NCBI RefSeq assembly: GCF_000378245.1
Contig: NZ_KB899492.1
Span: 434,001 to 498,000, forward strand
DNA from: Aromatoleum toluclasticum ATCC 700605
GTDB taxonomy: Bacteria > Pseudomonadota > Gammaproteobacteria > Burkholderiales > Rhodocyclaceae
Length of the DNA: 64,000 nucleotides
Direction of reading: 5' to 3'
The notes under the pieces are model-generated. The model searched no databases, was not told where the DNA came from, and saw only the letters and a program-made list of their open reading frames with translations. This document shows positions 1 to 64,000 of the stretch, piece by piece; position 1 is the first letter of the stretch, and each line of letters opens with the position of its first letter. The translations under genes and the position numbers were made by a program.

Positions 1-534
1 GACCGCTACCACCGCGACGACGATGCCGGGGCCGACCCCGGGCGGACGATGCTCGGCGCGCAGCAGCTGGAGTGGCTCAAGGGCGCACTGCGCGACTCGC
101 GCGCCACCTTCAAGCTGGTCGCCAACGGCAGCCGCATGCTCAGCGACCGCCCCTCGCCCGACGCGCGCGGAGGCGAAGGCTGGCACAACTTCCCGCGCGA
201 GCGTCAGGCCTTCCTCGACTGGCTCGCAACCGAGCGCATCGACGGCGTATTCTTCGTCTCCGGCGACATCCACTACACCCACCTGACCGAGCGCGAGCGC
301 CCCGGAACCTACCCGCTGACCGAGCTGACCTGCTCGCCGCTGACCTCGCGCGTGCATCCCCGCCCGTTCCCGGTGCGCGAGGTGCCCGGGACGCTGGTTA
401 CGCAGCGCAACTTCTGCACGCTGGAGTTCGCCGGGCCGGCCGGTGCGCGCCTGCTGCGCATCGCCGCGTGGAACGCCGCGGGCACGCGCCTGTGGGAGAA
501 GGAGATTCCGGCAGCGCGGCTGCGCACGCCGTGA
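1..534 (+). CDS. PhoD-like alkaline phosphatase, C-terminal part (5' end outside window)
   Basis: The frame is open from base 1 and ends in TGA at 532-534, giving the last 177 residues. The segment FFVSGDIHYTHL followed by YPLTELTCSPLT matches the metal-binding C-terminal part of the PhoD-like metallophosphatase domain, where Asp and His coordinate the metals and a 'Y-L-E-L/T-S-P' stretch follows. PhoD enzymes are usually secreted phosphodiesterase/phosphomonoesterases that depend on Ca and Fe. The signal peptide and N-terminal domain would lie to the left and cannot be judged. It faces the minus-strand catabolic island and is unrelated to it by orientation. Confidence 0.8.
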   Translation, partial: DRYHRDDDAGADPGRTMLGAQQLEWLKGALRDSRATFKLVANGSRMLSDRPSPDARGGEGWHNFPRERQAFLDWLATERIDGVFFVSGDIHYTHLTERERPGTYPLTELTCSPLTSRVHPRPFPVREVPGTLVTQRNFCTLEFAGPAGARLLRIAAWNAAGTRLWEKEIPAARLRTP

Positions 535-569
535 GCGCGCCCGGCGGGGGCCGGGTGCCGCGCGCGGCC

Positions 570-1253
570 TCAGCCCGGTTGGTGCTGCGGCGCCTCGGCG
601 TTCTTCGGGATCTTCGCCAGCGCGGTCTTGCCCTTGGCCGTCAGGAAGGGCTCCACGAGCAGCAGCAGGCCTTCCTCGACGTATTCGGCGAGGCTGAAGC
701 GGTCGTCGAAGGCCCAGTGCTTGAGCGCCCAGGCGTGGGCGAAATTGACGATCTGGTAGCCGAGCAGATATTCGTTCACCGGCCGCATGAAGCCGCCGGT
801 CGTGCACGCGCGGATCGACTTCTCGATCATGCGGTTGGTGCGCGTCTCGCCGTCCTTGATCAGCACGCGCCGGTCGGCGCGCAGGGATTTGGTCGAGCGG
901 TAAGCGAGCACCGTCGCCTCGCGCTGGGCGTCGACCACCGCGCAGTAGGCCCATACGGCGCCGCACAAGCGTTCGACGGGGTGCGTCAGGCCTTCGATCT
1001 GGCGCGGGATTTCCTGCTCGTAGGTGTCGAGCACGTTCTTCAGCGTCAGGAACAGGATGTCGTCCTTGTCGCCGAAGTACTGGTAGATCAGGCCGGTGCT
1101 GACCTTGGCCTCGCGGGCGATCTGCAGAATCGTCGTCGTGTAGTAGCCCTGCTCGGAAAAGAGCTTGGTGGCCGCGCTGATGATCTGGTGACGGCGCTCC
1201 TCGACCAGCTTCGGGTCCGTGACCACGCTTTTGACGCTTTCTGCTGAACTCAT
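570..1253 (-). CDS. TetR-family transcriptional regulator of the catabolic island
   Basis: A 227-residue TetR/AcrR regulator. The N-terminal helix-turn-helix spans about residues 20-65, with the signature region TTTILQIAREAKVS-GLIYQYF. The C-terminal part is the variable ligand domain, which in such families often binds an acyl- or aryl-CoA. I chose the ATG at 1253 because GAGGGAAGGGAC precedes it; an upstream ATG at 1283 has no ribosome site. It is the last gene of the minus-strand island, 102 bp after the crotonase gene at 1356-2111. It is the only TetR regulator in the window, so it is the natural candidate to bind the six TGAATGAA-type palindromes found upstream. No such palindrome lies directly in front of tetR itself. 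The inducer is unknown. Confidence 0.88.
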   Translation of the reverse strand: MSSAESVKSVVTDPKLVEERRHQIISAATKLFSEQGYYTTTILQIAREAKVSTGLIYQYFGDKDDILFLTLKNVLDTYEQEIPRQIEGLTHPVERLCGAVWAYCAVVDAQREATVLAYRSTKSLRADRRVLIKDGETRTNRMIEKSIRACTTGGFMRPVNEYLLGYQIVNFAHAWALKHWAFDDRFSLAEYVEEGLLLLVEPFLTAKGKTALAKIPKNAEAPQHQPG

Positions 1254-1355
1254 GTCCCTTCCCTCGGTGAACCATTGCCGCAAAGCCCGGCGTTGGCCGG
1301 ACGCCGTATTGTGCCACCGGAGCGGCCGGGTTTCCGCGTCGCCGTTCCCCGGACC

Positions 1356-2111
1356 TTACTGACGGTTCAGAAAGGCTCGCACGCGCTGCTGCGTTTCGCC
1401 GTCGGCGAGCAGGGCCGCGCTGCCGGCGAGTTCGACCTCGTAGCCGTCCTCGCGGCCTTCCACCGCGACCGTGATGCAGCGCTTGCACTCGGACAGCGCC
1501 AGCGCGGGCAGTGCGGCGATGCGCGCGACGATTCCGCGGGTGAAGCTCTCCAGTTCGGCCGCCGGGGCGACCCAGTGCGCGCAGCCGAGCGTCACGGCGT
1601 CCGCGCCGCCGAGGACTTCGGCGCCGAGGATCAGGCGTCGCGCGACGGCCTCGCCGCAGATGCGCGTCATGCGCTGCGTGCCGCCCGCGGCCGGGAGCAG
1701 GCCCAGACGCGCTTCGGGCAGGCCGACCTTGGCGCTGTCGGCGACGACGCGCAGGTCGCACGCGAGCGCGAGTTCGAAGCCGCCGCCCATCGCCGCGCCG
1801 CCGATTTCCGCGACCGTGACCTGCGGCAGGCGTTCGAGGCGGGCGTAGAGCTGCTGCATGCGCCGCGTGATGTCTATCATCTGCACGCGCCCGGCCTCGG
1901 TGGCGAACAGCGCGCCGATCACTTCAAGGTCGGCGCCGGCGCAGAACACGCGCTCGGCACTGCGGATCCACAGGACGTTGATGCGCGGCGTGTGTTCGAG
2001 TTCGGCGAGGATGCGGTCGAATTCGGTTATCCATTCATCGTTGATCGCGTTGACCGGGGCACGGCACAGCGTCACGGTCGCGATCGAATCGTCAATCCTC
2101 AGCGAAATCAT
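1356..2111 (-). CDS. enoyl-CoA hydratase (crotonase family), catalytically complete
   Basis: A 251-residue crotonase-fold enzyme. Both glutamates used by enoyl-CoA hydratases are present: E113 in GGGFELALACD and E133 in LPEARLGLLPAAGGTQR. The oxyanion-hole segment CAGADL is at about 57-62. It should hydrate a cyclic or linear enoyl-CoA. BadK-type cyclohexene-carboxyl-CoA hydratases have the same motif layout, so it is a candidate for the hydration step after ring reduction in this island. The start at ATG 2111 is chosen because the sequence upstream of it runs into a palindromic repeat. It lies between a non-canonical crotonase gene and the TetR gene. Confidence 0.85.
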   Translation of the reverse strand: MISLRIDDSIATVTLCRAPVNAINDEWITEFDRILAELEHTPRINVLWIRSAERVFCAGADLEVIGALFATEAGRVQMIDITRRMQQLYARLERLPQVTVAEIGGAAMGGGFELALACDLRVVADSAKVGLPEARLGLLPAAGGTQRMTRICGEAVARRLILGAEVLGGADAVTLGCAHWVAPAAELESFTRGIVARIAALPALALSECKRCITVAVEGREDGYEVELAGSAALLADGETQQRVRAFLNRQ

Positions 2112-2150
2112 TGCGATGTCCTTTTTGGCCCGAGCGCCATCAACTACGTA

Positions 2151-2215
2151 CCGTTCGGGCTGAGCCTGTCGAAGCCCTGCTGAACGCGGCCCTTCGACAA
2201 GCTCGGGGCGAACGG
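2151..2215. repeat. palindromic intergenic repeat (CGTTCGGGCTGAG family)
   Basis: Left arm beginning CCGTTCGGGCTGAGCCTGTC at 2151 is nearly the reverse complement of the right arm ending at 2215 (CCCTTCGACAAGCTCGGGGC then GAACGG). The arms are about 27 bp with a short centre. This is a widespread betaproteobacterial intergenic palindrome, able to form a long hairpin. The wider gap 2112-2410 between two crotonase genes holds this repeat and otherwise shows no gene. Confidence 0.8.
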
Positions 2216-2410
2216 CTTCTGCGTTGCTGCAGTGGAAAAAAACGGGGCGTCGCCGGCCTCTGCGCACATCGGAGGAGAGATCTTTGGCATAACGCACAGG
2301 CCGCGAATGCGACGCCCCTGGCAAACCGGCCGGCGAAACTGCGCGTCAAACCGGCCGTACGGCAAGGCGCATCCGGGCGGCGGGGACGGCCGCACCGGCG
2401 CGCCGGAACG

Positions 2411-3229
2411 TCAATTGCCTTCGAACTTCGGCACCTGCTTGTTCACGAAGGCGTTGTAGGCGCGCGTGAAGTCCTGCGTCTGCATGCAGATCGCCTGGGC
2501 TTCGGCTTCGGTCTCGAGCGCCTGCTCGATGGTCTGGTTCCACTCCTGGTGCAGGCACTTCTTTGTCATCGAATGCGCGAAGGCCGGGCCGTTGGCGAGC
2601 GACAGCGCCAGCTCCTGCGCCTTCGCCAGCACCTTCTCGGCCGGCACGATGTCGTTGAAGTAGCCCCACGCGCGCCCCTCCTCCGCGCTCATTGAGCGAC
2701 CGGTGTAGAGCAGCTCGGAGGCGCGCCCCTGGCCGATGATGCGCGGCAGGATGCTGCACGCGCCCATGTCGCAGCCGGCGAGGCCGACGCGCACGAAGAG
2801 GAAGGCGGTCTTCGCTTCGGGGGTGGCGTAGCGCAGGTCGGAAGCCATCGAGATGATCGCGCCGGCGCCGGCGCAGATGCCGTCCACCGCCGAGATGATG
2901 GGCTGCGGGCAGTTGCGCATTTCCTTGACCAGATTGCCGGTCATGCGCGTGAAGGCCAGCAGGCCGTTCATGTCCATCTTGGTCAGCGGCCCGATGATGT
3001 CATGCACGTCGCCGCCGGAGCAGAAGTTGCCGCCGGCGCCGGTGATGACGACCGCGCGGACGTCCTCGGCGTACTGCAGCTTGATGAAGGTGTCACGCAG
3101 CTCCGCGTAGCTCTCGAAAGTGAGCGGGTTCTTGCGCTCGGGGCGGTTGAGGGTGATGGTCGCGACGCGGTCGACGACTTCGAGCTTGAAGTGTTCCGGA
3201 CGCCATTCGGCGGCTTTGAGCTTGTACAT
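2411..3229 (-). CDS. crotonase-family protein lacking the hydratase glutamates
   Basis: A 272-residue crotonase-superfamily protein preceded by AGGAGACTCTC-ATG. The fold motifs are clear (oxyanion segment NFCSGGDV near 68-75, [15 protein letters not shown] near 118-131). However, the two glutamates of enoyl-CoA hydratases are replaced by I125 and F145 when aligned on the Asp-Leu-Arg and following Gly landmarks. An Asp, D154, sits in the second active-site loop (LAGCDMGA). Crotonase members with non-Glu active sites include ring hydrolases, isomerases and decarboxylases. It may therefore catalyse isomerisation, C-C hydrolysis or another step instead of hydration. An operator-like palindrome lies 39 bp upstream. 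The exact reaction is not known. Confidence 0.8.
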
Positions 3230-3267
3230 GAGAGTCTCCTGAAGGTGGATTACGTGCTTGCGAAATG

Positions 3268-3285
3268 TGATTGAACGATCACTCA
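3268..3285. promoter_or_regulatory. TetR-type operator, short-spacer form, before the 2411-3229 crotonase gene
   Basis: TGATTGAAC-GATCACTCA, an 18-bp imperfect palindrome (7 of 9 pairs). It overlaps the stop codon of the upstream SDR gene. On the minus strand it covers the -35 of a possible promoter, TTCAAT-N17-TAATCC. It has the same outer half-sites as the sites at 8950, 4133, 11231, 17846 and 17896, with a 2-bp instead of a 6-bp centre. Confidence 0.55.
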
Positions 3286-4029
3286 GCCTGCGAGCGTGAG
3301 ACCGCCGCTGACGCTGATGACCTGGCCGGTGACGAAGCTCGCGCGGTCGCTGGCGAAGAACAGCACGGCGTCGGCGAGCTCGGACGGCTTGGCGAGGCGG
3401 CGCATCGGGGTCGCCTTGACGAAGGCCTCGCGGTGCTTTTCCGGCACCGCCTGCAGCAGCGGCGTGTCGGTCGGGCCGGGGCAGACGCAGTTGACGTTGA
3501 TGTTGTAGCGCGCAACCTCGCGGGCGAGCGACTTGGTGAAGGCGATCGCGCCGCCCTTGGCGCCCGAATACACGGTCTCGCCCAGGCTACCGACGCGGCC
3601 GGCGTCGCTCGACACGGTGACGATCTTGCCCGAGCCGCGCTCTATCATCTGCTGCAGGAAGGCCTGCGACACCGCGACCGGCCCGAGCAGGTTGAGGTCG
3701 ATGACCTTGCGCCAGAAATCGGGCGTGTTCTCCATGAAGGGCTGGATCTTGCCCCAGCCGGCAACGTTGGCGACGATGTCGACCTGGGGATGGCGGCGAT
3801 AGGTTTCGTCGCGGAAGGCGTGGATGGAGTCCATGTCGGTGACGTCGAGACGGACGAAATCGACGTCGAGGCGCTGCTCGGCGAGCAGGCCGGCCGCGGC
3901 CGCGCCCTTGGCCGCGTCGATGTCGCCGATCACGACCTTCGCCCCCGCCCGCGCCAGCGTCTCCGCCGTCGCATACCCGATCCCGGATGCACCGCCCGTG
4001 ACGACGGCCGTTTTGCCTTGCAGGTTCAT
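3283..4029 (-). CDS. SDR dehydrogenase, BadH-like (2-hydroxycyclohexanecarboxyl-CoA dehydrogenase type)
   Basis: A 248-residue short-chain dehydrogenase. It has the cofactor loop TGGASGIG at the N-terminus, and the catalytic Ser plus Tyr-X3-Lys in [21 protein letters not shown]. From memory, the stretches '[10 protein letters not shown]', '[12 protein letters not shown]', '[13 protein letters not shown]' and '[12 protein letters not shown]' closely resemble BadH of Rhodopseudomonas, which oxidises 2-hydroxycyclohexanecarboxyl-CoA to the 2-keto thioester. The ATG at 4029 is chosen because GAGGAGACAGAC precedes it. A promoter with an overlapping TetR-type operator lies about 105 bp upstream. 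In this island it would follow hydration of the reduced ring. Confidence 0.8.
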
Positions 4030-4132
4030 GTCTGTCTCCTCATTCACCAGTCATTCGAGCCAGGGGCGTCTTCGCTTCCGCCGCCCCGTTTCCTGTTTGC
4101 TGCAGCGTCCCGAGTCCGGTTCCGTCAGCAGT

Positions 4133-4168
4133 TGAATGAATGTTCGTTCATTCGATAAATCTAGTCAA
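4133..4168 (-). promoter_or_regulatory. promoter with TetR-type operator, upstream of the BadH-like gene
   Basis: The palindrome GAATGAA-N6-TTCATTC occupies 4134-4153 with perfect 7-bp arms. On the minus strand TTGACT (4163-4168) and GAACAT (4140-4145) are 17 bp apart, so the operator sits over the -10 element. The same arrangement recurs at 11231-11266, which supports both the promoter and the operator. Confidence 0.65.
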
Positions 4169-4210
4169 GCCCTTTACACAAAATTCCGTCGGGATCGGGC
4201 GATGGACGTC

Positions 4211-5785
4211 CTACAGCCGCCCCGCCTTGAGCAGCTCGCGCAGGCGGAATTTCTGGATCTTGCCGGTCGCGGTGCGCGGCAGCTCGTCGACGAAGCGCAC
4301 GGTGCGCGGGCATTTGTAGATCGAGAGGTTCGCCATCAGCGTGTCCTGCACCTGCGTGGACAGGCGCGACTGGCTCGCTGACGGGTCCTTCGCCACGGCC
4401 ACCAGCACGAGGCGCGTGAGGCCGTCCTCCTGTGGCACGCCGACGACGACAGCCTCGGCGATGTCCGGCGCGGTCATCGCGCAGGCCTCGATCTCGGACG
4501 GGCTCACCCACTGGCCGGAGATCTTCAGCATGTCGTCGGCGCGGCCGTTGTGGTACCAGTAGCCGTCGGCGTCGAAGCTGAACATGTCGCCGGGAAAGTA
4601 CCAGCCGTCGCGCAGGGACTTCGCCGTCTGCTCGGGCAGGTTCCAGTAGCCGCTGAACTGCGAGGGCGTGCGGATCGCGATCTGGCCGGGAACGCCGGGT
4701 TCGGTGATGTCGGCGCCGCTCTCGTCGACCAGGCGCACTTCGGCCCAGGGCACGGGCTTGCCGCAGGAGCCGGGGCGCTGCGCGTGGCCTTCGTTGACGA
4801 GGAAGAGGAAGATCGTCTCCGAGGCGCCGATGCCGTCGACGATGGGCTTGCCGATCGCTTCGAGCCAGGACTCGTACAGCGTCTCGGGCAGCTTCTCGCC
4901 CGCCGACAGGAAATGGCGCACGTTGCGGAAACCTTCGCTCTCGCCCGCCCCCTCGCGCAGCAGGTTGCGGTACATCACCGGCGTGCTGAAGAACAGCGCC
5001 GGCCGGTGGGTGTCGACCACTTCCATGATACGCAGCGGATCTGGCCAGCCGGGGGCGACGACGACCGTCGCGCCGCAGCGCAGCCCGCCCATCATGGAAT
5101 GGCCCAACGCCCAGCCGAAGAACATCTTGGACGTGGCGAAGATGCGGTCGCCGGGGCGCACGCCAAAGTAGTCGGCCTCCATGCGGTCGGCGATCAGCAC
5201 GCAGCCGTGCGTGTGCATCACCGCCTTGGGCCGCCCCGTCGTGCCCGACGAATACACCCAGAAGGCAACGTCGTCAGGCGCCGCCGGCTCCGATGCCAGC
5301 GTGTCCGGTTGCCCGGCGACGAAGTCGTCGAGCGGCACGCCGCCGACGCGCGGCGCGGTGCCGCGCACGACGACCTGCGGCGGATCAGCCAGCTCGGCGG
5401 CGATCTCCTGGTACAGCTGGGCGAATTCGGCATCGACGAAGAGCAGGCGGCAGGCGCTGTCCTCGATCACGTAGCGCACGTCGCGCGGCGCGAGCCGCAC
5501 GTTGAGGGCGACGGCGACCGCGCCGATGCGCATCGCGCCGAGGTAGCCCGCCACCATCTCGGGCGAATCATCCATCAGGAAGAGGACGCGCTCGCCGCGG
5601 CCGACGCCGCGCGCCTTCATCGCGTTGCCGGTGCGATTGACCATCGCATCGAGTTCGCCGTAGGTGACGGAACGGCCGCCACCGACGATCGCCGGCTGGT
5701 CGGCGAGGCCTTGGGCGAGGGGACGGCCGATGATCTCGTCGGCGGCGTTCATCGCGCCGCAGCGTGCGGTGTTGTCGAAACTCAT
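4211..5785 (-). CDS. benzoate-CoA-ligase-family aryl/alicyclic acid-CoA ligase
   Basis: A 524-residue adenylate-forming ligase. It has the ATP loop YSSGTTGRPK, the GIGASE motif, the hinge region near GRADDMLKISGQWVSPSEIE, and the C-terminal catalytic lysine in PRTATGKIQK. It activates a carboxylic acid with ATP and CoA. Overall it is a member of the benzoate/3-hydroxybenzoate/2-aminobenzoate-CoA ligase group, and clearly a paralogue of the BclA-like ligase at 28843-30432. It follows the TRAP transporter genes, so uptake and activation of the same acid are probably coupled. A GC-rich perfect palindrome lies in the 68-bp gap before it. The start at 5785 has a plausible GGAG site. The substrate cannot be read from the sequence. 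Confidence 0.87.
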   Translation of the reverse strand: MSFDNTARCGAMNAADEIIGRPLAQGLADQPAIVGGGRSVTYGELDAMVNRTGNAMKARGVGRGERVLFLMDDSPEMVAGYLGAMRIGAVAVALNVRLAPRDVRYVIEDSACRLLFVDAEFAQLYQEIAAELADPPQVVVRGTAPRVGGVPLDDFVAGQPDTLASEPAAPDDVAFWVYSSGTTGRPKAVMHTHGCVLIADRMEADYFGVRPGDRIFATSKMFFGWALGHSMMGGLRCGATVVVAPGWPDPLRIMEVVDTHRPALFFSTPVMYRNLLREGAGESEGFRNVRHFLSAGEKLPETLYESWLEAIGKPIVDGIGASETIFLFLVNEGHAQRPGSCGKPVPWAEVRLVDESGADITEPGVPGQIAIRTPSQFSGYWNLPEQTAKSLRDGWYFPGDMFSFDADGYWYHNGRADDMLKISGQWVSPSEIEACAMTAPDIAEAVVVGVPQEDGLTRLVLVAVAKDPSASQSRLSTQVQDTLMANLSIYKCPRTVRFVDELPRTATGKIQKFRLRELLKAGRL

Positions 5786-5811
5786 GGGTGCTCCAGGACG
5801 ACCGAAGGGGT

Positions 5812-5831
5812 CCCCGGCGCGCGCGCCGGGG
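5812..5831. other. GC-rich intercistronic palindrome
   Basis: CCCCGGCGCG-CGCGCCGGGG is a perfect 20-bp palindrome between the dctP-like stop and the CoA ligase start. In RNA it forms a stem of about 8 bp with no U-tract. It may lower ligase expression relative to the transporter or stabilise the upstream message. Confidence 0.6.
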
Positions 5832-5853
5832 TGCAAGGGAAATGGCACTCGGT

Positions 5854-6885
5854 TCAGTTCGCGAGCAGCGCCTGGGCTTCGGCCAGCAGCTTCTTGCCGT
5901 CGTAGCCCTTGGCGCTGACCTCCTTGACCCAGTCCGCCGTGACCGATTCGGACGCCTTCTGCCACTTGCCCACCTCGTCGGCGGGCACGGTGTAGAAGGT
6001 GTTCTTGTGGTCGACGCCGGCCTGCCGTCCCGTCAGCGTTGCGTCGTCCCAGATCTTGCCGGCCCACGCGGACACCTCGGGGCCGCTGTTGGCGTCGATG
6101 ACCTTCTTCAGCTCGGGCGGCAGGCTGTCGTATTTCGCCGGATTCATCGCGAGGATGAAGGTCGTGGTCGACAGCAGCGGCATCGTCGGGTCGGTCTCGG
6201 TGTGGTACTTGACGACCTCCTGGACCTTCATCGCCGGCACGACCTCCCACGGGATCATCGCGCCGTCGATCACGCCCTTGGCGAGGCTCTCGGTGACCAT
6301 CGGCACCGGCATCGGCACCGGCGTCGCGCCGAGCGCGCTGAGCATGCGCGTCGCCAGCCGGGTTGGCGCGCGCAGCTTGAGGCCGCGCAGGTCGTCCATG
6401 CTGCGCACCTGCTTCGCGGTGGTGTGCAGCGCCATGCCGGAGATCACGTGGAACACCAGCGGGCGCACGCCCTTGTACTCGGCGGTCGCATTCTTCGTCG
6501 CGTAGGTCCACAGCGCGCGGCTGGACTTCTCGCCCGACACGCCCATGAAGGGCAACTCGAAGGCTTCCGAGACGAGGAAGCGCCCGGCCTGGTAGCCGGG
6601 AACGGCCCACACGATGTCGGCCACGCCGTCCTTGGCCTGGTCGAAGAGCTGCGGCGGCGTGCCGCCCATCTGCATCGCCGGGTAGATCTGGCACTTCAGG
6701 CGCCCGCCCGACTCGCTCGCGAGCTTGGCACACCACGGCTCGAGGAACTTCACCTGCGTGTTCGACGAAGGCGGCAGGAAGTGATGCACGCGCAGCGTGA
6801 CGACCTTGTCCGACTGTGCCTGGGCGGCACCGCCCGCGAGCAGCAGGGCCGCCAGCAGCGGCTTGAGCAGTTTTCCGGTGTTCAT
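5854..6885 (-). CDS. TRAP transporter periplasmic solute-binding protein (DctP type)
   Basis: 343 residues. A Sec signal peptide covers about residues 1-23 (cleavage after AQA). The mature part has the DctP/TAXI-like pattern: LRVHHFLPPSSN near the start, then VADIVWAVPGYQAGRF, and the central region LRGLKLRAPTRLATRML, where the conserved Arg usually contacts the substrate carboxylate. It captures an organic acid in the periplasm and passes it to the DctQM membrane pair encoded just upstream on the same strand. Its position before a CoA ligase suggests an aromatic or alicyclic carboxylate substrate. Confidence 0.9.
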   Translation of the reverse strand: MNTGKLLKPLLAALLLAGGAAQAQSDKVVTLRVHHFLPPSSNTQVKFLEPWCAKLASESGGRLKCQIYPAMQMGGTPPQLFDQAKDGVADIVWAVPGYQAGRFLVSEAFELPFMGVSGEKSSRALWTYATKNATAEYKGVRPLVFHVISGMALHTTAKQVRSMDDLRGLKLRAPTRLATRMLSALGATPVPMPVPMVTESLAKGVIDGAMIPWEVVPAMKVQEVVKYHTETDPTMPLLSTTTFILAMNPAKYDSLPPELKKVIDANSGPEVSAWAGKIWDDATLTGRQAGVDHKNTFYTVPADEVGKWQKASESVTADWVKEVSAKGYDGKKLLAEAQALLAN

Positions 6886-6924
6886 CGCGTCTCCTCTTTT
6901 GAATGGAAGGCCGGCCCCGGCTTG

Positions 6925-8256
6925 TCAGCCGCCGAAGGTCCGAACCAGGTACAGCGTGATGGCGGGGAAAAACAGCAGCAGCGTGATGCGCACGAGGTCG
7001 GATGCGAGGAAGGGCATCACCCCGCGGAAGGTGTCGGTGAGGGGCACGTCCTTCGCGGCCTTGTTGATGATGTAGATGTTCATGCCGACCGGCGGATGCA
7101 CGAGGCCGATCTCGACCACCATCAGCACGAGGATGCCGAACCAGATCGACTTCTCGTCCGGCGTCAGGCCCCAGAACTCCAGGCCCATGACCATCGGGTA
7201 GAAGATGGGAATGGTCAGCAGGATCATCGCCAGCGCGTCCATCACGCAGCCGAGGAAGACGTAGACCAGCAGGATCGCGGTGAGCACCAGCAGCGGCGAC
7301 AGGCCGCTGTCCTTGACCCAGTTCGCGAGCTCCACCGGCATCTGCGTGAGCGCGAGGCCGGTATTGAGCATGTCGGCGCCGAGCAGCACGAGGAAGATCA
7401 TCGCGGTGGCCTCGGCCGCACCGAGGACGCTTTCGCGGATGCCCTCGGCGCGCATGCCGCCGCTGACCACCGCGAGGATGCCGCAGGCCGCGGCGCCGAT
7501 CGACGCCGCCTCGGTGGGGTTCGCCCAGCCGCCGTAGATGCCGACGATGACGACAAGGAAGATCAGCGCGACCGGGGCGACGTTGGCGATCGAGCGCAGC
7601 TTCTCCGCCAGCGGCACGCGCGGGCCGGCCGGACCGGCCTCGGGCTTGAGCGTGACGATGATGCGGATCACCAGCATGTAGCCGAGCATTGCGATCAGGC
7701 CCGGCAGCACGGCCGCCATGAAGAGCTTGCCGATCGACTCCTGCGTGAGCACCGCGTAGATCACCAGCGGCACCGAGGGCGGGATCAGGATGCCGAGCGT
7801 GCCGCCCGCGGCCAGCGCGCCGGTCGACAGCGCGCCCGAGTAGTTGCAGCGCTTGAGCTCGGGCAGCGCGACCTGGCCCATCGTCGCCGCGGTCGCGAGC
7901 GAGGAGCCGCAGATCGCGCCGAAGCCCGCACAGGCGCCGGTCGAGGCGATTGCGACGCCGCCGCGCCAGTGCCCGACGAGCGAGCTCACGCAGCGGAACA
8001 GCGCGCGCGACAGGCCGCCGTGGGTCGCGAACTGCCCCATCAGCAGGAACATCGGGATGACGGCCAGATCGTAGTTGGAGAGCCGGGCGTAGGCGAGGTT
8101 CTTCAGCATGTTGAGGAAGGGCGTGATCTCGCCGCCCATCATCGTCAGGTAGCCCGCTGCGCCGACGAGGAACATGGTGATGCCGATATGCACGCGCAGC
8201 ACCAGCAGCACCAGCAGGACCGCGAACATCGTCGCGCCGATCGCAATACCGCTCAT
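6925..8256 (-). CDS. TRAP transporter large membrane subunit (DctM type)
   Basis: 443 residues and strongly hydrophobic throughout, with about 12 predicted membrane spans. It contains DctM landmarks: GAICGSSLATAATMG, PELKRCNYSGALSTGALAAGGTLGILIPPSVPLVIYA and the second-half repeat GLVHPPVGMNIYIINKAAKD. It uses a sodium gradient to import the solute. The start ATG overlaps the DctQ stop (ATGA at 8253-8256), so the two subunits are translationally coupled. It is followed by dctP after 39 bp. Confidence 0.92.
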   Translation of the reverse strand: MSGIAIGATMFAVLLVLLVLRVHIGITMFLVGAAGYLTMMGGEITPFLNMLKNLAYARLSNYDLAVIPMFLLMGQFATHGGLSRALFRCVSSLVGHWRGGVAIASTGACAGFGAICGSSLATAATMGQVALPELKRCNYSGALSTGALAAGGTLGILIPPSVPLVIYAVLTQESIGKLFMAAVLPGLIAMLGYMLVIRIIVTLKPEAGPAGPRVPLAEKLRSIANVAPVALIFLVVIVGIYGGWANPTEAASIGAAACGILAVVSGGMRAEGIRESVLGAAEATAMIFLVLLGADMLNTGLALTQMPVELANWVKDSGLSPLLVLTAILLVYVFLGCVMDALAMILLTIPIFYPMVMGLEFWGLTPDEKSIWFGILVLMVVEIGLVHPPVGMNIYIINKAAKDVPLTDTFRGVMPFLASDLVRITLLLFFPAITLYLVRTFGG

Positions 8257-8921
8257 TTTTCACCTCCGGCCACGACGCGGAAGCGACGGCCCGCGATATA
8301 CAGGCTGGTCGTCGCGAACAACAGGAAGCCCGGCACGATCAGCGCGATCGACACCCAGCCCGGCCAGCCCAGCATCAGCGAGGCCTCGCCCGATTCGTAG
8401 GACGCGAGCGCCGCGACGGCGGTGCGCCACGTGATGAGCAGCGCGACGACGCCCATCAGCAGCGCCGCCAGCCCGTCGAGGAACGCACGCCCGCGCTGCG
8501 GCAGCCAGTGCGTGAAGAAGTCGACGCGCACGTGGCCGTCGACCATCTGGCAGTAGGAGAAGAAGGTCGCCGACGCGACGGCCGCGCCCATCTGCAGGAT
8601 CTCGAAATCGCCCGGCACCGGCAGCGAGAACAGCTTGCGCCCGACGATGGACACCAGCGACATCCCGATCAGCGCGATGAAGATGGTGCCGCCGATCAGC
8701 GCGGACACCCTGCTGGCCGCGTACAGGCGCCGGCCCCACGGCCCGTGCGGCAGGGCCTCCGGACGGGCGACGTGCTCGATCGAACCGGGTTCGAGCTGGA
8801 CGCCGGCGTCCTCATTCCCGTCGGCCCCTTCCGCCCCTTCCGCACCTCCCGCGCCGCACACCTTCGCGGGCCGCAACCCCGCCGCGGCAGCGGCGTCCAG
8901 GCTCACTACGCTCGTATGCAT
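8253..8921 (-). CDS. TRAP transporter small membrane subunit (DctQ type)
   Basis: 222 residues with four membrane spans in the C-terminal 150 residues (GGTIFIALIGMSLVSIVGRK, then FDGLAALLMG-like and IALIVPGFLLF segments), typical of DctQ. I place the start at ATG 8921 because AGGAGGAGACAATAC precedes it. A GTG further up (8963) would overlap the operator-like palindrome at 8950-8966. The N-terminal 60 residues are long, low in complexity and rich in Gly and Ala, which is unusual for DctQ. First gene of the dctQ-dctM-dctP-CoA ligase unit. Confidence 0.87.
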   Translation of the reverse strand: MHTSVVSLDAAAAAGLRPAKVCGAGGAEGAEGADGNEDAGVQLEPGSIEHVARPEALPHGPWGRRLYAASRVSALIGGTIFIALIGMSLVSIVGRKLFSLPVPGDFEILQMGAAVASATFFSYCQMVDGHVRVDFFTHWLPQRGRAFLDGLAALLMGVVALLITWRTAVAALASYESGEASLMLGWPGWVSIALIVPGFLLFATTSLYIAGRRFRVVAGGEK

Positions 8922-8949
8922 GTATTGTCTCCTCCTTCGTGCGCTCATT

Positions 8950-8966
8950 GGCTGAACGTTCACTCA
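8950..8966. promoter_or_regulatory. TetR-type operator, short-spacer form, before the TRAP transporter unit
   Basis: GGCTGAACGTTCACTCA contains a perfect TGAACGTTCA core (8953-8962). Its outer half-sites are shared with the site at 3268. It lies about 30 bp upstream of the dctQ-like start and downstream of the acyl-CoA dehydrogenase stop. I did not find a convincing -35/-10 pair. Confidence 0.5.
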
Positions 8967-9038
8967 TGTATCATGCGGAGAAAATAAGGGAGCTCGCGGC
9001 GGGCGCCGCACGACGCCCGCCGCGGTCCCTTGGCAGGC

Positions 9039-10217
<1,179 letters not shown>

Positions 10218-10350
10218 TTTCGCGTCTCCTCTCGGGGCAGTACGCCGGCGGCGCCCACCCTCATCCTTATGGTTGCTGTCCTGTGCGGCGCCCGCTCGGG
10301 CGGGTCTGTATGCCGCTTGTGTCGATCTATGATTGCGCCCTGTCCGCTCC

Positions 10351-11154
10351 TCACATCACCTCGCCGCCGGACACCGAGATCGCCTGCCCGGTGATCGCCT
10401 CCGAGCCCGGCAGGCACAGCCACAACACCGCGTTGGCGACCTCTTCCGGGCGCACCAGACGGCCCTGCGGGTTGTGCTTCGCCAGTTCGGCGAGCGCGTC
10501 GGTCTCGCTGCGTCCGGTCTTCTCGCGGATGTTCGCGACCGCATCGCGCACGATGTCAGTGTCGGTGTAGCCGGGGCATACGGCGTTCACCGTGATGTTC
10601 TTGTGCGCCATTTCCAGCGCCAGCGCGCGCGTCAGGCCGATGACGCCATGTTTGGCGGCGCAGTACGCGGACACGTAGGGATAGCCCTTCTCGCCCGCGG
10701 TGCTCGCGACGTTGATGACGCGGCCCCAGCCGGCGGCGAGCATGCCGGGCAGCGCGGCGCGCGTCGCCAGATAGGTGCCGGTGAGATTCACGTCCAGCAT
10801 CTGCTGCCACAGCGCGGGCTCGGTGCGCAGGAAGGGCGCGCTGCCGGCCTGGCCGGCGTTGTTGACCAGCACCGCGACCGGGCCCAGCGCGCGGGCGGCG
10901 GCAGCGAAGGCCGCTTCGACCGAATCCGCGCTGGCGACGTCGACCGCCTCGCAATGCACCTCGATGCCGCGCGGCCCTGCTTCCGCCCGCAAGGCGGCGG
11001 CGCGCTCTTCGAGCTGTCCGCGGGTGCGGCCCATCAGCGTCAGGTGCGCACCCTGCGCGGCGGCGGCCGCGGCGATCGCGGCACCGATGCCGCGGCCGCC
11101 GCCGGTGATCACCACGTGTTTGCCAGCGAGTGCGCGATCCAGATCTGCCGCCAT
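10351..11154 (-). CDS. SDR-family 3-hydroxyacyl-CoA dehydrogenase-like oxidoreductase
   Basis: 267 residues. It has the classical SDR cofactor loop TGGGRGIG, the NNAG motif in [10 protein letters not shown], and the catalytic Ser with Tyr-X3-Lys in [20 protein letters not shown]. The end [14 protein letters not shown] is typical of acyl-CoA or 3-hydroxybutyrate dehydrogenases of the family. I chose ATG 11154 because GGAGGATGTG precedes it. It is the second SDR of the island and differs clearly from the BadH-like one, so the two probably act on successive hydroxyl groups. A promoter-operator pair matching the one before the BadH-like gene lies 77 bp upstream. Confidence 0.85.
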
Positions 11155-11230
11155 CACATCCTCCGCGTTTGCTTGTCCTTGCCGGTCGAGCCCGCCGCGC
11201 ACCGAGGTCCGGATACGCCTTGCAGTTCGG

Positions 11231-11266
11231 TGAATGAATATTCGTTCATTTCAATCGTACAGTCAA
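11231..11266 (-). promoter_or_regulatory. promoter with TetR-type operator, upstream of the second SDR gene
   Basis: GAATGAA-N6-TTCATTT at 11232-11251. Minus-strand TTGACT (11261-11266) and GAATAT (11238-11243) are spaced 17 bp, the same layout as at 4133-4168. The repressor would cover the -10 element at both promoters. Confidence 0.65.
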
Positions 11267-11341
11267 CGGGAATCTTTCCTTGCGTCGGATTCCCGTTGCC
11301 CGGCTCCGCTCGGCGGCCGCCCGGGCCACGGCTTGCGTCGT

Positions 11342-12655
11342 TCAGGCCACAGCGTCGCTCAGGGTTTCCGCGTAGGCCTGGAAGCGCCGGAGTTCCTCGG
11401 GCGGAACGAGCGAGCCGCCCGTCGCCCAGATCACATGCGTGGCGGCGCGCAGATCGAGCCCGTGCTCGCGCACGTAGGCTTGGCCTTCGGCCGAATCGCG
11501 CAGCCACCCCGGCCCGCCGACGCCGGCCGCCGCGGACGGCTCGGCCTCCACGCCCAGCGATCGCTTGAGGGCGCGCAAGTGAACGTAGAGCCGATCGTCG
11601 GGGACGGTGAACACGCCGGCAAGCTGCGCAGCCATCAAGGGGCTGACGAGGTGGGACGCCAAGCCGACGGCGAGACCGTCGGCATCGGTGCGGTTGTCGA
11701 GGCCGATGTCGTAGACGGATACCGGGGCGTCTCCCCCCGAGGCCAGCTGCACCAGCATGCAGGGCGAGGCGACGGGCTCGGCGAAGAAGCAGTGCACATG
11801 ATCGCCGAACAAGGCCTTGAGCCCGTAGGTGATGCCGCCGGGGGCGCCGCCGACGCCGCAAGGGATGTAGACGAAGAGCGGATGCGCGGCGTCCACGACG
11901 CGGCCGGCTTCGGCAAGCTGACGGGCCAGATGACGGGCCGCGGCCGCGTAGCCGAAAAAGAGCAGCGCGGAGCTTTCGTCATCGACGAAATGGCAGCGCG
12001 GCGAAGCCATCGCCTGCTCGCGCCCCGCCGCCACGGCTTCGGCGTAGTCGCCTGCGTGCTCCACGACGCGCACGCCGCGTTTGCGCAGGCGGTCCTTCTT
12101 CCACGCCTTCGCGTCCGCGGACATATGCACCACCGCGTCGAAGCCGAGGGCTGCCGCCATCACGCCGATGCTCAGGCCTAGGTTGCCGGTGCTGCCGACC
12201 GACACCGTGTATTGCGAGAACAGCGCGCGTGCGGGCGCCGTCGCGAGGACGCGGGGATCGCCGCCAGCGGCTAGGAGTCCGTGCTCGATGGCGACGGATT
12301 CGGCGAAGGCGAGCACTTCGTGAAAGCCGCCGCGCGCCTTGATGGACCCGGCAACCGGCAGCTCGTCGTCGCGCTTGATGAACCACGCCCCCTCGGTGCC
12401 ATCCGTGCCGGCCAGCTCGTCGCGGAGCGCAGCGGCGGGCATCAGTTGCGATTCGATATTTCCGTTGCTTGGCGCGAGTTCGGGAAACAGCGTCGCCATG
12501 AGCGGCGCAAAGCGCGCCAGGCGCGCTTCGGCGGCCGCAATCAGCGCAGGCGATGGGGCAGAGGCCGGCAGGGCTTGGCCTCGCCGCGGATTCAGCCAGA
12601 GCAACGGCCGTCGAGATTGAAGCTGCGCCAGCAGTGCCGGAGCGAGAGCAGTCAT
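11342..12655 (-). CDS. dsdA: D-serine ammonia-lyase (D-serine dehydratase)
   Basis: 437 residues, close to the 440-residue length of DsdA. The PLP lysine lies in [14 protein letters not shown], the phosphate-binding loop is [13 protein letters not shown], and [15 protein letters not shown] is the second glycine-rich segment. It converts D-serine to pyruvate and ammonia and is needed for D-serine detoxification or use. I chose ATG 12655 over the longer ORF since the upstream residues are not family-like. There is no DsdC regulator or DsdX permease nearby, and no TGAATGAA operator. It sits inside the catabolic island without an obvious metabolic link, so it may be an insertion that was kept by chance. 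Confidence 0.9.
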
Positions 12656-12804
12656 GTTGCCGATCCTTGCAGGGGGTTCCCGTGTGGATCGCGATCCTAA
12701 GCCCGCTTGGCGCGTGGAAATAGCGATTCTTTCTAAATCATGCATCAGCCCTGCTAATACATCCGGGACCGGACGCCTCCGTTCCCGGGGCGGCGCGCTC
12801 GCCC

Positions 12805-12836
12805 CTTGCGGACGCCGTACAAGCGGCGTCCGCAAG
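12805..12836. terminator. strong hairpin downstream of the reductase operon
   Basis: CTTGCGGACGCCG (12805-12817) and CGGCGTCCGCAAG (12824-12836) form a perfect 13-bp stem with a 6-nt loop, 22 bp beyond the GNAT stop codon. No U-tract follows on the minus strand. It could be a Rho-assisted terminator or a 3'-end stabiliser. Confidence 0.6.
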
Positions 12837-12857
12837 CGAGGGCACTCGACGCAACCG

Positions 12858-13310
12858 TCAGGCGACGGCGTATTCCAGGTTGACCCGCTTCGACGGGGCG
12901 AAACGCTGGCGCGAGAAGAAGCGCGCCAGCGCGAAGTCGTCCCAATTCACCGACGTGTACACCTTCTTCACGCCCGCCACCTTCATGTTCGTCATGAACT
13001 GGTCGAGCAGTTCGCTGCCGACACCGTGGCCCTGCAGCGCCGGGTCGACGCCGATCGTGTCTATCGTCGCCGAGGTCTCGGGGATGCCGAACTCGCCGAA
13101 ATAGATGTCGCCCATGACGAAACCGGCGACGCGGCCGTCGATCTCGCACACCAGCGACACGTTGATGTTGTGATTCGGGTTCAGGGTCGCCGCGATCTTG
13201 CGCGCGTAATACTCGCGCCGATCCTGCTTCGAGGCCACCTGGTCGATGCGCACGATCGCGTCGAGATCGTCCTTCCTGAGCACCCGCATTACCCGCTTCT
13301 GGTTCGCCAT
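12858..13310 (-). CDS. GNAT N-acetyltransferase in the reductase operon
   Basis: 150 residues with a full GNAT fold pattern. The acetyl-CoA loop is [17 protein letters not shown] (Q-G-H-G-V-G), followed by a typical beta-bulge region and [26 protein letters not shown] precedes the ATG. It follows the reductase subunit gene by 49 bp, a gap that contains a GC-rich hairpin, so it is probably co-transcribed. GNAT enzymes acetylate aryl- and acyl-CoA ligases on the lysine of the PX4GK motif in Rhodopseudomonas. Both CoA ligases in this window have that motif, so a control role over CoA activation is possible. The substrate is not proven. Confidence 0.82.
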
Positions 13311-13327
13311 GCGTCTTCCTCCTCGGA

Positions 13328-13352
13328 GGGCGCGCCCTGGAGCGGGCGCGCC
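13328..13352. other. intercistronic hairpin between reductase subunit and GNAT genes
   Basis: GGGCGCGCCC (13328-13337) and GGGCGCGCC (13344-13352) can pair over about 9 bp with a short loop. No U-tract follows. It probably marks an mRNA processing or attenuation point before the acetyltransferase gene. Confidence 0.5.
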
Positions 13353-13359
13353 TCAATGG

Positions 13360-14277
13360 TCAGCCCTTGGCGGCCTGCTTCTGCATCAGCGTGTAGCCGA
13401 ACAGCGCAGCGCCGAGTGCGCCGGCGATCTGGCTGTCGATCTTCGTATCGACGGCCTTGATGCCTAGCAGCTTTTCGATGCGCTTCACGACGCCCGGGTT
13501 CTTCGCGATGCCGCCGGTGATGAAGAAGCCCTCTTCCACGCCGATCCGCTCCAGCAGGCTCACGACGCGCTCGGCCATCGCCTGGCAGTACGCCGCGATC
13601 ACCTTGTTCTTGGTGTAGCCGGCCTTCAGCAGCGCCAGCGCCTCGGATTTCGCGAACACCACGCAGATCGACGACACGGCTTCGGGCTCCTCATCGACCT
13701 CGAAGGAGCGCGGGCCCAGCTCGGCGATGGGGATCTGCATCAGGTCGGAGATGACTTCCATGCCGCGACCGGTACCGGCTGCGCACTTGTCGTTCATCAG
13801 GAAGTTGGTGACCTTGCCCTTTTCGTCGCAGTGGATGGCCTTGCAGTCCTGACCGCCCATGTCGAGGATGGTGCGCACCTTGTTGCCGCCCATGTAGTTC
13901 GCGCCGCGGGCGTGGCACGCGATCTCGGTGATCGCCTTGTGGGCGAAGGGCACGTTCACCCGGCCGTAGCCGGTGCCGATGACATGGTGGATGTCCTCGA
14001 GCTTCATCCCGATCTTGTCCATGATGCCGGCAAGCGCATTCTTCGCCGAGTCCGGCGAGTTGCTGCCGGTGCGCATGCTGTTGTAGCCGTACAGCTCGCC
14101 GTCACAGACCAGCACCGCCTGCGAGGACACCGAGCCGACGTCGATGCCGCAGGTGATGATCTTCGCGTCCTTCCAGTTCTTGGTCTCGTCGTACCAGGTG
14201 TTTTCCTGCCAGCGCCAGAATTCCTTCTTCTCGGGGGCGGCGGTGGCGAGCGTCCCCTGATCGATTCCTGCATTCAT
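13360..14277 (-). CDS. bzdQ: benzoyl-CoA reductase-type ATPase subunit, BzdQ-like
   Basis: 305 residues. An N-terminal extension (FWRWQENTWYDE) typical of BzdQ is followed by the ASKHA-type ATPase domain: GIDVGSVSS (44-52), TGYGRVNVPF, LDMGGQDCKAIH (139-149) and TGGIAKNPG near the end. C165 (NDKCAAGTGRG) and C205 (SSICVVFAKSE) are the expected ligands for the [4Fe-4S] cluster shared with the partner ATPase subunit. The BzdP-BzdQ pair hydrolyses ATP to push electrons to the ring-reducing subunits. It is 31 bp after the BzdP-like gene. The length and N-terminal extension point to the Azoarcus (bzd) type, not the longer Thauera BcrA. Confidence 0.85.
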   Translation of the reverse strand: MNAGIDQGTLATAAPEKKEFWRWQENTWYDETKNWKDAKIITCGIDVGSVSSQAVLVCDGELYGYNSMRTGSNSPDSAKNALAGIMDKIGMKLEDIHHVIGTGYGRVNVPFAHKAITEIACHARGANYMGGNKVRTILDMGGQDCKAIHCDEKGKVTNFLMNDKCAAGTGRGMEVISDLMQIPIAELGPRSFEVDEEPEAVSSICVVFAKSEALALLKAGYTKNKVIAAYCQAMAERVVSLLERIGVEEGFFITGGIAKNPGVVKRIEKLLGIKAVDTKIDSQIAGALGAALFGYTLMQKQAAKG

Positions 14278-14308
14278 TTCATTTCTCCTCGATTCATGTC
14301 CGGTCGGT

Positions 14309-15112
14309 TCAGTGCAGGCGCTCGGCCGCGATCAGCGCGCAACCCAGGGCGCTGACGAACTCGGGCAGTTCGGGCAGCAGCACCTCGTCGACCTCCATCG
14401 CGTTCTTCAGCGAAGCGACGAAGCCCGGGTTGTGGCCCATACCGCCGATCAGCACGACCTTGCCGTCGATGCCGACGCGGCGCACCATCGCGCACACGCG
14501 GCTCGCCACCGCATCCAGCACCGCCTTGGCGATGTCTTCCTTCGGCGTCGAGGAGTGGATCAGCGACACGACTTCCGACTCCGCGAACACGGTGCATTGC
14601 GCGTTCATCGGGATGCTCTTGTCCGACTTCAGGCTCGCCTCGCCGAACTCCTTGAGCGACAGCTGCAGCGCGCGGCTCATCGCCTCGGCGAAGGAGCCGG
14701 CGCCTGCGGCGCACTTCTCGTTGCCGGCGAAGTCGATCGCCTTGCCTTCCGGATCGGTCTTGATGCCGCGCCCTTCCTCGGCGCCGACGTCCACGATGGT
14801 GCGCGCCTGCGGGTACATGTACACCGCGCCGCGCGCGCCGGCGGTCATCTCGGTGACGCCTTCGGTGGCGAAGGCGACCTGGCCGCGCCCGGCGCCGGTG
14901 GCAAACACCGACTTCACCTGCCCGCGTTCGACGCCCGCCGCCTTCAGGGCGTCGTCGTAGGCCTGTTCGGCCGCCTGGTCCGCGTCGAGGTCGCCCGGCA
15001 GCATCATGTGCGCCTTCTTCACGACCAATTGCGGCTTGCCTTCCATGTCGAGCTCTTCGAGCAGCACGACCTTGACGCTGCGCGAACCCATGTCGATTCC
15101 TGCGGTGATCAT
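14309..15112 (-). CDS. bzdP: benzoyl-CoA reductase-type ATPase subunit, BzdP-like
   Basis: 267 residues. It begins ITAGIDMGSRSVKVV, the phosphate-1 loop of the BadF/HgdC ATPase family. ATGAGRGQVAFA, VDVGAEEGRGIK and IGGMGHNPG complete the nucleotide site. C134 (NEKCAAGAGS) and C173 (NAQCTVFAESE) are the cluster ligands. It forms the electron-activating ATPase dimer with the BzdQ-like protein. I chose ATG 15112, preceded by GAGGACAGGAAC; the longer frame upstream runs through a GC-rich hairpin. The 148-bp gap to the preceding gene is unusually long for this operon type. Confidence 0.86.
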   Translation of the reverse strand: MITAGIDMGSRSVKVVLLEELDMEGKPQLVVKKAHMMLPGDLDADQAAEQAYDDALKAAGVERGQVKSVFATGAGRGQVAFATEGVTEMTAGARGAVYMYPQARTIVDVGAEEGRGIKTDPEGKAIDFAGNEKCAAGAGSFAEAMSRALQLSLKEFGEASLKSDKSIPMNAQCTVFAESEVVSLIHSSTPKEDIAKAVLDAVASRVCAMVRRVGIDGKVVLIGGMGHNPGFVASLKNAMEVDEVLLPELPEFVSALGCALIAAERLH

Positions 15113-15170
15113 GTTCCTGTCCTCATCTCTTTGGCATTTTCCGTGATTCTTGTCCGGGCGCGTGGCGACA

Positions 15171-15208
15171 CCCGGGGGCCGCCTCCGCGACGGGATGCGG
15201 CCCCCGGG
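15171..15208. other. 12-bp perfect inverted repeat between bzdO- and bzdP-like genes
   Basis: CCCGGGGGCCGC (15171-15182) and GCGGCCCCCGGG (15197-15208) are exact reverse complements around a 14-nt loop. The hairpin occupies the gap between the catalytic subunit genes and the ATPase subunit genes. There is no U-tract, so segmental mRNA stability or partial attenuation is more likely than complete termination. Confidence 0.65.
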
Positions 15209-15260
15209 CACGGCGACGCGGCGCCGCTCTCTGCCGGGTTATCGGGGGTGCTTGTGTGGA

Positions 15261-16571
15261 TCAGGCTGCCAGGCGGCGCAACCCGAGCTGCTCCATGAAG
15301 GCATCCACACGCGCCTGCGTGCGCACTTCGTCGAACTCGCGCTCGTCGCCCATGTTGCCCTCGTAGGTCATGATCGGAATGCCGGCCTTGGCCATCGCCT
15401 GGCGGTTTTCCATGATGCCGACCGAGAGGCCCTCGCAGCCGCGGTTGAGGTGCATCATGCAGCCGTCGACACCCCAGTCGCGCGCGATGTTGAGCATCAT
15501 CTCGGACTTCACCGAGGGGTCGAAGAACTGCTGCCACAGCGGCTTCGAGAGGTTCCAGTCGGCATACAGGCGCAGCGCCGTGTCGCGGTCGTTCATCTCG
15601 ATGCCCTTCTCCCACGGCACCGTGCGCGCGCCCCACGAGCCGTCTTCCTTGTACTCCCACGTGCCTTCGAGGCCGAAGGTGTAGAGCGAGCCGATCGACA
15701 CCGCGCCGTAGCTCTCGAGGTAACGGAAGATCTTGAGGAAAGGCCACGGCGGCTGCGTGTCGGACATCAGGCGGCAGCGCTCGTTGGCCACCGCGGCGAT
15801 GCCGCGCGCGACGCGGTCCTTCACCTCGTCGTACAGCTCGTCCATGAAGTCCGCGCACCACTGCGAGGACTTGTGCAGGATGCACAGCACATACAGCGAG
15901 TACATGGTCTTCTCGTCGAGCGGCGCCGGCCGCGCCTTCTGAAGCTCGCAGATCTGCGCCCAGCGGCTGGTCGAGCGCATCTCGTTCTTGATCGCGCGGA
16001 TCAGCAGCTCGTCGTCGCACTTGCGCCCGGTCGCCTTCTCGACGAACTCGATCGAGTCGTGCAGCTGGCTGGTGACGTAGTCGAGGCGGTCGGGCGTGAG
16101 GTCCTTGTACGCTCCGACCGAGACGTCGACATAGAAGTCAGGGATCTTCTTCACGTGCGCGACGTGCTGGTACCACTTCGCGTGCGAGCAGCAGATCTGC
16201 GTCTGGTAGATGAAATCCGACGTCGGCCACTTGCCGCCGTAGAAGTATTCATCGAGGTGCATGCTGCCCCAGTAGATGCGCATGTAGGAGCACATGTCGC
16301 GCGCGAAGCCGTAGGACTCGGCGGCGTCGAGGCAGCGCTGGGTGAACTTCTTGTCGAGCGACACGCCGGCCGAATACGGTTCGCCGGTCAGCGGATAGAC
16401 GTCGTCGCCGAGCGAGGTCGGGATCGCATCGAAGGACCAGCCCGCCGCGGACCAGCGGATGCCGCCGTTTTCCTTGGCGCGGGCGTAGTTGTGGTAGTAC
16501 TGCTCGCGCAGCTGCTTGGCCTTGCCCCACAGCTTGAGCTGTTCGGTCGGGTAGATCGCCTTGGTGTCCAT
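15261..16571 (-). CDS. bzdO: benzoyl-CoA reductase-type subunit, BzdO/BcrB-like
   Basis: 436 residues in the HgdB/BcrB family (2-hydroxyglutaryl-CoA dehydratase D-component fold). Cysteines in [22 protein letters not shown] and [18 protein letters not shown] are candidate ligands for the double-cubane-type clusters. In the class I reductase this subunit pairs with the BzdN-like protein to bind the aryl-CoA and donate low-potential electrons to the ring. It starts 19 bp after the BzdN-like stop. Its length fits the bzd type (about 50 kDa). Confidence 0.87.
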
Positions 16572-16590
16572 GTCTTGTCTCCTGTCGCGC

Positions 16591-17730
16591 TCAGAACAGT
16601 TCTTCTTCGCTCAGCGTCTCGAGCATCGCCTCGATGCGGATGCGGAACGGGCCGATCGGGTTGGTGATGTCGAACTCCAGGAACAGCGTCGGGATGCCGT
16701 TGGCCTCGAGGTGGCGCTTGAGATCCGGGTAGTCGCCCTCGTGCGGATCGCAGAACTTCTGCTGCAGGAAGACGGCCGCCTGCACCTTGTATTCCTTGGC
16801 GAGATCCAGCACGTGCTGGAAGCGCGTGTGCGACGGGTAGTCCTTGGTCGGGCAGGCCGGGCGGTCGCAGTAGCGTTCGGCGATCGCCTTGACCACGTCG
16901 TCGTCAGCCTTCGATGCGTTCCAGAAGTAGCGCGTGCCCGAGCACTGGTCGTCGATGACGATCGTCGCGCCCACCGACTCGACCATCGCCATGAAGGCCA
17001 CGTCGTCGTTCTCCGAGCCGATCGTCATGAAGCGCGCGCCCGTCGGCCGCGTCACCTTGCGCGCCGGCAGCGCGGCGAGCACCTTCTTCAGCATCTCGTT
17101 GTGTTCGCGCTTGTCGATGAACTGTGCGGTGATCGACGCGTACAGCGCCTCGACGCCGGTGACGCGCGGCTCGTCCGCCTTGCGGTAGTCGAACAGTTCG
17201 CGCAGCAGGCGGCGGTTCTCGTCGCACACGGCCAGCGCGTCGCGCAGCATGTCGTCGGTGAGTTCCTTGCCGGTGAGCGTCTGCAGGAACACGCGGAACG
17301 CCTGCACTTCGGCACGGTGCGCCTTGCGCGAATGGGGCGACTGCACGTCGTTGGGCATCGCGACGTAGTAGTCCCACTTCACCGTCGGCACGTTCTGGCG
17401 CCAGGAGCTGTAGGCCTGGCGATACTGGATGCAGGACTGCGTCAGCGTGACGCCTTCCGCGTAGTCGAAGCGGCCCAGCAGGCCCTGCGCCAGCGAGTCG
17501 CGGCAGAACGGGCAGAACATGCCGAAAATGTGCGGCTCGGTCACGTTCTGCGGCTCGTGCGCGCCGAGCACCCGCACCGGCAGCATGCCGGCCGCAATCA
17601 GCAGCTCCTCGGGCGAGTAGGTGCACATCGTCGCGACGACCTGGCCGCCGGTGCGCGCCTTCCAGGCGCGGGCATAGTCGTGGCGCTTCTCGTACCACTC
17701 CTTGAACTGGTCAAACAATCCGTCGTTCAT
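16591..17730 (-). CDS. bzdN: benzoyl-CoA reductase-type subunit, BzdN/BcrC-like (first gene of operon)
   Basis: 379 residues, HgdB/BcrC family. Conserved cysteines occur in [59 protein letters not shown] and [13 protein letters not shown], which supply iron-sulfur ligands next to the substrate. ATG 17730 is chosen because AAGGAGACGGATTC precedes it; the frame remains open further upstream into the promoter. It is the first gene of the minus-strand unit N-O-P-Q-GNAT. The ferredoxin and modified beta-oxidation genes that normally follow bzdNOPQ are absent, so this may be a second reductase for a substituted benzoate. Confidence 0.87.
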
Positions 17731-17830
17731 GAATCCGTCTCCTTGTGATTGCCCCGCCCTGTCGGGGAGCCTGTCCGGCCAAACCTTCCGATCCCCCACC
17801 CGGTCCTGTCCTGCCTCCACTTCAATCCGT

Positions 17831-17844
17831 TTGATGCCCATCAA
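17831..17844. promoter_or_regulatory. perfect FNR/AcpR-type box
   Basis: TTGAT-GCCC-ATCAA matches the FNR/CRP-family consensus TTGAT-N4-ATCAA at all ten positions. In Azoarcus the FNR-like AcpR activates the bzd promoter under anoxia. Here the box lies about 90 bp upstream of the bzdN-like ATG and abuts a TetR-type operator. I could not match it to a -10 at the class II distance on either strand. Confidence 0.6.
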
Positions 17845-17845
17845 C

Positions 17846-17891
17846 TGACTGAATGTTCGTTCACTCTACATCCGGATTTTCGCGAAATCAA
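17846..17891 (-). promoter_or_regulatory. reductase operon promoter with overlapping TetR-type operator
   Basis: The operator is GACTGAA-N6-TTCACTC at 17847-17866. A minus-strand promoter TTGATT (17886-17891)-N17-TAGAGT (17863-17868) is the best sigma70 match in the region. The operator covers the -10 and the likely start point. Confidence 0.5.
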
Positions 17892-17895
17892 GCAG

Positions 17896-17917
17896 TGAAT
17901 GAACAATTATTCATTCG
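17896..17917. promoter_or_regulatory. second TetR-type operator upstream of the reductase operon
   Basis: TGAATGAACAATTATTCATTCG contains perfect 7-bp arms GAATGAA and TTCATTC with a 6-bp centre. It lies just upstream of the -35 of the putative reductase promoter, about 50 bp from the first operator. Two sites could allow cooperative binding. Confidence 0.65.
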
Positions 17918-18151
17918 CATGCAGTGGAGTGCAGGCGAACGGGTTTGGGGGCGCGACCGGATGGCCCTTCAACGAAATTGATTGCGACAGAGCAAGGACG
18001 AGTCCGCGCCGATCGGCCCGGCTCGCGAAAATTTTCATTTGTCATTTTCCGGGAAGAACAGATTACACTGCCTGCCTTGCCCGACGATCGCCGCAGCTCA
18101 ACGCGGTCACGCAACATCAACGACCTTCGCTTATGCATTCGTGACGCAAAC

Positions 18152-18634
18152 ATGAGAATCTGGAAGCCTGCTCTCGGCGCCCTGACCGCCCTCTCCGTCT
18201 CCTCCTGTGCGACCCCCTTCGACCCCGGCAACGAGCCCGGCAATATGCTGGTCCCGGTTAACCACACCGATCGCTATGCACCGAACATCGTCGTGGAGGA
18301 CGCCTGGGCGGGGAATGTGGATCCTCACGGCGGCGGAGGCAGCGCAACGTGCTGCATCGCCGGCCGCAAGGACTGGTCCAAGCCCGCCCTGGTGCAATGG
18401 CGCTGGGGTGCCGAGGACGACCGCGCCACCGGGAAGATCATCCTCGCCGGCGAAGACCGCTCCGCCCTCGTTCCCTTCCCCCGCGCCCCGCACCGGATCG
18501 CGAAGACCGTCAAGGACGACTGGTCAACCGAGGACTTCCTCGCCGACGAGCTCTATCTGTGCGTGATCTTCCGGACGCTGGACAAGGTCGAGTTCGCCTT
18601 CTCGTCCAGCGCCAGCGCCTGTCGCCACAAGTAA
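18152..18634 (+). CDS. DUF3304-like lipoprotein, copy 1 (putative Tle immunity protein)
   Basis: 160 residues. A lipoprotein signal peptide ends in the lipobox SVSSC, with the acylated Cys at 19. The mature part, with MLVPVNHTDRYAPNIVVEDAWAGNV, a Gly-rich loop, CCIAGRKDWSKPALVQWRWG and LYLCVIFRTLDKVEFAFSS, looks like the DUF3304 family. Such lipoproteins are often encoded next to DUF2235 (Tle1) type VI phospholipase effectors and are thought to neutralise them in the periplasm. I chose this ATG by alignment with the two downstream copies. Copy 1 is the most diverged in its signal peptide. The family name is from memory and was not searched. Confidence 0.72.
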   Translation: MRIWKPALGALTALSVSSCATPFDPGNEPGNMLVPVNHTDRYAPNIVVEDAWAGNVDPHGGGGSATCCIAGRKDWSKPALVQWRWGAEDDRATGKIILAGEDRSALVPFPRAPHRIAKTVKDDWSTEDFLADELYLCVIFRTLDKVEFAFSSSASACRHK

Positions 18635-18706
18635 TCATCCCATCAGGCGGGGCGGATGCCCGGACGAGATGAACGGCCCTTTCGCTTACACATCCGACAC
18701 GCAAAC

Positions 18707-19189
18707 ATGAAGATTCTGGAATCTGCTCTCGCGGCGCTGACTGCCCTCTCCCTCGCGTCCTGCGCGACCCCCGTCGTCTCGGGCAACGAGCCCGGTCAGA
18801 TGTTGGTCCCGGTGAACCACACTAATCGCTATGCGCCGAACATCGTCGTGGAAGACGCTTGGGCGGGAAATGTGGATGCACACGGAGGGGGAGGCAAGGC
18901 GACGTGCTGCATCGCCGGCCGCAAGGACTGGTCCAAACCCGCCCTCGTGCGCTGGCGCTGGGGCGCCGAAGACGATCCCGCCACCGGCAAGATCACCCTC
19001 GCTGGCGAAGACCGCTCCGCCCTCGTTTCCTTCCCCCGCGCCCCGCACCGCATCAACAAGAGCACCAAGGACGACTGGTCACGCGAGGATTTCCTCGCCG
19101 ACGAGATCTATCTGTGCGTGATCTTCCGGACGCTGGACAAGGTCGAGTTCGCATTCTCGTCCACTCGCAGCGCCTGTCGCCACAAGTGA
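18707..19189 (+). CDS. DUF3304-like lipoprotein, copy 2
   Basis: 160 residues, lipobox SLASC with Cys19. It has the same domain layout as copy 1 and is roughly 90% identical to copy 3 by eye. Its start lies exactly 555 bp after copy 1 and 555 bp before copy 3, and the 5' leader with CGCTTACACATCCGACACGC is also repeated. Differences from copy 3 include S for P in the SFPRAPHR segment and D for N at the KDDW site. These scattered changes indicate divergence after duplication, which argues against an assembly repeat. Confidence 0.72.
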   Translation: MKILESALAALTALSLASCATPVVSGNEPGQMLVPVNHTNRYAPNIVVEDAWAGNVDAHGGGGKATCCIAGRKDWSKPALVRWRWGAEDDPATGKITLAGEDRSALVSFPRAPHRINKSTKDDWSREDFLADEIYLCVIFRTLDKVEFAFSSTRSACRHK

Positions 19190-19261
19190 TCATTTCATCA
19201 GGCGGGGCGGAAGCCCGGACGAGATGAACGGCCCTTTCGCTTACGCATCCGACACGCAAAC

Positions 19262-19744
19262 ATGAAGATTCTGGAATCTGCTCTCGCGGCGCTGACTTCC
19301 CTCTCCCTCTGGTCCTGCGCGACTCCCGTCGCCTCGGGCAACGAGCCCGGCCAGATGCTGGTCCCGGTGAACCACACGAATCGCTATGCGCCGAACATCG
19401 TCGTGGAAGACGCATGGGCGGGAAATGTCGATGCTTTCGGAGGGGGCGCGGGCGCAACATGCTGCATCGCTGGCCGCAAGGACTGGTCCAAGCCCGCCCT
19501 CGTGCGCTGGCGCTGGGGCGCCGAGGACGACCGCGCGACGGGCAAGATAATCCTCGCCGGCGAAGACCGCTCCGCCCTCGTTCCCTTCCCCCGCGCACCG
19601 CACCGCATCAACAAGAGCACCAAGGACAACTGGTCAACCGAGGATTTCCTGGCCGACGAGATCTATCTGTGCGTGATTTTCCGGACGCTGGAGACGGTCG
19701 AGTTCGCGTTTTCGTCCACGCGCAGCGGATGCAAAGCCAAGTAG
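19262..19744 (+). CDS. DUF3304-like lipoprotein, copy 3
   Basis: 160 residues, lipobox SLWSC with Cys19. It is closest to copy 2, but the Gly-rich loop differs (FGGGAGATCC against HGGGGKATCC) and so does the C-terminus (SGCKAK against SACRHK). It ends 20 bp before the effector-like DUF2235 gene, so it is the copy most tightly coupled to it. As a periplasm-facing lipoprotein it would protect against a phospholipase acting on the inner or outer membrane. Confidence 0.72.
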   Translation: MKILESALAALTSLSLWSCATPVASGNEPGQMLVPVNHTNRYAPNIVVEDAWAGNVDAFGGGAGATCCIAGRKDWSKPALVRWRWGAEDDRATGKIILAGEDRSALVPFPRAPHRINKSTKDNWSTEDFLADEIYLCVIFRTLETVEFAFSSTRSGCKAK

Positions 19745-19764
19745 CGGATCGCACGGATCGAGAC

Positions 19765-21357
19765 ATGACTGTCAAACAAGCCGTTTCCCCGACGACGGAC
19801 GAACAGCTCGCGAGCGCGTGGCACGAGGGCGCGAAGAAGCGCATGGAAGAGCAGATCGCATGGTGTACGCCCGAGTCGACACCCGCCGACCGCATCCGCT
19901 GCCGCCTCTATCCCAAGCTGTCCTTCTTCTTCGACGGCACCGGCAACAATCTCTACGAGGAGATGGCTAAACCCGAGGGGGAACGCGCGTTATCCAACAT
20001 TGCGAAGCTCTATCAAGCCGCGATAAAGGACAAGGACGGAATGGAGGCAGTCCCCACCTATATTCCCGGCGTCGGCACGCCCTATCGATATGCTAATGGC
20101 AACATTTCGGCGAATGAAGACCCGGGCGGCAGCCTGGGACTGGGTTTTGGCGCCGGTGGCGAGATGCGCCTCGAGGCAGCACTGTACGAGTTCCGACGCA
20201 TCCTGGAGATCGATTGGGGCGCGGGCGCGCTACCGCACATTGAGTGGGTCACGCTGTCGATCTTCGGTTTTTCTCGCGGCGCGACCCTCGCCCGCGCCTT
20301 CGTCCGCCGTCTGATTGCCGAGCAATGCGAACGTATTGCCGACGATCAACTGCTGTGGAACGCCCGCAACGGCGAGCAGGTGCGCCTGCGCATTGTTTTC
20401 ATGGGCCTGTTCGACACGGTCGCCTCGGTTGGCGGCCCCGGGCTGCACATGGGCTGGGGCTCGAAACTGGCGATCCCCGGGGGCGTCGAGCGCTGCCTGC
20501 ATTTCGTTTCGGGGCATGAAGTACGGCAGGCCTTCCCGCTCGATTCGGTTCGCGTCGGCAGCGAATACCCGGAAAAGTGCGAAGAGGTGATCTACCCCGG
20601 CGTGCATTCGGATGTCGGAGGCGGCTATTTCGACGGCTTCCAGGGCCGGTCCAATGCGCTTTCGCGCATTCCCTTGCGTGACATGTACGCGGAGGCACTG
20701 AAAAGCGGCGTGATGCTGCGCAGGCTTTCCGACGCACCGCTCGAAGTTCGCGATGAAATCGCGCTGCCGGCCGATGCACCGCTATTGCAGGCCTATAAGA
20801 CCTATATGGCGTCGCTACCGGCAGCGAACGATGATTCACTGGAATCGCTGCTGCATGCACACCGGGCGCTGAAGTTCCGCTGGCGCGCGGCGATCACGCG
20901 GATGAACAACGACGTCCGCGTGTTGGGAGCGCTGCACCGCCGTGTCGACCCGTCGCTATGCGAAACGGTAGGCGCACAGGACAACCATCGGAAATGTTCG
21001 CCAACAAGCTGGACCCACGAACTGCCGCGCAAACCGGATGTGCAGGCGAAGCAGCTTCTGGCCGAGCATCGGCGCCTGCTACGCCGGATGCCGGCGATCC
21101 GCGAGCCCATCGAATGGCAGGGCGACGCCGAAAGGCGCCGAGTGCGCAACCCCTACGAAGATTTCATCATCGCCGCCTGGGACGACCAGTCAGGGCTTCC
21201 GGAAGAGGTCGACACCTTCATGGCCGAGCATGTCCACGATTCGGTCGCACATTTCACCGACTGGCCGTGTGCCTTGCATGACCAGCGCGCGATCTTCTGC
21301 GATGAAACGCGGATTCTCGCGGAGCGCGAAAAGCGACGAAGCACGGCCCACGCCTGA
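19765..21357 (+). CDS. DUF2235 (Tle1-like) phospholipase, putative type VI secretion effector
   Basis: 530 residues without a signal peptide. The N-terminal segment [10 protein letters not shown] (53-62) and the nucleophile elbow [13 protein letters not shown] (Ser170 in G-F-S-R-G) define the DUF2235 alpha/beta hydrolase. [12 protein letters not shown] supplies the Asp/His region of the triad seen in Tle1 lipases. Tle1 effectors cleave membrane phospholipids in competing cells after delivery by a type VI system. No vgrG, PAAR, hcp or other T6SS gene is in the window, so delivery genes must lie elsewhere. The three upstream lipoproteins are the presumed immunity proteins. Confidence 0.82.
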
Positions 21358-21452
21358 CACCCGCGGTCGCCCCGCAGCGATTTGGCGCGTCGACGCCCCA
21401 CCCCCGACGACGAACAGCTGCACGTCGGCGGCGGGCGCAGGCGTCGCTGGCC

Positions 21453-21626
21453 TCAGCCTTCCTGCTCGGGCGCCGGATTGAAGTGTTCCTTGCCGTTGCC
21501 GCAGTCGGGGCAAACCCAGTCCTCGGGCACGTCTTCCCACTTGGTGCCGGCGGCGATGCCGTCGTCGGGGAGACCGTCGGCTTCGTTGTAAGGGAAGTAG
21601 CAGGCGCTGCATTGGTAGGTGGTCAT
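21453..21626 (-). CDS. rubredoxin
   Basis: A 57-residue protein. Two CXXC pairs bind one iron: [11 protein letters not shown] at the start and [13 protein letters not shown] near the end, with the rubredoxin segment [15 protein letters not shown] between them. The length is typical. It transfers single electrons, for example to a hydroxylase, a peroxide-reducing rubrerythrin or another redox partner. No rubredoxin reductase is adjacent. It is the most downstream minus-strand gene of the box-associated stretch, separated from the crotonase gene by a palindromic repeat, so it may be a separate unit. Confidence 0.9.
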
Positions 21627-21687
21627 GATGGCGGTCTCTCTGTGTCGTTGAGGGTGGTTCGGGCGCTCTGCGGCGCCGTTGGGGTTT

Positions 21688-21770
21688 CGTGGGGCGGGAG
21701 TTATCCCGTCAAGGGGGGGCGGGCCGGCACCGCCGCGTGGCGGGACGCGCTTCGCTCCTCCCGCCCTACG
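21688..21770. repeat. palindromic intergenic repeat (GTAGGGCGGG family), diverged copy
   Basis: CGTGGGGCGGGAG at the left and CTCCCGCCCTACG at the right (ending 21770), with internal TCCCG and GGCGGGACGCG arms. It belongs to the family of the elements at 28760-28840 and 38590-38671. Confidence 0.7.
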
Positions 21771-21781
21771 GGGTCAGGGGT

Positions 21782-22585
21782 TCATATCGGCGCGCCGGCG
21801 GGGAAATTCGGCGTCCTGCGCTCGCGCACGGCGGCGAGGCCCTCGCGGACTTCGGGGCCGGTGAAGCCGAGCATTTCGAGCGCGACGGAGTTGTCGAAGA
21901 TCGGACCGGCCTGGCGCAGCCAGTTGTTGAGGCTGTGCTTGGTCCAGCGCAAGGCGGTCTGCGGGCCGGCGGCGAGCTTCTTCGCGATGTCGAAGGCGGT
22001 GTCGCGCAAGGCGTCGGCGTCGACCGCCATCGACACGAGGCCGATGCGTTCGGCTTCCTCGCCGCTGATCTCGTTCGACAACAGCAGGTGCAGCTTGGCC
22101 TTGGCCATGCCGCACAGCAGCGGCCAGATGATCGCGGCGTGGTCGCCGGCGGCGACGCCCAGGCGGGTGTGGCCGTCGATGAGGCGCGCGTTCTTCGCGG
22201 CGATGGAGATGTCGGCGAGCAGCGCGACGGCCAGCCCGCCGCCGACGGCGGGGCCGTTGATCGCGGAGACGATCACCTTCGAGCAGTTGATCATGTTGTA
22301 GACGATGTCGCGCGCTTCCTTCCACACGCGGGCGCGGTGCTCGAAGTCGTCGACCATCGCGGCGACGAGGTCCAGCGTGCCGCCCGCGGAGAAGCCCTTG
22401 TCCTGGCCGCGCACGACGATCACCGACACCGCGGGGTCACGGTCGAGGTCGCGCCAGATGTCGGCGAGTTCGCCGTGGCCGGTGGCGTCGGCAGCCGGGA
22501 GCTTGCCCGGTTCGCCGAGGATCACTTCGGCGATGCCGTGCTCGTGGAGCTCGACTTTCAGGTTGGTGTAGCGGGTGTAGTCCAT
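21782..22585 (-). CDS. crotonase-family protein of the box-associated operon, lacking hydratase glutamates
   Basis: 267 residues. Fold motifs: oxyanion loop FSAGGTLDL near 65-73 and [15 protein letters not shown] (111-125). Aligned to a hydratase, the catalytic Glu positions are A119 and H139, while D148 (VAAGDHAA) is kept in the second active-site loop. It is therefore unlikely to be an ordinary hydratase. In the box pathway one expects enzymes that turn 3,4-dehydroadipyl-CoA into 3-oxoadipyl-CoA, so an isomerase is plausible. It could equally act on another thioester. GAAGGAATCAAG precedes the ATG. It is followed upstream by a REP pair and the thioesterase gene. Confidence 0.8.
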
Positions 22586-22624
22586 CTTGATTCCTTCGTT
22601 GCGGCGGGTTCGGTGACCATCACT

Positions 22625-22699
22625 GTGGGAGCGGCTTCAGCCGCGAATGGGCCGATCCGGCAGCTCCTAGCGCCGATTCGCGGCTAAAGCCGCTCCCAC
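22625..22699. repeat. REP-like inverted pair
   Basis: GTGGGAGCGGCTTCAGCCGC at 22625 and its inverted partner ending in AGCCGCTCCCAC at 22699. The two arms of about 24 bp are separated by about 27 bp. It is one of five such pairs in the window and resembles Pseudomonas-type REP doublets. Confidence 0.85.
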
Positions 22700-22725
22700 C
22701 TGGCCGCTCGCGCACGCGCGCCACG

Positions 22726-23145
22726 TCAGTCCTGCGGCTCCAGAAACCGGCCGAACCGCTCGCGCCATTCGTCGTCGATCAGGGTGGCGCGCGGGGCGCC
22801 GCCGAGGTCGGCCCACACCACCGTCTGCTTCGCGCGGAAGCGCACCTGTTCTCCCTTCGACGCCGTCGTGACGATGTCCATCGAGCTGCCGCCGATGCGC
22901 GCGACGTAGAGCGTGAAGGTGAGTTCGTCGCCGTGCATGCTCGGAGCGATGAAGTCGACTTCGAGGTGGCGCATCGGCACGCCGCGCCGGATCTCGGCGT
23001 GCAGCTTGTAGAAGTCCACGCCGATGCCGTTGTCGAACCAGTCCTCGATCACTTCGTTGCACAGCACCAGGCACTGCGGGTAGAAGACGATGCCGGCCGG
23101 ATCACAGTGGTGGAAGCGGATGGGTTTCTTGCATTCGAAAATCAT
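22726..23145 (-). CDS. benzoyl-CoA/4-hydroxybenzoyl-CoA thioesterase family protein
   Basis: 139 residues of the hotdog fold. The acyl-CoA thioesterase signature HHCDPAGIVFYPQ near the N-terminus contains the catalytic Asp of the 4-hydroxybenzoyl-CoA thioesterase class. A benzoyl-CoA thioesterase of this class is encoded in the box cluster of Azoarcus evansii, where it is thought to release CoA when benzoyl-CoA builds up. The start lies 7 bp after the stop of the alpha/beta hydrolase gene, so it is part of the same operon as the ABC transporter. Confidence 0.85.
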   Translation of the reverse strand: MIFECKKPIRFHHCDPAGIVFYPQCLVLCNEVIEDWFDNGIGVDFYKLHAEIRRGVPMRHLEVDFIAPSMHGDELTFTLYVARIGGSSMDIVTTASKGEQVRFRAKQTVVWADLGGAPRATLIDDEWRERFGRFLEPQD

Positions 23146-23152
23146 GGCGATT

Positions 23153-23923
23153 TCAGTCCAGTATGCGGTTCACGAATTCGCCGACGGCCTCGATCACGGC
23201 CGCGGGCTGGTCCTTGTGGGGGGAATGGCGGCAGTCGGCGAGCTTGACGACGTCCACGTCGCGCGCCTGCGCGGCGATGCGGTCGATCTGGTCCATCGTG
23301 CCATATTCGTCGTCCTCGCCCTGGATCGCGAGCACCGGGCAGGCGATGCGCGGCACGTATTCCTCGATGTTCCACGCGCGGAAATCCGGATGCAGCCAGA
23401 TGTCGTTCCAGCCCCAGAAAGCCGCGTCCACGTCGGCGTGGTACTTGCCGAGGCGTGCGGGCAGGTCGGTGCTCTGCCACGCGACCTTGGCCTTCGCGAT
23501 GCTGTCGACCGAGATGTCCTCGACCAGCACGTGCGGCGCCATCAGGATCACGCCGGAGAGCTGCGTGCCGGTGCCGCCGGCGCAGATCAGCGCGATCGAG
23601 CCGCCGTCGGAGTGGCCGAGGAGGATGGGCCGGTCGAGCTGCAGCGCGTCGAGGAAGGCCGGCAGCACCGCGAGGCCCTCGTCGTGCATGTAGCGCGTGT
23701 CGCGCGGCAAATCCGCCGGGTCGGAGCGGCCGTAGCCGGCGCGCGAATAGACGATGGCCTCGCAGCCGGTCGCGTCGGCGACCTTCTGCGGGAAGTCGCG
23801 CCACATCGATACCGAGCCCAGGCCCTCGTGCAGGAACACGATGGCCGGCGCGCCCTCGCGCGGATGCGCGGAAGGCAGGCGGACGTATTCGAGATTCTTG
23901 CCGCCGACACGTAGCAGTTTCAT
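23153..23923 (-). CDS. alpha/beta hydrolase of the box-associated operon
   Basis: 256 residues. The oxyanion segment VFLHEGLGSVSMW, the nucleophile elbow LLGHSDGGSIAL (Ser in G-H-S-D-G) and the late His in ADCRHSPHKDQP make a complete triad. Family members of this type hydrolyse esters, lactones or C-C bonds. In box clusters a lactone hydrolase-like gene is common and may rescue lactones formed from ring-cleavage intermediates. It abuts livF directly (stop at 23153, next gene from 23924), so it is translationally close to the transporter. The substrate is not known. Confidence 0.82.
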   Translation of the reverse strand: MKLLRVGGKNLEYVRLPSAHPREGAPAIVFLHEGLGSVSMWRDFPQKVADATGCEAIVYSRAGYGRSDPADLPRDTRYMHDEGLAVLPAFLDALQLDRPILLGHSDGGSIALICAGGTGTQLSGVILMAPHVLVEDISVDSIAKAKVAWQSTDLPARLGKYHADVDAAFWGWNDIWLHPDFRAWNIEEYVPRIACPVLAIQGEDDEYGTMDQIDRIAAQARDVDVVKLADCRHSPHKDQPAAVIEAVGEFVNRILD

Positions 23924-24730
23924 TCAGACCCCCAAGTGTTTCTTGATGAGCTCGGGATTATTGCGCACCTCCTCGCTCGGGCCGTCGAAAACGACCTGCC
24001 CCTTCACGAGGATCATCGAGCGGTCGGTGAGCGCGGTGATGGCCGAGTGGTTCTTGTCGACGATCACGGTGGCGATGCCGCTGTCGCGGATCTCGCGGAT
24101 CACGCGCCAGATTTCCCGCACGATCAGCGGCGCGAGGCCTTCGGTGGCTTCGTCGAGGATCAGCAGGTCGGGGTTGGTCATCAGCGCGCGGCCGATCGTG
24201 AGCATCTGCTGCTCGCCGCCCGAGAGCTGGCCGCCGCCGTTGGTGAGACGTTCCGCGAGCCGCGGGAAGGTCGTCATCACGCGGTCGAAGGTCCAGTCGC
24301 GCTGGCCTTCGACGCCGGCACGCGCGGCCATCAGCAGGTTCTCCTTCACCGTGAGGTTGGGGAAGATGCCGCGGCCTTCGGGCACGTAGGCGATGCCCAG
24401 CTTCGCGATCCGGTGCGTCGGCCCGCCCGTCATGCGCTGGCCGCGCACCAGCACGCCGCCTGCCTTCGGGTTCAGGAAGCCCATCATCGTGCGGATCAGC
24501 GTGGTCTTGCCCATGCCGTTGCGGCCCATCAGGCCCAGCGCCTCGCCCTTGCGGATGTGGAAGTTCACACCGTGCAGGATGTGGCTGGAGCCGTAGTAGG
24601 TATGCAGTCCGATCGCTTCCAGCAGCAGCTCGCGCTGGTCCGGAGCCGGATCGCGCAGCACGCCGGGGGCCGCTGTCGCGGGCGTACCGGCGGCGGCTTC
24701 GTTCAGTTTCAGCATCGACATGTCATTCAT
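23924..24730 (-). CDS. livF: ABC transporter ATPase (LivF type)
   Basis: 268 residues. Walker A is GRNGMGKTT, the ABC signature is QLSGGEQQM and Walker B is LLILDEATEGLAP. The branched-chain amino acid/aromatic acid (HAAT) type is shown by the YVPEGRGIFPNLTVKENL segment. The N-terminus carries an extra 35 residues before the ATPase core. It overlaps livG by 8 bp (ATGAATGA). With LivG it powers uptake of the ligand bound by the periplasmic protein at 27502-28698, probably benzoate given the box context. Confidence 0.9.
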   Translation of the reverse strand: MNDMSMLKLNEAAAGTPATAAPGVLRDPAPDQRELLLEAIGLHTYYGSSHILHGVNFHIRKGEALGLMGRNGMGKTTLIRTMMGFLNPKAGGVLVRGQRMTGGPTHRIAKLGIAYVPEGRGIFPNLTVKENLLMAARAGVEGQRDWTFDRVMTTFPRLAERLTNGGGQLSGGEQQMLTIGRALMTNPDLLILDEATEGLAPLIVREIWRVIREIRDSGIATVIVDKNHSAITALTDRSMILVKGQVVFDGPSEEVRNNPELIKKHLGV

Positions 24731-25481
24731 GCTCCGCCTCGTGTCCGAGATAGGCTGCCTGCACGTCGGGGCTGTTGCGGATCTGCTCCGGCGGGCCCGA
24801 TTCCAGCACCTGGCCGTTGACCATCACGGTGATGCGGTCGGCGACCGCGAACACCGCGTCCATGTCGTGCTCGACGAGCAGGATCGCGCGCGTCGCCTTG
24901 AGGCGGTTGAGCAGCGTAACCATCTGCGCGGACTCCTCCGAGCCCATGCCGGCGAGCGGCTCGTCGAGCAGCAGCACTTCGGCGTCGGTCGCGAGCACCA
25001 TCGCGATCTCCAGTTGCCTTTGTTCGCCGTGCGACATCGTGCCGGCGACGCGGTTCTCGCGCCCCGACAGGCCCGCTTCCGCGATCGCGGCGCGCGCGCG
25101 CTCGACCGCTTCGGGCATGGCCAGCGCGTCGGTAAAGAGGCTCCACGGGCGCGGCTTCCTCGACTGCGCGGCGAGGCGGCAGTTCTCCAGCACCGTGAAC
25201 TTCGGGAAGATGTTCGTGCGCTGGTAGCTGCGGCCGATGCCGATGCGCGAGCGCTGGTAGGCGGTGAGGCCAGTGATGTCCTCGCCCTTGTAGCGGATCG
25301 TGCCTTCGGACGGCGGCAGGTCTCCCGACAGCATGTTGATGCAGGTCGATTTGCCGGCGCCGTTGGGCCCCAGCAGCGCGTGCAGCACACCGCGTTCGAG
25401 GCTCAGATTGACGCTCTGGTTCGCGGTCAGGCCGCCGAAGCGGCGCGTCATGCCTTCTGCGGATAGCAGGACTTCAGACAT
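24723..25481 (-). CDS. livG: ABC transporter ATPase (LivG type)
   Basis: 252 residues. Walker A GPNGAGKST, signature TMSHGEQRQ and Walker B VLLLDEPLAGM are intact. The segment RSYQRTNIFPKFTVLENCRLA is typical of LivG. It overlaps livM and livF by 8 bp on each side, which indicates tight translational coupling in one operon. It forms the ATPase heterodimer with the LivF-type subunit under the LivH/LivM permeases. Confidence 0.91.
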   Translation of the reverse strand: MSEVLLSAEGMTRRFGGLTANQSVNLSLERGVLHALLGPNGAGKSTCINMLSGDLPPSEGTIRYKGEDITGLTAYQRSRIGIGRSYQRTNIFPKFTVLENCRLAAQSRKPRPWSLFTDALAMPEAVERARAAIAEAGLSGRENRVAGTMSHGEQRQLEIAMVLATDAEVLLLDEPLAGMGSEESAQMVTLLNRLKATRAILLVEHDMDAVFAVADRITVMVNGQVLESGPPEQIRNSPDVQAAYLGHEAEHE

Positions 25482-26442
25482 TGCTCTTTCCCCCGTTGAT
25501 GCGCGCCATGATGCGGGCGGGTGTCGCGGTCAGGCCGCCCGGCATGAACAGCACCGCGGCGACGATCGTGAGGCCCATCAGCAGCTGCCAGTGCTTGGTG
25601 ACGCTGGTGAAGATTTCCTGCAGGCCCACGAGCGCGACCGCGCCGGCGACCGCGCCGCCGAGGTTGCCCATGCCGCCGAGGATCACCATCAGCAGCACGT
25701 CGCCGGACTTGTGCCACGACAGGTACTCGGGCGTGACGAAGCCGAACAGCACCGCGTACAGGAAGCCGGCCACCCCCGCCAGCGCGCCCGCCAGCGTGAA
25801 GGCGGCGAGCTTGTAGCGGAAGGTCGCGTAACCCAGCGACAGCATGCGGTGCTCGTTGCTGCGGATGCCCACCAGCACGCGGCCGAAGGGCGAGCGCAGC
25901 ACGAGCTTGAGCAGGCCATACACCGCGAGCATCGCCGCGACGACGAAGTAGTACAGGTGATGCGGCTCGTTGAGGTCGAACGGCGCCCAGCCGGCGATCG
26001 CCGCGTCGGGCTTGAAGTTGAGGTAGATGCCGTCCGAGCCGCCGCCGACCGGTGTGTCGTGGAACACGTAGTAGGCCATCTGCGCGAAGGCGAGCGTCAC
26101 CATGATGAAGTAGATGCCCTTGGTGCGCAGCACGAAGAGCCCGATCACGAAGGCCGCCACGGCCGCCGCCAGCACCGAGGCCGGCAGCGCCAGCCACAGG
26201 TTGGCCGGGTCGTACTTGGGCGTCATCAGCGCGACCACGTAGGCGGCGATGCCGAAGTAGGCGGCGTGGCCGAAGGACACCAGGCCGGTGAAGCCGACCA
26301 GCAGGTCCAGGCTCATCGCGAAGATCGCGAGGATCAGCACCTTGGCGACCATCTCGGCGTAGAAGTCCGAGCCGAAGGCCGGGAAGGCCAGCACGCCGGC
26401 CATCACCGCGAGCTTGAAGATTGTCGAGACTTGGGAGTTCAT
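25474..26442 (-). CDS. livM: ABC transporter permease (LivM type)
   Basis: 322 residues with about eight to ten membrane spans. LivM hallmarks are AMSLDLLVGFTGLVSFGHAAYFGIAAYV near the N-terminus and VILGGMGNLGGAVAGAVALVGLQE near the C-terminus. It is the permease partner of LivH, encoded 4 bp upstream. It belongs to the HAAT family that also imports benzoate and other aromatic acids. Confidence 0.92.
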   Translation of the reverse strand: MNSQVSTIFKLAVMAGVLAFPAFGSDFYAEMVAKVLILAIFAMSLDLLVGFTGLVSFGHAAYFGIAAYVVALMTPKYDPANLWLALPASVLAAAVAAFVIGLFVLRTKGIYFIMVTLAFAQMAYYVFHDTPVGGGSDGIYLNFKPDAAIAGWAPFDLNEPHHLYYFVVAAMLAVYGLLKLVLRSPFGRVLVGIRSNEHRMLSLGYATFRYKLAAFTLAGALAGVAGFLYAVLFGFVTPEYLSWHKSGDVLLMVILGGMGNLGGAVAGAVALVGLQEIFTSVTKHWQLLMGLTIVAAVLFMPGGLTATPARIMARINGGKSNV

Positions 26443-26446
26443 CGCC

Positions 26447-27313
26447 TTACCCTTTCCTGAAGATGCCTTCGGGGCGCCACAGCAGCACCAAGGCCATCAC
26501 GAGATAGACCATCAGGCCCGCGAGGTCCGGCAGCAGCACCTTGCCGAAGGTGTCCGCGAAGCCGATCACCAGCGCCGCCACGAGCGCGCCCCACACCGAG
26601 CCGACGCCGCCGATCACGACGATGACGAAGGAGATGATCAGCACGGAAGAACCCATGCCCGGATAGACGGACGAGATCGGCGCGGCGAGCATGCCGGCCA
26701 GCGCCGCGAGCGCGACACCGAGCGCGAACACCGTGCGGTACAGCAGGTTGATGTCGATGCCCAGCGCCTTGACCATGTCGCGATCGTGGCTGCCGGCGCG
26801 GATCATCATCCCCAGGCGCGTCTTCTGGATCAGCCAGTACAGCCCGCCCGCGAGCGCGAGGCACACGACCGAGATCACGAGGCGATAAACGGGATAGCTG
26901 AGGTTGTCCGACAGCGGGATCGACGCCGAGAAGAGCTCGGGGATCGTCACGCCATGCACCTCGTCGCCGACCGCGAGGCTCCTGAGCTCCTCGAAGATCA
27001 GGATCAGGCCGTAGGTCAGCAGCACCTGTTCGAGGTGGTCGCGCTTGTACAGGTGCGAGAACAGCGCCCATTCGAGGATCGCGCCGAACACGAAGGCGAG
27101 CGGCAGCCCCAGCGCGATCGCCAGCATCAGGTTGCCCGTCATGCCCGTCAGCGCGAACGCGAGGTAGGCGCCGACCATGTAGAAGCTGCCGTGCGCGAGG
27201 TTGATGATGCCCATGATGCCGAACACCAGCGTCAAGCCGCTGGCCACGAGGAACAGCAGCAGGCCGTACTGCAGCGAGTTCAGCACCTGGATCAGGAAGG
27301 AAACGAAATCCAT
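26447..27313 (-). CDS. livH: ABC transporter permease (LivH type)
   Basis: 288 residues and hydrophobic throughout. LivH signatures include LNSLQYGLLLFLVASGLTLVFG-type start, INLAHGSFYMVGAYLAF and VIGGVGSVWGALVAALVIG. It dimerises with LivM. A 188-bp gap to the binding-protein gene upstream contains a small hairpin (around 27437-27451), which often separates an abundant binding protein from its permease genes. Confidence 0.92.
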   Translation of the reverse strand: MDFVSFLIQVLNSLQYGLLLFLVASGLTLVFGIMGIINLAHGSFYMVGAYLAFALTGMTGNLMLAIALGLPLAFVFGAILEWALFSHLYKRDHLEQVLLTYGLILIFEELRSLAVGDEVHGVTIPELFSASIPLSDNLSYPVYRLVISVVCLALAGGLYWLIQKTRLGMMIRAGSHDRDMVKALGIDINLLYRTVFALGVALAALAGMLAAPISSVYPGMGSSVLIISFVIVVIGGVGSVWGALVAALVIGFADTFGKVLLPDLAGLMVYLVMALVLLWRPEGIFRKG

Positions 27314-27436
27314 GAGTCTTCCCCTCCGGGCGCCGAGTCAGGGCGCCTGGATATGTATGGAGTGATGCGGGGGTGGTAAGGGACCTGCCCGCTCAGCTTT
27401 CAGTGAAATCGGCTTCAGACGGGCACGTTTACCCCC

Positions 27437-27451
27437 TCCCCTTCAAGGGGA
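27437..27451. other. small hairpin between binding-protein and permease genes
   Basis: TCCCCTT-C-AAGGGGA is a near-perfect palindrome in the 27314-27501 gap, extended by further C/G pairs on both sides. It may act as an mRNA stability element for the binding-protein message. Confidence 0.4.
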
Positions 27452-27501
27452 AGGGACCGCGTCCCAGCGGACTTCACCTATCTGCGTGCCGCGTCAGCGA
27501 C

Positions 27502-28698
27502 TCACATCCGACAACCGCGCGCCGGATCCGCCAGCGCCTTCTCGGCAACGCCGACGAGCTTGTTGTCGCGCCCCTCGACCTTGCGCAGGTAGATGTCCTG
27601 CACCGGGTTGTGCGCCTTGGACAGCGTGAAGGCGCCGCGCGGGCTGTCGATCTTCGCCGTTTCCATGGCCTTGATCACGGCGTCCTTGTCGAACTTCGCG
27701 CCCTTCAGCGAGTCGACGCCGGTCTTGAGCATCTGTGCGGCGTCGTAGCCCTGCACGGCATACACGTCGGGCTGCTGCTTGTAGGCGATCGCGTAGGCCT
27801 TGCGGAAGGCCTGGTCCTTCGGGTTGGTCAGGTTGTCGGCGTAGTGCAGCGTCGTCATCAGGCCTTCGCCCGAGCCGCCCATCGCGTCGATCGTGCCGTC
27901 GGTGAGGAAGCCCGAACCGTACAGCGGGATGGACTTCTTCAGGCCCGCCGCGTCGTAGTCCTTGACGAACTTGACCGCGCCGCCGCCGGCGAAGAACACG
28001 AACACCGCGTCGGGCTTGAGCGAGGCGATTTCGGTCAGGAAGGGCTGGAACTCGACGTTCGGGAAGGGGAGGTAGAGCTCCTTGGCGACCTTGCCGCCGG
28101 CCTTCTCGAAGGCTTCCTTGAAGCCCGCGACGGACTGCTCGCCGAAGGAATATTTCCACGTCACGGTCACGACGTTCTTGTGGCCACGCTCGGCGACGAT
28201 CTTGCCCATCGCGTAGGCCGGCTGCCAGGCCGAGAAGGAGGAGCGGAACACGTTGGGCGCGCACAGCGGACCGGTGAGTTCGTCGGCGCCCGCGTTGGGG
28301 ATGATCAGCAGCGTCTTGGTGTCGCGCGCGACTTTCGCCATCGCCAGCGCGACGCCCGAATGCACGGTGCCGACCAGCACGTCGACGTTGTCGCGCTTGA
28401 CGAGCTTGGAGGCGTTCTCGGTGGCCTTGGACGGATCGGATTCGTCATCGACGACCGAATACTCGACCTCGTAGCCGCCAAGCTTGCCGCCCTGCTCCTG
28501 CACGTACTGCTTGAAACCGTTGGTGATCGCGGTGCCCAGCGAGGCGTAGGTGCCGGTGTAGGGCAGCATCAGGCCGACCTTTATCTTCTCGGCGGCCTGC
28601 GCCGCGCCGAGCGGCAGCAGTGCGCCGGCCAATACACTGGCAAACGCGCCGAGCATGGCCTGCATCAGGGTACGACGGGTCGTTTGTGCTTTTTTCAT
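27502..28698 (-). CDS. livK: ABC transporter substrate-binding protein (LivK/aromatic acid type)
   Basis: 398 residues. The signal peptide (about 1-36) starts with a twin-arginine-like TTRRTLMQ and ends AAQAAEK. The mature protein is a type I periplasmic-binding fold of the peripla_BP_6 family (KVGLMLPYTGTYASLGTAITNG, LVGTVHSGVALAMAKVARDT, YKQQPDVYAVQGYDAAQML). The Tyr/Ser-rich ligand segment 'PYTGTYASLG' is seen in aromatic-acid binders. It precedes the permease and ATPase genes and follows the benzoate-CoA ligase gene on the same strand, so benzoate is the likely ligand. Confidence 0.88.
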   Translation of the reverse strand: MKKAQTTRRTLMQAMLGAFASVLAGALLPLGAAQAAEKIKVGLMLPYTGTYASLGTAITNGFKQYVQEQGGKLGGYEVEYSVVDDESDPSKATENASKLVKRDNVDVLVGTVHSGVALAMAKVARDTKTLLIIPNAGADELTGPLCAPNVFRSSFSAWQPAYAMGKIVAERGHKNVVTVTWKYSFGEQSVAGFKEAFEKAGGKVAKELYLPFPNVEFQPFLTEIASLKPDAVFVFFAGGGAVKFVKDYDAAGLKKSIPLYGSGFLTDGTIDAMGGSGEGLMTTLHYADNLTNPKDQAFRKAYAIAYKQQPDVYAVQGYDAAQMLKTGVDSLKGAKFDKDAVIKAMETAKIDSPRGAFTLSKAHNPVQDIYLRKVEGRDNKLVGVAEKALADPARGCRM

Positions 28699-28759
28699 GG
28701 TGTCTCCTCCACGGGGGGATGGGTGGGGCTTCGCCCCTTTTTAATTCCTTGCGCTGTCA

Positions 28760-28840
28760 CGTAGGGCGGGAGGAGCCGAATGCGTATCCCGCCGATCCGC
28801 GGCGAAATGGCGGGATGCGCTTCGCTCCTTCCGCCCTACG
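28760..28840. repeat. palindromic intergenic repeat (GTAGGGCGGG family)
   Basis: CGTAGGGCGGGAGGAGCCGA at 28760 and the inverted CCGCCCTACG ending at 28840, with inner arms TATCCCGCC and GGCGGGATGCGCTTCGC. It lies between the benzoate-CoA ligase stop and the binding-protein gene. It can fold into a long two-part hairpin. Confidence 0.82.
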
Positions 28841-28842
28841 TT

Positions 28843-30432
<1,590 letters not shown>

Positions 30433-30549
30433 TCCTTCTCTCCTCCTGTTCTTCCGGTGGGTGCCGGGGTATTCCTGGCCGGTCTTGGTGCCGGTGCTGT
30501 TCATTCGGTGGCCGTCGTGGCCTGGCTTACCGGTGCTCGTGGGCACCCT

Positions 30550-30622
30550 GTGGGAGCGGCTTCAGCCGCGAATGGGCCGTGGGCTTGCGAAACCGCCGAT
30601 TCGCGGCTGAAGCCGCTCCCAC
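30550..30622. repeat. REP-like inverted pair
   Basis: GTGGGAGCGGCTTCAGCCGC at 30550 and the inverted copy ending CCGCTCCCAC at 30622, between the DUF4863 gene stop and the ligase start. Confidence 0.85.
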
Positions 30623-30645
30623 AGGTAAAGCCCTGCGGTAAAAGC

Positions 30646-31113
30646 CTAGGCTTTCGTGAACTCGATCGCGCCCTGCGGCAGCAGGTACAACACGTAGGCA
30701 CGGCCGTCGCTCACCGTCGGCCTGTGCACGCTGCCCGGCCCGTACACGAACCAGCCGGCGCCGTGGCCGTCGAACTTCGCGTCGCCTTCGAGCGGCATGA
30801 TCATGTCGATCTCGCCGTTGGGATGGGCGTGCTGCGGGCCGACGAGATCCTTCATCTCGACGACGTCGACGCTGAAGCCGTGGAGCGCGTCGGTCGGCTT
30901 GATGACGCGGCCGTACCGGATGCCGCCGTGCTCGCGATCGCACATCCAGCCCGCAGCGACGGCCTCGCTACAGGCCTGCGCGATGGCCTGGAACTCGGGG
31001 CCGTTCGCCGGGAAGCGTTCGTTGAGGAAGTCGGCGAGCTGGCCGTCGAGGGGGCGGCCGGCGATCTCGCCGGTCACCTTCGCGATCAGCGCCTGGAACT
31101 GGTCTGGCGTCAT
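30646..31113 (-). CDS. DUF4863 family protein (4-hydroxylaminobenzoate lyase-like cupin)
   Basis: 155 residues. The second half has the cupin metal motif HAHPNGEIDMIMPLEGDAKFDGHGAGWFVYGPGSVHRPTV, with His/His/Glu and a later His as metal ligands. From memory this is the DUF4863 family, which includes the PnbB 4-hydroxylaminobenzoate lyase; such genes occur regularly in box clusters. Its role there is unclear; it could act on a benzoyl-derived side product. It sits 66 bp downstream of boxD and before the REP pair, so it probably shares the boxD transcript. Confidence 0.7.
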   Translation of the reverse strand: MTPDQFQALIAKVTGEIAGRPLDGQLADFLNERFPANGPEFQAIAQACSEAVAAGWMCDREHGGIRYGRVIKPTDALHGFSVDVVEMKDLVGPQHAHPNGEIDMIMPLEGDAKFDGHGAGWFVYGPGSVHRPTVSDGRAYVLYLLPQGAIEFTKA

Positions 31114-31179
31114 GTCTCCGTCTCTCCGTCGGAACTGGGGGTTGGGGTCAGGGGGCGGGATGCGTGTAGGTTTTATAGT

Positions 31180-32757
31180 TCATGCACCGAGCAACGCAGC
31201 GTCGACTGCGTCACGCGACAGGGCGTCGAGCACGGCCGGTCCGCCCTGCACGACGCAGCGGCGGTGGTACATCGCCAGCGCGCGCAGGCCGCCCAGCTCC
31301 TCGCCGCCGCCCGCGCGCCCGGGACCGCCGTGCAGGCAGCCGGGCATCACGTTGCCGTGGCCGGTGTGGTTCGGGCCGACCGCAGCATCGACGACCATCA
31401 CGCGGCCGTGCAGGTCGGCGATCGCGGGGACGAGTTCGGCGAGGAAGGCCGCATCGCCGGAATACACGGACGCGACGAGCGAGCCGTGACCACGACGCGC
31501 GATCGCGACGGCGTCCCGCGTGTCGGCGTAAGGCACGATGGTCGCGACCGGGCCGAAGACTTCGACGTCATGGACGAAGCGCGCACCCACACCCTTGTCG
31601 CAATAGAGCAGCGTCGGCTGCACGAAGGCGGAGACCGCCGCATCGGCACCGACCGGTTCGAAATCCGCATCGCCGCCGAACACGACTTCGCATTCCTGCG
31701 TGAGCTTCGCCAGTCCCTCGAAGGCCGCGGCCTGCTGCGCCTTGCTCACGAGCGGCCCGACGCGCACGCCTTCGCTGCGCGGATCGCCGACCTTGCAGCC
31801 GGCAAGCTTGCCGCTCACCGCATCGGCGAGCGCGCGCGACACACCGGCAGGCGCGAGGATGCGGCGGATCGCCGTGCATTTCTGGCCGGTCTTGACCGTC
31901 ATCTCGCGCACGATCTCCTTCACCGCGAGATCGAATTCCGGCGTACCGGGCTGCGCATCGGGGCCGAGGATCGCCGAATTGACGCTGTCGGCCTCGACGT
32001 TGAGCCGCACCGAGCGCGCGACGACGTTCGGATGGGTGCGCATGCGCGCCGCGGTATCCGCCGAGCCGGTGAAGGACACGACGTCGCATTCCGTGACGTG
32101 GTCGAGGATGTCGCGCGCCGAACCGCACACGATGGAGATCGCGCCCGGCGGCAGGATGCCCGCCTCGACGACGTCGGCGACCATGCGCTGCGCGAGCCAC
32201 GCGGTCGGCGTCGCCGGCTTGGCGAACACCGGCACGCCCGCAAGCAACGCCGGCGCGGCCTTCTCCCACAGGCCCCAGGCCGGGAAGTTGAACGCGTTGA
32301 TGAAGACCGCGACGCCGGTGAGTGGCATCAGGAAGTGCTGGCCCTGGAAGACGTCCGTCTTCGCCAGCGCGACGCGCGCCCCTTCCTTCAGGTGGCGCGC
32401 GGCGCCCAGCGCCTTGCCGGCGCGAGCGTAGCTCTTGATAGTGAAGATGGCGCCATCGACATCGAAGGATGCGTCGCCTTCGGTCGCACCGGAGTTGCGC
32501 AGCGAGATGTCGAAATATTCTGCACGTTTGGCCTGCAGCAGCTCGGCGATCGCCGCCAGCTTCGCTGCACGCTCCTCGTAGGTAAGGGCCTTCAGTGCAG
32601 CCCCACCTTGAGTGCGGGCGAACTCCAGTGCATGTGCGACGTCGATGCCGTCGGACGAAACGCGAACCAACGCCTCGCCGGTGACCGGATCGGTCAGCGC
32701 CGTGCCTTCGCCGGCGCCTTCGACCCATTGCCCGTATACATAGTTAGCAAGCTTCAC
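31180..32757 (-). CDS. boxD: 3,4-dehydroadipyl-CoA semialdehyde dehydrogenase (BoxD)
   Basis: 525 residues of the PaaZ/BoxD-type aldehyde dehydrogenase. It has the NAD-binding [19 protein letters not shown]-like region ([23 protein letters not shown]), [10 protein letters not shown] with the catalytic Cys, and [13 protein letters not shown]. It oxidises the semialdehyde released by BoxC to 3,4-dehydroadipyl-CoA with NADP. The start is a GTG at 32757, preceded by GGAGACACCCAG; the longer frame upstream has no ribosome site. It diverges from boxR, with a shared operator region between them. Confidence 0.88.
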
Positions 32758-33083
32758 CTGGGTGTCTCCTCTCTCTGTTGAGGCATCACGGTCTGTGCCG
32801 GATGTCTGATGTTCTGGCGTCGCGCCGGAGCGCAATCGGTGGAGATAGAATACACGCGCGAAATTCGACGTCAAGCACTTTACTTCCACTTTTCTCTAAA
32901 CACTTCCGGATTAGCTGCAGTTTTTGGCACTATCAAACCAAGATCGCCGTTCTATACTGGATGAAAACTGCAGATTACTGCAGTGCACCACTAATAAAAC
33001 TGCACTTTAGGTATTGACGCGTCGATCTTGCTGCACTATTGTTCAACTCAACCGATGCAGTTCGCTGCAAGAAAGGAAAACCG
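32758..33083. promoter_or_regulatory. divergent boxD/boxR control region with TGCA operators
   Basis: 326 bp, clearly AT-richer than its surroundings in the middle. TGCA-N6-TGCA occurs twice (32969-32982 and 33056-33069), the element reported for BoxR/BzdR binding. Single TGCA sites lie at 32916, 32984, 33001 and 33032. A plus-strand promoter for boxR is TTGACG (33014-33019)-N17-TATTGT (33037-33042), with a TGCA inside. A minus-strand promoter for boxD is TTGATA-N17-TAATCC (32931-32936 and 32908-32913 as read on the plus strand), also with a TGCA inside. Confidence 0.75.
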
Positions 33084-33986
33084 ATGAGCCTCGAAACCAC
33101 TACCGACGCGCAACAGGAAGAGCTCCAGACGGCCGACCAGGCCGCCGACGGCAATATCCTGCCCACGCTCGGCAAGCGCGTCCGCGAGATCCGCGACCGC
33201 CGTGGCATGACGAGAAAGCTCGTGGCCCGCGAAGCCGGCGTCTCGGAGCGCCACCTCGCCCACCTCGAAGGCGGCGACGGCAACGTGTCCATCGTCCTGC
33301 TGCAGAACATCGCCCGCGCGCTCAACGTTCCGCTGATCGAGCTGCTCGCGCCGGAAACCGAGGACACCGTCGAGAAGCGCCTGATCCGCCGCTTCCTCGA
33401 GCGCCTGCCGCAGCATCGCCTGGAAGAAGTGGTGTTCCGCCTGATGCGCGACTTCGGCCACGAGGAAGCCGTGCGCCGCAAGCGCATCGCGCTGATCGGC
33501 CTGCGCGGTGCCGGCAAGTCGACGCTGGGCAAGCGCCTGGCGCAGGAAGAAGGCATGCCCTTCGTCGAACTCGACCGCGAGATCGAGAAGGAAACCGGCA
33601 TCCCGGGACGCGAGATCTTCTCGCTGTACGGTCAGTCCGGTTATCGCCGCATCGAGAAGCGCACGCTGGAGCGCGTGCTGCGCGACAACCCGCGCGCCGT
33701 GATCTCGGTGGGTGGCGGCGTCGTGTCGCAGCCCGAGAGCTTCGAGATGCTGCTCGCGCAGTGCATCACGGTGTGGGTAAAGGCCCTGCCGGAAGAACAC
33801 ATGGCCCGCGTGATGGCCCAGGGCGACCTGCGGCCGATGGCGGGCAACGACGAGGCGATGGAGGACCTCAAGCGCATCCTCGAGGCGCGCTTGCCCCTCT
33901 ACGCCAAGGCGGACACCGTGCTCGACACCACGGGCGAGACGGTGGATCAGAGTTTCATCAAATTGCGCCAGCTCGTGCTGGGCTGA
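33084..33986 (+). CDS. boxR: BoxR, benzoyl-CoA-responsive repressor (HTH plus shikimate-kinase-like domain)
   Basis: 300 residues. Residues about 28-90 are an XRE-type helix-turn-helix (LGKRVREIRDRRGMTRKLVA, SERHLAHLEGG). Residues about 130-300 resemble shikimate kinase with Walker A GLRGAGKS (139-146), FVELDREIEKETG and the SVGGGVV loop. In Azoarcus, BoxR and BzdR repress the aerobic and anaerobic benzoate genes and are released by benzoyl-CoA bound to this kinase-like domain. GAAAGGAAAACCG precedes the ATG. It heads the boxR-boxC-boxB-boxA direction and diverges from boxD. Confidence 0.93.
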   Translation: MSLETTTDAQQEELQTADQAADGNILPTLGKRVREIRDRRGMTRKLVAREAGVSERHLAHLEGGDGNVSIVLLQNIARALNVPLIELLAPETEDTVEKRLIRRFLERLPQHRLEEVVFRLMRDFGHEEAVRRKRIALIGLRGAGKSTLGKRLAQEEGMPFVELDREIEKETGIPGREIFSLYGQSGYRRIEKRTLERVLRDNPRAVISVGGGVVSQPESFEMLLAQCITVWVKALPEEHMARVMAQGDLRPMAGNDEAMEDLKRILEARLPLYAKADTVLDTTGETVDQSFIKLRQLVLG

Positions 33987-34017
33987 GCACATCCAACAGA
34001 GAGAGAGGAGACAGACA

Positions 34018-35685
34018 ATGGAAGCAGTCGCCAACAAGCCGGTCGCAGATCTGGTCGATTACCGCACGGAGCCGTCGAAGTACCGTCACTGGTCGCTCGC
34101 GACCGAGGGCGAGATCGCCACGCTGACGCTCAACATCGACGAGGACGGCGGCATCCGCCCGGGCTACAAGCTCAAATTGAACTCCTACGACCTGGGCGTC
34201 GATATCGAGCTGCACGACGCGCTGCAACGCGTGCGCTTCGAGCACCCGGAAGTGCGCACCGTCGTCGTCACCTCGGGCAAGGCGAAGATCTTCTGCTCCG
34301 GCGCGAACATCTACATGCTGGGCCTCTCGACCCACGCCTGGAAGGTGAACTTCTGCAAATTCACCAACGAGACGCGCAACGGCATCGAGGACTCCAGCCA
34401 GTACTCGGGCCTCAAGTTCCTCGCCGCGTGCAACGGCACCACCGCCGGCGGCGGCTACGAGCTGGCGCTCGCCTGCGACGAGATCGTGCTGGTCGATGAC
34501 CGCAACTCCTCCGTGTCGCTGCCCGAAGTGCCGCTGCTGGGCGTGCTGCCCGGTACCGGCGGCCTGACCCGCGTCACCGACAAGCGCCGCGTGCGCCGCG
34601 ACCACGCCGACATCTTCTGCACCATCTCCGAAGGCGTGCGCGGCAACCGCGCCAAGGACTGGCGCCTGGTCGACGACGTCGTCAAGCAGCAGCAGTTCGC
34701 CGAGCACATCCAGACCCGCGCCAAGGCGCTCGCCCAGTCCTCCGACCGCCCGGCCGGCGCCAAGGGCGTGGCCCTGACCCGCCTCGAGCGCACCACCGAC
34801 GCGACCGGCTACCACTACGAATTCGTCGATGCGACGATCGACGCCGACGGCCGCACCGTGACCCTGACCGTGCGCGCCCCGTCCGCCGTCACCGCCAAGA
34901 CCGCCGCCGAGATCGAAGCCCAGGGCATCAAGTGGTGGCCGCTGCAGATGGCACGCGAACTCGACGACGCGATCCTGAACCTGCGCACCAACCACCTCGA
35001 CGTCGGCCTGTGGCAGCTGCGCACCGAAGGCGACGCCCAGGTCGTGCTCGACATCGACGCGACGATCGACGCGAACAAGGACAACTGGTTCGTCCGCGAG
35101 ACCATCGGCATGCTGCGCCGCACGCTCGCCCGCATCGACGTCAGCTCCCGCAGCCTGTACGCACTGATCGAACCGGGCTCGTGCTTCGCCGGCACGCTGC
35201 TGGAAATCGCGCTCGCCGCCGACCGCAGCTACATGCTCGACGCCGCCGAAGCGAAGAACGTCGTCGGCCTCTCGGCGATGAACTTCGGCCCCTTCCCGAT
35301 GGTGAACGGCCTGTCGCGCATAGCCGCCCGCTTCTACCAGGAAGAAGGCCCGATCGCCGCCGTGAAGGCGAAAGAAGGCAGCCTGCTGTCGCCCGCAGAG
35401 GCGATGGAGCTGGGCCTCGTCACCGCGATCCCGGACGACCTCGACTGGGCCGACGAAGTGCGCATCGCCATCGAGGAACGCGCCGCGCTGTCGCCCGACG
35501 CGCTCACCGGCCTCGAAGCCAACCTGCGCTTCGGCCCCGTCGAAACCATGAACACCCGCATCTTCGGCCGCCTCTCGGCATGGCAGAACTGGATCTTCAA
35601 CCGCCCCAACGCCGTCGGCGAAAACGGCGCGCTGAAGCTCTTCGGCTCCGGCAAGAAGGCGCAGTTCGACTGGAACCGCGTGTAA
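34018..35685 (+). CDS. boxC: benzoyl-CoA-dihydrodiol lyase (BoxC)
   Basis: 555 residues, the normal BoxC length, made of two crotonase-like halves. The first half includes KIFCSGANIYMLGLSTHAWK and CNGTTAGGGYELALACDEIVL. The second half includes LYALIEPGSCFAGTLLEIALAADRSYML. BoxC opens 2,3-epoxybenzoyl-CoA hydrolytically, giving 3,4-dehydroadipyl-CoA semialdehyde and formate without oxygen. It is preceded by GAGAGAGGAGACAGACA and lies 31 bp after boxR. Confidence 0.95.
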   Translation: MEAVANKPVADLVDYRTEPSKYRHWSLATEGEIATLTLNIDEDGGIRPGYKLKLNSYDLGVDIELHDALQRVRFEHPEVRTVVVTSGKAKIFCSGANIYMLGLSTHAWKVNFCKFTNETRNGIEDSSQYSGLKFLAACNGTTAGGGYELALACDEIVLVDDRNSSVSLPEVPLLGVLPGTGGLTRVTDKRRVRRDHADIFCTISEGVRGNRAKDWRLVDDVVKQQQFAEHIQTRAKALAQSSDRPAGAKGVALTRLERTTDATGYHYEFVDATIDADGRTVTLTVRAPSAVTAKTAAEIEAQGIKWWPLQMARELDDAILNLRTNHLDVGLWQLRTEGDAQVVLDIDATIDANKDNWFVRETIGMLRRTLARIDVSSRSLYALIEPGSCFAGTLLEIALAADRSYMLDAAEAKNVVGLSAMNFGPFPMVNGLSRIAARFYQEEGPIAAVKAKEGSLLSPAEAMELGLVTAIPDDLDWADEVRIAIEERAALSPDALTGLEANLRFGPVETMNTRIFGRLSAWQNWIFNRPNAVGENGALKLFGSGKKAQFDWNRV

Positions 35686-35848
35686 GACAAACGAATCGTT
35701 CCCGCGCCGCGCGGCAGGCCGTCCCGCTGCCGTTGCAGCCGGCGCCCTGGCGCGGCGGGGAAAAGCAGCAAGAAATCTCACAGCAACAGGAAAGGCCGGC
35801 GGACGACGAATCCCCGGCCGCGACGACAAAACCCGGAGGAGTACAGAG

Positions 35849-37270
35849 ATGATCAACTACAGCGAACGCATCCCGAACAACGTCAACCTGAACGAGAACA
35901 AGACCCTGCAGCGGGCGCTCGAGCAGTGGCAGCCGTCCTTCCTGAACTGGTGGGACGACATGGGTCCGGAAAACTCGACCAACTACGACGTCTACCTGCG
36001 CACCGCGGTCAGCGTCGACCCCAAGGGTTGGGCCGACTTCGGCTACGTGAAAATGCACGACTACCGCTGGGGCATCTTCCTCGCGCCGCAGGAAGGCGAG
36101 AAGAAGATCACCTTCGGCGAGCACAAGGGCCAGGACGTGTGGCAGGAAGTCCCGGGCGAATACCGCTCGACGCTGCGCCGCATCATCGTCACCCAAGGCG
36201 ACACCGAGCCGGCATCGGTCGAGCAGCAGCGCCACCTCGGCCTCACCGCCCCGTCGCTGTACGACCTGCGCAACCTGTTCCAGGTGAACGTCGAGGAAGG
36301 CCGCCACCTGTGGGCGATGGTCTACCTGCTGCACGCGCACTTCGGCCGCGACGGCCGCGAGGAAGGCGAAGCGCTCCTCGAGCGCCGTTCGGGCGACGAG
36401 GACAACCCCCGCATCCTCACCGCGTTCAACGAGAAGACCCCCGACTGGCTGTCGTTCTTCATGTTCACCTTCATCACCGACCGTGACGGCAAGTACCAGC
36501 TCGCCTCGCTGGCCGAATCGGCCTTCGACCCGCTGGCGCGTACCTGCAAGTTCATGCTCACCGAGGAAGCGCACCACCTCTTCGTCGGCGAATCGGGCAT
36601 CGCCCGCGTCATCCAGCGCACCTGCGAAGTGATGAAGGAACTGGGCACCGACGATCCCGCCAAGCTGCGCGCCGCCGGCGTCATCGACCTGCCGACGCTG
36701 CAGAAGTACCTCAACTTCCACTACAGCGTCACCAGCGACCTGTACGGCGCCGAAGTCTCGTCCAACGCCGCGACCTACTACACGAACGGCCTCAAGGGCC
36801 GCTTCGAGGAAGAGAAGATCGACGACGACCACAAGCTGCAGAACTCGGAATACGAGGTCATGGACGTGGCCGGCGACACGATCGGCACCCGCAAGGTCGC
36901 CGCGCTGTCGGCGCTGAACGAGCGCCTGCGCGACGACTGGATCACCGACGTGCAGGCCGGCGTCGAGCGCTGGAACCGCATCCCGGCCAAGTTCGGTTTC
37001 GCCTTCCGCTTCACGCTGCCGCACAAGGGCTTCCACCGCCGCATCGGCATGTTCGCCGACGTGCATGTCAGCCCGGACGGCCGCCTGCTGTCGGAAGCCG
37101 AATGGACGCACCAGCACAACAACTGGCTGCCGACCGAAAGCGACCGCCTGTACGTGCATTCGCTGATGGGCCGCTGCCTCGAGCCGGGCAAGTTCGCCAA
37201 CTGGATCGCAGCGCCGGGCCGCGGCATCAACAACCAGCCGGTCAATTTCGAGTACGTGCGCTTTAATTAA
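35849..37270 (+). CDS. boxB: benzoyl-CoA 2,3-epoxidase subunit BoxB
   Basis: 473 residues, a class I di-iron monooxygenase. E120, E150, H153 (NVEEGRHLW), D211, E240 and H243 (LTEEAHHLF) occur at the spacing and positions expected for the di-iron ligands of BoxB. It epoxidises benzoyl-CoA at C2-C3 with O2, with electrons from BoxA. CCCGGAGGAGTACAG precedes the ATG. The 163-bp gap from boxC has no further gene. Confidence 0.95.
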   Translation: MINYSERIPNNVNLNENKTLQRALEQWQPSFLNWWDDMGPENSTNYDVYLRTAVSVDPKGWADFGYVKMHDYRWGIFLAPQEGEKKITFGEHKGQDVWQEVPGEYRSTLRRIIVTQGDTEPASVEQQRHLGLTAPSLYDLRNLFQVNVEEGRHLWAMVYLLHAHFGRDGREEGEALLERRSGDEDNPRILTAFNEKTPDWLSFFMFTFITDRDGKYQLASLAESAFDPLARTCKFMLTEEAHHLFVGESGIARVIQRTCEVMKELGTDDPAKLRAAGVIDLPTLQKYLNFHYSVTSDLYGAEVSSNAATYYTNGLKGRFEEEKIDDDHKLQNSEYEVMDVAGDTIGTRKVAALSALNERLRDDWITDVQAGVERWNRIPAKFGFAFRFTLPHKGFHRRIGMFADVHVSPDGRLLSEAEWTHQHNNWLPTESDRLYVHSLMGRCLEPGKFANWIAAPGRGINNQPVNFEYVRFN

Positions 37271-37334
37271 GACTTGAGAGAAGAACGGGAAGCGGGCGCA
37301 GGCCCGCCTCCCGCCCCCGTGGAGAGAGACAACC

Positions 37335-38579
37335 ATGAACGCGCCCGCAGAGCACGCCAACCTCGCCAGGCAACACCTCATCGATCCCGAGATCTGCATT
37401 CGCTGCAACACCTGCGAAGAGATCTGCCCGGTCGATGCGATCACGCACGACAGCCGCAACTACGTCGTCAAGTTCGACACCTGCAACGGCTGCCTGGCCT
37501 GCATTTCGCCCTGTCCGACGGGCGCGATCGACTCCTGGCGCAACGTCGACAAGGCCACGCCGCACAGCCTCGCCGACCAGTATTCCTGGGACTACCTGCC
37601 CGACACCACCGAGCTCGACCAGCTCGAAGCGACCGTCATGGGCGCGGCCGAACTCCCCGCCGAAGTGCAGCAGATCACCGAAGTCGCGACCGCCGGCCAG
37701 GGTGGCCCGGCGATGGCGCCGTGGTCCGCGTCGCACCCCTACGTGAACCTGTACACGCCGGCGAACCCGATCACCGCGACCGTCACCGGCAACTACCGCC
37801 TCACCGCCGAGGACGCCTCCAGCGACATCCACCACATCGTGCTCGACTTCGGCACGACGCCTTTCCCGGTACTCGAAGGCCAGTCGATCGGCATCCTCCC
37901 GCCGGGCACCGACGAACGCGGCAAGCCGCACCTGCTGCGCATGTACTCCGTCGCCAGCCCGCGCGACGGCGAGCGTCCGCACTACAACAACCTGTCGCTC
38001 ACCGTGAAGCGCGTCGTCGAGGACCACGAAGGGAATCCGACCCGTGGCGTCGCGTCGAACTACGTGTGCGACCTGAAGAAAGGCGACAAGGTGCAGGTCA
38101 CCGGCCCCTACGGCTCGACCTACCTGATGCCCAACCACCCGGGCTCGTCGATCATGATGATCTGCACCGGCACCGGATCCGCGCCGATGCGCGCGATGAC
38201 CGAGCGCCGCCGCCGCCGCATGGACCGCAAGGAAGGCGGCGAGATGGTGCTGTTCTTCGGTGCCCGCGCGCCCGAGGAGCTGCCCTACTTCGGCCCGCTG
38301 CAGAAGCTGCCGAAGGACTTCATCGACATCAACTTCGCCTTCTCTCGCGTGCCCGGCGAACCGAAGAAATACGTACAGGACGCCATCCGCGAGCGCGCCG
38401 ACAAGGTGTTCCAGATGCTGCAGGACGACAACTGCTACATCTACATCTGCGGCCTCAAGGGCATGGAAGCGGGCGTGCTGGAAGCCTTCCGCGACATCTG
38501 CCGCGCGCAGGGCGCCGACTGGGATACGCTACGTCCGCAGCTGCTTTCGAAGGCACGTTTCCACGTCGAGACGTATTGA
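37335..38579 (+). CDS. boxA: benzoyl-CoA epoxidase reductase subunit BoxA
   Basis: 414 residues. The N-terminal part is a two-[4Fe-4S] ferredoxin domain with C21-X2-C24-X2-C27-X3-C31 and C50-X2-C53-X2-C56-X3-C60. The C-terminal part is a ferredoxin-NADP reductase module, with RMYSVASPR for [12 protein letters not shown] and [13 protein letters not shown] for NADP. It passes electrons from NADPH to BoxB. A long spacer (about residues 75-130) links the two modules. GAGAGAGACAACC precedes the ATG. Confidence 0.95.
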
Positions 38580-38589
38580 AACCACGAAC

Positions 38590-38671
38590 CGTAGGGCGGG
38601 AGGCGCCGAAGGCGTATCCCGCCAAGCGGTCGCACGGATGGCGGGATGCGCTGTGCTACGCCCGCCCTGCG
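38590..38671. repeat. palindromic intergenic repeat (GTAGGGCGGG family)
   Basis: CGTAGGGCGGGAGGCGCCGA on the left and CGCCCGCCCTGCG on the right, with inner TATCCCGCC and GGCGGGATGCG arms. It lies between boxA and the thiolase gene. Confidence 0.8.
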
Positions 38672-38778
38672 CAAAGCGTGGCGCGTGACGCCACCGGGCC
38701 GTTTGGCCCCACAATGGCACGCGACGCGCCCGCACGAGACGGCGCGCCCCTGACATAAAGAGAGGAGACCCCACCGAC

Positions 38779-39987
<1,209 letters not shown>

Positions 39988-40011
39988 TAAAAGAGCCCTA
40001 AGTGCGGTCCT

Positions 40012-40085
40012 GTGGGAGCGGCTTCAGCCGCGAATCGGCGGTCTGGGCAGGAAGAACGCCCTTTCGCGGCTGAAGCCGCTCCCAC
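40012..40085. repeat. REP-like inverted pair
   Basis: GTGGGAGCGGCTTCAGCCGC at 40012 and the inverted arm ending CCGCTCCCAC at 40085, downstream of the thiolase gene. Confidence 0.85.
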
Positions 40086-40165
40086 GACAGACCAGACCCC
40101 TGCCCATAAACCCTTTCCACGGCCCGCCCTGGCAAACACAAGACAAGGCACCACGGGAGACAAAC

Positions 40166-40747
40166 GTGAAACCGGAAGCGATCCAGATCATCCGCGACGA
40201 GCACCTCGCGATCAGCGCGGTGCTGTACTCGCTGCGCTACCTCGTCAAGGGCATGCGCAAGGGCGAAGCACCCAACTTCCCGCTGCTGCGCGCGATCCTC
40301 GACTACATCGTGTCCTACCCCGACCGCTGGCACCACCCGAAGGAGGACAAGTACCTCTTCACGGCGGTCCAGCGGCGCACGCGCGAGGCCGACGCCCTCA
40401 TCGGCCGGCTCGAACGCGAGCACAACCTCGGCTACCCGATGGTCGAGGACCTCAAGAAACAGCTCCTCGCTTTCCAGGGCGGCGACGCGAAGGCCGCCGA
40501 AGCCTTCTTCGACACGGCCGAGCGCTACGCCGAGTTCGAATGGGATCACCTGCGCACCGAGGAAGACGCGCTCATTCCCATCGCCGAACGCGTGCTCACG
40601 CCCGAAGACTGGACCGAGATCGCCACCGCCTTCCGCGAGAACGACAACCCGCTCTTCGGCATCAAGCCCAAGGACGAGGCCGAAACGCTGTACCAGCGCA
40701 TCCTCAGCCTGACGCCGGCGCCGCTCGGACTCGGCCGCGCCTCCTGA
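40166..40747 (+). CDS. hemerythrin-domain protein
   Basis: 193 residues. The helical hemerythrin metal motifs are present: H13 in IRDEHLAIS, the H-X3-E in DRWHHPKEDKYLF, REHNLGYP, and the H-X4-E in FEWDHLRTEEDAL. Such proteins bind O2, NO or iron through a di-iron site, or sense them. It follows the aerobic benzoate genes and could help manage oxygen for BoxB or respond to redox change, though no direct link is visible. GGGAGACAAACGTG-AAA marks the start. Confidence 0.85.
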   Translation: MKPEAIQIIRDEHLAISAVLYSLRYLVKGMRKGEAPNFPLLRAILDYIVSYPDRWHHPKEDKYLFTAVQRRTREADALIGRLEREHNLGYPMVEDLKKQLLAFQGGDAKAAEAFFDTAERYAEFEWDHLRTEEDALIPIAERVLTPEDWTEIATAFRENDNPLFGIKPKDEAETLYQRILSLTPAPLGLGRAS

Positions 40748-40772
40748 GCCTCACGGGCGTCTCATTGACGTC

Positions 40773-41144
40773 TCATTGGCGTCCCTCCGCGCGCAGCCGC
40801 CTCATCACGCTCGCACGGTACCAGCGCGACAGCAGCGTCCGCAGCCCCGGCAGGCCGATCAGCCAGGCGAGCGGACGCAGGCGCGGCACACGCGCCATCA
40901 GCAGGATGTACGCATCCAGCTCGCGCCGCACGCGCCCTTCGCGATCGCGCACGTGCAGTTCGCGCAGCGCCGCACCCGGGTCTATGCCCAGCGCGCGCAA
41001 CTCCGCGTCACGCCCCGTGATATCCACCCAGCAGGTGTCCTGCCCCGCCTCGCCCGCCAAGCGCTCGTACTGCGCACGGTCGCGCACGCAGCGCGGGCAT
41101 GCGCCGTCGTAATAGACGGTGATCCCGTCTTCCCGCTCCGCCAT
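40773..41144 (-). CDS. DCC/DUF393 family thiol-disulfide oxidoreductase-like protein
   Basis: 123 residues. It opens with ITVYYDGACPRCVRDRAQYE, the D-G-x-C-P-x-C motif of the DCC (YuxK) family, a thioredoxin-like fold. The C-terminal RLRPLAWLIGLPGLRTLLSRWYR is a typical amphipathic end. The ATG at 41144 is preceded by AGGAGGGCACCC, better than the one at 41165. It faces the hemerythrin gene tail to tail and the hydrolase gene head to head. Function unknown beyond probable redox chemistry. Confidence 0.82.
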   Translation of the reverse strand: MAEREDGITVYYDGACPRCVRDRAQYERLAGEAGQDTCWVDITGRDAELRALGIDPGAALRELHVRDREGRVRRELDAYILLMARVPRLRPLAWLIGLPGLRTLLSRWYRASVMRRLRAEGRQ

Positions 41145-41228
41145 GGGTGCCCTCCTGCAGTCCACACCATTTCGACCGTGGCGCGCCGCACTTCGTGCCG
41201 CGGGCGAAACCCGCTACAGTCCTCCCGC

Positions 41229-41897
41229 ATGAACCCCGCCGCCGAAACCGTCGTGCTCGTGCACGGCCTGTGGATGCACGGGCTCGTATTCGGCCTCCTG
41301 CGACGGCGCCTCGAGCGCAGCGGTTTCGTCACGCACGCCTGGTCCTACCCCTCGGTGCGGCAAGGCCTCGCCGCCAATGCCGACGGCTTGTCGCGCTTCC
41401 TCGCCGGCCTGCGGGCCGGCCCCATCCACCTCGTGGGCCACAGCCTCGGCGGCATCGTCATCGCCAGCGCGCTCGCGCGCCAGCCCGACCCCCGCGTTCG
41501 CCGCGTCGTGCTCATGGGCCCGCCCTGGACCGGGTCGTGCAGCGCGACCGGTCTGCAGCGCGTTCCCGGCATCACCTCCCTCATCGGCCGCTCGATGCGC
41601 GACTGGCTCGCCGCCCCGCGGCCGGCACTGCCCGGCGTCGCGATCGGCGTGATCTCGGGCAACCGGCCGCTCGGGCTCGCCGGCGCCCTGGTGCGGCTGC
41701 CGCGACCCCACGACGGCATCGTCACGGTCGGGGAGACCCGCGTCGCCGGCGCACGCGACGCCGTCACCCTGCACGTGAGCCACATGGAGATGCTCCTGTC
41801 CGCCGCCTGCGCGGATCAGGTCGCGGCCTTCCTGCACACCGGCGCATTCATCCACCACCGTCCGGAAGAACGCACAGGACAAGGCATCCAGCCCTGA
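41229..41897 (+). CDS. alpha/beta hydrolase (lipase-like)
   Basis: 222 residues. VVLVHGLWMHGLVF forms the oxyanion region, LVGHSLGGIVIA the nucleophile elbow (Ser in G-H-S-L-G), RPHDGIVTVGET supplies the Asp, and LHVSHMEMLLSAAC the His. It fits a small esterase/lipase. The adjacent phasin gene makes a role in lipid or polyester turnover thinkable but unproven. Confidence 0.8.
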   Translation: MNPAAETVVLVHGLWMHGLVFGLLRRRLERSGFVTHAWSYPSVRQGLAANADGLSRFLAGLRAGPIHLVGHSLGGIVIASALARQPDPRVRRVVLMGPPWTGSCSATGLQRVPGITSLIGRSMRDWLAAPRPALPGVAIGVISGNRPLGLAGALVRLPRPHDGIVTVGETRVAGARDAVTLHVSHMEMLLSAACADQVAAFLHTGAFIHHRPEERTGQGIQP

Positions 41898-41934
41898 TCC
41901 ACCCCCTCCCGGGCGACGTCCGTTCTCAGATTTT

Positions 41935-42005
41935 TGCTGCACTGCACAAAATAGTTCTTGACGGGGCTTCACGACCCGTTACAATGCAATTGTGCAATGC
42001 AGCAT
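41935..42005 (+). promoter_or_regulatory. phasin promoter with flanking TGC-rich dyads
   Basis: TTGACG (41958-41963)-N16-TACAAT (41980-41985) is a good sigma70 promoter. TGCTGCACTGCAC at 41935-41947 and TGCAATTGTGCAATGCAGCA at 41985-42004 flank it. Such TGC-rich dyads are typical of PhaR repressor sites at phasin promoters. The binding claim is inference. Confidence 0.7.
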
Positions 42006-42063
42006 AACCTGCCGGCAGCAGTGGGCCAGCAGACAATGACCCCGCCCCTACAGGAGAAACACC

Positions 42064-42630
42064 ATGATCGCCACGACCGACACCTTCGCCAGCGCCTCCA
42101 GAAACGCCCTCGCCGCCGTTGAGACCTCCACCCGCAGCAGCTTCGACACCTTCGAGCGCCTTGTTGCCCTGAACATCAACGCCAGCCGCAGCGCCCTCGA
42201 AGACAGCATCGCCACCCTGAGTGCGCTGCTGTCCGTCAAGACCCCCAACGAGCTGGTCACCGTGTCCGCGACGCTCGTCCGTCCGGCTACCGAGAAGACG
42301 CTGGCCTGGTTCCGCAGCAGCTACGAGATCCTCGCCCAGGGTGTCGAGGAAGCCGCCGCCCCCTACGAAAACCAGTACTCGGAAGTGAACAAGGCCATCG
42401 GCGTCGCGCTCGAAAAGGCCGCCAAGTCCGCTCCGGCCGGCTCCGAGGCCGCCGTCGCCGCGGTGCAGTCGGCAATCGCCGCCGCCAACTCGGCCTACGA
42501 CAGCGTGAACAAGGCGACCCGCAAGGTCATCCAGTTCACCGAAGCCAACGTCGCGGCGACCGCCCGCGCCGCAGTCGATGCGGTGAGCACGCCGGCTCCG
42601 GCCCCGACCAAGGCCAAGAAGTCGGCCTGA
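42064..42630 (+). CDS. phaP: phasin family protein
   Basis: 188 residues, almost entirely helical and Ala-rich. The segments FERLVALNINASRSALEDSIATLSALLSVK and LAWFRSSYEILAQGVEEAA are phasin_2-like, and the C-terminus ends in a Lys/Ala/Pro tail (PAPAPTKAKKSA). Phasins coat polyhydroxyalkanoate granules and control their size. CAGGAGAAACACC precedes the ATG. A strong promoter with likely PhaR sites and a downstream terminator show it is a single-gene unit. Confidence 0.9.
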   Translation: MIATTDTFASASRNALAAVETSTRSSFDTFERLVALNINASRSALEDSIATLSALLSVKTPNELVTVSATLVRPATEKTLAWFRSSYEILAQGVEEAAAPYENQYSEVNKAIGVALEKAAKSAPAGSEAAVAAVQSAIAAANSAYDSVNKATRKVIQFTEANVAATARAAVDAVSTPAPAPTKAKKSA

Positions 42631-42683
42631 CCGGCAGCGGGGCAATCCCCGCACGGCGGCCCCTATGCCGCCGTTGCCGCATC

Positions 42684-42707
42684 CTCCGGCGCCTTCGGGC
42701 GCCGGAG
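42684..42707 (+). terminator. terminator-like hairpin after the phasin gene
   Basis: CTCCGGCGCC-TTCG-GGCGCCGGAG forms a perfect 10-bp stem with a UUCG tetraloop, followed by TCGTTTCC. Confidence 0.75.
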
Positions 42708-42760
42708 TCGTTTCCGGTTATCCTTGCGCGCTTCCCCAGCAGCACGCAGCCACTACAACA

Positions 42761-44131
42761 ATGACGACCTCCCCCCCCGCCTCCGCACGTATCGCGCCCG
42801 AACTCCTCGCCCCCGCCGGTTCGCTGCAGATGATGCGCACCGCCTTCGCCTACGGCGCCGACGCGGTCTATGCCGGCCAGCCGCGCTATTCCCTGCGCGT
42901 GCGCAACAACAGCTTCGACAAGCTCGACGCCCTCGCCACCGGCATCGACGAGGCGCACGCAGCGGGCAAGGCCTTCTACCTCGTCAGCAACATCTATCCG
43001 CACAACAGCAAGGTGAAGAGCTTCCTCGCCGACATGGAGCCGGTCGTCGCACTCAGGCCCGACGCGCTGATCATGGCCGACCCCGGCCTGATCATGATGG
43101 TGCGCGAGCGCTGGCCCGAGGTCGAGGTGCACCTGTCCGTGCAGGCCAACACGACGAACTACGCCGCGGTACGCTTCTGGGCTTCGGTCGGCATCAAGCG
43201 CATCATCCTGTCGCGCGAACTGTCGCTCGACGAAATCGAGGACATCCGCCAGGCCTGCCCGGAGATGGAGCTCGAAGTCTTCGTGCATGGCGCGCTGTGC
43301 GTCGCGTACTCCGGGCGCTGCCTGCTGTCGGGCTACTTCAACCACCGCGACCCCAACCAGGGCACCTGCACGAACTCCTGCCGCTGGGACTACAAGGTGC
43401 ATGAGGCGAACGAGGACGGCTCGGGCGACCTGCACGCCTGCGGCAAGGACGCCCCGGACGGCACCGGCTCCGCGCTCGGCGGCGGCGCACGCCACGAATC
43501 CGCCTCGCGCGTCTACCTCCTCGAGGAAGGCACCCGCCCCGGCCAGCTGATGCCGATCGAGGAAGACGAGCACGGCACCTACATCCTCAACTCCAGGGAT
43601 CTGCGCGCGGTCGAGCACGTCGAGCGGCTGGTGAAGATCGGCGTCGATTCGCTGAAGATCGAAGGCCGCACCAAGAGCCCCTACTACGTCGCCCGCGCCA
43701 GCCAGGGCTACCGCCGCGCGATCGACGACGCGATGGCAGGCCGCCCCTTCGACATGAACCTCCTCGGCGAACTCGAAGGCCTCGCGAACCGCGGCTACAC
43801 CGACGGCTTCTACCAGCGCCACCACACGCCGGAGCACCAGAACTACCTGCGCGGCCACTCCGAGTCGGGGCGCAGCCTGTTCGTCGGCGAAGTGCTCGGG
43901 GTGGACACCGCGACCGGGCTGGCGGAAGTCGAGGTCAAGAACGGCTTCGGCATCGGCGACCGGCTGGAGTTCGTCCAGCCCCACGGCAACATCATCGCCC
44001 CCCTCGAACGCCTCGAGAACCTCGACGGCGAAGCGCTCGCCCGCATCCCCGGTGCCGGCCGCCGCGTGCGCCTGCCGCTGCCCGAGGGCGCGCGGGCCGA
44101 CGCGCCGTGCTTCGTCGCCCGCCTGCTCTGA
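42761..44131 (+). CDS. trhP: U32 peptidase family tRNA hydroxylase (TrhP/YegQ type)
   Basis: 456 residues, the usual TrhP length. ELLAPAGSLQMMRTAFAYGADAVYAG opens the U32 domain. EVFVHGALCVAYSGRCLLSGYFNHRDPNQGTC-NSCRW is the signature with conserved cysteines for an iron-sulfur cluster. SLKIEGRTKSPYYVA follows. The C-terminal beta domain (residues about 370-456) is present. TrhP makes 5-hydroxyuridine at tRNA position 34 under low oxygen using prephenate. The start at 42761 follows the phasin terminator; the longer frame upstream runs through it and is rejected. Confidence 0.85.
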   Translation: MTTSPPASARIAPELLAPAGSLQMMRTAFAYGADAVYAGQPRYSLRVRNNSFDKLDALATGIDEAHAAGKAFYLVSNIYPHNSKVKSFLADMEPVVALRPDALIMADPGLIMMVRERWPEVEVHLSVQANTTNYAAVRFWASVGIKRIILSRELSLDEIEDIRQACPEMELEVFVHGALCVAYSGRCLLSGYFNHRDPNQGTCTNSCRWDYKVHEANEDGSGDLHACGKDAPDGTGSALGGGARHESASRVYLLEEGTRPGQLMPIEEDEHGTYILNSRDLRAVEHVERLVKIGVDSLKIEGRTKSPYYVARASQGYRRAIDDAMAGRPFDMNLLGELEGLANRGYTDGFYQRHHTPEHQNYLRGHSESGRSLFVGEVLGVDTATGLAEVEVKNGFGIGDRLEFVQPHGNIIAPLERLENLDGEALARIPGAGRRVRLPLPEGARADAPCFVARLL

Positions 44132-44191
44132 AACGCCCCACGGCTCGCGACCACCGGGCCATCGCACACTGCCGCAGGGCGGCGTCTCATC

Positions 44192-45883
44192 TCATCCCGC
44201 CCCGTTCCCCCGGCCGCGCGAGGCTTTCTTCCTGCCCCCCGGCATGACGGAGCCCCCCGCCCCGCGCACGAGCTTGCGGATAACGCGCAGGCGCGGCGCC
44301 CTCGCCAGCGGCCGCTCCGCCGCCCCGGGCGGCGTGCCGTGCGAGCCCGCTCCCCCCGCACGCTTGTCGTCGTACATCGCCATGTCCGCGTGGCGGATCA
44401 GCTCCTCGGGCTCGATGCCGTGCTCGGGACACACGCTCACCCCCAGGCTGGCAGTGAGCTGCAGTACAAGTCCGTCACGCGACTCGACCGGCTGCGCCAC
44501 GGCAGCGAGCAGCTTCGCCGCAACCGGCTCGGCCGCCGCATGCTCCGTCACACCCGGAAGGAGCACGACGAACTCGTCGCCCGCGATGCGCGCGACCGTA
44601 TCGGTCTCGCGCATGCTGCCGCGCATGCGCTCGGCCACCGTTTTCAGCACGGCGTCGCCGACTTCGTGACCGTAGCCGTCATTCACTTCCTTGAACCGGT
44701 CGAGATCGACGAAGAACAATGCGAAGCCCTCGCCGGTACGCCGCCAGTGCGCGCTCGCCTGTCCGACGCGATCGTAGAACAGACGCCGGTTGGGCAGGCC
44801 GGTCAGCGGGTCGTGCAGCGCACCATGGGTCGCGCGCTGGAGATGGTCACGCTCACGGGCAACCGCCGCACGGTGGCGGCTCAGGTAAAGGACGAGCACG
44901 GCGAGCGTGCCGACGGCGAGGCCGATCGCGAGCAGCAGCGGCTCGCTGCGGATGTCCGAGAAGCGCAGCTGGCGCGTCACCGTCAGGCGCACCGGCTGTG
45001 ACGTGCTGAAATCCTCCACGTTCAGCGTGAACTTCGGCAGCGTGCGGCGCTCCACGGCACTTGCCGGCTGTGTTGCCAGCATCGCGTAGAGCGGCGGATC
45101 CTGCGGCCCGGTCTCCCCCAGCATGCGCAGGACGTGGGCCGTGCGCACATTGCGGCGGTCCGGAACCATCGCATCGGCCTTCACGACCAGCAGCGCGTAG
45201 CGCTGGTCGGCCCCGGCCGGCCGCAAGACGGAGTGTGCCGAGTCGGTGCGCTTCATCACGACGTAGGCCAGCGGCCCCTCGATCAGCGCGAACGGGCGCG
45301 TGGACACCGCCCCCCGGCTCGCCTCGGCGCGGATCAGTGCGTCGCGCAGATGCGGCACCGAGTCGAGATCGAGGCCGAGCACCGGCAGGGATTCGGGCGT
45401 TGCGGGCCACAGGAAGCTGACCGGGAAATAGGCGGCCTTCTCCGCAACGGCCTGCCACCGCCTGCCATCCTGGTAGTTGAAGCTGCCGATGCGCGCGCCG
45501 GGGCCGGCCCGCTCCGCGAGCGCCTGTTCGAAGCTGTCCCGCGCGCGCGCCGGCACCTTCTCGACCACCTCGAGCATGTAGATATGCGGATGTTCGCCCA
45601 GCAGCCGGCTCGCAAAACCGGCGATCTGCTCCTGCGTCGGAGCCCCGAGCACGTCGAGAAAGGCGGCGAAACCCGACAGCAGGGCGTCGTTGGTGCGCAG
45701 ACGGTCGCGCACCAGCTCGATGTCCGCCTCGGCGTCCGCGTGGAACTCGGAACGGATGTCCTCCCAGGCCCCGCGCAGCACCAGTGCGAACAGCGACACG
45801 CTGAACAACATCCATGCAAGCAGCAGCACCGCGTACAGCGGATTGTCGCCCCTGCGCAGTTGCGGCCCTTCGTCGCTGTCCAC
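44192..45883 (-). CDS. CHASE-domain diguanylate cyclase (GGDEF protein)
   Basis: 563 residues. A first membrane span (LYAVLLLAWMLFSVSLFALVL) is followed by a periplasmic CHASE sensor domain (about 45-300), a second span (PLLLAIGLAVGTLAVLVLYL) and a cytoplasmic GGDEF domain (HDPLTGLPNRRLFYDR, then IAGDEFVVLLPG). The signature reads A-G-D-E-F, a variant known in active cyclases. DLDRFKEVNDGYGHEVGD is intact. It should make cyclic di-GMP in response to a periplasmic signal. The start is a GTG preceded by GGGGGAGGATTC. The C-terminal 45 residues are a basic tail. It is convergent with trhP. Confidence 0.86.
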   Translation of the reverse strand: MDSDEGPQLRRGDNPLYAVLLLAWMLFSVSLFALVLRGAWEDIRSEFHADAEADIELVRDRLRTNDALLSGFAAFLDVLGAPTQEQIAGFASRLLGEHPHIYMLEVVEKVPARARDSFEQALAERAGPGARIGSFNYQDGRRWQAVAEKAAYFPVSFLWPATPESLPVLGLDLDSVPHLRDALIRAEASRGAVSTRPFALIEGPLAYVVMKRTDSAHSVLRPAGADQRYALLVVKADAMVPDRRNVRTAHVLRMLGETGPQDPPLYAMLATQPASAVERRTLPKFTLNVEDFSTSQPVRLTVTRQLRFSDIRSEPLLLAIGLAVGTLAVLVLYLSRHRAAVARERDHLQRATHGALHDPLTGLPNRRLFYDRVGQASAHWRRTGEGFALFFVDLDRFKEVNDGYGHEVGDAVLKTVAERMRGSMRETDTVARIAGDEFVVLLPGVTEHAAAEPVAAKLLAAVAQPVESRDGLVLQLTASLGVSVCPEHGIEPEELIRHADMAMYDDKRAGGAGSHGTPPGAAERPLARAPRLRVIRKLVRGAGGSVMPGGRKKASRGRGNGAG

Positions 45884-46168
45884 GAATCCTCCCCCGCCCC
45901 GATCTCCCGCCCCCGACGAGCGCTCGCTCGCCGGCCTCCGGGAAGGGAATGGGTACCGGAGAGTGCACTCTATTCCCCTCCCGCCATCGCGTACATATGG
46001 CAATGGTGATAGCCATCCGGTTGATTTTGCGCGCTACTTTCACGGTGTAAACGCCCGCCGCAGGCCGCGGCGCGGGGGCCCGCCGCCGGAGCGGATCCGC
46101 CAGAGCCGTCGGCCTCCATCTGCGCTACAATGCAAGGCTTTGTTTTAACTGAAAATCAGGATCCCGCC

Positions 46169-47794
<1,626 letters not shown>

Positions 47795-47802
47795 GTCTCG
47801 CG

Positions 47803-47820
47803 GCCCGGCGAAAGCCGGGC
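47803..47820 (+). terminator. hairpin after the ABC-F gene
   Basis: GCCCGGC-GAAA-GCCGGGC, a 7-bp stem with a GAAA tetraloop, 9 bp after the stop and followed by TAAATT. A short intrinsic-like terminator with a weak U-tract. Bases 47821-47954 are AT-richer and hold no other supported feature. Confidence 0.55.
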
Positions 47821-47954
47821 TAAATTCCCCAAAGCATAGTCGATTCGGGTTATTAACGAATCGTTTCGCATATTTTATTGCTCGCTGACTAAGCCGCAGG
47901 TATATTCGGCCGCTCGTATCCCCACGTGGGAGCCTTTCTCATGGGCGGCTGGTC

Positions 47955-48464
47955 TTGGTTACGACACGGGGCATTTCCTTTTTGCTGGCGGCAATGACGG
48001 CGATTTTCGGCGGCGGGCCCGTGCGTGCCGACTATTCGGACTGTCGCACCTGTCATTACGCAACGACCATAGACGGCACCGCCCCCGACTACACGGGCTA
48101 TTTCCTCGCTCCGGGCCATCATCCGGTGCGGGTGAACTACCCGATTCAAGCCGATTACCACCTGCCGGCCACCACGACCGCGACGGGCATCCTGTTCTTC
48201 GACAACAACGGCAACGGCATTCCCGACGCGGACGAGATCCAGCTCTTCAGCAGCAGCCTCATTTCCAGCACCACCGGCACGGTCACGACCACGCGCACGA
48301 AGGGCAAGCAGAAGGTCGCAGCGACCGCCGACACGTGGATGATCGACTGCGCGTCCTGTCACGTCGAACACGGCATCCTGCCCCCCGACCCGCAGCACGC
48401 CATCGACTACGTGCGCAGCGGCGGCGGCCTCCGGCTGTTCTGCGTCACCTGCCACAACCTGTGA
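47955..48464 (+). CDS. periplasmic triheme cytochrome c with an EF-hand-like loop
   Basis: 169 residues. A signal peptide (about 1-25, cleaved near PVRA-DYS) is followed by three c-type heme motifs: CRTCH (30-34), CASCH (132-136) and CVTCH (163-167). DNNGNGIPDADE (83-94) is a Ca-binding loop of the EF-hand/thrombospondin type 3 kind. The start TTG at 47955 is the best available; no ATG in frame lies before the signal peptide. The protein is probably a periplasmic electron carrier. I do not recognise a named family; the first heme is separated from the other two by a 100-residue beta-rich insert. Confidence 0.72.
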   Translation: MVTTRGISFLLAAMTAIFGGGPVRADYSDCRTCHYATTIDGTAPDYTGYFLAPGHHPVRVNYPIQADYHLPATTTATGILFFDNNGNGIPDADEIQLFSSSLISSTTGTVTTTRTKGKQKVAATADTWMIDCASCHVEHGILPPDPQHAIDYVRSGGGLRLFCVTCHNL

Positions 48465-48570
48465 CCGCGACGGCGCACGAGCTTAGAGATCGGTAACAAG
48501 AACGCTCGGCGGGAAACTCCTGCCCCGGGCGCGGCGGTCATACAGGCATCGCCCACAGCAGGCTTCCGCG

Positions 48571-50550
48571 ATGACCCCATCCTCGCGAACGCATCCGGTC
48601 CGGCGTGCGACGCTGGCAATCCTGGCGGCCCTCACCGTCGTTTTCGGGCTGGGGGAGGCTCTCGGCTGGCCCTTCCTGCGCGGCCCGCTGGAATCATTCC
48701 TCGCACAGCGCCTGGAGCGCCCGGTCCGCATCGCCGCGCCATTCCGACTTCACTTTCTCGGCGCCGTCCGCGTGAGCGCCGGCGGCGTGTGGGTCGCCGC
48801 GCCGGACGGCTTCGAAGCGCCCCATCTGGTGAAGGCCGACGGGCTCGCGCTGACGCTGCGCTACGGCGACCTCCTGCGGCTGCGCGAGTCCGACGCGCTG
48901 CGCATCGCTGCGATCGACGTCGATCGCCTCGACGCACGCCTGAAGCGCCGGCCCGACGGCGCTGCGACGTGGCAGCTCGGCACACGGCCGTCCGGGCAGG
49001 CGAGCGCGCCACCGCCACGGGTCGATGCGCTGGCGGTGCGCAACGGCACCATCGAATTCGACGATGTGCCAGCCAGGACCGCGCTCCGGGCCGTTTTCTC
49101 CACTCATGAAGGCGCCGGGGACGATACCCCCACCGCACGCGCGACCCTGCGCGGACGACTGCGCGGACGCAGGCTCGACGGCGAACTCGGCGCTGCCGGC
49201 TTCCTGAAGCTCGCGGCGCAGGGCACGGACGTGCCGGCAGTGCCCGTCAGCGGCCGCATCGACTACGGCGGCGTACATGCGGAATTCGACGGCGCCGTGG
49301 CGGACCTCTTCGGCGGCCGCGACCTGAAAGGGAAGTTCGCGGCACGCGGCGCCTCGCTGGGCGTGCTGGGCGAGCTCTTCGGTGTGCTCCTGCCGACGAC
49401 CGATCCGTTCTCGCTGCGCGGCAAGCTGGAGAAGGACGGCGAAGTGTGGCGTGCCCGCGTCAGCGACGCACAGGTGGGCGAGAGCGCCGTACACGGCGTC
49501 TTCACCTATGACGCCCGCCCGGCGACTCCGCGCCTCGAAGGCGAACTGGGCGGCAAGCGCCTCGCCCTCGCCGATCTCGCCCCGGCCTTCGGCACCCGCA
49601 ATCCCGACGGCAGCCGCGCCGCGCCGCCGCCCGGGCGGGTCCTGCCGGAGCGCGAGCTGAACCTGCCCGCGTTGAAGACGATGGATGCGCGTGTCGCGGT
49701 GGATCTCCGTCATGTCGACCTCGGCAACGCATTCTCGCAGCCGATCGCGCCGCTGCGTGCGACGCTGAGCCTGCACAACGGCCGCCTCGTGCTCAGCGAG
49801 CTCGACGCGAGCACCGCCAAAGGGCGGCTGCGCGGAGAGCTCGCCGTGGATTCCGGCAACACCCCGCCGCAGTGGGCGGCGAACCTGCAGTGGGAAGGCA
49901 TCCGCCTGGAAGACTGGATCGGCGTGTCGCAGACGCGGTCACAGGCGGCCCGCGCCACGGGCGGGGAGCCATCCCAGCCGCCCTACTTCACCGGTGTGCT
50001 GCACGGCCGCGCGAAGCTGACCGGACATGGCCGCTCCACTGCGGCTCTGCTCGGCTCCCTCGACGGCGAGCTCACCGCCGGCGTGCGCGACGGCAGCATC
50101 TCGCGTCTGCTGATCGAGATCATGGGGCTCGACGTCGCGCAGGGTCTCGGCCTGGTGCTGGGGGGCGACCAGGCGTTGCCCCTGGACTGCGCCGTCGCCG
50201 ACATCGTCGCGCACGACGGCCGGATGAGCCCGCGCGTCGCACTGATCGACACACCCGTGACCCTGGTGCTGGTCGACGGCAGCATCAATCTCGCCAACGA
50301 GGCGCTCGACCTGCGCTTCACCGCGAAGCCACGCAACGTGTCGCCATTCACGCTGCGCACGCCGGTGCGCGTTGCCGGCACGCTCGACGCGCCGCGCGTG
50401 AGGCCGGAGGCGGGCCCCCTTGCGACCCGGGCGCTGGCGGGGGTCGCCCTCGGCTTCGTCACGCCGCTCGCAGCCATCCTCCCCTTCGTCGACCCCGGAG
50501 AAACACCGGGCTCGCCCTGCCGCCAGGCGCTCGCGCGGCTCGGCCACTGA
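48571..50550 (+). CDS. AsmA-family protein
   Basis: 659 residues with one N-terminal membrane span (ATLAILAALTVVFGLGEALG) and a long periplasmic part. AsmA-like features are LRYGDLLRLRESDALRIAAIDVDRLDARL near 85-115 and, at the C-terminus, the segment from LLIEIMGLDVAQGLGLVL to INLANEALDLRFTAKPRNVSPFTLRTPVRVAGTLDAPRV. AsmA/TamB-like proteins bridge inner and outer membranes and help lipid transport or outer-membrane assembly. The C-terminus loops back through a hydrophobic segment. It is followed by the PTS genes after 106 bp. Confidence 0.83.
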   Translation: MTPSSRTHPVRRATLAILAALTVVFGLGEALGWPFLRGPLESFLAQRLERPVRIAAPFRLHFLGAVRVSAGGVWVAAPDGFEAPHLVKADGLALTLRYGDLLRLRESDALRIAAIDVDRLDARLKRRPDGAATWQLGTRPSGQASAPPPRVDALAVRNGTIEFDDVPARTALRAVFSTHEGAGDDTPTARATLRGRLRGRRLDGELGAAGFLKLAAQGTDVPAVPVSGRIDYGGVHAEFDGAVADLFGGRDLKGKFAARGASLGVLGELFGVLLPTTDPFSLRGKLEKDGEVWRARVSDAQVGESAVHGVFTYDARPATPRLEGELGGKRLALADLAPAFGTRNPDGSRAAPPPGRVLPERELNLPALKTMDARVAVDLRHVDLGNAFSQPIAPLRATLSLHNGRLVLSELDASTAKGRLRGELAVDSGNTPPQWAANLQWEGIRLEDWIGVSQTRSQAARATGGEPSQPPYFTGVLHGRAKLTGHGRSTAALLGSLDGELTAGVRDGSISRLLIEIMGLDVAQGLGLVLGGDQALPLDCAVADIVAHDGRMSPRVALIDTPVTLVLVDGSINLANEALDLRFTAKPRNVSPFTLRTPVRVAGTLDAPRVRPEAGPLATRALAGVALGFVTPLAAILPFVDPGETPGSPCRQALARLGH

Positions 50551-50656
50551 CCCCGGCGCCGGCCCCCGTCGCATCGCCCGGGCGACAGTCGTGCCCGAAG
50601 GCACCCGCGCCGCGCCGCGCGTCGGCTAAAATCGCCTGAACCAGCGCGACGACATC

Positions 50657-51040
50657 ATGATCGGCATCTTCCTCATCACCCACGGCACGCTCGGCGAGGC
50701 GCTGATCCAGTGCGCCTGCCACGTGCTGAACAAACGCCCCGACAACGTCATCCAGCTCGGGTTGTCGGGCCAGGACGATCCCCTCGACATCCTGCCGGAA
50801 GCACGTCGGCTGCTCGCGACGGTCGACAAGGGGCATGGCGTCGTGATACTCACGGATATCTACGGTGCAACCCCGGCGAACGTCGCTCGCAAACTGCTGG
50901 AACCGGGGCGCATCGAAGGCATTGCCGGCGTAAACCTGCCGATGCTGCTGCGGGTGCTGACCTACCGTGAAAGGGATATGAACACGCTCGTCGAACGCGC
51001 CGTCACCGGCGGCTGCGAGGGCGTGCTGCGAATGAAGTGA
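50657..51040 (+). CDS. PTS EIIA component, mannose family
   Basis: 127 residues. IGIFLITHGTLGEALIQ has the phosphorylated His (H9) of the mannose-type EIIA, and ILTDIYGATPANVARKLL is the second conserved segment. It accepts phosphate from HPr. No EIIB, EIIC or EIID gene is adjacent, so it is likely regulatory. It lies 7 bp before ptsH and in one operon with ptsI. Confidence 0.9.
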   Translation: MIGIFLITHGTLGEALIQCACHVLNKRPDNVIQLGLSGQDDPLDILPEARRLLATVDKGHGVVILTDIYGATPANVARKLLEPGRIEGIAGVNLPMLLRVLTYRERDMNTLVERAVTGGCEGVLRMK

Positions 51041-51047
51041 GAGTGAC

Positions 51048-51317
51048 ATGCCGAGAGCGGAAACCGAAATCATCAACAAGCTGGGCCTGCATGCGCGCGC
51101 GTCGGCGAAGCTGACGCAGCTCGCGAGCAGCTTCGGGGCCGACGTCTGGCTCGAACGCAACGGGCGGCGCGTGAACGCCAAGAGCATCATGGGCGTCATG
51201 ATGCTGGCCGCCGCACGCGGGGCGACGATTACGGTCGAAACCGCCGGCCAGGACGAGGACAAGGCGCTGGAGGCGATACTCGACCTCATCGCCGACCGCT
51301 TCGGCGAAGGGGAATAG
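51048..51317 (+). CDS. ptsH: phosphocarrier protein HPr
   Basis: 89 residues. NKLGLHARASAKLTQLAS carries the phosphorylated His near residue 15, and AKSIMGVMMLAAARG carries the Ser used by HPr kinase in organisms with hprK. It shuttles phosphate from EI to EIIA. A short spacer to ptsI (4 bp) shows coupling. Confidence 0.93.
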   Translation: MPRAETEIINKLGLHARASAKLTQLASSFGADVWLERNGRRVNAKSIMGVMMLAAARGATITVETAGQDEDKALEAILDLIADRFGEGE

Positions 51318-51321
51318 CGCG

Positions 51322-53052
51322 ATGCCCTTCACCATCCACGGGCTCCCCGTCTCGCAGGGCATCGCGATCGGCCACGTGCATCTGGTGTCGCACGCAATGC
51401 TGGAGGTGAACCACTACCACGTCGCAGTGAAATACCTGCCCGAGGAAGTGGAGCGCCTCAACGAGGCCGTCGCGACCGTGCAGGGCGAGCTGGTGGGGCT
51501 GAAAGCCGCCGCGACGGCCGGCCAGTCGCACAGCGAAGTCGGCGCCTTCGTAGACCTGCAGCTGATGATGCTGGCCGACCCGATGCTCATCGACGCCGCG
51601 CGTCATCTCATCACCGAGCGCCGCTGCAACGCGGAGTGGGCGCTGGTGCAGCAGATGGAGCTGGTGGTCGAGCAGTTCGAGCAGATCGAGGATCCCTACC
51701 TGCGCGAACGCAAGGCCGACGTCGTGCAGGTGATCGAGCGCATCGTGAAGGTGCTGCTGGGACACCCCGGCCATCTGCCGCCGAAGCGCCGCGACGGGCT
51801 GGGCACCATCATCGTCGCGCACGACCTGTCGCCGGCCGACACCATCGGCTTCCGCGACCACAACATCGGCGGCTTCGTCACCGACGTCGGCGGCCCGACC
51901 AGCCACACGGCGATCGTCGCGCGCAGCCTGCGCATCCCCGCGGTCGTCGGCCTGCACCACATCCGCCAGCTCGTCGAGGAGGACGAGCTGCTGATCATCG
52001 ACGGCACGCGCGGGGTCGTGATCGTCGGGCCCGACGAGCGCATCGTCGAGGAATACCGCCTGCGCCGCAGCGAGCTGGAGCTGGAGCGCTCCAAGCTCAA
52101 CCGCCTGAAGGACACGCCTGCCACGACGCTCGACGGCGAGGACGTGAAGATGCTCGCGAACATCGAGGGGCCGAAGGACCTCAATCAGGTGAAGGCGGTC
52201 AATGCCGACGGCGTGGGCCTGTACCGCACCGAATTCCTCTTCATCGGCCGCGATGCGCTGCCCGACGAGGACGAGCAGTACGAGGCCTACCGCGCGGTGC
52301 TCAAGTCGCTGCCGGGCAAGCCGGTGACCATCCGCACTTTCGACGTCGGCGCCGACAAGGCGCTCAACGGCGTCGGCGCGCGCTTCGAGCCGAACCCGGC
52401 GCTGGGCCTGCGCGCGATCCGCTACTCGCTGGCGGAACCGCAAATGTTCAAGACGCAGCTGCGCGCGCTGCTGCGCGCCTCGGTGCATGGCCAGTTGCGC
52501 GTCATGATCCCGATGCTCGCGCACGCGCACGAGATCGACCAGTCGCTGCAGCTGATCGCGAAGGCGAAGGCGGAACTCGACGCAGAGGGTCTGAAGTACA
52601 ACCCGCGCCTAGAGATCGGCGGGATGATCGAGGTGCCGGCCGCGGCGCTCGCGCTGGGCATGTTCATCCGCCGCCTGTCTTTCCTGTCGATCGGCACGAA
52701 CGACCTGATCCAGTACACGCTCGCGATCGACCGCTCGGACGAGGCCGTCGTGCATCTGTACGACCCGCTGCACCCGGCGGTGCTGAAGCTGATCGCCGGC
52801 ACGATCCAGGCGGGCGCGCGCTTCGGCCTGCCGGTGTCGGTGTGCGGCGAGATGGCGGGCGACCCGGCCTACACGCTGCTGCTGCTGGGCATGGGGCTGC
52901 GCAATTTCTCGATGCACCCGGGCCATATCCTCGAGATCAAGCAGCAGGTGCTGCGCGCCGACCTCAACGAGCTGGCCCCGCGCGTGCAGCGCATCCTGAA
53001 GATGGACGAGCAGGCGAAGGTGCGGGATGCGGTGATGCGGCTGGCGGGGTAA
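51322..53052 (+). CDS. ptsI: PTS enzyme I (phosphoenolpyruvate-protein phosphotransferase)
   Basis: 576 residues, full length. FVTDVGGPTSHTAIVARSLRIPAVVG contains the phosphorylated His. VGLYRTEFLFIGRDALPDEDEQ and the C-terminal LSIGTNDLIQYTLAIDRSDE with SVCGEMAGDPAYTLLLLGMG form the PEP site. It uses PEP to phosphorylate HPr. With no sugar permease nearby, the three-gene set probably acts as a metabolic sensor, as in many betaproteobacteria. A REP pair and five 16-bp repeats follow. Confidence 0.93.
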   Translation: MPFTIHGLPVSQGIAIGHVHLVSHAMLEVNHYHVAVKYLPEEVERLNEAVATVQGELVGLKAAATAGQSHSEVGAFVDLQLMMLADPMLIDAARHLITERRCNAEWALVQQMELVVEQFEQIEDPYLRERKADVVQVIERIVKVLLGHPGHLPPKRRDGLGTIIVAHDLSPADTIGFRDHNIGGFVTDVGGPTSHTAIVARSLRIPAVVGLHHIRQLVEEDELLIIDGTRGVVIVGPDERIVEEYRLRRSELELERSKLNRLKDTPATTLDGEDVKMLANIEGPKDLNQVKAVNADGVGLYRTEFLFIGRDALPDEDEQYEAYRAVLKSLPGKPVTIRTFDVGADKALNGVGARFEPNPALGLRAIRYSLAEPQMFKTQLRALLRASVHGQLRVMIPMLAHAHEIDQSLQLIAKAKAELDAEGLKYNPRLEIGGMIEVPAAALALGMFIRRLSFLSIGTNDLIQYTLAIDRSDEAVVHLYDPLHPAVLKLIAGTIQAGARFGLPVSVCGEMAGDPAYTLLLLGMGLRNFSMHPGHILEIKQQVLRADLNELAPRVQRILKMDEQAKVRDAVMRLAG

Positions 53053-53071
53053 TCCCGCTGCGCGGCCGCGT

Positions 53072-53145
53072 GTGGGAGCGGCTTCAGCCGCGAATGGGCG
53101 GTATCGCGCGCCGCACGGCTGATTCGCGGCTGAAGCCGCTCCCAC
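53072..53145. repeat. REP-like inverted pair
   Basis: GTGGGAGCGGCTTCAGCCGC at 53072 and its inverted arm ending CCGCTCCCAC at 53145. Its right end is the start of the tandem 16-bp array. Confidence 0.85.
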
Positions 53146-53215
53146 AGGACGCCGCTCCCACAGGACGCCGCTCCCACAGGACGCCGCTCCCACAGTACGC
53201 CGCTCCCACAGTACG
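53136..53215. repeat. five tandem 16-bp repeats derived from a REP end
   Basis: Units of CCGCTCCCACAGGACG (three copies, 53136-53183) then CCGCTCCCACAGTACG (two copies, 53184-53215), exactly 80 bp with no spacers. Each unit is the outer end of a REP arm plus its flank. The same 16 bp occurs singly at the right end of the REP pair at 55108. Confidence 0.9.
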
Positions 53216-53222
53216 CGGGCGT

Positions 53223-53251
53223 TTGACAATTGATCCCGCGCACGCTAATTT
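53223..53251 (+). promoter_or_regulatory. metX promoter
   Basis: TTGACA (53223-53228)-N17-TAATTT (53246-53251), placing the start about 10 bp before the riboswitch. The -35 is perfect. Confidence 0.65.
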
Positions 53252-53260
53252 TTGAGCCTT

Positions 53261-53316
53261 AGCGCCGATTTGAACCACAGCTTGCGGGCGCTCAATAAAT
53301 CCGGCTAAAGCGAGGG
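53261..53316 (+). promoter_or_regulatory. SAM-II (SAM-alpha) riboswitch
   Basis: P1 stem AGCGCC (53261-53266) and GGCGCT (53287-53292) enclose GATTTGAACCACAGCTTGCG. The 3' part has CAATAAATCCGGCTAAAG. This fits the SAM-II pattern of GAUUU, then ACC, UUGC, AUAAAU and GCUAAA, ending in a G-run that pairs with the ACC loop as the pseudoknot. The aptamer binds S-adenosylmethionine and switches off methionine synthesis. It lies directly before metX, the usual partner of this class. Confidence 0.87.
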
Positions 53317-53319
53317 CGA

Positions 53320-53354
53320 CCCAGTCCGCGTTTTCCAAGCCGGCTGGGTTTTTT
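53320..53354 (+). terminator. intrinsic terminator between the riboswitch and metX
   Basis: CCCAG (53320-53324) pairs with CTGGG (53344-53348) plus inner pairs, followed by six T residues (53349-53354). Its position makes it the likely expression platform: SAM binding would favour termination before metX. Confidence 0.75.
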
Positions 53355-53373
53355 CGTTTACAAGAATACGGCC

Positions 53374-54501
53374 ATGATCCAACCCCAATCCGTCGGAGTC
53401 GTCGCCCCGCAACGGGCGCACTTCGCCGAGCCGCTGCCCTTGCGCAGCGGAGGCACGCTGCCCGAATACGAGCTGGTCTACGAGACCTACGGCGAACTGA
53501 ACGCGGACCGCAGCAACGCGGTGCTCGTGTGCCACGCGCTGTCGGGCTCGCACCACGTCGCCGGCCATTATGCGGACGACGCGAAGAACGTCGGCTGGTG
53601 GGACAACGTCGTCGGTCCGGGCAAGCCGCTCGACACGCGCAAGTTCTTCGTCATCGGCGTGAACAACCTCGGCGGCTGCCACGGCTCGACCGGGCCGATG
53701 TCAATCAACCCGGCGACCGGCCAGCCGTGGGGGGCGGACTTCCCCTTCGTGACGGTGGAGGACTGGGTCGAGGCGCAGGCGCGGCTCGCCGACCGGCTGG
53801 GCATCCGGCGCTTCGCCGCGGTGATGGGCGGCAGCCTGGGCGGCATGCAGGCGCTGTCATGGACGCTGCAATACCCGGAGCGCGTCGCCAATGCGGTCGT
53901 GATCGCGTCGGCGCCCAAACTGACGGCGCAGAACATCGCGTTCAACGAGGTCGCGCGCCAGGCGATCCTGTCCGACCCCGACTTCCACGGCGGCCACTAC
54001 TACGCGCATGGCGTCGTGCCGACGCGCGGCCTGAAGCTCGCGCGCATGGTCGGCCACATCACCTATCTGTCCGATGACGCGATGGGCGACAAGTTCGGTC
54101 GCAGCCTGCGCCACGGCAAGGCGATCTACAGCTACGACGTGGAGTTCGAGATCGAATCCTACCTGCGCTACCAGGGCGACAAGTTCGCGGGTTTCTTCGA
54201 CGCGAACACCTACCTGCTGGCGACCAAGGCGCTCGACTACTTCGACCCGGCCTTCGAGCATGGCGGCAACCTGCCGGCGGCGCTATCGCGGGCGACGGCC
54301 GACTTCCTCGTCGTGTCCTTCAGCACCGACTGGCGCTTCTCGCCCGCGCGGAGCCGCGAGATCGTCTATGCGCTGCTGCACAACCAGCGCAACGTGAGCT
54401 ACGCGCAGATCGAGAGCGACGCGGGGCACGATTCCTTCCTGCTCGACGAAGCGCAGTACCACGCGCTGCTGACCGCCTACTTCGACCGCATCAAGGTTTA
54501 G
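53374..54501 (+). CDS. metX: homoserine O-acyltransferase
   Basis: 375 residues. The alpha/beta hydrolase fold has the nucleophile elbow [14 protein letters not shown], with Asp and His in [13 protein letters not shown] and [12 protein letters not shown]. It starts methionine synthesis by acylating homoserine; in proteobacteria such MetX proteins may use succinyl-CoA instead of acetyl-CoA, which cannot be decided here. It is controlled by the SAM-II element upstream. It overlaps no gene but is 2 bp from metW, so the two are coupled. Confidence 0.92.
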
Positions 54502-54503
54502 CC

Positions 54504-55091
54504 ATGTCCTACCGTTACGACTACGAAGTCATCACCCAGTGGATCGCGCCGGGGGAAAAGGTGCTCGACCTCGGCTGCGGCGACGGCAGCCTGCTCAAGC
54601 ATCTCGCCGAGGTGCGCCAGGTGCGGGGTTACGGCGTCGAGAACGACCCGGACAAGCTGCTCGCGTGCACGAGGAACGGCGTCAACGTGATCCAGATGGA
54701 CATGGAGAAGGGGCTCGCCGGCATCGAGGACGGCTTCTTCGACCACGTGATCATGAGCCTGTCGCTGCAGGCGATGCACAACACGCAGGGCATTCTCGTG
54801 GAGATGCTGCGGGTCGCGCGCGAAGCGGTCGTGAGCTTCCCGAACTTCGGCTACTGGCGCCACCGCCAGAGCATCCTCAACGGCCGCATGCCGGTGTCGG
54901 AGAGCCTGCCGCACCAGTGGTTCAACACGCCCAACGTGCGCTTCTTCACGATCTCGGATTTCGATGCGCTGTGCGAGATGAACGGCATCGCGGTGCGCGA
55001 GCGGCTGGCCTTCGACGAGGGCAAGCTGATCCTCGACGAGCCCAACTTCCTCGCCAGCGTGGCGGTGTATCGGCTCGGGCGCGGAAACTGA
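54504..55091 (+). CDS. metW: methionine biosynthesis protein MetW (methyltransferase-like)
   Basis: 195 residues. The SAM-binding loop VLDLGCGDGSLLKHL and the segment FDHVIMSLSLQAMHN show the methyltransferase fold. PNFGYWRHRQSILNGRMPVSESLPHQWFNTPN is specific to MetW. In Pseudomonas and Leptospira relatives, metXW act together in homoserine acylation, with MetW boosting MetX activity. Directly downstream of metX and ended by a REP pair. Confidence 0.93.
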   Translation: MSYRYDYEVITQWIAPGEKVLDLGCGDGSLLKHLAEVRQVRGYGVENDPDKLLACTRNGVNVIQMDMEKGLAGIEDGFFDHVIMSLSLQAMHNTQGILVEMLRVAREAVVSFPNFGYWRHRQSILNGRMPVSESLPHQWFNTPNVRFFTISDFDALCEMNGIAVRERLAFDEGKLILDEPNFLASVAVYRLGRGN

Positions 55092-55107
55092 GCGTATATT
55101 TTTCCCT

Positions 55108-55181
55108 GTGGGAGCGGCTTCAGCCGCGAATCGGCGCTGCCGCAAGCTGAGCGGCCCATTCGCGGCTGAAGCCGCTCCCAC
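55108..55181. repeat. REP-like inverted pair
   Basis: GTGGGAGCGGCTTCAGCCGC at 55108 and the inverted arm ending CCGCTCCCAC at 55181, between metW and the convergent small gene. Its right flank, AGTACG, matches the repeat unit at 53184-53215. Confidence 0.85.
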
Positions 55182-55213
55182 AGTACGCCCCCGGCCAGGG
55201 GGCGGGGTGTTAC

Positions 55214-55531
55214 TCAGCCGACGACAAAATTCGGGACGTCGACGCGTACGGTCGGACGGCCCAGCGCGACGGCGGTGGCGGCGGCGAACTGCTTCGCCCA
55301 GTCTCCGCGCTCCTTGAAGCGTTCTTCGCCGCCGTACTTGGCGACGTTGAGGATCATGTCGAGCACGAGGATCTTGCCCATCGGGTTCGACGGCGTGCAT
55401 TCGAGCCGCTCGAATTCGCCCGACAGCCAGGCGCGCGCCTGGTCCTTCGCGAGACTGGCGGCGTCGGCGTCCGACACGATCGTCTCGTATTCGCGCTCGG
55501 CACCGAAAACCACGTTGATGTGCTGCGTCAT
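55214..55531 (-). CDS. conserved small protein of unknown function
   Basis: 105 residues, acidic and mostly alpha-beta. I do not recognise the family. It starts MTQHINVVFGAEREYETIVS, has a central helix-like stretch DADAASLAKDQARAWLSGEF, then CTPSNPMGKILVLDMILNVAKYGG and a C-terminal PTVRVDVPNFVVG. There is no signal peptide, membrane span or cysteine pair. GAGAGGAGAGAGGG lies before the ATG, so it is clearly translated. It is a lone gene between metW (convergent) and ampG (divergent). It could be a stress or binding protein, but nothing shows its role. Confidence 0.75.
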   Translation of the reverse strand: MTQHINVVFGAEREYETIVSDADAASLAKDQARAWLSGEFERLECTPSNPMGKILVLDMILNVAKYGGEERFKERGDWAKQFAAATAVALGRPTVRVDVPNFVVG

Positions 55532-55711
55532 CCCTCTCTCCTCTCGTTCTTGGTTTATGCGTTGAACGTGCATTCTCGGGCGAGTCGCGCACGCAGGCAA
55601 GCCCGTCCCGGCTCCCGCGCCGGCGAGGCCGGAATGTAAGGCGCTGCTGCGCCGGCGGCACCCGCAACAGCAATCTGGGATAATGCGCCGAACCCTCGCC
55701 GAAAGCTTCCA

Positions 55712-57040
55712 GTGCCGTCCATTCCCTCCGCTCCGCCCCCCGCCGGCCCGGCCTCTTCCCGTCCCGCCTGGCAGGACGCCCTGCTCAACCGCCGGATGCT
55801 GATCTGCATCTTCACCGGTTTCTCGTCGGGCCTGCCGCTGTACCTGCTGCTGAATCTGGTGCCGGCGTGGCTCAAGACCGAGGGCTTGTCGCTGAAGGCG
55901 ATCGGGGCGTTCGCGCTGATCCAGTTCCCCTACACGTGGAAGTTCGTATGGGCGCCGCTGCTGGACCGCTTCGGCATCCTGCCGTGGCTGGGACGGCGGC
56001 GCAGCTGGATGCTGGTGTCGCAACTGGGGCTGGTCGCGGCGATCGCATGGCTCGGGCAGCTGTCCCCGACCGAGAACCTGATGCTGGTGGTCGCCCTGAC
56101 GGCGGTGCTGGCCTTCCTGTCGGCGACGCAGGACATTGCGCTCGATGCTTTCCGCCGCGAGATCCTGCCCGATATCGAGCTGGGGCTGGGCAATGCGATC
56201 CACGTGAACGCCTACCGCATCGCCGGACTCGTGCCGGGCTCGCTGGCGCTGATCCTCGCCGACCGCCTGCCCTGGGGCGAGGTGTTCGTCATCACCGCGC
56301 TGTTCATGCTGCCGGGCGTGGCGATGACGCTGCTGGCGAAGGAGCCGGCGATCGCAGCGGGCGCGCCGCGCACGTTGCGCGACGCGGTGGTCGAGCCCTT
56401 CCGCGAGTTCTTCGGCCGCCACGGTCTGCGCTCGGCGCTGCTGGTGCTGGCCTTCCTGTTCCTCTACAAGCTCGGCGACTCGCTGTGCACGGCGCTGGCG
56501 ACGCCCTTCTACCTCGACATGGGCTTCACCAAGACCGAGATCGGCCTGATCGCGAAGAACGCGGGCCTGTGGCCGTCGGTGATCGGCGGCATCCTCGGCG
56601 GCATCTGGATGCTGAAGCTGGGCATCAACCGCGCGCTGTGGCTGTTCGGCGTGGTGCAGGTGGCGAGCATCCTCGGCTTCGTGTGGATGGCCTGGCTGGG
56701 CACGGCACCGTCGGATGCGGCGCGCCTGAGCGCGCTCGCGATCGTGATCTCGGCGGAGGCCGCGGGGGTCGGGCTGGGCACCACGGCTTTCGTCGCCTAC
56801 ATGGCGCGCACGACCCACCCCGCCTACACGGCGACCCAGCTTGCGCTGTTCACGAGCCTGATGGCCGTGCCGCGCACCTTCATCAATGCGTCGGCCGGCT
56901 GGCTGGTCGAACGCATGGGGTGGTACGACTTCTTCTGGCTGTGCTTCTTCCTGGCCGTGCCGGGCATGCTGCTGCTGATCAAGGTCGCGCCGTGGAACGG
57001 CGAGGCGAAGGCGATCGCGGCAGCGCCGGAGCGGGCCTGA
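55712..57040 (+). CDS. ampG: AmpG-type muropeptide permease (MFS)
   Basis: 442 residues with about 12 to 14 membrane spans. IFTGFSSGLPLYLLLNLVPAWLKTEGLSLKAIGAFAL and WAPLLDRFGILPWLGRRRSWMLV are AmpG landmarks, as is SATQDIALDAFRREILP. AmpG imports GlcNAc-anhMurNAc peptides for cell-wall recycling. The start is a GTG. It is followed by the SMUG1 gene after 15 bp in the same direction. Confidence 0.9.
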   Translation: MPSIPSAPPPAGPASSRPAWQDALLNRRMLICIFTGFSSGLPLYLLLNLVPAWLKTEGLSLKAIGAFALIQFPYTWKFVWAPLLDRFGILPWLGRRRSWMLVSQLGLVAAIAWLGQLSPTENLMLVVALTAVLAFLSATQDIALDAFRREILPDIELGLGNAIHVNAYRIAGLVPGSLALILADRLPWGEVFVITALFMLPGVAMTLLAKEPAIAAGAPRTLRDAVVEPFREFFGRHGLRSALLVLAFLFLYKLGDSLCTALATPFYLDMGFTKTEIGLIAKNAGLWPSVIGGILGGIWMLKLGINRALWLFGVVQVASILGFVWMAWLGTAPSDAARLSALAIVISAEAAGVGLGTTAFVAYMARTTHPAYTATQLALFTSLMAVPRTFINASAGWLVERMGWYDFFWLCFFLAVPGMLLLIKVAPWNGEAKAIAAAPERA

Positions 57041-57055
57041 TTCCTGACGCTGACA

Positions 57056-57781
57056 ATGACCACGACTACTGCAGATTCCCTGATCGCCGCGGCGCATGCG
57101 CTGTCGGGCACCCTCGACGCGATGCGCTTCGCCGCACCGGTAAGCCACGTCTATAACCCGCTCGACTATGCGTGGGGGATCCACGAGGACTACCTGCGCC
57201 GGTATGCGGCGGGCCGCAAGCGCATCGTGTTCCTCGGCATGAATCCCGGCCCCTTCGGCATGGCGCAGACCGGGGTGCCCTTCGGCGAGATCGACGCGGT
57301 GCGCGACTGGCTGGGCCTCGCGGGGCCGGTCGGCAAGCCGGCGGTCGAGAATCCCAAGCGCCCGGTCGAGGGCTTCGGCTGCGCGCGCTCGGAAGTGAGC
57401 GGACGCCGCCTGTGGGGGCTCTTCCGCGAGCGCTTCGGCACGGCCGAAGCCTTCTTCGCCGAGCATTTCGTCGCCAACTACTGCCCGCTGGCCTTTTTCG
57501 ACGGCGGCCGCAACGTGACGCCGGACAAGCTGCCGGCGGCCGAATCGCAGCCGCTGCTCGCGGCCTGCGACGAGCACCTGCGCCGCATGATCGACGCGCT
57601 CGCGCCCGACTGGGTGATCGGCGTCGGCGCGTGGGCGGAATCGCGCGCGGCCGCGGCGCTGACCGGACACAAGCTACGCATCGGGCGCGTGCTGCACCCC
57701 AGCCCCGCGAGCCCGGCAGCGAACCGCGGCTGGTCCGAGGCGGCGAGCCGCCAGCTCGCGGAGCTGGGAATCTGGCCATGA
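57056..57781 (+). CDS. SMUG1-type single-strand-selective uracil-DNA glycosylase
   Basis: 241 residues. The active-site motif GMNPGPFGMAQTGVPFGE (about 62-79) and the C-terminal DNA-intercalating motif HPSPASPAAN are those of the SMUG1 family, known in several bacteria including Azoarcus-type and Geobacter proteins. It removes uracil or related lesions from DNA. It shares a 15-bp gap with ampG and may be co-transcribed with it, an unrelated pair. Confidence 0.9.
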   Translation: MTTTTADSLIAAAHALSGTLDAMRFAAPVSHVYNPLDYAWGIHEDYLRRYAAGRKRIVFLGMNPGPFGMAQTGVPFGEIDAVRDWLGLAGPVGKPAVENPKRPVEGFGCARSEVSGRRLWGLFRERFGTAEAFFAEHFVANYCPLAFFDGGRNVTPDKLPAAESQPLLAACDEHLRRMIDALAPDWVIGVGAWAESRAAAALTGHKLRIGRVLHPSPASPAANRGWSEAASRQLAELGIWP

Positions 57782-57912
57782 TTGCGTGAGCGCCTTGCGC
57801 CGGACACGGCGGCATTGCCAAGATGAGCGATGATCGCTGAATATTCGGGCGGCACGGTACTGCAAAATCCTCTGCCAGCCATCAGAGACAGCGACGCTGA
57901 ACACAGGACAAC

Positions 57913-60000
57913 ATGAGTCAGAAAATCGGGGCGGGCCTGCTCTCCTGCGCGGACAAGATCTGGGAAACCGCCGATACCTTGCGCGGCGCGGGCATCAAGG
58001 CGAGCGAATGGCCCGCCTACATGATGCCCTTCTTCGCGCTGATGATGCTCGAATCACGGCTGCGGCGCTTTCGGCAGACGCAAATCGACACGTTCAAGAA
58101 GGAAACCGTCGGCGACTTCAGCCTCGACGATGCGGCGCATATCGAATGGCTGGAATACTCTGCGAAGGCCGCCAACAAGGGCTTTCACCGGGATTTGCTG
58201 TTGCATGGCAAGGGCCTGCGGGAAACCTGCCTCGTTCCCGGCGGCAACTTCCTCAACCGGCTGCTTTCGCACCTCGACCAGTACGACCCCGACACCAAGC
58301 GCCTGCTGGGTATCGGCTATGCCCAGGGGCACGCCAAGTTCCTCGACATGCAGGGCAAGGCGTCCGACCTGTTCGCCCGCGACAACTGCCCGCTTTTCCC
58401 CTTTGCGCAAAAGTGGGCGGCGATCGACCTCACCCCCTTCGACAACTCCGAAATCACCACCATCGAGGAGCACATCAAACGCAAGTGGGGGGACATCTCG
58501 GCCGAAACGGCCGGCGAACAATACACCCCATCGGACGTCATCGACCTCGCCACGGCCGTCATCGTCGAGTTGCGGCGCGAGGGCAAAGGCGGCACAGGCA
58601 TTGCCGATGTTTACGACATGGCCTGCGGCGGCGGCAACTTCCTGTACGCCACCGAGGATGCCCTGCGCGAAGCCTTCCCCGAACTCTCGGTGCGCACACG
58701 CGGGCAGGACAACAACGATGCGCTGTTCGCGCTCGCCGCCATCGAGGCACGTTTCCGTCAGGATGCCCGCATCGAATGGGGCAACACCCTGACCAACGAT
58801 CTGTTCCTGCTCGACGAATTCGACGTCATCGTCGCCAATCCACCTTACGGTGTCGACTGGAAGGACTTCAAGAAGTCGCTGGAAATGGACGCCTCGGGCC
58901 GCTTCGACAAGAACCGCATGCCGCCCACGTCCGACGGCCAACTCCTGTTCCTGCAGCACGCAGCGTTCCATCTGTCCGATACGGGCGTCGCCGCCGTCGT
59001 CCATTCCGGCTCGACGCTGTTCTCCGGGGATGCCGGCGGCGGTGAGTCGGAGACCCGCCGCTGGCTGATCCAGGAACAGGATATCGTCGAAGCCATCATC
59101 CAGTTGCCGAAGAACGAGTTCTTCAACACCGGCATCTCGACCTACCTCTGGATTCTGAATCGCGCCAAGCCGAAAGCCCGCAAGGGGCAGGTGCTGCTGA
59201 TCAACGCCGAGACCTGCTTCACCAAGCTCAGGAAGAACCTCAACCAGAAGAATTGCGAGATCGACGACGCCAATCGGGCGCGCATCGTGCAAGCCTTCCG
59301 TGACTTCGCGGACGGCCCGCTGGCCCGCAGACTGCCGGTCGACGCCCTGCTCTACAACAAGGTGGAAATCGAACTGCACCGGCACGACGAACAGGGCCGC
59401 GCAATCCAGGACGAAGCGAAGATCGAGGGCGAGAAGATCGTCGTCCGCTTCGACGATGCCGACTATGCCATCGACGGCGGCGTTCTCGATCTCGCCGCCT
59501 TCGAGGGCAAAACCGTCAAGGAAGCCGTCGCGCTATTCAACGAGGCGGCGCGCAATGCCGGACAAGCCGTCGTATCGATCGCTGGCGGCAGTTGCTACCG
59601 GCGCGACAACGACACCGGCGCCATCACCATCGACGGGGAGGCGAAGGGGCTGGGCGTGCTCGCGGTAAAGGCAAAGATCGCCAAGTCCAAGGGCCGGGAA
59701 CTCGCCAAGGTGGACATCCTGCTCGGCCCGCTTTGGGAAAAGGACACCGAGACCGTGCCTTACGCGTCGGATGCCGCCACCAACGACCAGAACATCGGGG
59801 ACTTCCTCGCCAAGTGGGTGCATGAGCCGTGGCGCATCCTCGGCGTGAAGATCGGTAGCGAGATCAACTTCAACCGCGTTTTCCCGAAGAGGCGCGAAGT
59901 CCGGCCGACCAATGACATCCTGAAGGACATCGCTGCCGTCGAGGAAGAGATGGCACGGCTGGAAGCCGAGATCGCCGCCGATCTTCGCTCGGAGGGGTGA
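57913..60000 (+). CDS. hsdM: type I restriction-modification system DNA methyltransferase (HsdM)
   Basis: 695 residues. SAM motif I is in YDMACGGGNFLYATEDAL, and the catalytic motif IV is VIVANPPYGVDWKDF (N-P-P-Y). EQYTPSDVIDLATA is the conserved region before motif I. The long N-terminal helical part (1-170) is usual for HsdM. It methylates adenine in the target set by HsdS. ACAGGACAAC precedes the ATG. It overlaps the HsdS start region closely (stop at 59998-60000, ATG at 60003), so the subunits are translated in series. Confidence 0.93.
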   Translation: MSQKIGAGLLSCADKIWETADTLRGAGIKASEWPAYMMPFFALMMLESRLRRFRQTQIDTFKKETVGDFSLDDAAHIEWLEYSAKAANKGFHRDLLLHGKGLRETCLVPGGNFLNRLLSHLDQYDPDTKRLLGIGYAQGHAKFLDMQGKASDLFARDNCPLFPFAQKWAAIDLTPFDNSEITTIEEHIKRKWGDISAETAGEQYTPSDVIDLATAVIVELRREGKGGTGIADVYDMACGGGNFLYATEDALREAFPELSVRTRGQDNNDALFALAAIEARFRQDARIEWGNTLTNDLFLLDEFDVIVANPPYGVDWKDFKKSLEMDASGRFDKNRMPPTSDGQLLFLQHAAFHLSDTGVAAVVHSGSTLFSGDAGGGESETRRWLIQEQDIVEAIIQLPKNEFFNTGISTYLWILNRAKPKARKGQVLLINAETCFTKLRKNLNQKNCEIDDANRARIVQAFRDFADGPLARRLPVDALLYNKVEIELHRHDEQGRAIQDEAKIEGEKIVVRFDDADYAIDGGVLDLAAFEGKTVKEAVALFNEAARNAGQAVVSIAGGSCYRRDNDTGAITIDGEAKGLGVLAVKAKIAKSKGRELAKVDILLGPLWEKDTETVPYASDAATNDQNIGDFLAKWVHEPWRILGVKIGSEINFNRVFPKRREVRPTNDILKDIAAVEEEMARLEAEIAADLRSEG

Positions 60001-60002
60001 CG

Positions 60003-61262
60003 ATGGCGCGAGCGATGAACGACAGCCGCGTTTCGTGGCCAGCTGAAATTCCGGCATCATGGAACTTGATACGGATTAAGGACTTGGCGATATTGAAGAG
60101 TGGCGACCATCTGTCTGCTGAGCAAATCAACGAAGATGGGCCTTATCCCGTCATGGGCGGCAATGGGCTTCGTGGGTATTCCTTTCGTTTTACCCATAAA
60201 GGAGAGCATGTCCTTATTGGGCGACAGGGCGCTTTGTGCGGCAACATCAACTATGCAAAGGGCCCATTTTGGGCAACCGAGCATGCGGTCGTGGCGCAAC
60301 CAAGGAGAACGTTCATTCTGCGCTGGCTTGGTGAAGCACTTCGCGCCCTTAATCTGAATCAATACGCGACCGCATCAGCACAACCGGGTCTATCTGTAGA
60401 AGTTATTGCAAACAAGCATGTCCCCGTTCCACCGCTCGACGAACAGCGCCGCATCGCCGCGTGGCTCGACCTCCAGACCGGTCGCGTCGACAAGCGCCTC
60501 GAACTGCTCGGCAAGAAACGCGAGCTGTTGCGGGAGCTGAAGAATTCGGTCATCGAAGACGCCACGTTCCGGGGCTTGAATGCCGACGCAGCGCAGCGAG
60601 AGTCTGACATCGACTGGCTGGGGGCAATACCCGCCCACTGGGCAGTCGTGCGCTTGGGGTCGCTGTTCCGCGAAGCCGCCGACGCCGGCATCGATGGCTT
60701 GCCGATGTTGAGCGTGTCGATTCATTCCGGCATCTCCGACAAGGAACTGGAAGACGACGAGCTCGACCGGAAAGTGAGCCGCAGCGAGGATCGCACGCTC
60801 TACAAGCGGGTGAAGCCCGGCGACCTCGTTTATAACCAGATGCGAGCGTGGCAAGGCGCTTTCGGTGCGGCCAAGGTCGAGGGCCTGGTCAGCCCGGCCT
60901 ATGTGGTGGCGCGGCCCGGCACTGCCGTAGTTCCGACCTTCATCGAGTATCTGCTGCGGGCTCCGGCCGCGATGGAGGAAATCCGGTGCCGCTCGCGCGG
61001 CATCACGGACTTTCGGCTGCGCCTGTACTGGGACGAGTTCAAGAACATCCGCGTCGCCCTGCCACCGAAGGACGAGCAGGCCGAGATCGCGGCGTTTCTC
61101 GACCGCAAGCTGTCGCAGATCGCCCGGCAGATCGCCCTCATCGACCGGCTCGAAGCCCTGCTCAAGGAACAGCGCAAGGCGATGATCCACGAGGCCGTCA
61201 CCGGCAAGATCGACCTTTCCGCCTACGAGCCCCAACAACCCCGGGAGGCCCTTGCGGCCTGA
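60003..61262 (+). CDS. hsdS: type I restriction-modification specificity subunit (HsdS)
   Basis: 419 residues with two target-recognition domains. The first begins SWPAEIPASWNLIRIKDLA and the second WLGAIPAHWAVVRLGSLF. Each is followed by a conserved helical spacer (IAAWLDLQTGRVDKRLELL and IAAFLDRKLSQIARQIALI), as expected for HsdS. The first TRD coding stretch (about 60050-60420) is noticeably AT-richer than the rest, as is common for exchanged recognition domains. It sets which bipartite sequence is methylated and cut. GGAGGGGTGACG precedes the ATG. Confidence 0.9.
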   Translation: MARAMNDSRVSWPAEIPASWNLIRIKDLAILKSGDHLSAEQINEDGPYPVMGGNGLRGYSFRFTHKGEHVLIGRQGALCGNINYAKGPFWATEHAVVAQPRRTFILRWLGEALRALNLNQYATASAQPGLSVEVIANKHVPVPPLDEQRRIAAWLDLQTGRVDKRLELLGKKRELLRELKNSVIEDATFRGLNADAAQRESDIDWLGAIPAHWAVVRLGSLFREAADAGIDGLPMLSVSIHSGISDKELEDDELDRKVSRSEDRTLYKRVKPGDLVYNQMRAWQGAFGAAKVEGLVSPAYVVARPGTAVVPTFIEYLLRAPAAMEEIRCRSRGITDFRLRLYWDEFKNIRVALPPKDEQAEIAAFLDRKLSQIARQIALIDRLEALLKEQRKAMIHEAVTGKIDLSAYEPQQPREALAA

Positions 61263-61279
61263 CGCAGCGAGGAATGCCC

Positions 61280-64000
61280 ATGGCCGACGGTTTCAAGGAA
61301 AGCGATTTCCAGAACGGCATCTTCATCCCGTATCTGACTGCGCCCCGACCGGGCGGGCTGGACTGGATACTCGGCAAACCCGCCGACATCGACGCGGCGC
61401 GCTGGATCGTGCCGGGGGATCTGCTGCGCTTCCTGCGCGAGGGTTGTCCGCTCAATGCGGCAGCCTTCGCCAAAGCGGCCCGGGGCTATGACTCGGACGC
61501 CGAATTCCTGCACGTCTTTCTAACTGAGGCGCTGCTGCCCAAGATCGAGGCCAAGGCGAATGCGGCTTTCGTCTTGCGCGAGAGCCTGAGCTTCGCCGGG
61601 CAGTCTTTCGTGCTGTGGAACGAGGCGCCGCGCGCCGGGGCCGATTCCGACGCTGCGACGCAGTTTGCGAAAAACTTGCTGCGCGTGATCCCCGAAGCGA
61701 CATTCGAGCGCCAATTCCCCCACGGCAACAAGCGCATCCGCCGCCGCCCCGATCTGGTGTTTTTCGTCAATGGCCTGTACTTGGCCTACTCCGAACTGAA
61801 GACTGCGCAGACCGGGCAGACCGCCGCCGGCCACGGGCGCAAGAAGATCGCGCACGACTGCGTCGAGGCCGGCATTGCCGTGCTGCGCGAGGCGCGCGAA
61901 CGCTATGCGGTCGAAGGCGGACGCTGGCCGGGGTTCCGCCACCGCGACCTGAGCGAGAAGGTGCGCTGGGAAATCCGCCAGAGCATCTGCCTGTACGAGA
62001 AGGCGACCCATATCAGTTGCGCGGACATGGGCGCGATGATGGTGCTGCCCGACCTCGAATGGCTGCTGCCGGAGATCGATGACGCGATCGAGGCGGACGA
62101 CACGCAGGCGCTGGTCGAAACCCTGCCCGACAAGCTGGTGGAATCCTTCCTGCGCACTGCGGAGATGCGCGACAAGCCGCCGTCCGTCGCGCTGGCCGAG
62201 CACCTTGCGTCGTTCTTCGACCCCGCGGACGGGGTGGACCGGGAGATTCATTTCTTCAACCAGAACCGCCCGAGCCGCACCACCACCGGCACCGAGATCC
62301 TGCGCCCGCGCCCGGCACAACGGGCCATGCTGCACCAGACCATGAAGCGGGTGCGCGAACTCTATGCTGACGAGGGGAAGTCCAAGATCAACGAGCAGGA
62401 CATCCGCGCAGCGCTGGCCGCTTCCCTTCCTGATCTCAACGAGAAGAAGGCCGACGAGATCGTCTGCAAGACCCTGCTCCACCGCAACGGGCAGGAATCG
62501 CACTCCATTTTGTTGCAAGGCGCGGCAGGGCTGGGCAAGACCAATGTAATCGTCTGGCTGGCGCAGGCGCTCGCCGACATGCCCGACCCGCGGAGCCCGG
62601 CGGCGGCCCCGTTGTTCGATTTGTGCATCCTCCTCACCGACCGCACCGAACTGCGCCAGAACGTCGCCGAGGAGGCGGCACGGCTGCGGGCGACGCAGAA
62701 CATCGTCGCCGAGGCCGAAACCTTCCAGGGCTTGCGCGACGGCCTGCAGCATGGCGCGCGGGTGGTGGTGGTGAACATCCAGAAATTCCCGTCGATCAAG
62801 AAACTGGCCGAAGCCGACCCGGCGCTCGCCACGTTGCTGGCGAGCAAGCGGGTGGCCTTCGTCATCGACGAGGTGCATCGCACGCAGAACGGCATCCTGC
62901 ACGACGCGACGATCGAGATATTCGACGAGTGGGGCACGATCCGCCCCGAAGGCGCAAAGCGCAATCTCATCATCGGCCTGACCGCGACGCCGCGCGACGA
63001 GATCCTCGCCCGCTTCGGCGAATGGCGTTCCCCGGCAGCGGCCGGCGACGACATCCGCTGGGCACCGTATTTCGCCTACACGATGACGCAGGCCATCCGC
63101 GACAAGGTGATCCTGAATCCGATCCAGAACGTGATTCGCTTCGAGGACCACCTGCAATACCGGATCGTCGAGACCATCCAGAAGCTGCAGGACGGCGACC
63201 GGTTGCGCCCGCCGAATTCCGACGAGATCTACCAGAACGCCGACCGGCAGGGATTTGTCGCCAGGCAGGCCGCTCTGGTGTTCGTGGCGAAGACGATGAT
63301 GGCGATTCGCCCGCCGGGCCGCGCCCTGGGCGAGGGCAAGGCCATGTTTGCGGCCCACTCGATCAAGGCGGCGATTGCCTACCAGAAACTGCTGCGGGCC
63401 GAACTCGACAAGCTGGCGAACGATCCGCGTTTCATGGAGCATGCCGAGGCGATCAGGGCGTGTCCGGTGCTGCTGCTCTACACCGACAAGCAGGGCGAGC
63501 CGGGTTGCGCGTCACTCAACGGCGGCAGGAATCAGGACGCGATCATCGACGAGTTCCGCCGCAAGGGCGAAGGGGCCAAGCAGGGGCTGAAGGTTCATAA
63601 CGCGCTCATTGTCGTGGTCGACAAGCTCCTTACCGGCTTCGACGAACCGACCCTGCACACGCTGTTCATCGACCGAGGCATGGACGATGTGCTGCTGTTC
63701 CAGGCGGCATGCCGAGTGAATCGCTGGCGCAAGTGGAAGAACGACTGCCTGCTGGTGGATTTCTCCCACGAGGGCGTCGTCTCGAAGAATCTCCCGAAGG
63801 TATTCGCCAAGTATGGCGGCATTACCGTGTCCGACCTCGACGCGATGACCCTGAAAGCCAAGATGGACGCCGCGTTCAAGATGTTCTTCGTCGACGACAA
63901 GGACATCAACGCCCACTGGCGAAGCTGGAAGGCGACCCAGGCGGGCGGCAAGGACAAGGACGGCGCGACGGGGCTTTCCGACTTTCTCGACGGGCTGGTG
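61280..64000 (+). CDS. hsdR: type I restriction enzyme HsdR, cut by the window end
   Basis: 907 residues are present and the frame is still open at base 64000, so the C-terminus is missing. The N-terminal nuclease domain has RRRPDLVFFVNGLYLAYSELKTA, a PD-(D/E)XK motif. The helicase motor shows LLQGAAGLGKTNV (Walker A), VIDEVHRTQ (DExH) and LTATPRDEIL (motif III). It translocates DNA and cuts unmodified sites at a distance. GAGGAATGCCC lies before ATG 61280; an ATG two codons earlier has a worse site. It is 17 bp after hsdS, the third gene of the operon. Confidence 0.93.
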   Translation, partial: MADGFKESDFQNGIFIPYLTAPRPGGLDWILGKPADIDAARWIVPGDLLRFLREGCPLNAAAFAKAARGYDSDAEFLHVFLTEALLPKIEAKANAAFVLRESLSFAGQSFVLWNEAPRAGADSDAATQFAKNLLRVIPEATFERQFPHGNKRIRRRPDLVFFVNGLYLAYSELKTAQTGQTAAGHGRKKIAHDCVEAGIAVLREARERYAVEGGRWPGFRHRDLSEKVRWEIRQSICLYEKATHISCADMGAMMVLPDLEWLLPEIDDAIEADDTQALVETLPDKLVESFLRTAEMRDKPPSVALAEHLASFFDPADGVDREIHFFNQNRPSRTTTGTEILRPRPAQRAMLHQTMKRVRELYADEGKSKINEQDIRAALAASLPDLNEKKADEIVCKTLLHRNGQESHSILLQGAAGLGKTNVIVWLAQALADMPDPRSPAAAPLFDLCILLTDRTELRQNVAEEAARLRATQNIVAEAETFQGLRDGLQHGARVVVVNIQKFPSIKKLAEADPALATLLASKRVAFVIDEVHRTQNGILHDATIEIFDEWGTIRPEGAKRNLIIGLTATPRDEILARFGEWRSPAAAGDDIRWAPYFAYTMTQAIRDKVILNPIQNVIRFEDHLQYRIVETIQKLQDGDRLRPPNSDEIYQNADRQGFVARQAALVFVAKTMMAIRPPGRALGEGKAMFAAHSIKAAIAYQKLLRAELDKLANDPRFMEHAEAIRACPVLLLYTDKQGEPGCASLNGGRNQDAIIDEFRRKGEGAKQGLKVHNALIVVVDKLLTGFDEPTLHTLFIDRGMDDVLLFQAACRVNRWRKWKNDCLLVDFSHEGVVSKNLPKVFAKYGGITVSDLDAMTLKAKMDAAFKMFFVDDKDINAHWRSWKATQAGGKDKDGATGLSDFLDGLV

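What the first reader, a model, noticed from the sequence alone, without database searches (positions are those of the whole stretch)
570..17917. A compact catabolic island pairing a bzd-type aryl-CoA reductase with an ali/Bad-like ring-processing set
The minus-strand block joins a four-subunit ATP-dependent reductase (13360-17730), a CoA ligase, a TRAP importer, an acyl-CoA dehydrogenase, two SDRs, one complete hydratase, one non-canonical crotonase and a TetR regulator. Known bzd clusters carry ferredoxin, ferredoxin reductase and BzdWXY genes next to bzdNOPQ; none is here. The BadH-like SDR plus acyl-CoA dehydrogenase point instead to a route through cyclohexene/cyclohexane-carboxyl-CoA type intermediates, or to a substituted benzoate (3-hydroxy-, 3-methyl- and amino-benzoates are candidates). 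I infer a pathway whose substrate has not been assigned.
Basis: partly seen in the sequence, partly recalled or inferred. Interest (0 to 1): 0.75.

Follow-up and report, generated by a model that had tools for sequence, protein, structure and literature searches.

The report
3-Hydroxybenzoate island with interchangeable reductase activase
This gene block is the known anaerobic 3-hydroxybenzoate degradation cluster of Aromatoleum-type bacteria, and comparing relatives suggests that the ATP-driven part of its ring-reducing enzyme can be exchanged with, or supplied by, the cell's ordinary benzoate enzyme.

Summary
Two were missed (a D-serine lyase and a GNAT), and 'substrate unassigned' does not hold. 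The CoA ligase passes NCBIfam's cut-off for 3-hydroxybenzoate--CoA ligase HbdA, as in 14 of 17 genus genomes (one more has a split gene). A paper on A. aromaticum EbN1 describes this pathway: reductive dearomatization, specific regulation, TRAP uptake. One TetR-type operator stands before each of three inferred operons. The genome also has a bzd benzoate cluster with ferredoxin and ring-processing genes, so nothing essential is missing. The subunit trees gave the interesting part. Catalytic subunits HbdN and HbdO form their own clades; activase subunits HbdP and HbdQ do not. In four relatives P and Q are 97-100% identical in DNA to that genome's own bzdPQ, while N and O stay at 81-88%. Two relatives have lost hbdPQ, and four loci from other genomes lack it. 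HbdO carries 33 fixed differences from BzdO, HbdN and HbdQ none. They include loss of Ser44, which lies near ring carbon C3 in the solved BzdNO structure, fitting a 3-hydroxy group. The pathway is known; the exchangeable activase, inferred from sequence only, is the new point.

The parts
570..1283 (-). TetR-family regulator, probable repressor of the island
   Evidence: PF00440 3.4e-16; present in 14 of 15 relative loci fetched, L040's stretch starts too late to show it
1356..2324 (-). crot1, enoyl-CoA hydratase with both catalytic Glu positions (5' end of the ORF probably over-called)
   Evidence: PF00378 2.8e-42; alignment
2411..3229 (-). crot2, crotonase lacking both Glu positions; 85-99% identical in the 14 relative loci that show it
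   Evidence: NF006107 489 bits against cut-off 330
3268..3285 (.). weak operator-like site before crot2
   Evidence: 2 mismatches
3283..4047 (-). SDR1, BadH-like but under the BadH cut-off
   Evidence: TIGR03206 250 against 431 bits
4133..4154 (.). TetR-type operator before SDR1
   Evidence: exact match to TGAAYGANNNNTCRTTCA at 4133
4211..5854 (-). HbdA, 3-hydroxybenzoate--CoA ligase
   Evidence: NF053567 1042 bits against cut-off 1000
5854..6885 (-). DctP, TRAP binding protein
   Evidence: PF03480 4.2e-45
6925..8256 (-). DctM, TRAP large permease
   Evidence: PF06808 9e-88
8253..8963 (-). DctQ, TRAP small permease
   Evidence: PF04290 9e-18
9039..10217 (-). acyl-CoA dehydrogenase
   Evidence: PF00441 1.2e-47; under the cut-off of every NCBIfam model listed
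10351..11202 (-). SDR2
   Evidence: PF00106 1.3e-59
11231..11248 (.). TetR-type operator before SDR2
   Evidence: exact match
11342..12835 (-). D-serine ammonia-lyase, probably a passenger gene (own locus plus L035, L043, L045; L033 ends before this point)
   Evidence: NF002823 594 bits against cut-off 246
12858..13310 (-). GNAT acetyltransferase; a paralogue lies in the bzd cluster (76%)
   Evidence: PF00583 8.9e-12
13360..14277 (-). HbdQ, activase subunit
   Evidence: TIGR03192 660 bits against cut-off 380
14309..15211 (-). HbdP, activase subunit
   Evidence: TIGR00241 193 bits against cut-off 125
15261..16571 (-). HbdO, active-site subunit ([4Fe-4S] cluster and substrate pocket, by homology to BzdO)
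   Evidence: TIGR03191 971 bits; BzdO 8s02_A 811 bits
16591..17844 (-). HbdN, electron-transfer subunit by homology to BzdN (likely start 17730)
   Evidence: TIGR03190 855 bits; BzdN 8s02_B 792 bits
17846..17917 (.). two TetR-type operators before hbdN
   Evidence: sites at 17846 and 17896, 1 mismatch each

Best explanation
This is the hbd cluster for anaerobic 3-hydroxybenzoate degradation. The TRAP system imports 3-hydroxybenzoate and HbdA makes 3-hydroxybenzoyl-CoA (inferred from families). HbdPQ uses ATP to energise electrons from ferredoxin; HbdNO passes them to the ring, giving a 3-hydroxydienoyl-CoA (by homology and the EbN1 paper). The hydratase, crotonase, SDRs and acyl-CoA dehydrogenase then run a modified beta-oxidation towards 3-hydroxypimeloyl-CoA; which enzyme does which step is not resolved here. 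Ferredoxin comes from the bzd cluster in trans (inferred). A TetR protein probably controls three operons through one operator type (motif shown, binding inferred). HbdO is the specificity subunit: changing Ser44 to Ala and Ala45 to Gly (BzdO numbering) probably makes room for the C3-hydroxyl (inferred). The activase PQ is not specific: it has been re-copied between the hbd and bzd loci, or lost from hbd (shown by sequence), so BzdPQ probably can drive HbdNO (inferred).
For: HbdA over its cut-off and in 14 of 17 genus genomes. Block conserved in the 15 relative loci fetched, exceptions listed in the report. EbN1 pathway, specific regulation and TRAP uptake (PMC9765128 passages). bzd cluster elsewhere in the genome. 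Operator pattern: 7 matches, all inside the block, 0.46 expected; same positions in relatives. HbdO and HbdN single clades, P and Q not (protein trees of O and Q). Within-genome DNA identity of P and Q 97.4-100% in G005, G007, G008 and G011 against N 86-88% and O 81-82%, with the step at the O/P border. In one search, 9 of 10 genomes have one BzdQ over the cut-off and one has none. 33 fixed HbdO/BzdO differences, 0 in N and Q; Ala at Ser44 in 22 of 22 HbdO rows, Ser in 30 of 30 BzdO rows; Ser44-OG lies 3.6-4.0 A from ring C3 (PMC11971306 section 9).
Against: No expression or biochemical data for this genome. Gene names beyond HbdA are recalled. In the window's own genome the homogenisation is weak (Q 93.7%, P 85.9% nt). 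Loss of hbdPQ could mean that the hbd enzyme is dead in those strains, although N and O are intact there. 12 genus genomes keep two Q copies, so a local copy seems useful. No purified-protein test of sharing was found in the searches made.
Confidence: 0.92

Rival explanations
1. The cluster serves another aromatic acid (for example 3-methyl- or an amino-benzoate) or a cyclohexane carboxylate, and the HbdA match is only family resemblance.
For: SDR1's best NCBIfam match is BadH, and the acyl-CoA dehydrogenase matches two cyclohexanecarbonyl-CoA dehydrogenase models.
Against: Both fall far below those models' cut-offs, while HbdA exceeds a strict one. The solved 3-methylbenzoyl-CoA reductase MbdO matches HbdO at only 52 bits, BzdO at 811. 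The EbN1 pathway description fits.
Confidence: 0.05
2. P/Q near-identity reflects strong purifying selection or assembly collapse, not gene conversion or re-copying.
For: Q is also conserved between species (92-95% aa to the window's Q); many genomes are drafts, and G001's contigs end at this spot.
Against: In G005 P and Q are 99.6 and 100% identical at third codon positions, against 75.7 and 71.5% for N and O. G005 and G011 hold the two copies far apart on one long contig. The window's P differs by about 8-16% nt from hbdP of other species.
Confidence: 0.05
3. The activase was never part of the ancestral hbd locus. HbdNO worked with BzdPQ, and a PQ-GNAT block was copied into hbd in the Aromatoleum ancestor. 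(Compatible with the main explanation; it concerns the history.)
For: The hbd loci L056, L058, L060 and L061 lack PQ. GNAT, which shows no homogenisation, has its hbd and bzd copies together in one Aromatoleum clade (95*).
Against: L057 and L059, outside the genus, begin a P gene after O at the contig end. Loss in some lines plus conversion in others would look alike. The hbd GNAT rows are not one clade in the best tree, though holding them together is not rejected (AU p 0.186).
Confidence: 0.4

Closest known systems
hbd cluster of Aromatoleum (3-hydroxybenzoate; strains EbN1 and CIB)
   Same: HbdA ligase, bzd-type reductase, TRAP importer, SDRs, crotonases, acyl-CoA dehydrogenase and TetR in the same order in L034 and L037, the loci that I take for CIB and EbN1
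   Different: The window carries an extra D-serine ammonia-lyase; L037 has an extra transporter-like gene before hbdA
bzd cluster (benzoate), BzdNOPQ
   Same: Same BZD-type four-subunit class I reductase; N 88%, O 75%, P 87%, Q 94% aa to the own-genome copy
   Different: hbd lacks the ferredoxin, BzdV and BzdW/X/Y-type genes; HbdO has 33 fixed differences
mbd cluster (3-methylbenzoate), MbdNO
   Same: Class I reductase for a meta-substituted benzoyl-CoA (PDB molecule name of 9g87)
   Different: Distant: 52 and 96 bits to HbdO and HbdN; that type is said to form a permanent heterotetramer (PMC11971306 section 4)
Bad/ali pathway of Rhodopseudomonas palustris
   Same: BadH-like SDR and acyl-CoA dehydrogenase family matches
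   Different: Both are well below the equivalog cut-offs

Membership tests
hbd (anaerobic 3-hydroxybenzoate) cluster | 3-hydroxybenzoate--CoA ligase HbdA | tested here: met
   1042 bits against cut-off 1000
hbd (anaerobic 3-hydroxybenzoate) cluster | Dedicated bzd-type catalytic subunits distinct from the benzoate ones | tested here: met
   HbdO and HbdN single clades, 100* and 99*
hbd (anaerobic 3-hydroxybenzoate) cluster | Synteny with characterised strains | tested here: inconclusive
hbd (anaerobic 3-hydroxybenzoate) cluster | Induction by and growth on 3-hydroxybenzoate | not testable with these tools
   Needs culture work
BZD-type class I benzoyl-CoA reductase | Active-site residues (Cys95, Cys128, Cys380, Glu65, His131, Trp46, Tyr97 of BzdO) | tested here: met
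   All invariant in 22 HbdO rows; residue roles from PMC11971306
BZD-type class I benzoyl-CoA reductase | Activase P and Q subunits | tested here: met
   13360-15211 in the window; not met in several relatives' hbd loci
bzd benzoate cluster | Adjacent ferredoxin, BzdV and BzdW/X/Y-type genes | tested here: not met
   No orthologue in the window; present on contig C13
Bad/ali cyclohexanecarboxylate route | BadH and cyclohexanecarboxyl-CoA dehydrogenase over curated cut-offs | tested here: not met
   250 against 431 bits; 193 against 575 bits

The most novel reading that the evidence does not exclude
In these bacteria one ATP-dependent activase (PQ) serves two or more ring reductases. Substrate choice lies in the O subunit, with a Ser44-to-Ala/Ala45-to-Gly switch opening space at ring C3. 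Homogenisation or loss of the local PQ copy is the evolutionary sign of that sharing. Class I reductases of this type would then be modular: new substrates are reached by changing NO while PQ stays common.
Probability: 0.7. Interest if true: 0.65.

Novelty: new member of a known kind. Interest (0 to 1): 0.5.

Why it matters
What the comparison adds is a testable rule for BZD-type benzoyl-CoA reductases: the PQ motor is interchangeable between reductases of one cell, and a few residues beside ring C3 in the O subunit may set preference for a meta-hydroxylated substrate. That bears on engineering biological Birch reductions, and naturally occurring strains without hbdPQ offer ready-made tests.

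Tried and rejected
Rejected: a Bad/ali route (cut-offs missed). An essential gap in the cluster (genes present on C13). A role for the D-serine lyase in the pathway: of the 15 loci that can be judged (own plus 14; L033 ends earlier) 4 have it, and L035 and L043 have a divergent LysR gene beside it and no GNAT, so I take it as a passenger. The C30 locus (L011) as a third aryl-CoA reductase: it passes the generic activase domain model, but its activase pair and double-cubane part stay below the bzd, bcr and double-cubane cut-offs listed; left open.

Led nowhere: paper searches for the hbd cluster (searches gave none; one search gave 90 papers, 20 listed, none of them visibly on this subject, none opened) and for 3-hydroxybenzoyl-CoA (13 papers, mostly plant polyketides; none opened). 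A CIB hbd paper that I recall was not found. 'benzoyl-CoA reductase' with 'gene conversion' gave one paper, on Vibrio essential genes, not opened. So 'not in print' for the shared activase can only mean: not found. Papers seen: passages of PMC9765128 and PMC8388817; abstract, outline, passages and sections 4 and 9 of PMC11971306; all others only as search listings.

Rows and choices: one search kept hits with at least 80% coverage and 60% identity (58 O rows, 47 Q rows), so the G006 hbdQ remnant was dropped. One search kept 70% and 55%, used 14 hbd, 16 bzd and 8 of the 20 other-genome bzd loci, and left out L047, L107 and the six other-genome hbd loci. Loci held twice through two collections, and the truncated or broken L067 and L081, were not used in trees. 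The hbd group of the AU tests was set by synteny but after the tree had been seen. The operator motif was read off the G009 locus before it was counted, so its statistic is post hoc; so is the segment 42-81. Structure prediction and fold search were not used.
Full report
What is there. O and N match the solved BzdO and BzdN chains (8s02) at 811 and 792 bits.

What it is. The ligase scores 1042 bits to NCBIfam's 3-hydroxybenzoate--CoA ligase HbdA (cut-off 1000). Of 41 genomes searched (own plus 40 relatives), 14 exceed that cut-off, all in the genus: 14 of its 17 genomes. Of the other three, G003 has the gene split into two matches, and G010 and G014 have no match near the cut-off. I fetched 15 relative loci. 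The block is syntenic in them, with these exceptions: L033 stops at its contig end after SDR2; L040's stretch starts too late to show TetR and the crotonases; L038 and L041 lack a usable PQ; L035, L041 and L043 lack the GNAT; L047, from another genus of the family, is rearranged. PMC9765128 (passages) describes for A. aromaticum EbN1 anaerobic 3-hydroxybenzoate breakdown by reductive dearomatization to 3-hydroxydienoyl-CoA and modified beta-oxidation to 3-hydroxypimeloyl-CoA. It reports specific regulation with some exceptions at transcript level (EbN1_C03750/70), and TRAP uptake under anoxic conditions. G005, whose contig C1 is 4,296,230 bases, is probably EbN1 (length recalled) and has the block at 411-431 kb.

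What is supplied in trans. A second bzd-type set lies on contig C13, with benzoate-CoA ligase, hydratase, dehydrogenase, ring hydrolase, a BzdV-like protein and a ferredoxin. Two full bzdO-type genes occur in 15 of 17 genus genomes, one in G014 and none in G010. An aerobic box benzoate cluster lies further along the window.

Regulation. TGAAYGANNNNTCRTTCA with up to 2 mismatches occurs 7 times in 64 kb, at five places, all inside the block (0.46 expected; 0 of 100 shuffles reach 7). The strong sites stand before hbdN (two), SDR2 and SDR1, which suggests three operons. With a slightly looser pattern all 15 relative loci have a site before SDR1, 14 of 15 before SDR2 (not L047), and 14 of 15 before hbdN (L033 ends earlier). 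The motif was chosen after seeing one relative's sequence.

Two histories in one enzyme. On DNA trees, HbdO and HbdN are each one clade (100* and 99*, 38 rows each). For P and Q (36 rows each), holding the hbd rows together is rejected (AU p 1.4e-53 and 3.9e-51). Within genomes, hbd and bzd P/Q DNA identity is 99.9/100% in G005, 99.1/99.8 in G007, 97.4/98.1 in G008 and 98.9/99.6 in G011; N there is 86.2-87.8% and O 80.6-82.0%. In the other 8 genomes with both, P is 84-87% and Q 93-97%; the window's own values are 85.9 and 93.7. In 150-base steps identity jumps at the O/P border and falls just after Q; G005 has a 1099-base identical run. In the window's genome the pattern is patchy: high in Q and in part of P only. 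GNAT, next to Q, shows no such homogenisation (77-81%).

Loss of the local activase. In one search, 9 of 10 genomes have exactly one BzdQ over the cut-off and one (G042) has none. In one search, 12 genus genomes have two each, and G014, G153 and G186 have one each (G153 and G186 appear to be G044 and G046 again, by equal coordinates). In G009, hbdO is followed by SDR2, with a 42-base Q footprint and a 54-base remnant of the O/P junction left. In G006, about 50 bases at the start of P are followed directly by the 3' part of Q, 98.9% identical to its own bzdQ. L056, L058, L060 and L061 have 8-10 kb after O without P or Q at E 1e-3; L055 has about 0.5 kb without it. Two of these four genomes (G017, G046/G186) are in another genus of the family; L058 and L060 come from uncultured betaproteobacterial assemblies. 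L057 and L059 start a P gene at the contig end; L059's is 96% identical to its own bzd P over 241 bases, while L057's could not be compared with its own copy. G001 cannot be judged because its contigs end there.

Specificity. Across 22 HbdO and 30 BzdO rows there are 33 fixed differences. N (20 and 30 rows) and Q (12 and 30) have none, and P (12 and 30) has 2, both in columns before the window protein's aligned start. Fourteen of the 33 fall in residues 42-81 (binomial p 4.5e-7, segment chosen after looking). The catalytic residues named in PMC11971306 that I checked are unchanged, but Ser44 is Ala and Ala45 is Gly in 22 of 22. That paper places ring C3 3.6-4.0 A from Ser44-OG, Glu65 and the cluster-bound water (section 9). 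A 3-hydroxyl could sit there (inference; C5 is the other meta position and was not examined). [quoted passage not shown]

Verdict. A known kind of cluster whose substrate is effectively assigned. The exchangeable activase and the C3 pocket change are the parts worth following.

Noticed in passing
window 12858-13310 and L009:14233-14685: A GNAT acetyltransferase follows the reductase genes in hbd loci of the genus (own plus 10 relatives) and lies in all 16 genus bzd loci fetched and in 18 of 22 other bzd loci, the other four being short or cut there. Its role is unknown; it might modify the ligases or the reductase.
   Followed up: partly
window 11342-12835; L035, L043, L045: D-serine ammonia-lyase inserted between two hbd operons in 4 of 15 judged loci, with a divergent LysR gene and no GNAT in L035 and L043.
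   Followed up: partly
window 17924-21357: Two DUF3304 genes and a gene with a T6SS Tle1-like phospholipase domain directly beside hbdN.
   Followed up: no
window 21782-39987: Aerobic benzoate stretch with BoxB, BoxC, benzoate-CoA ligase and an ABC importer; importer and ligase are 65-73% identical to those of the bzd cluster.
   Followed up: partly
L011:8734-11750 (contig C30): A third activase pair, one subunit fused to a double-cubane-type protein, near a MalT-like regulator and acyl-CoA genes; below the bzd and bcr cut-offs.
   Followed up: partly
L035 (G003) hbdA: hbdA gives two adjacent partial matches in this relative, as if split.
   Followed up: no
L037:4137-5381: An extra transporter-like ORF on the other strand lies between SDR1 and hbdA in the EbN1-like locus; the window has no room for it.
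   Followed up: no
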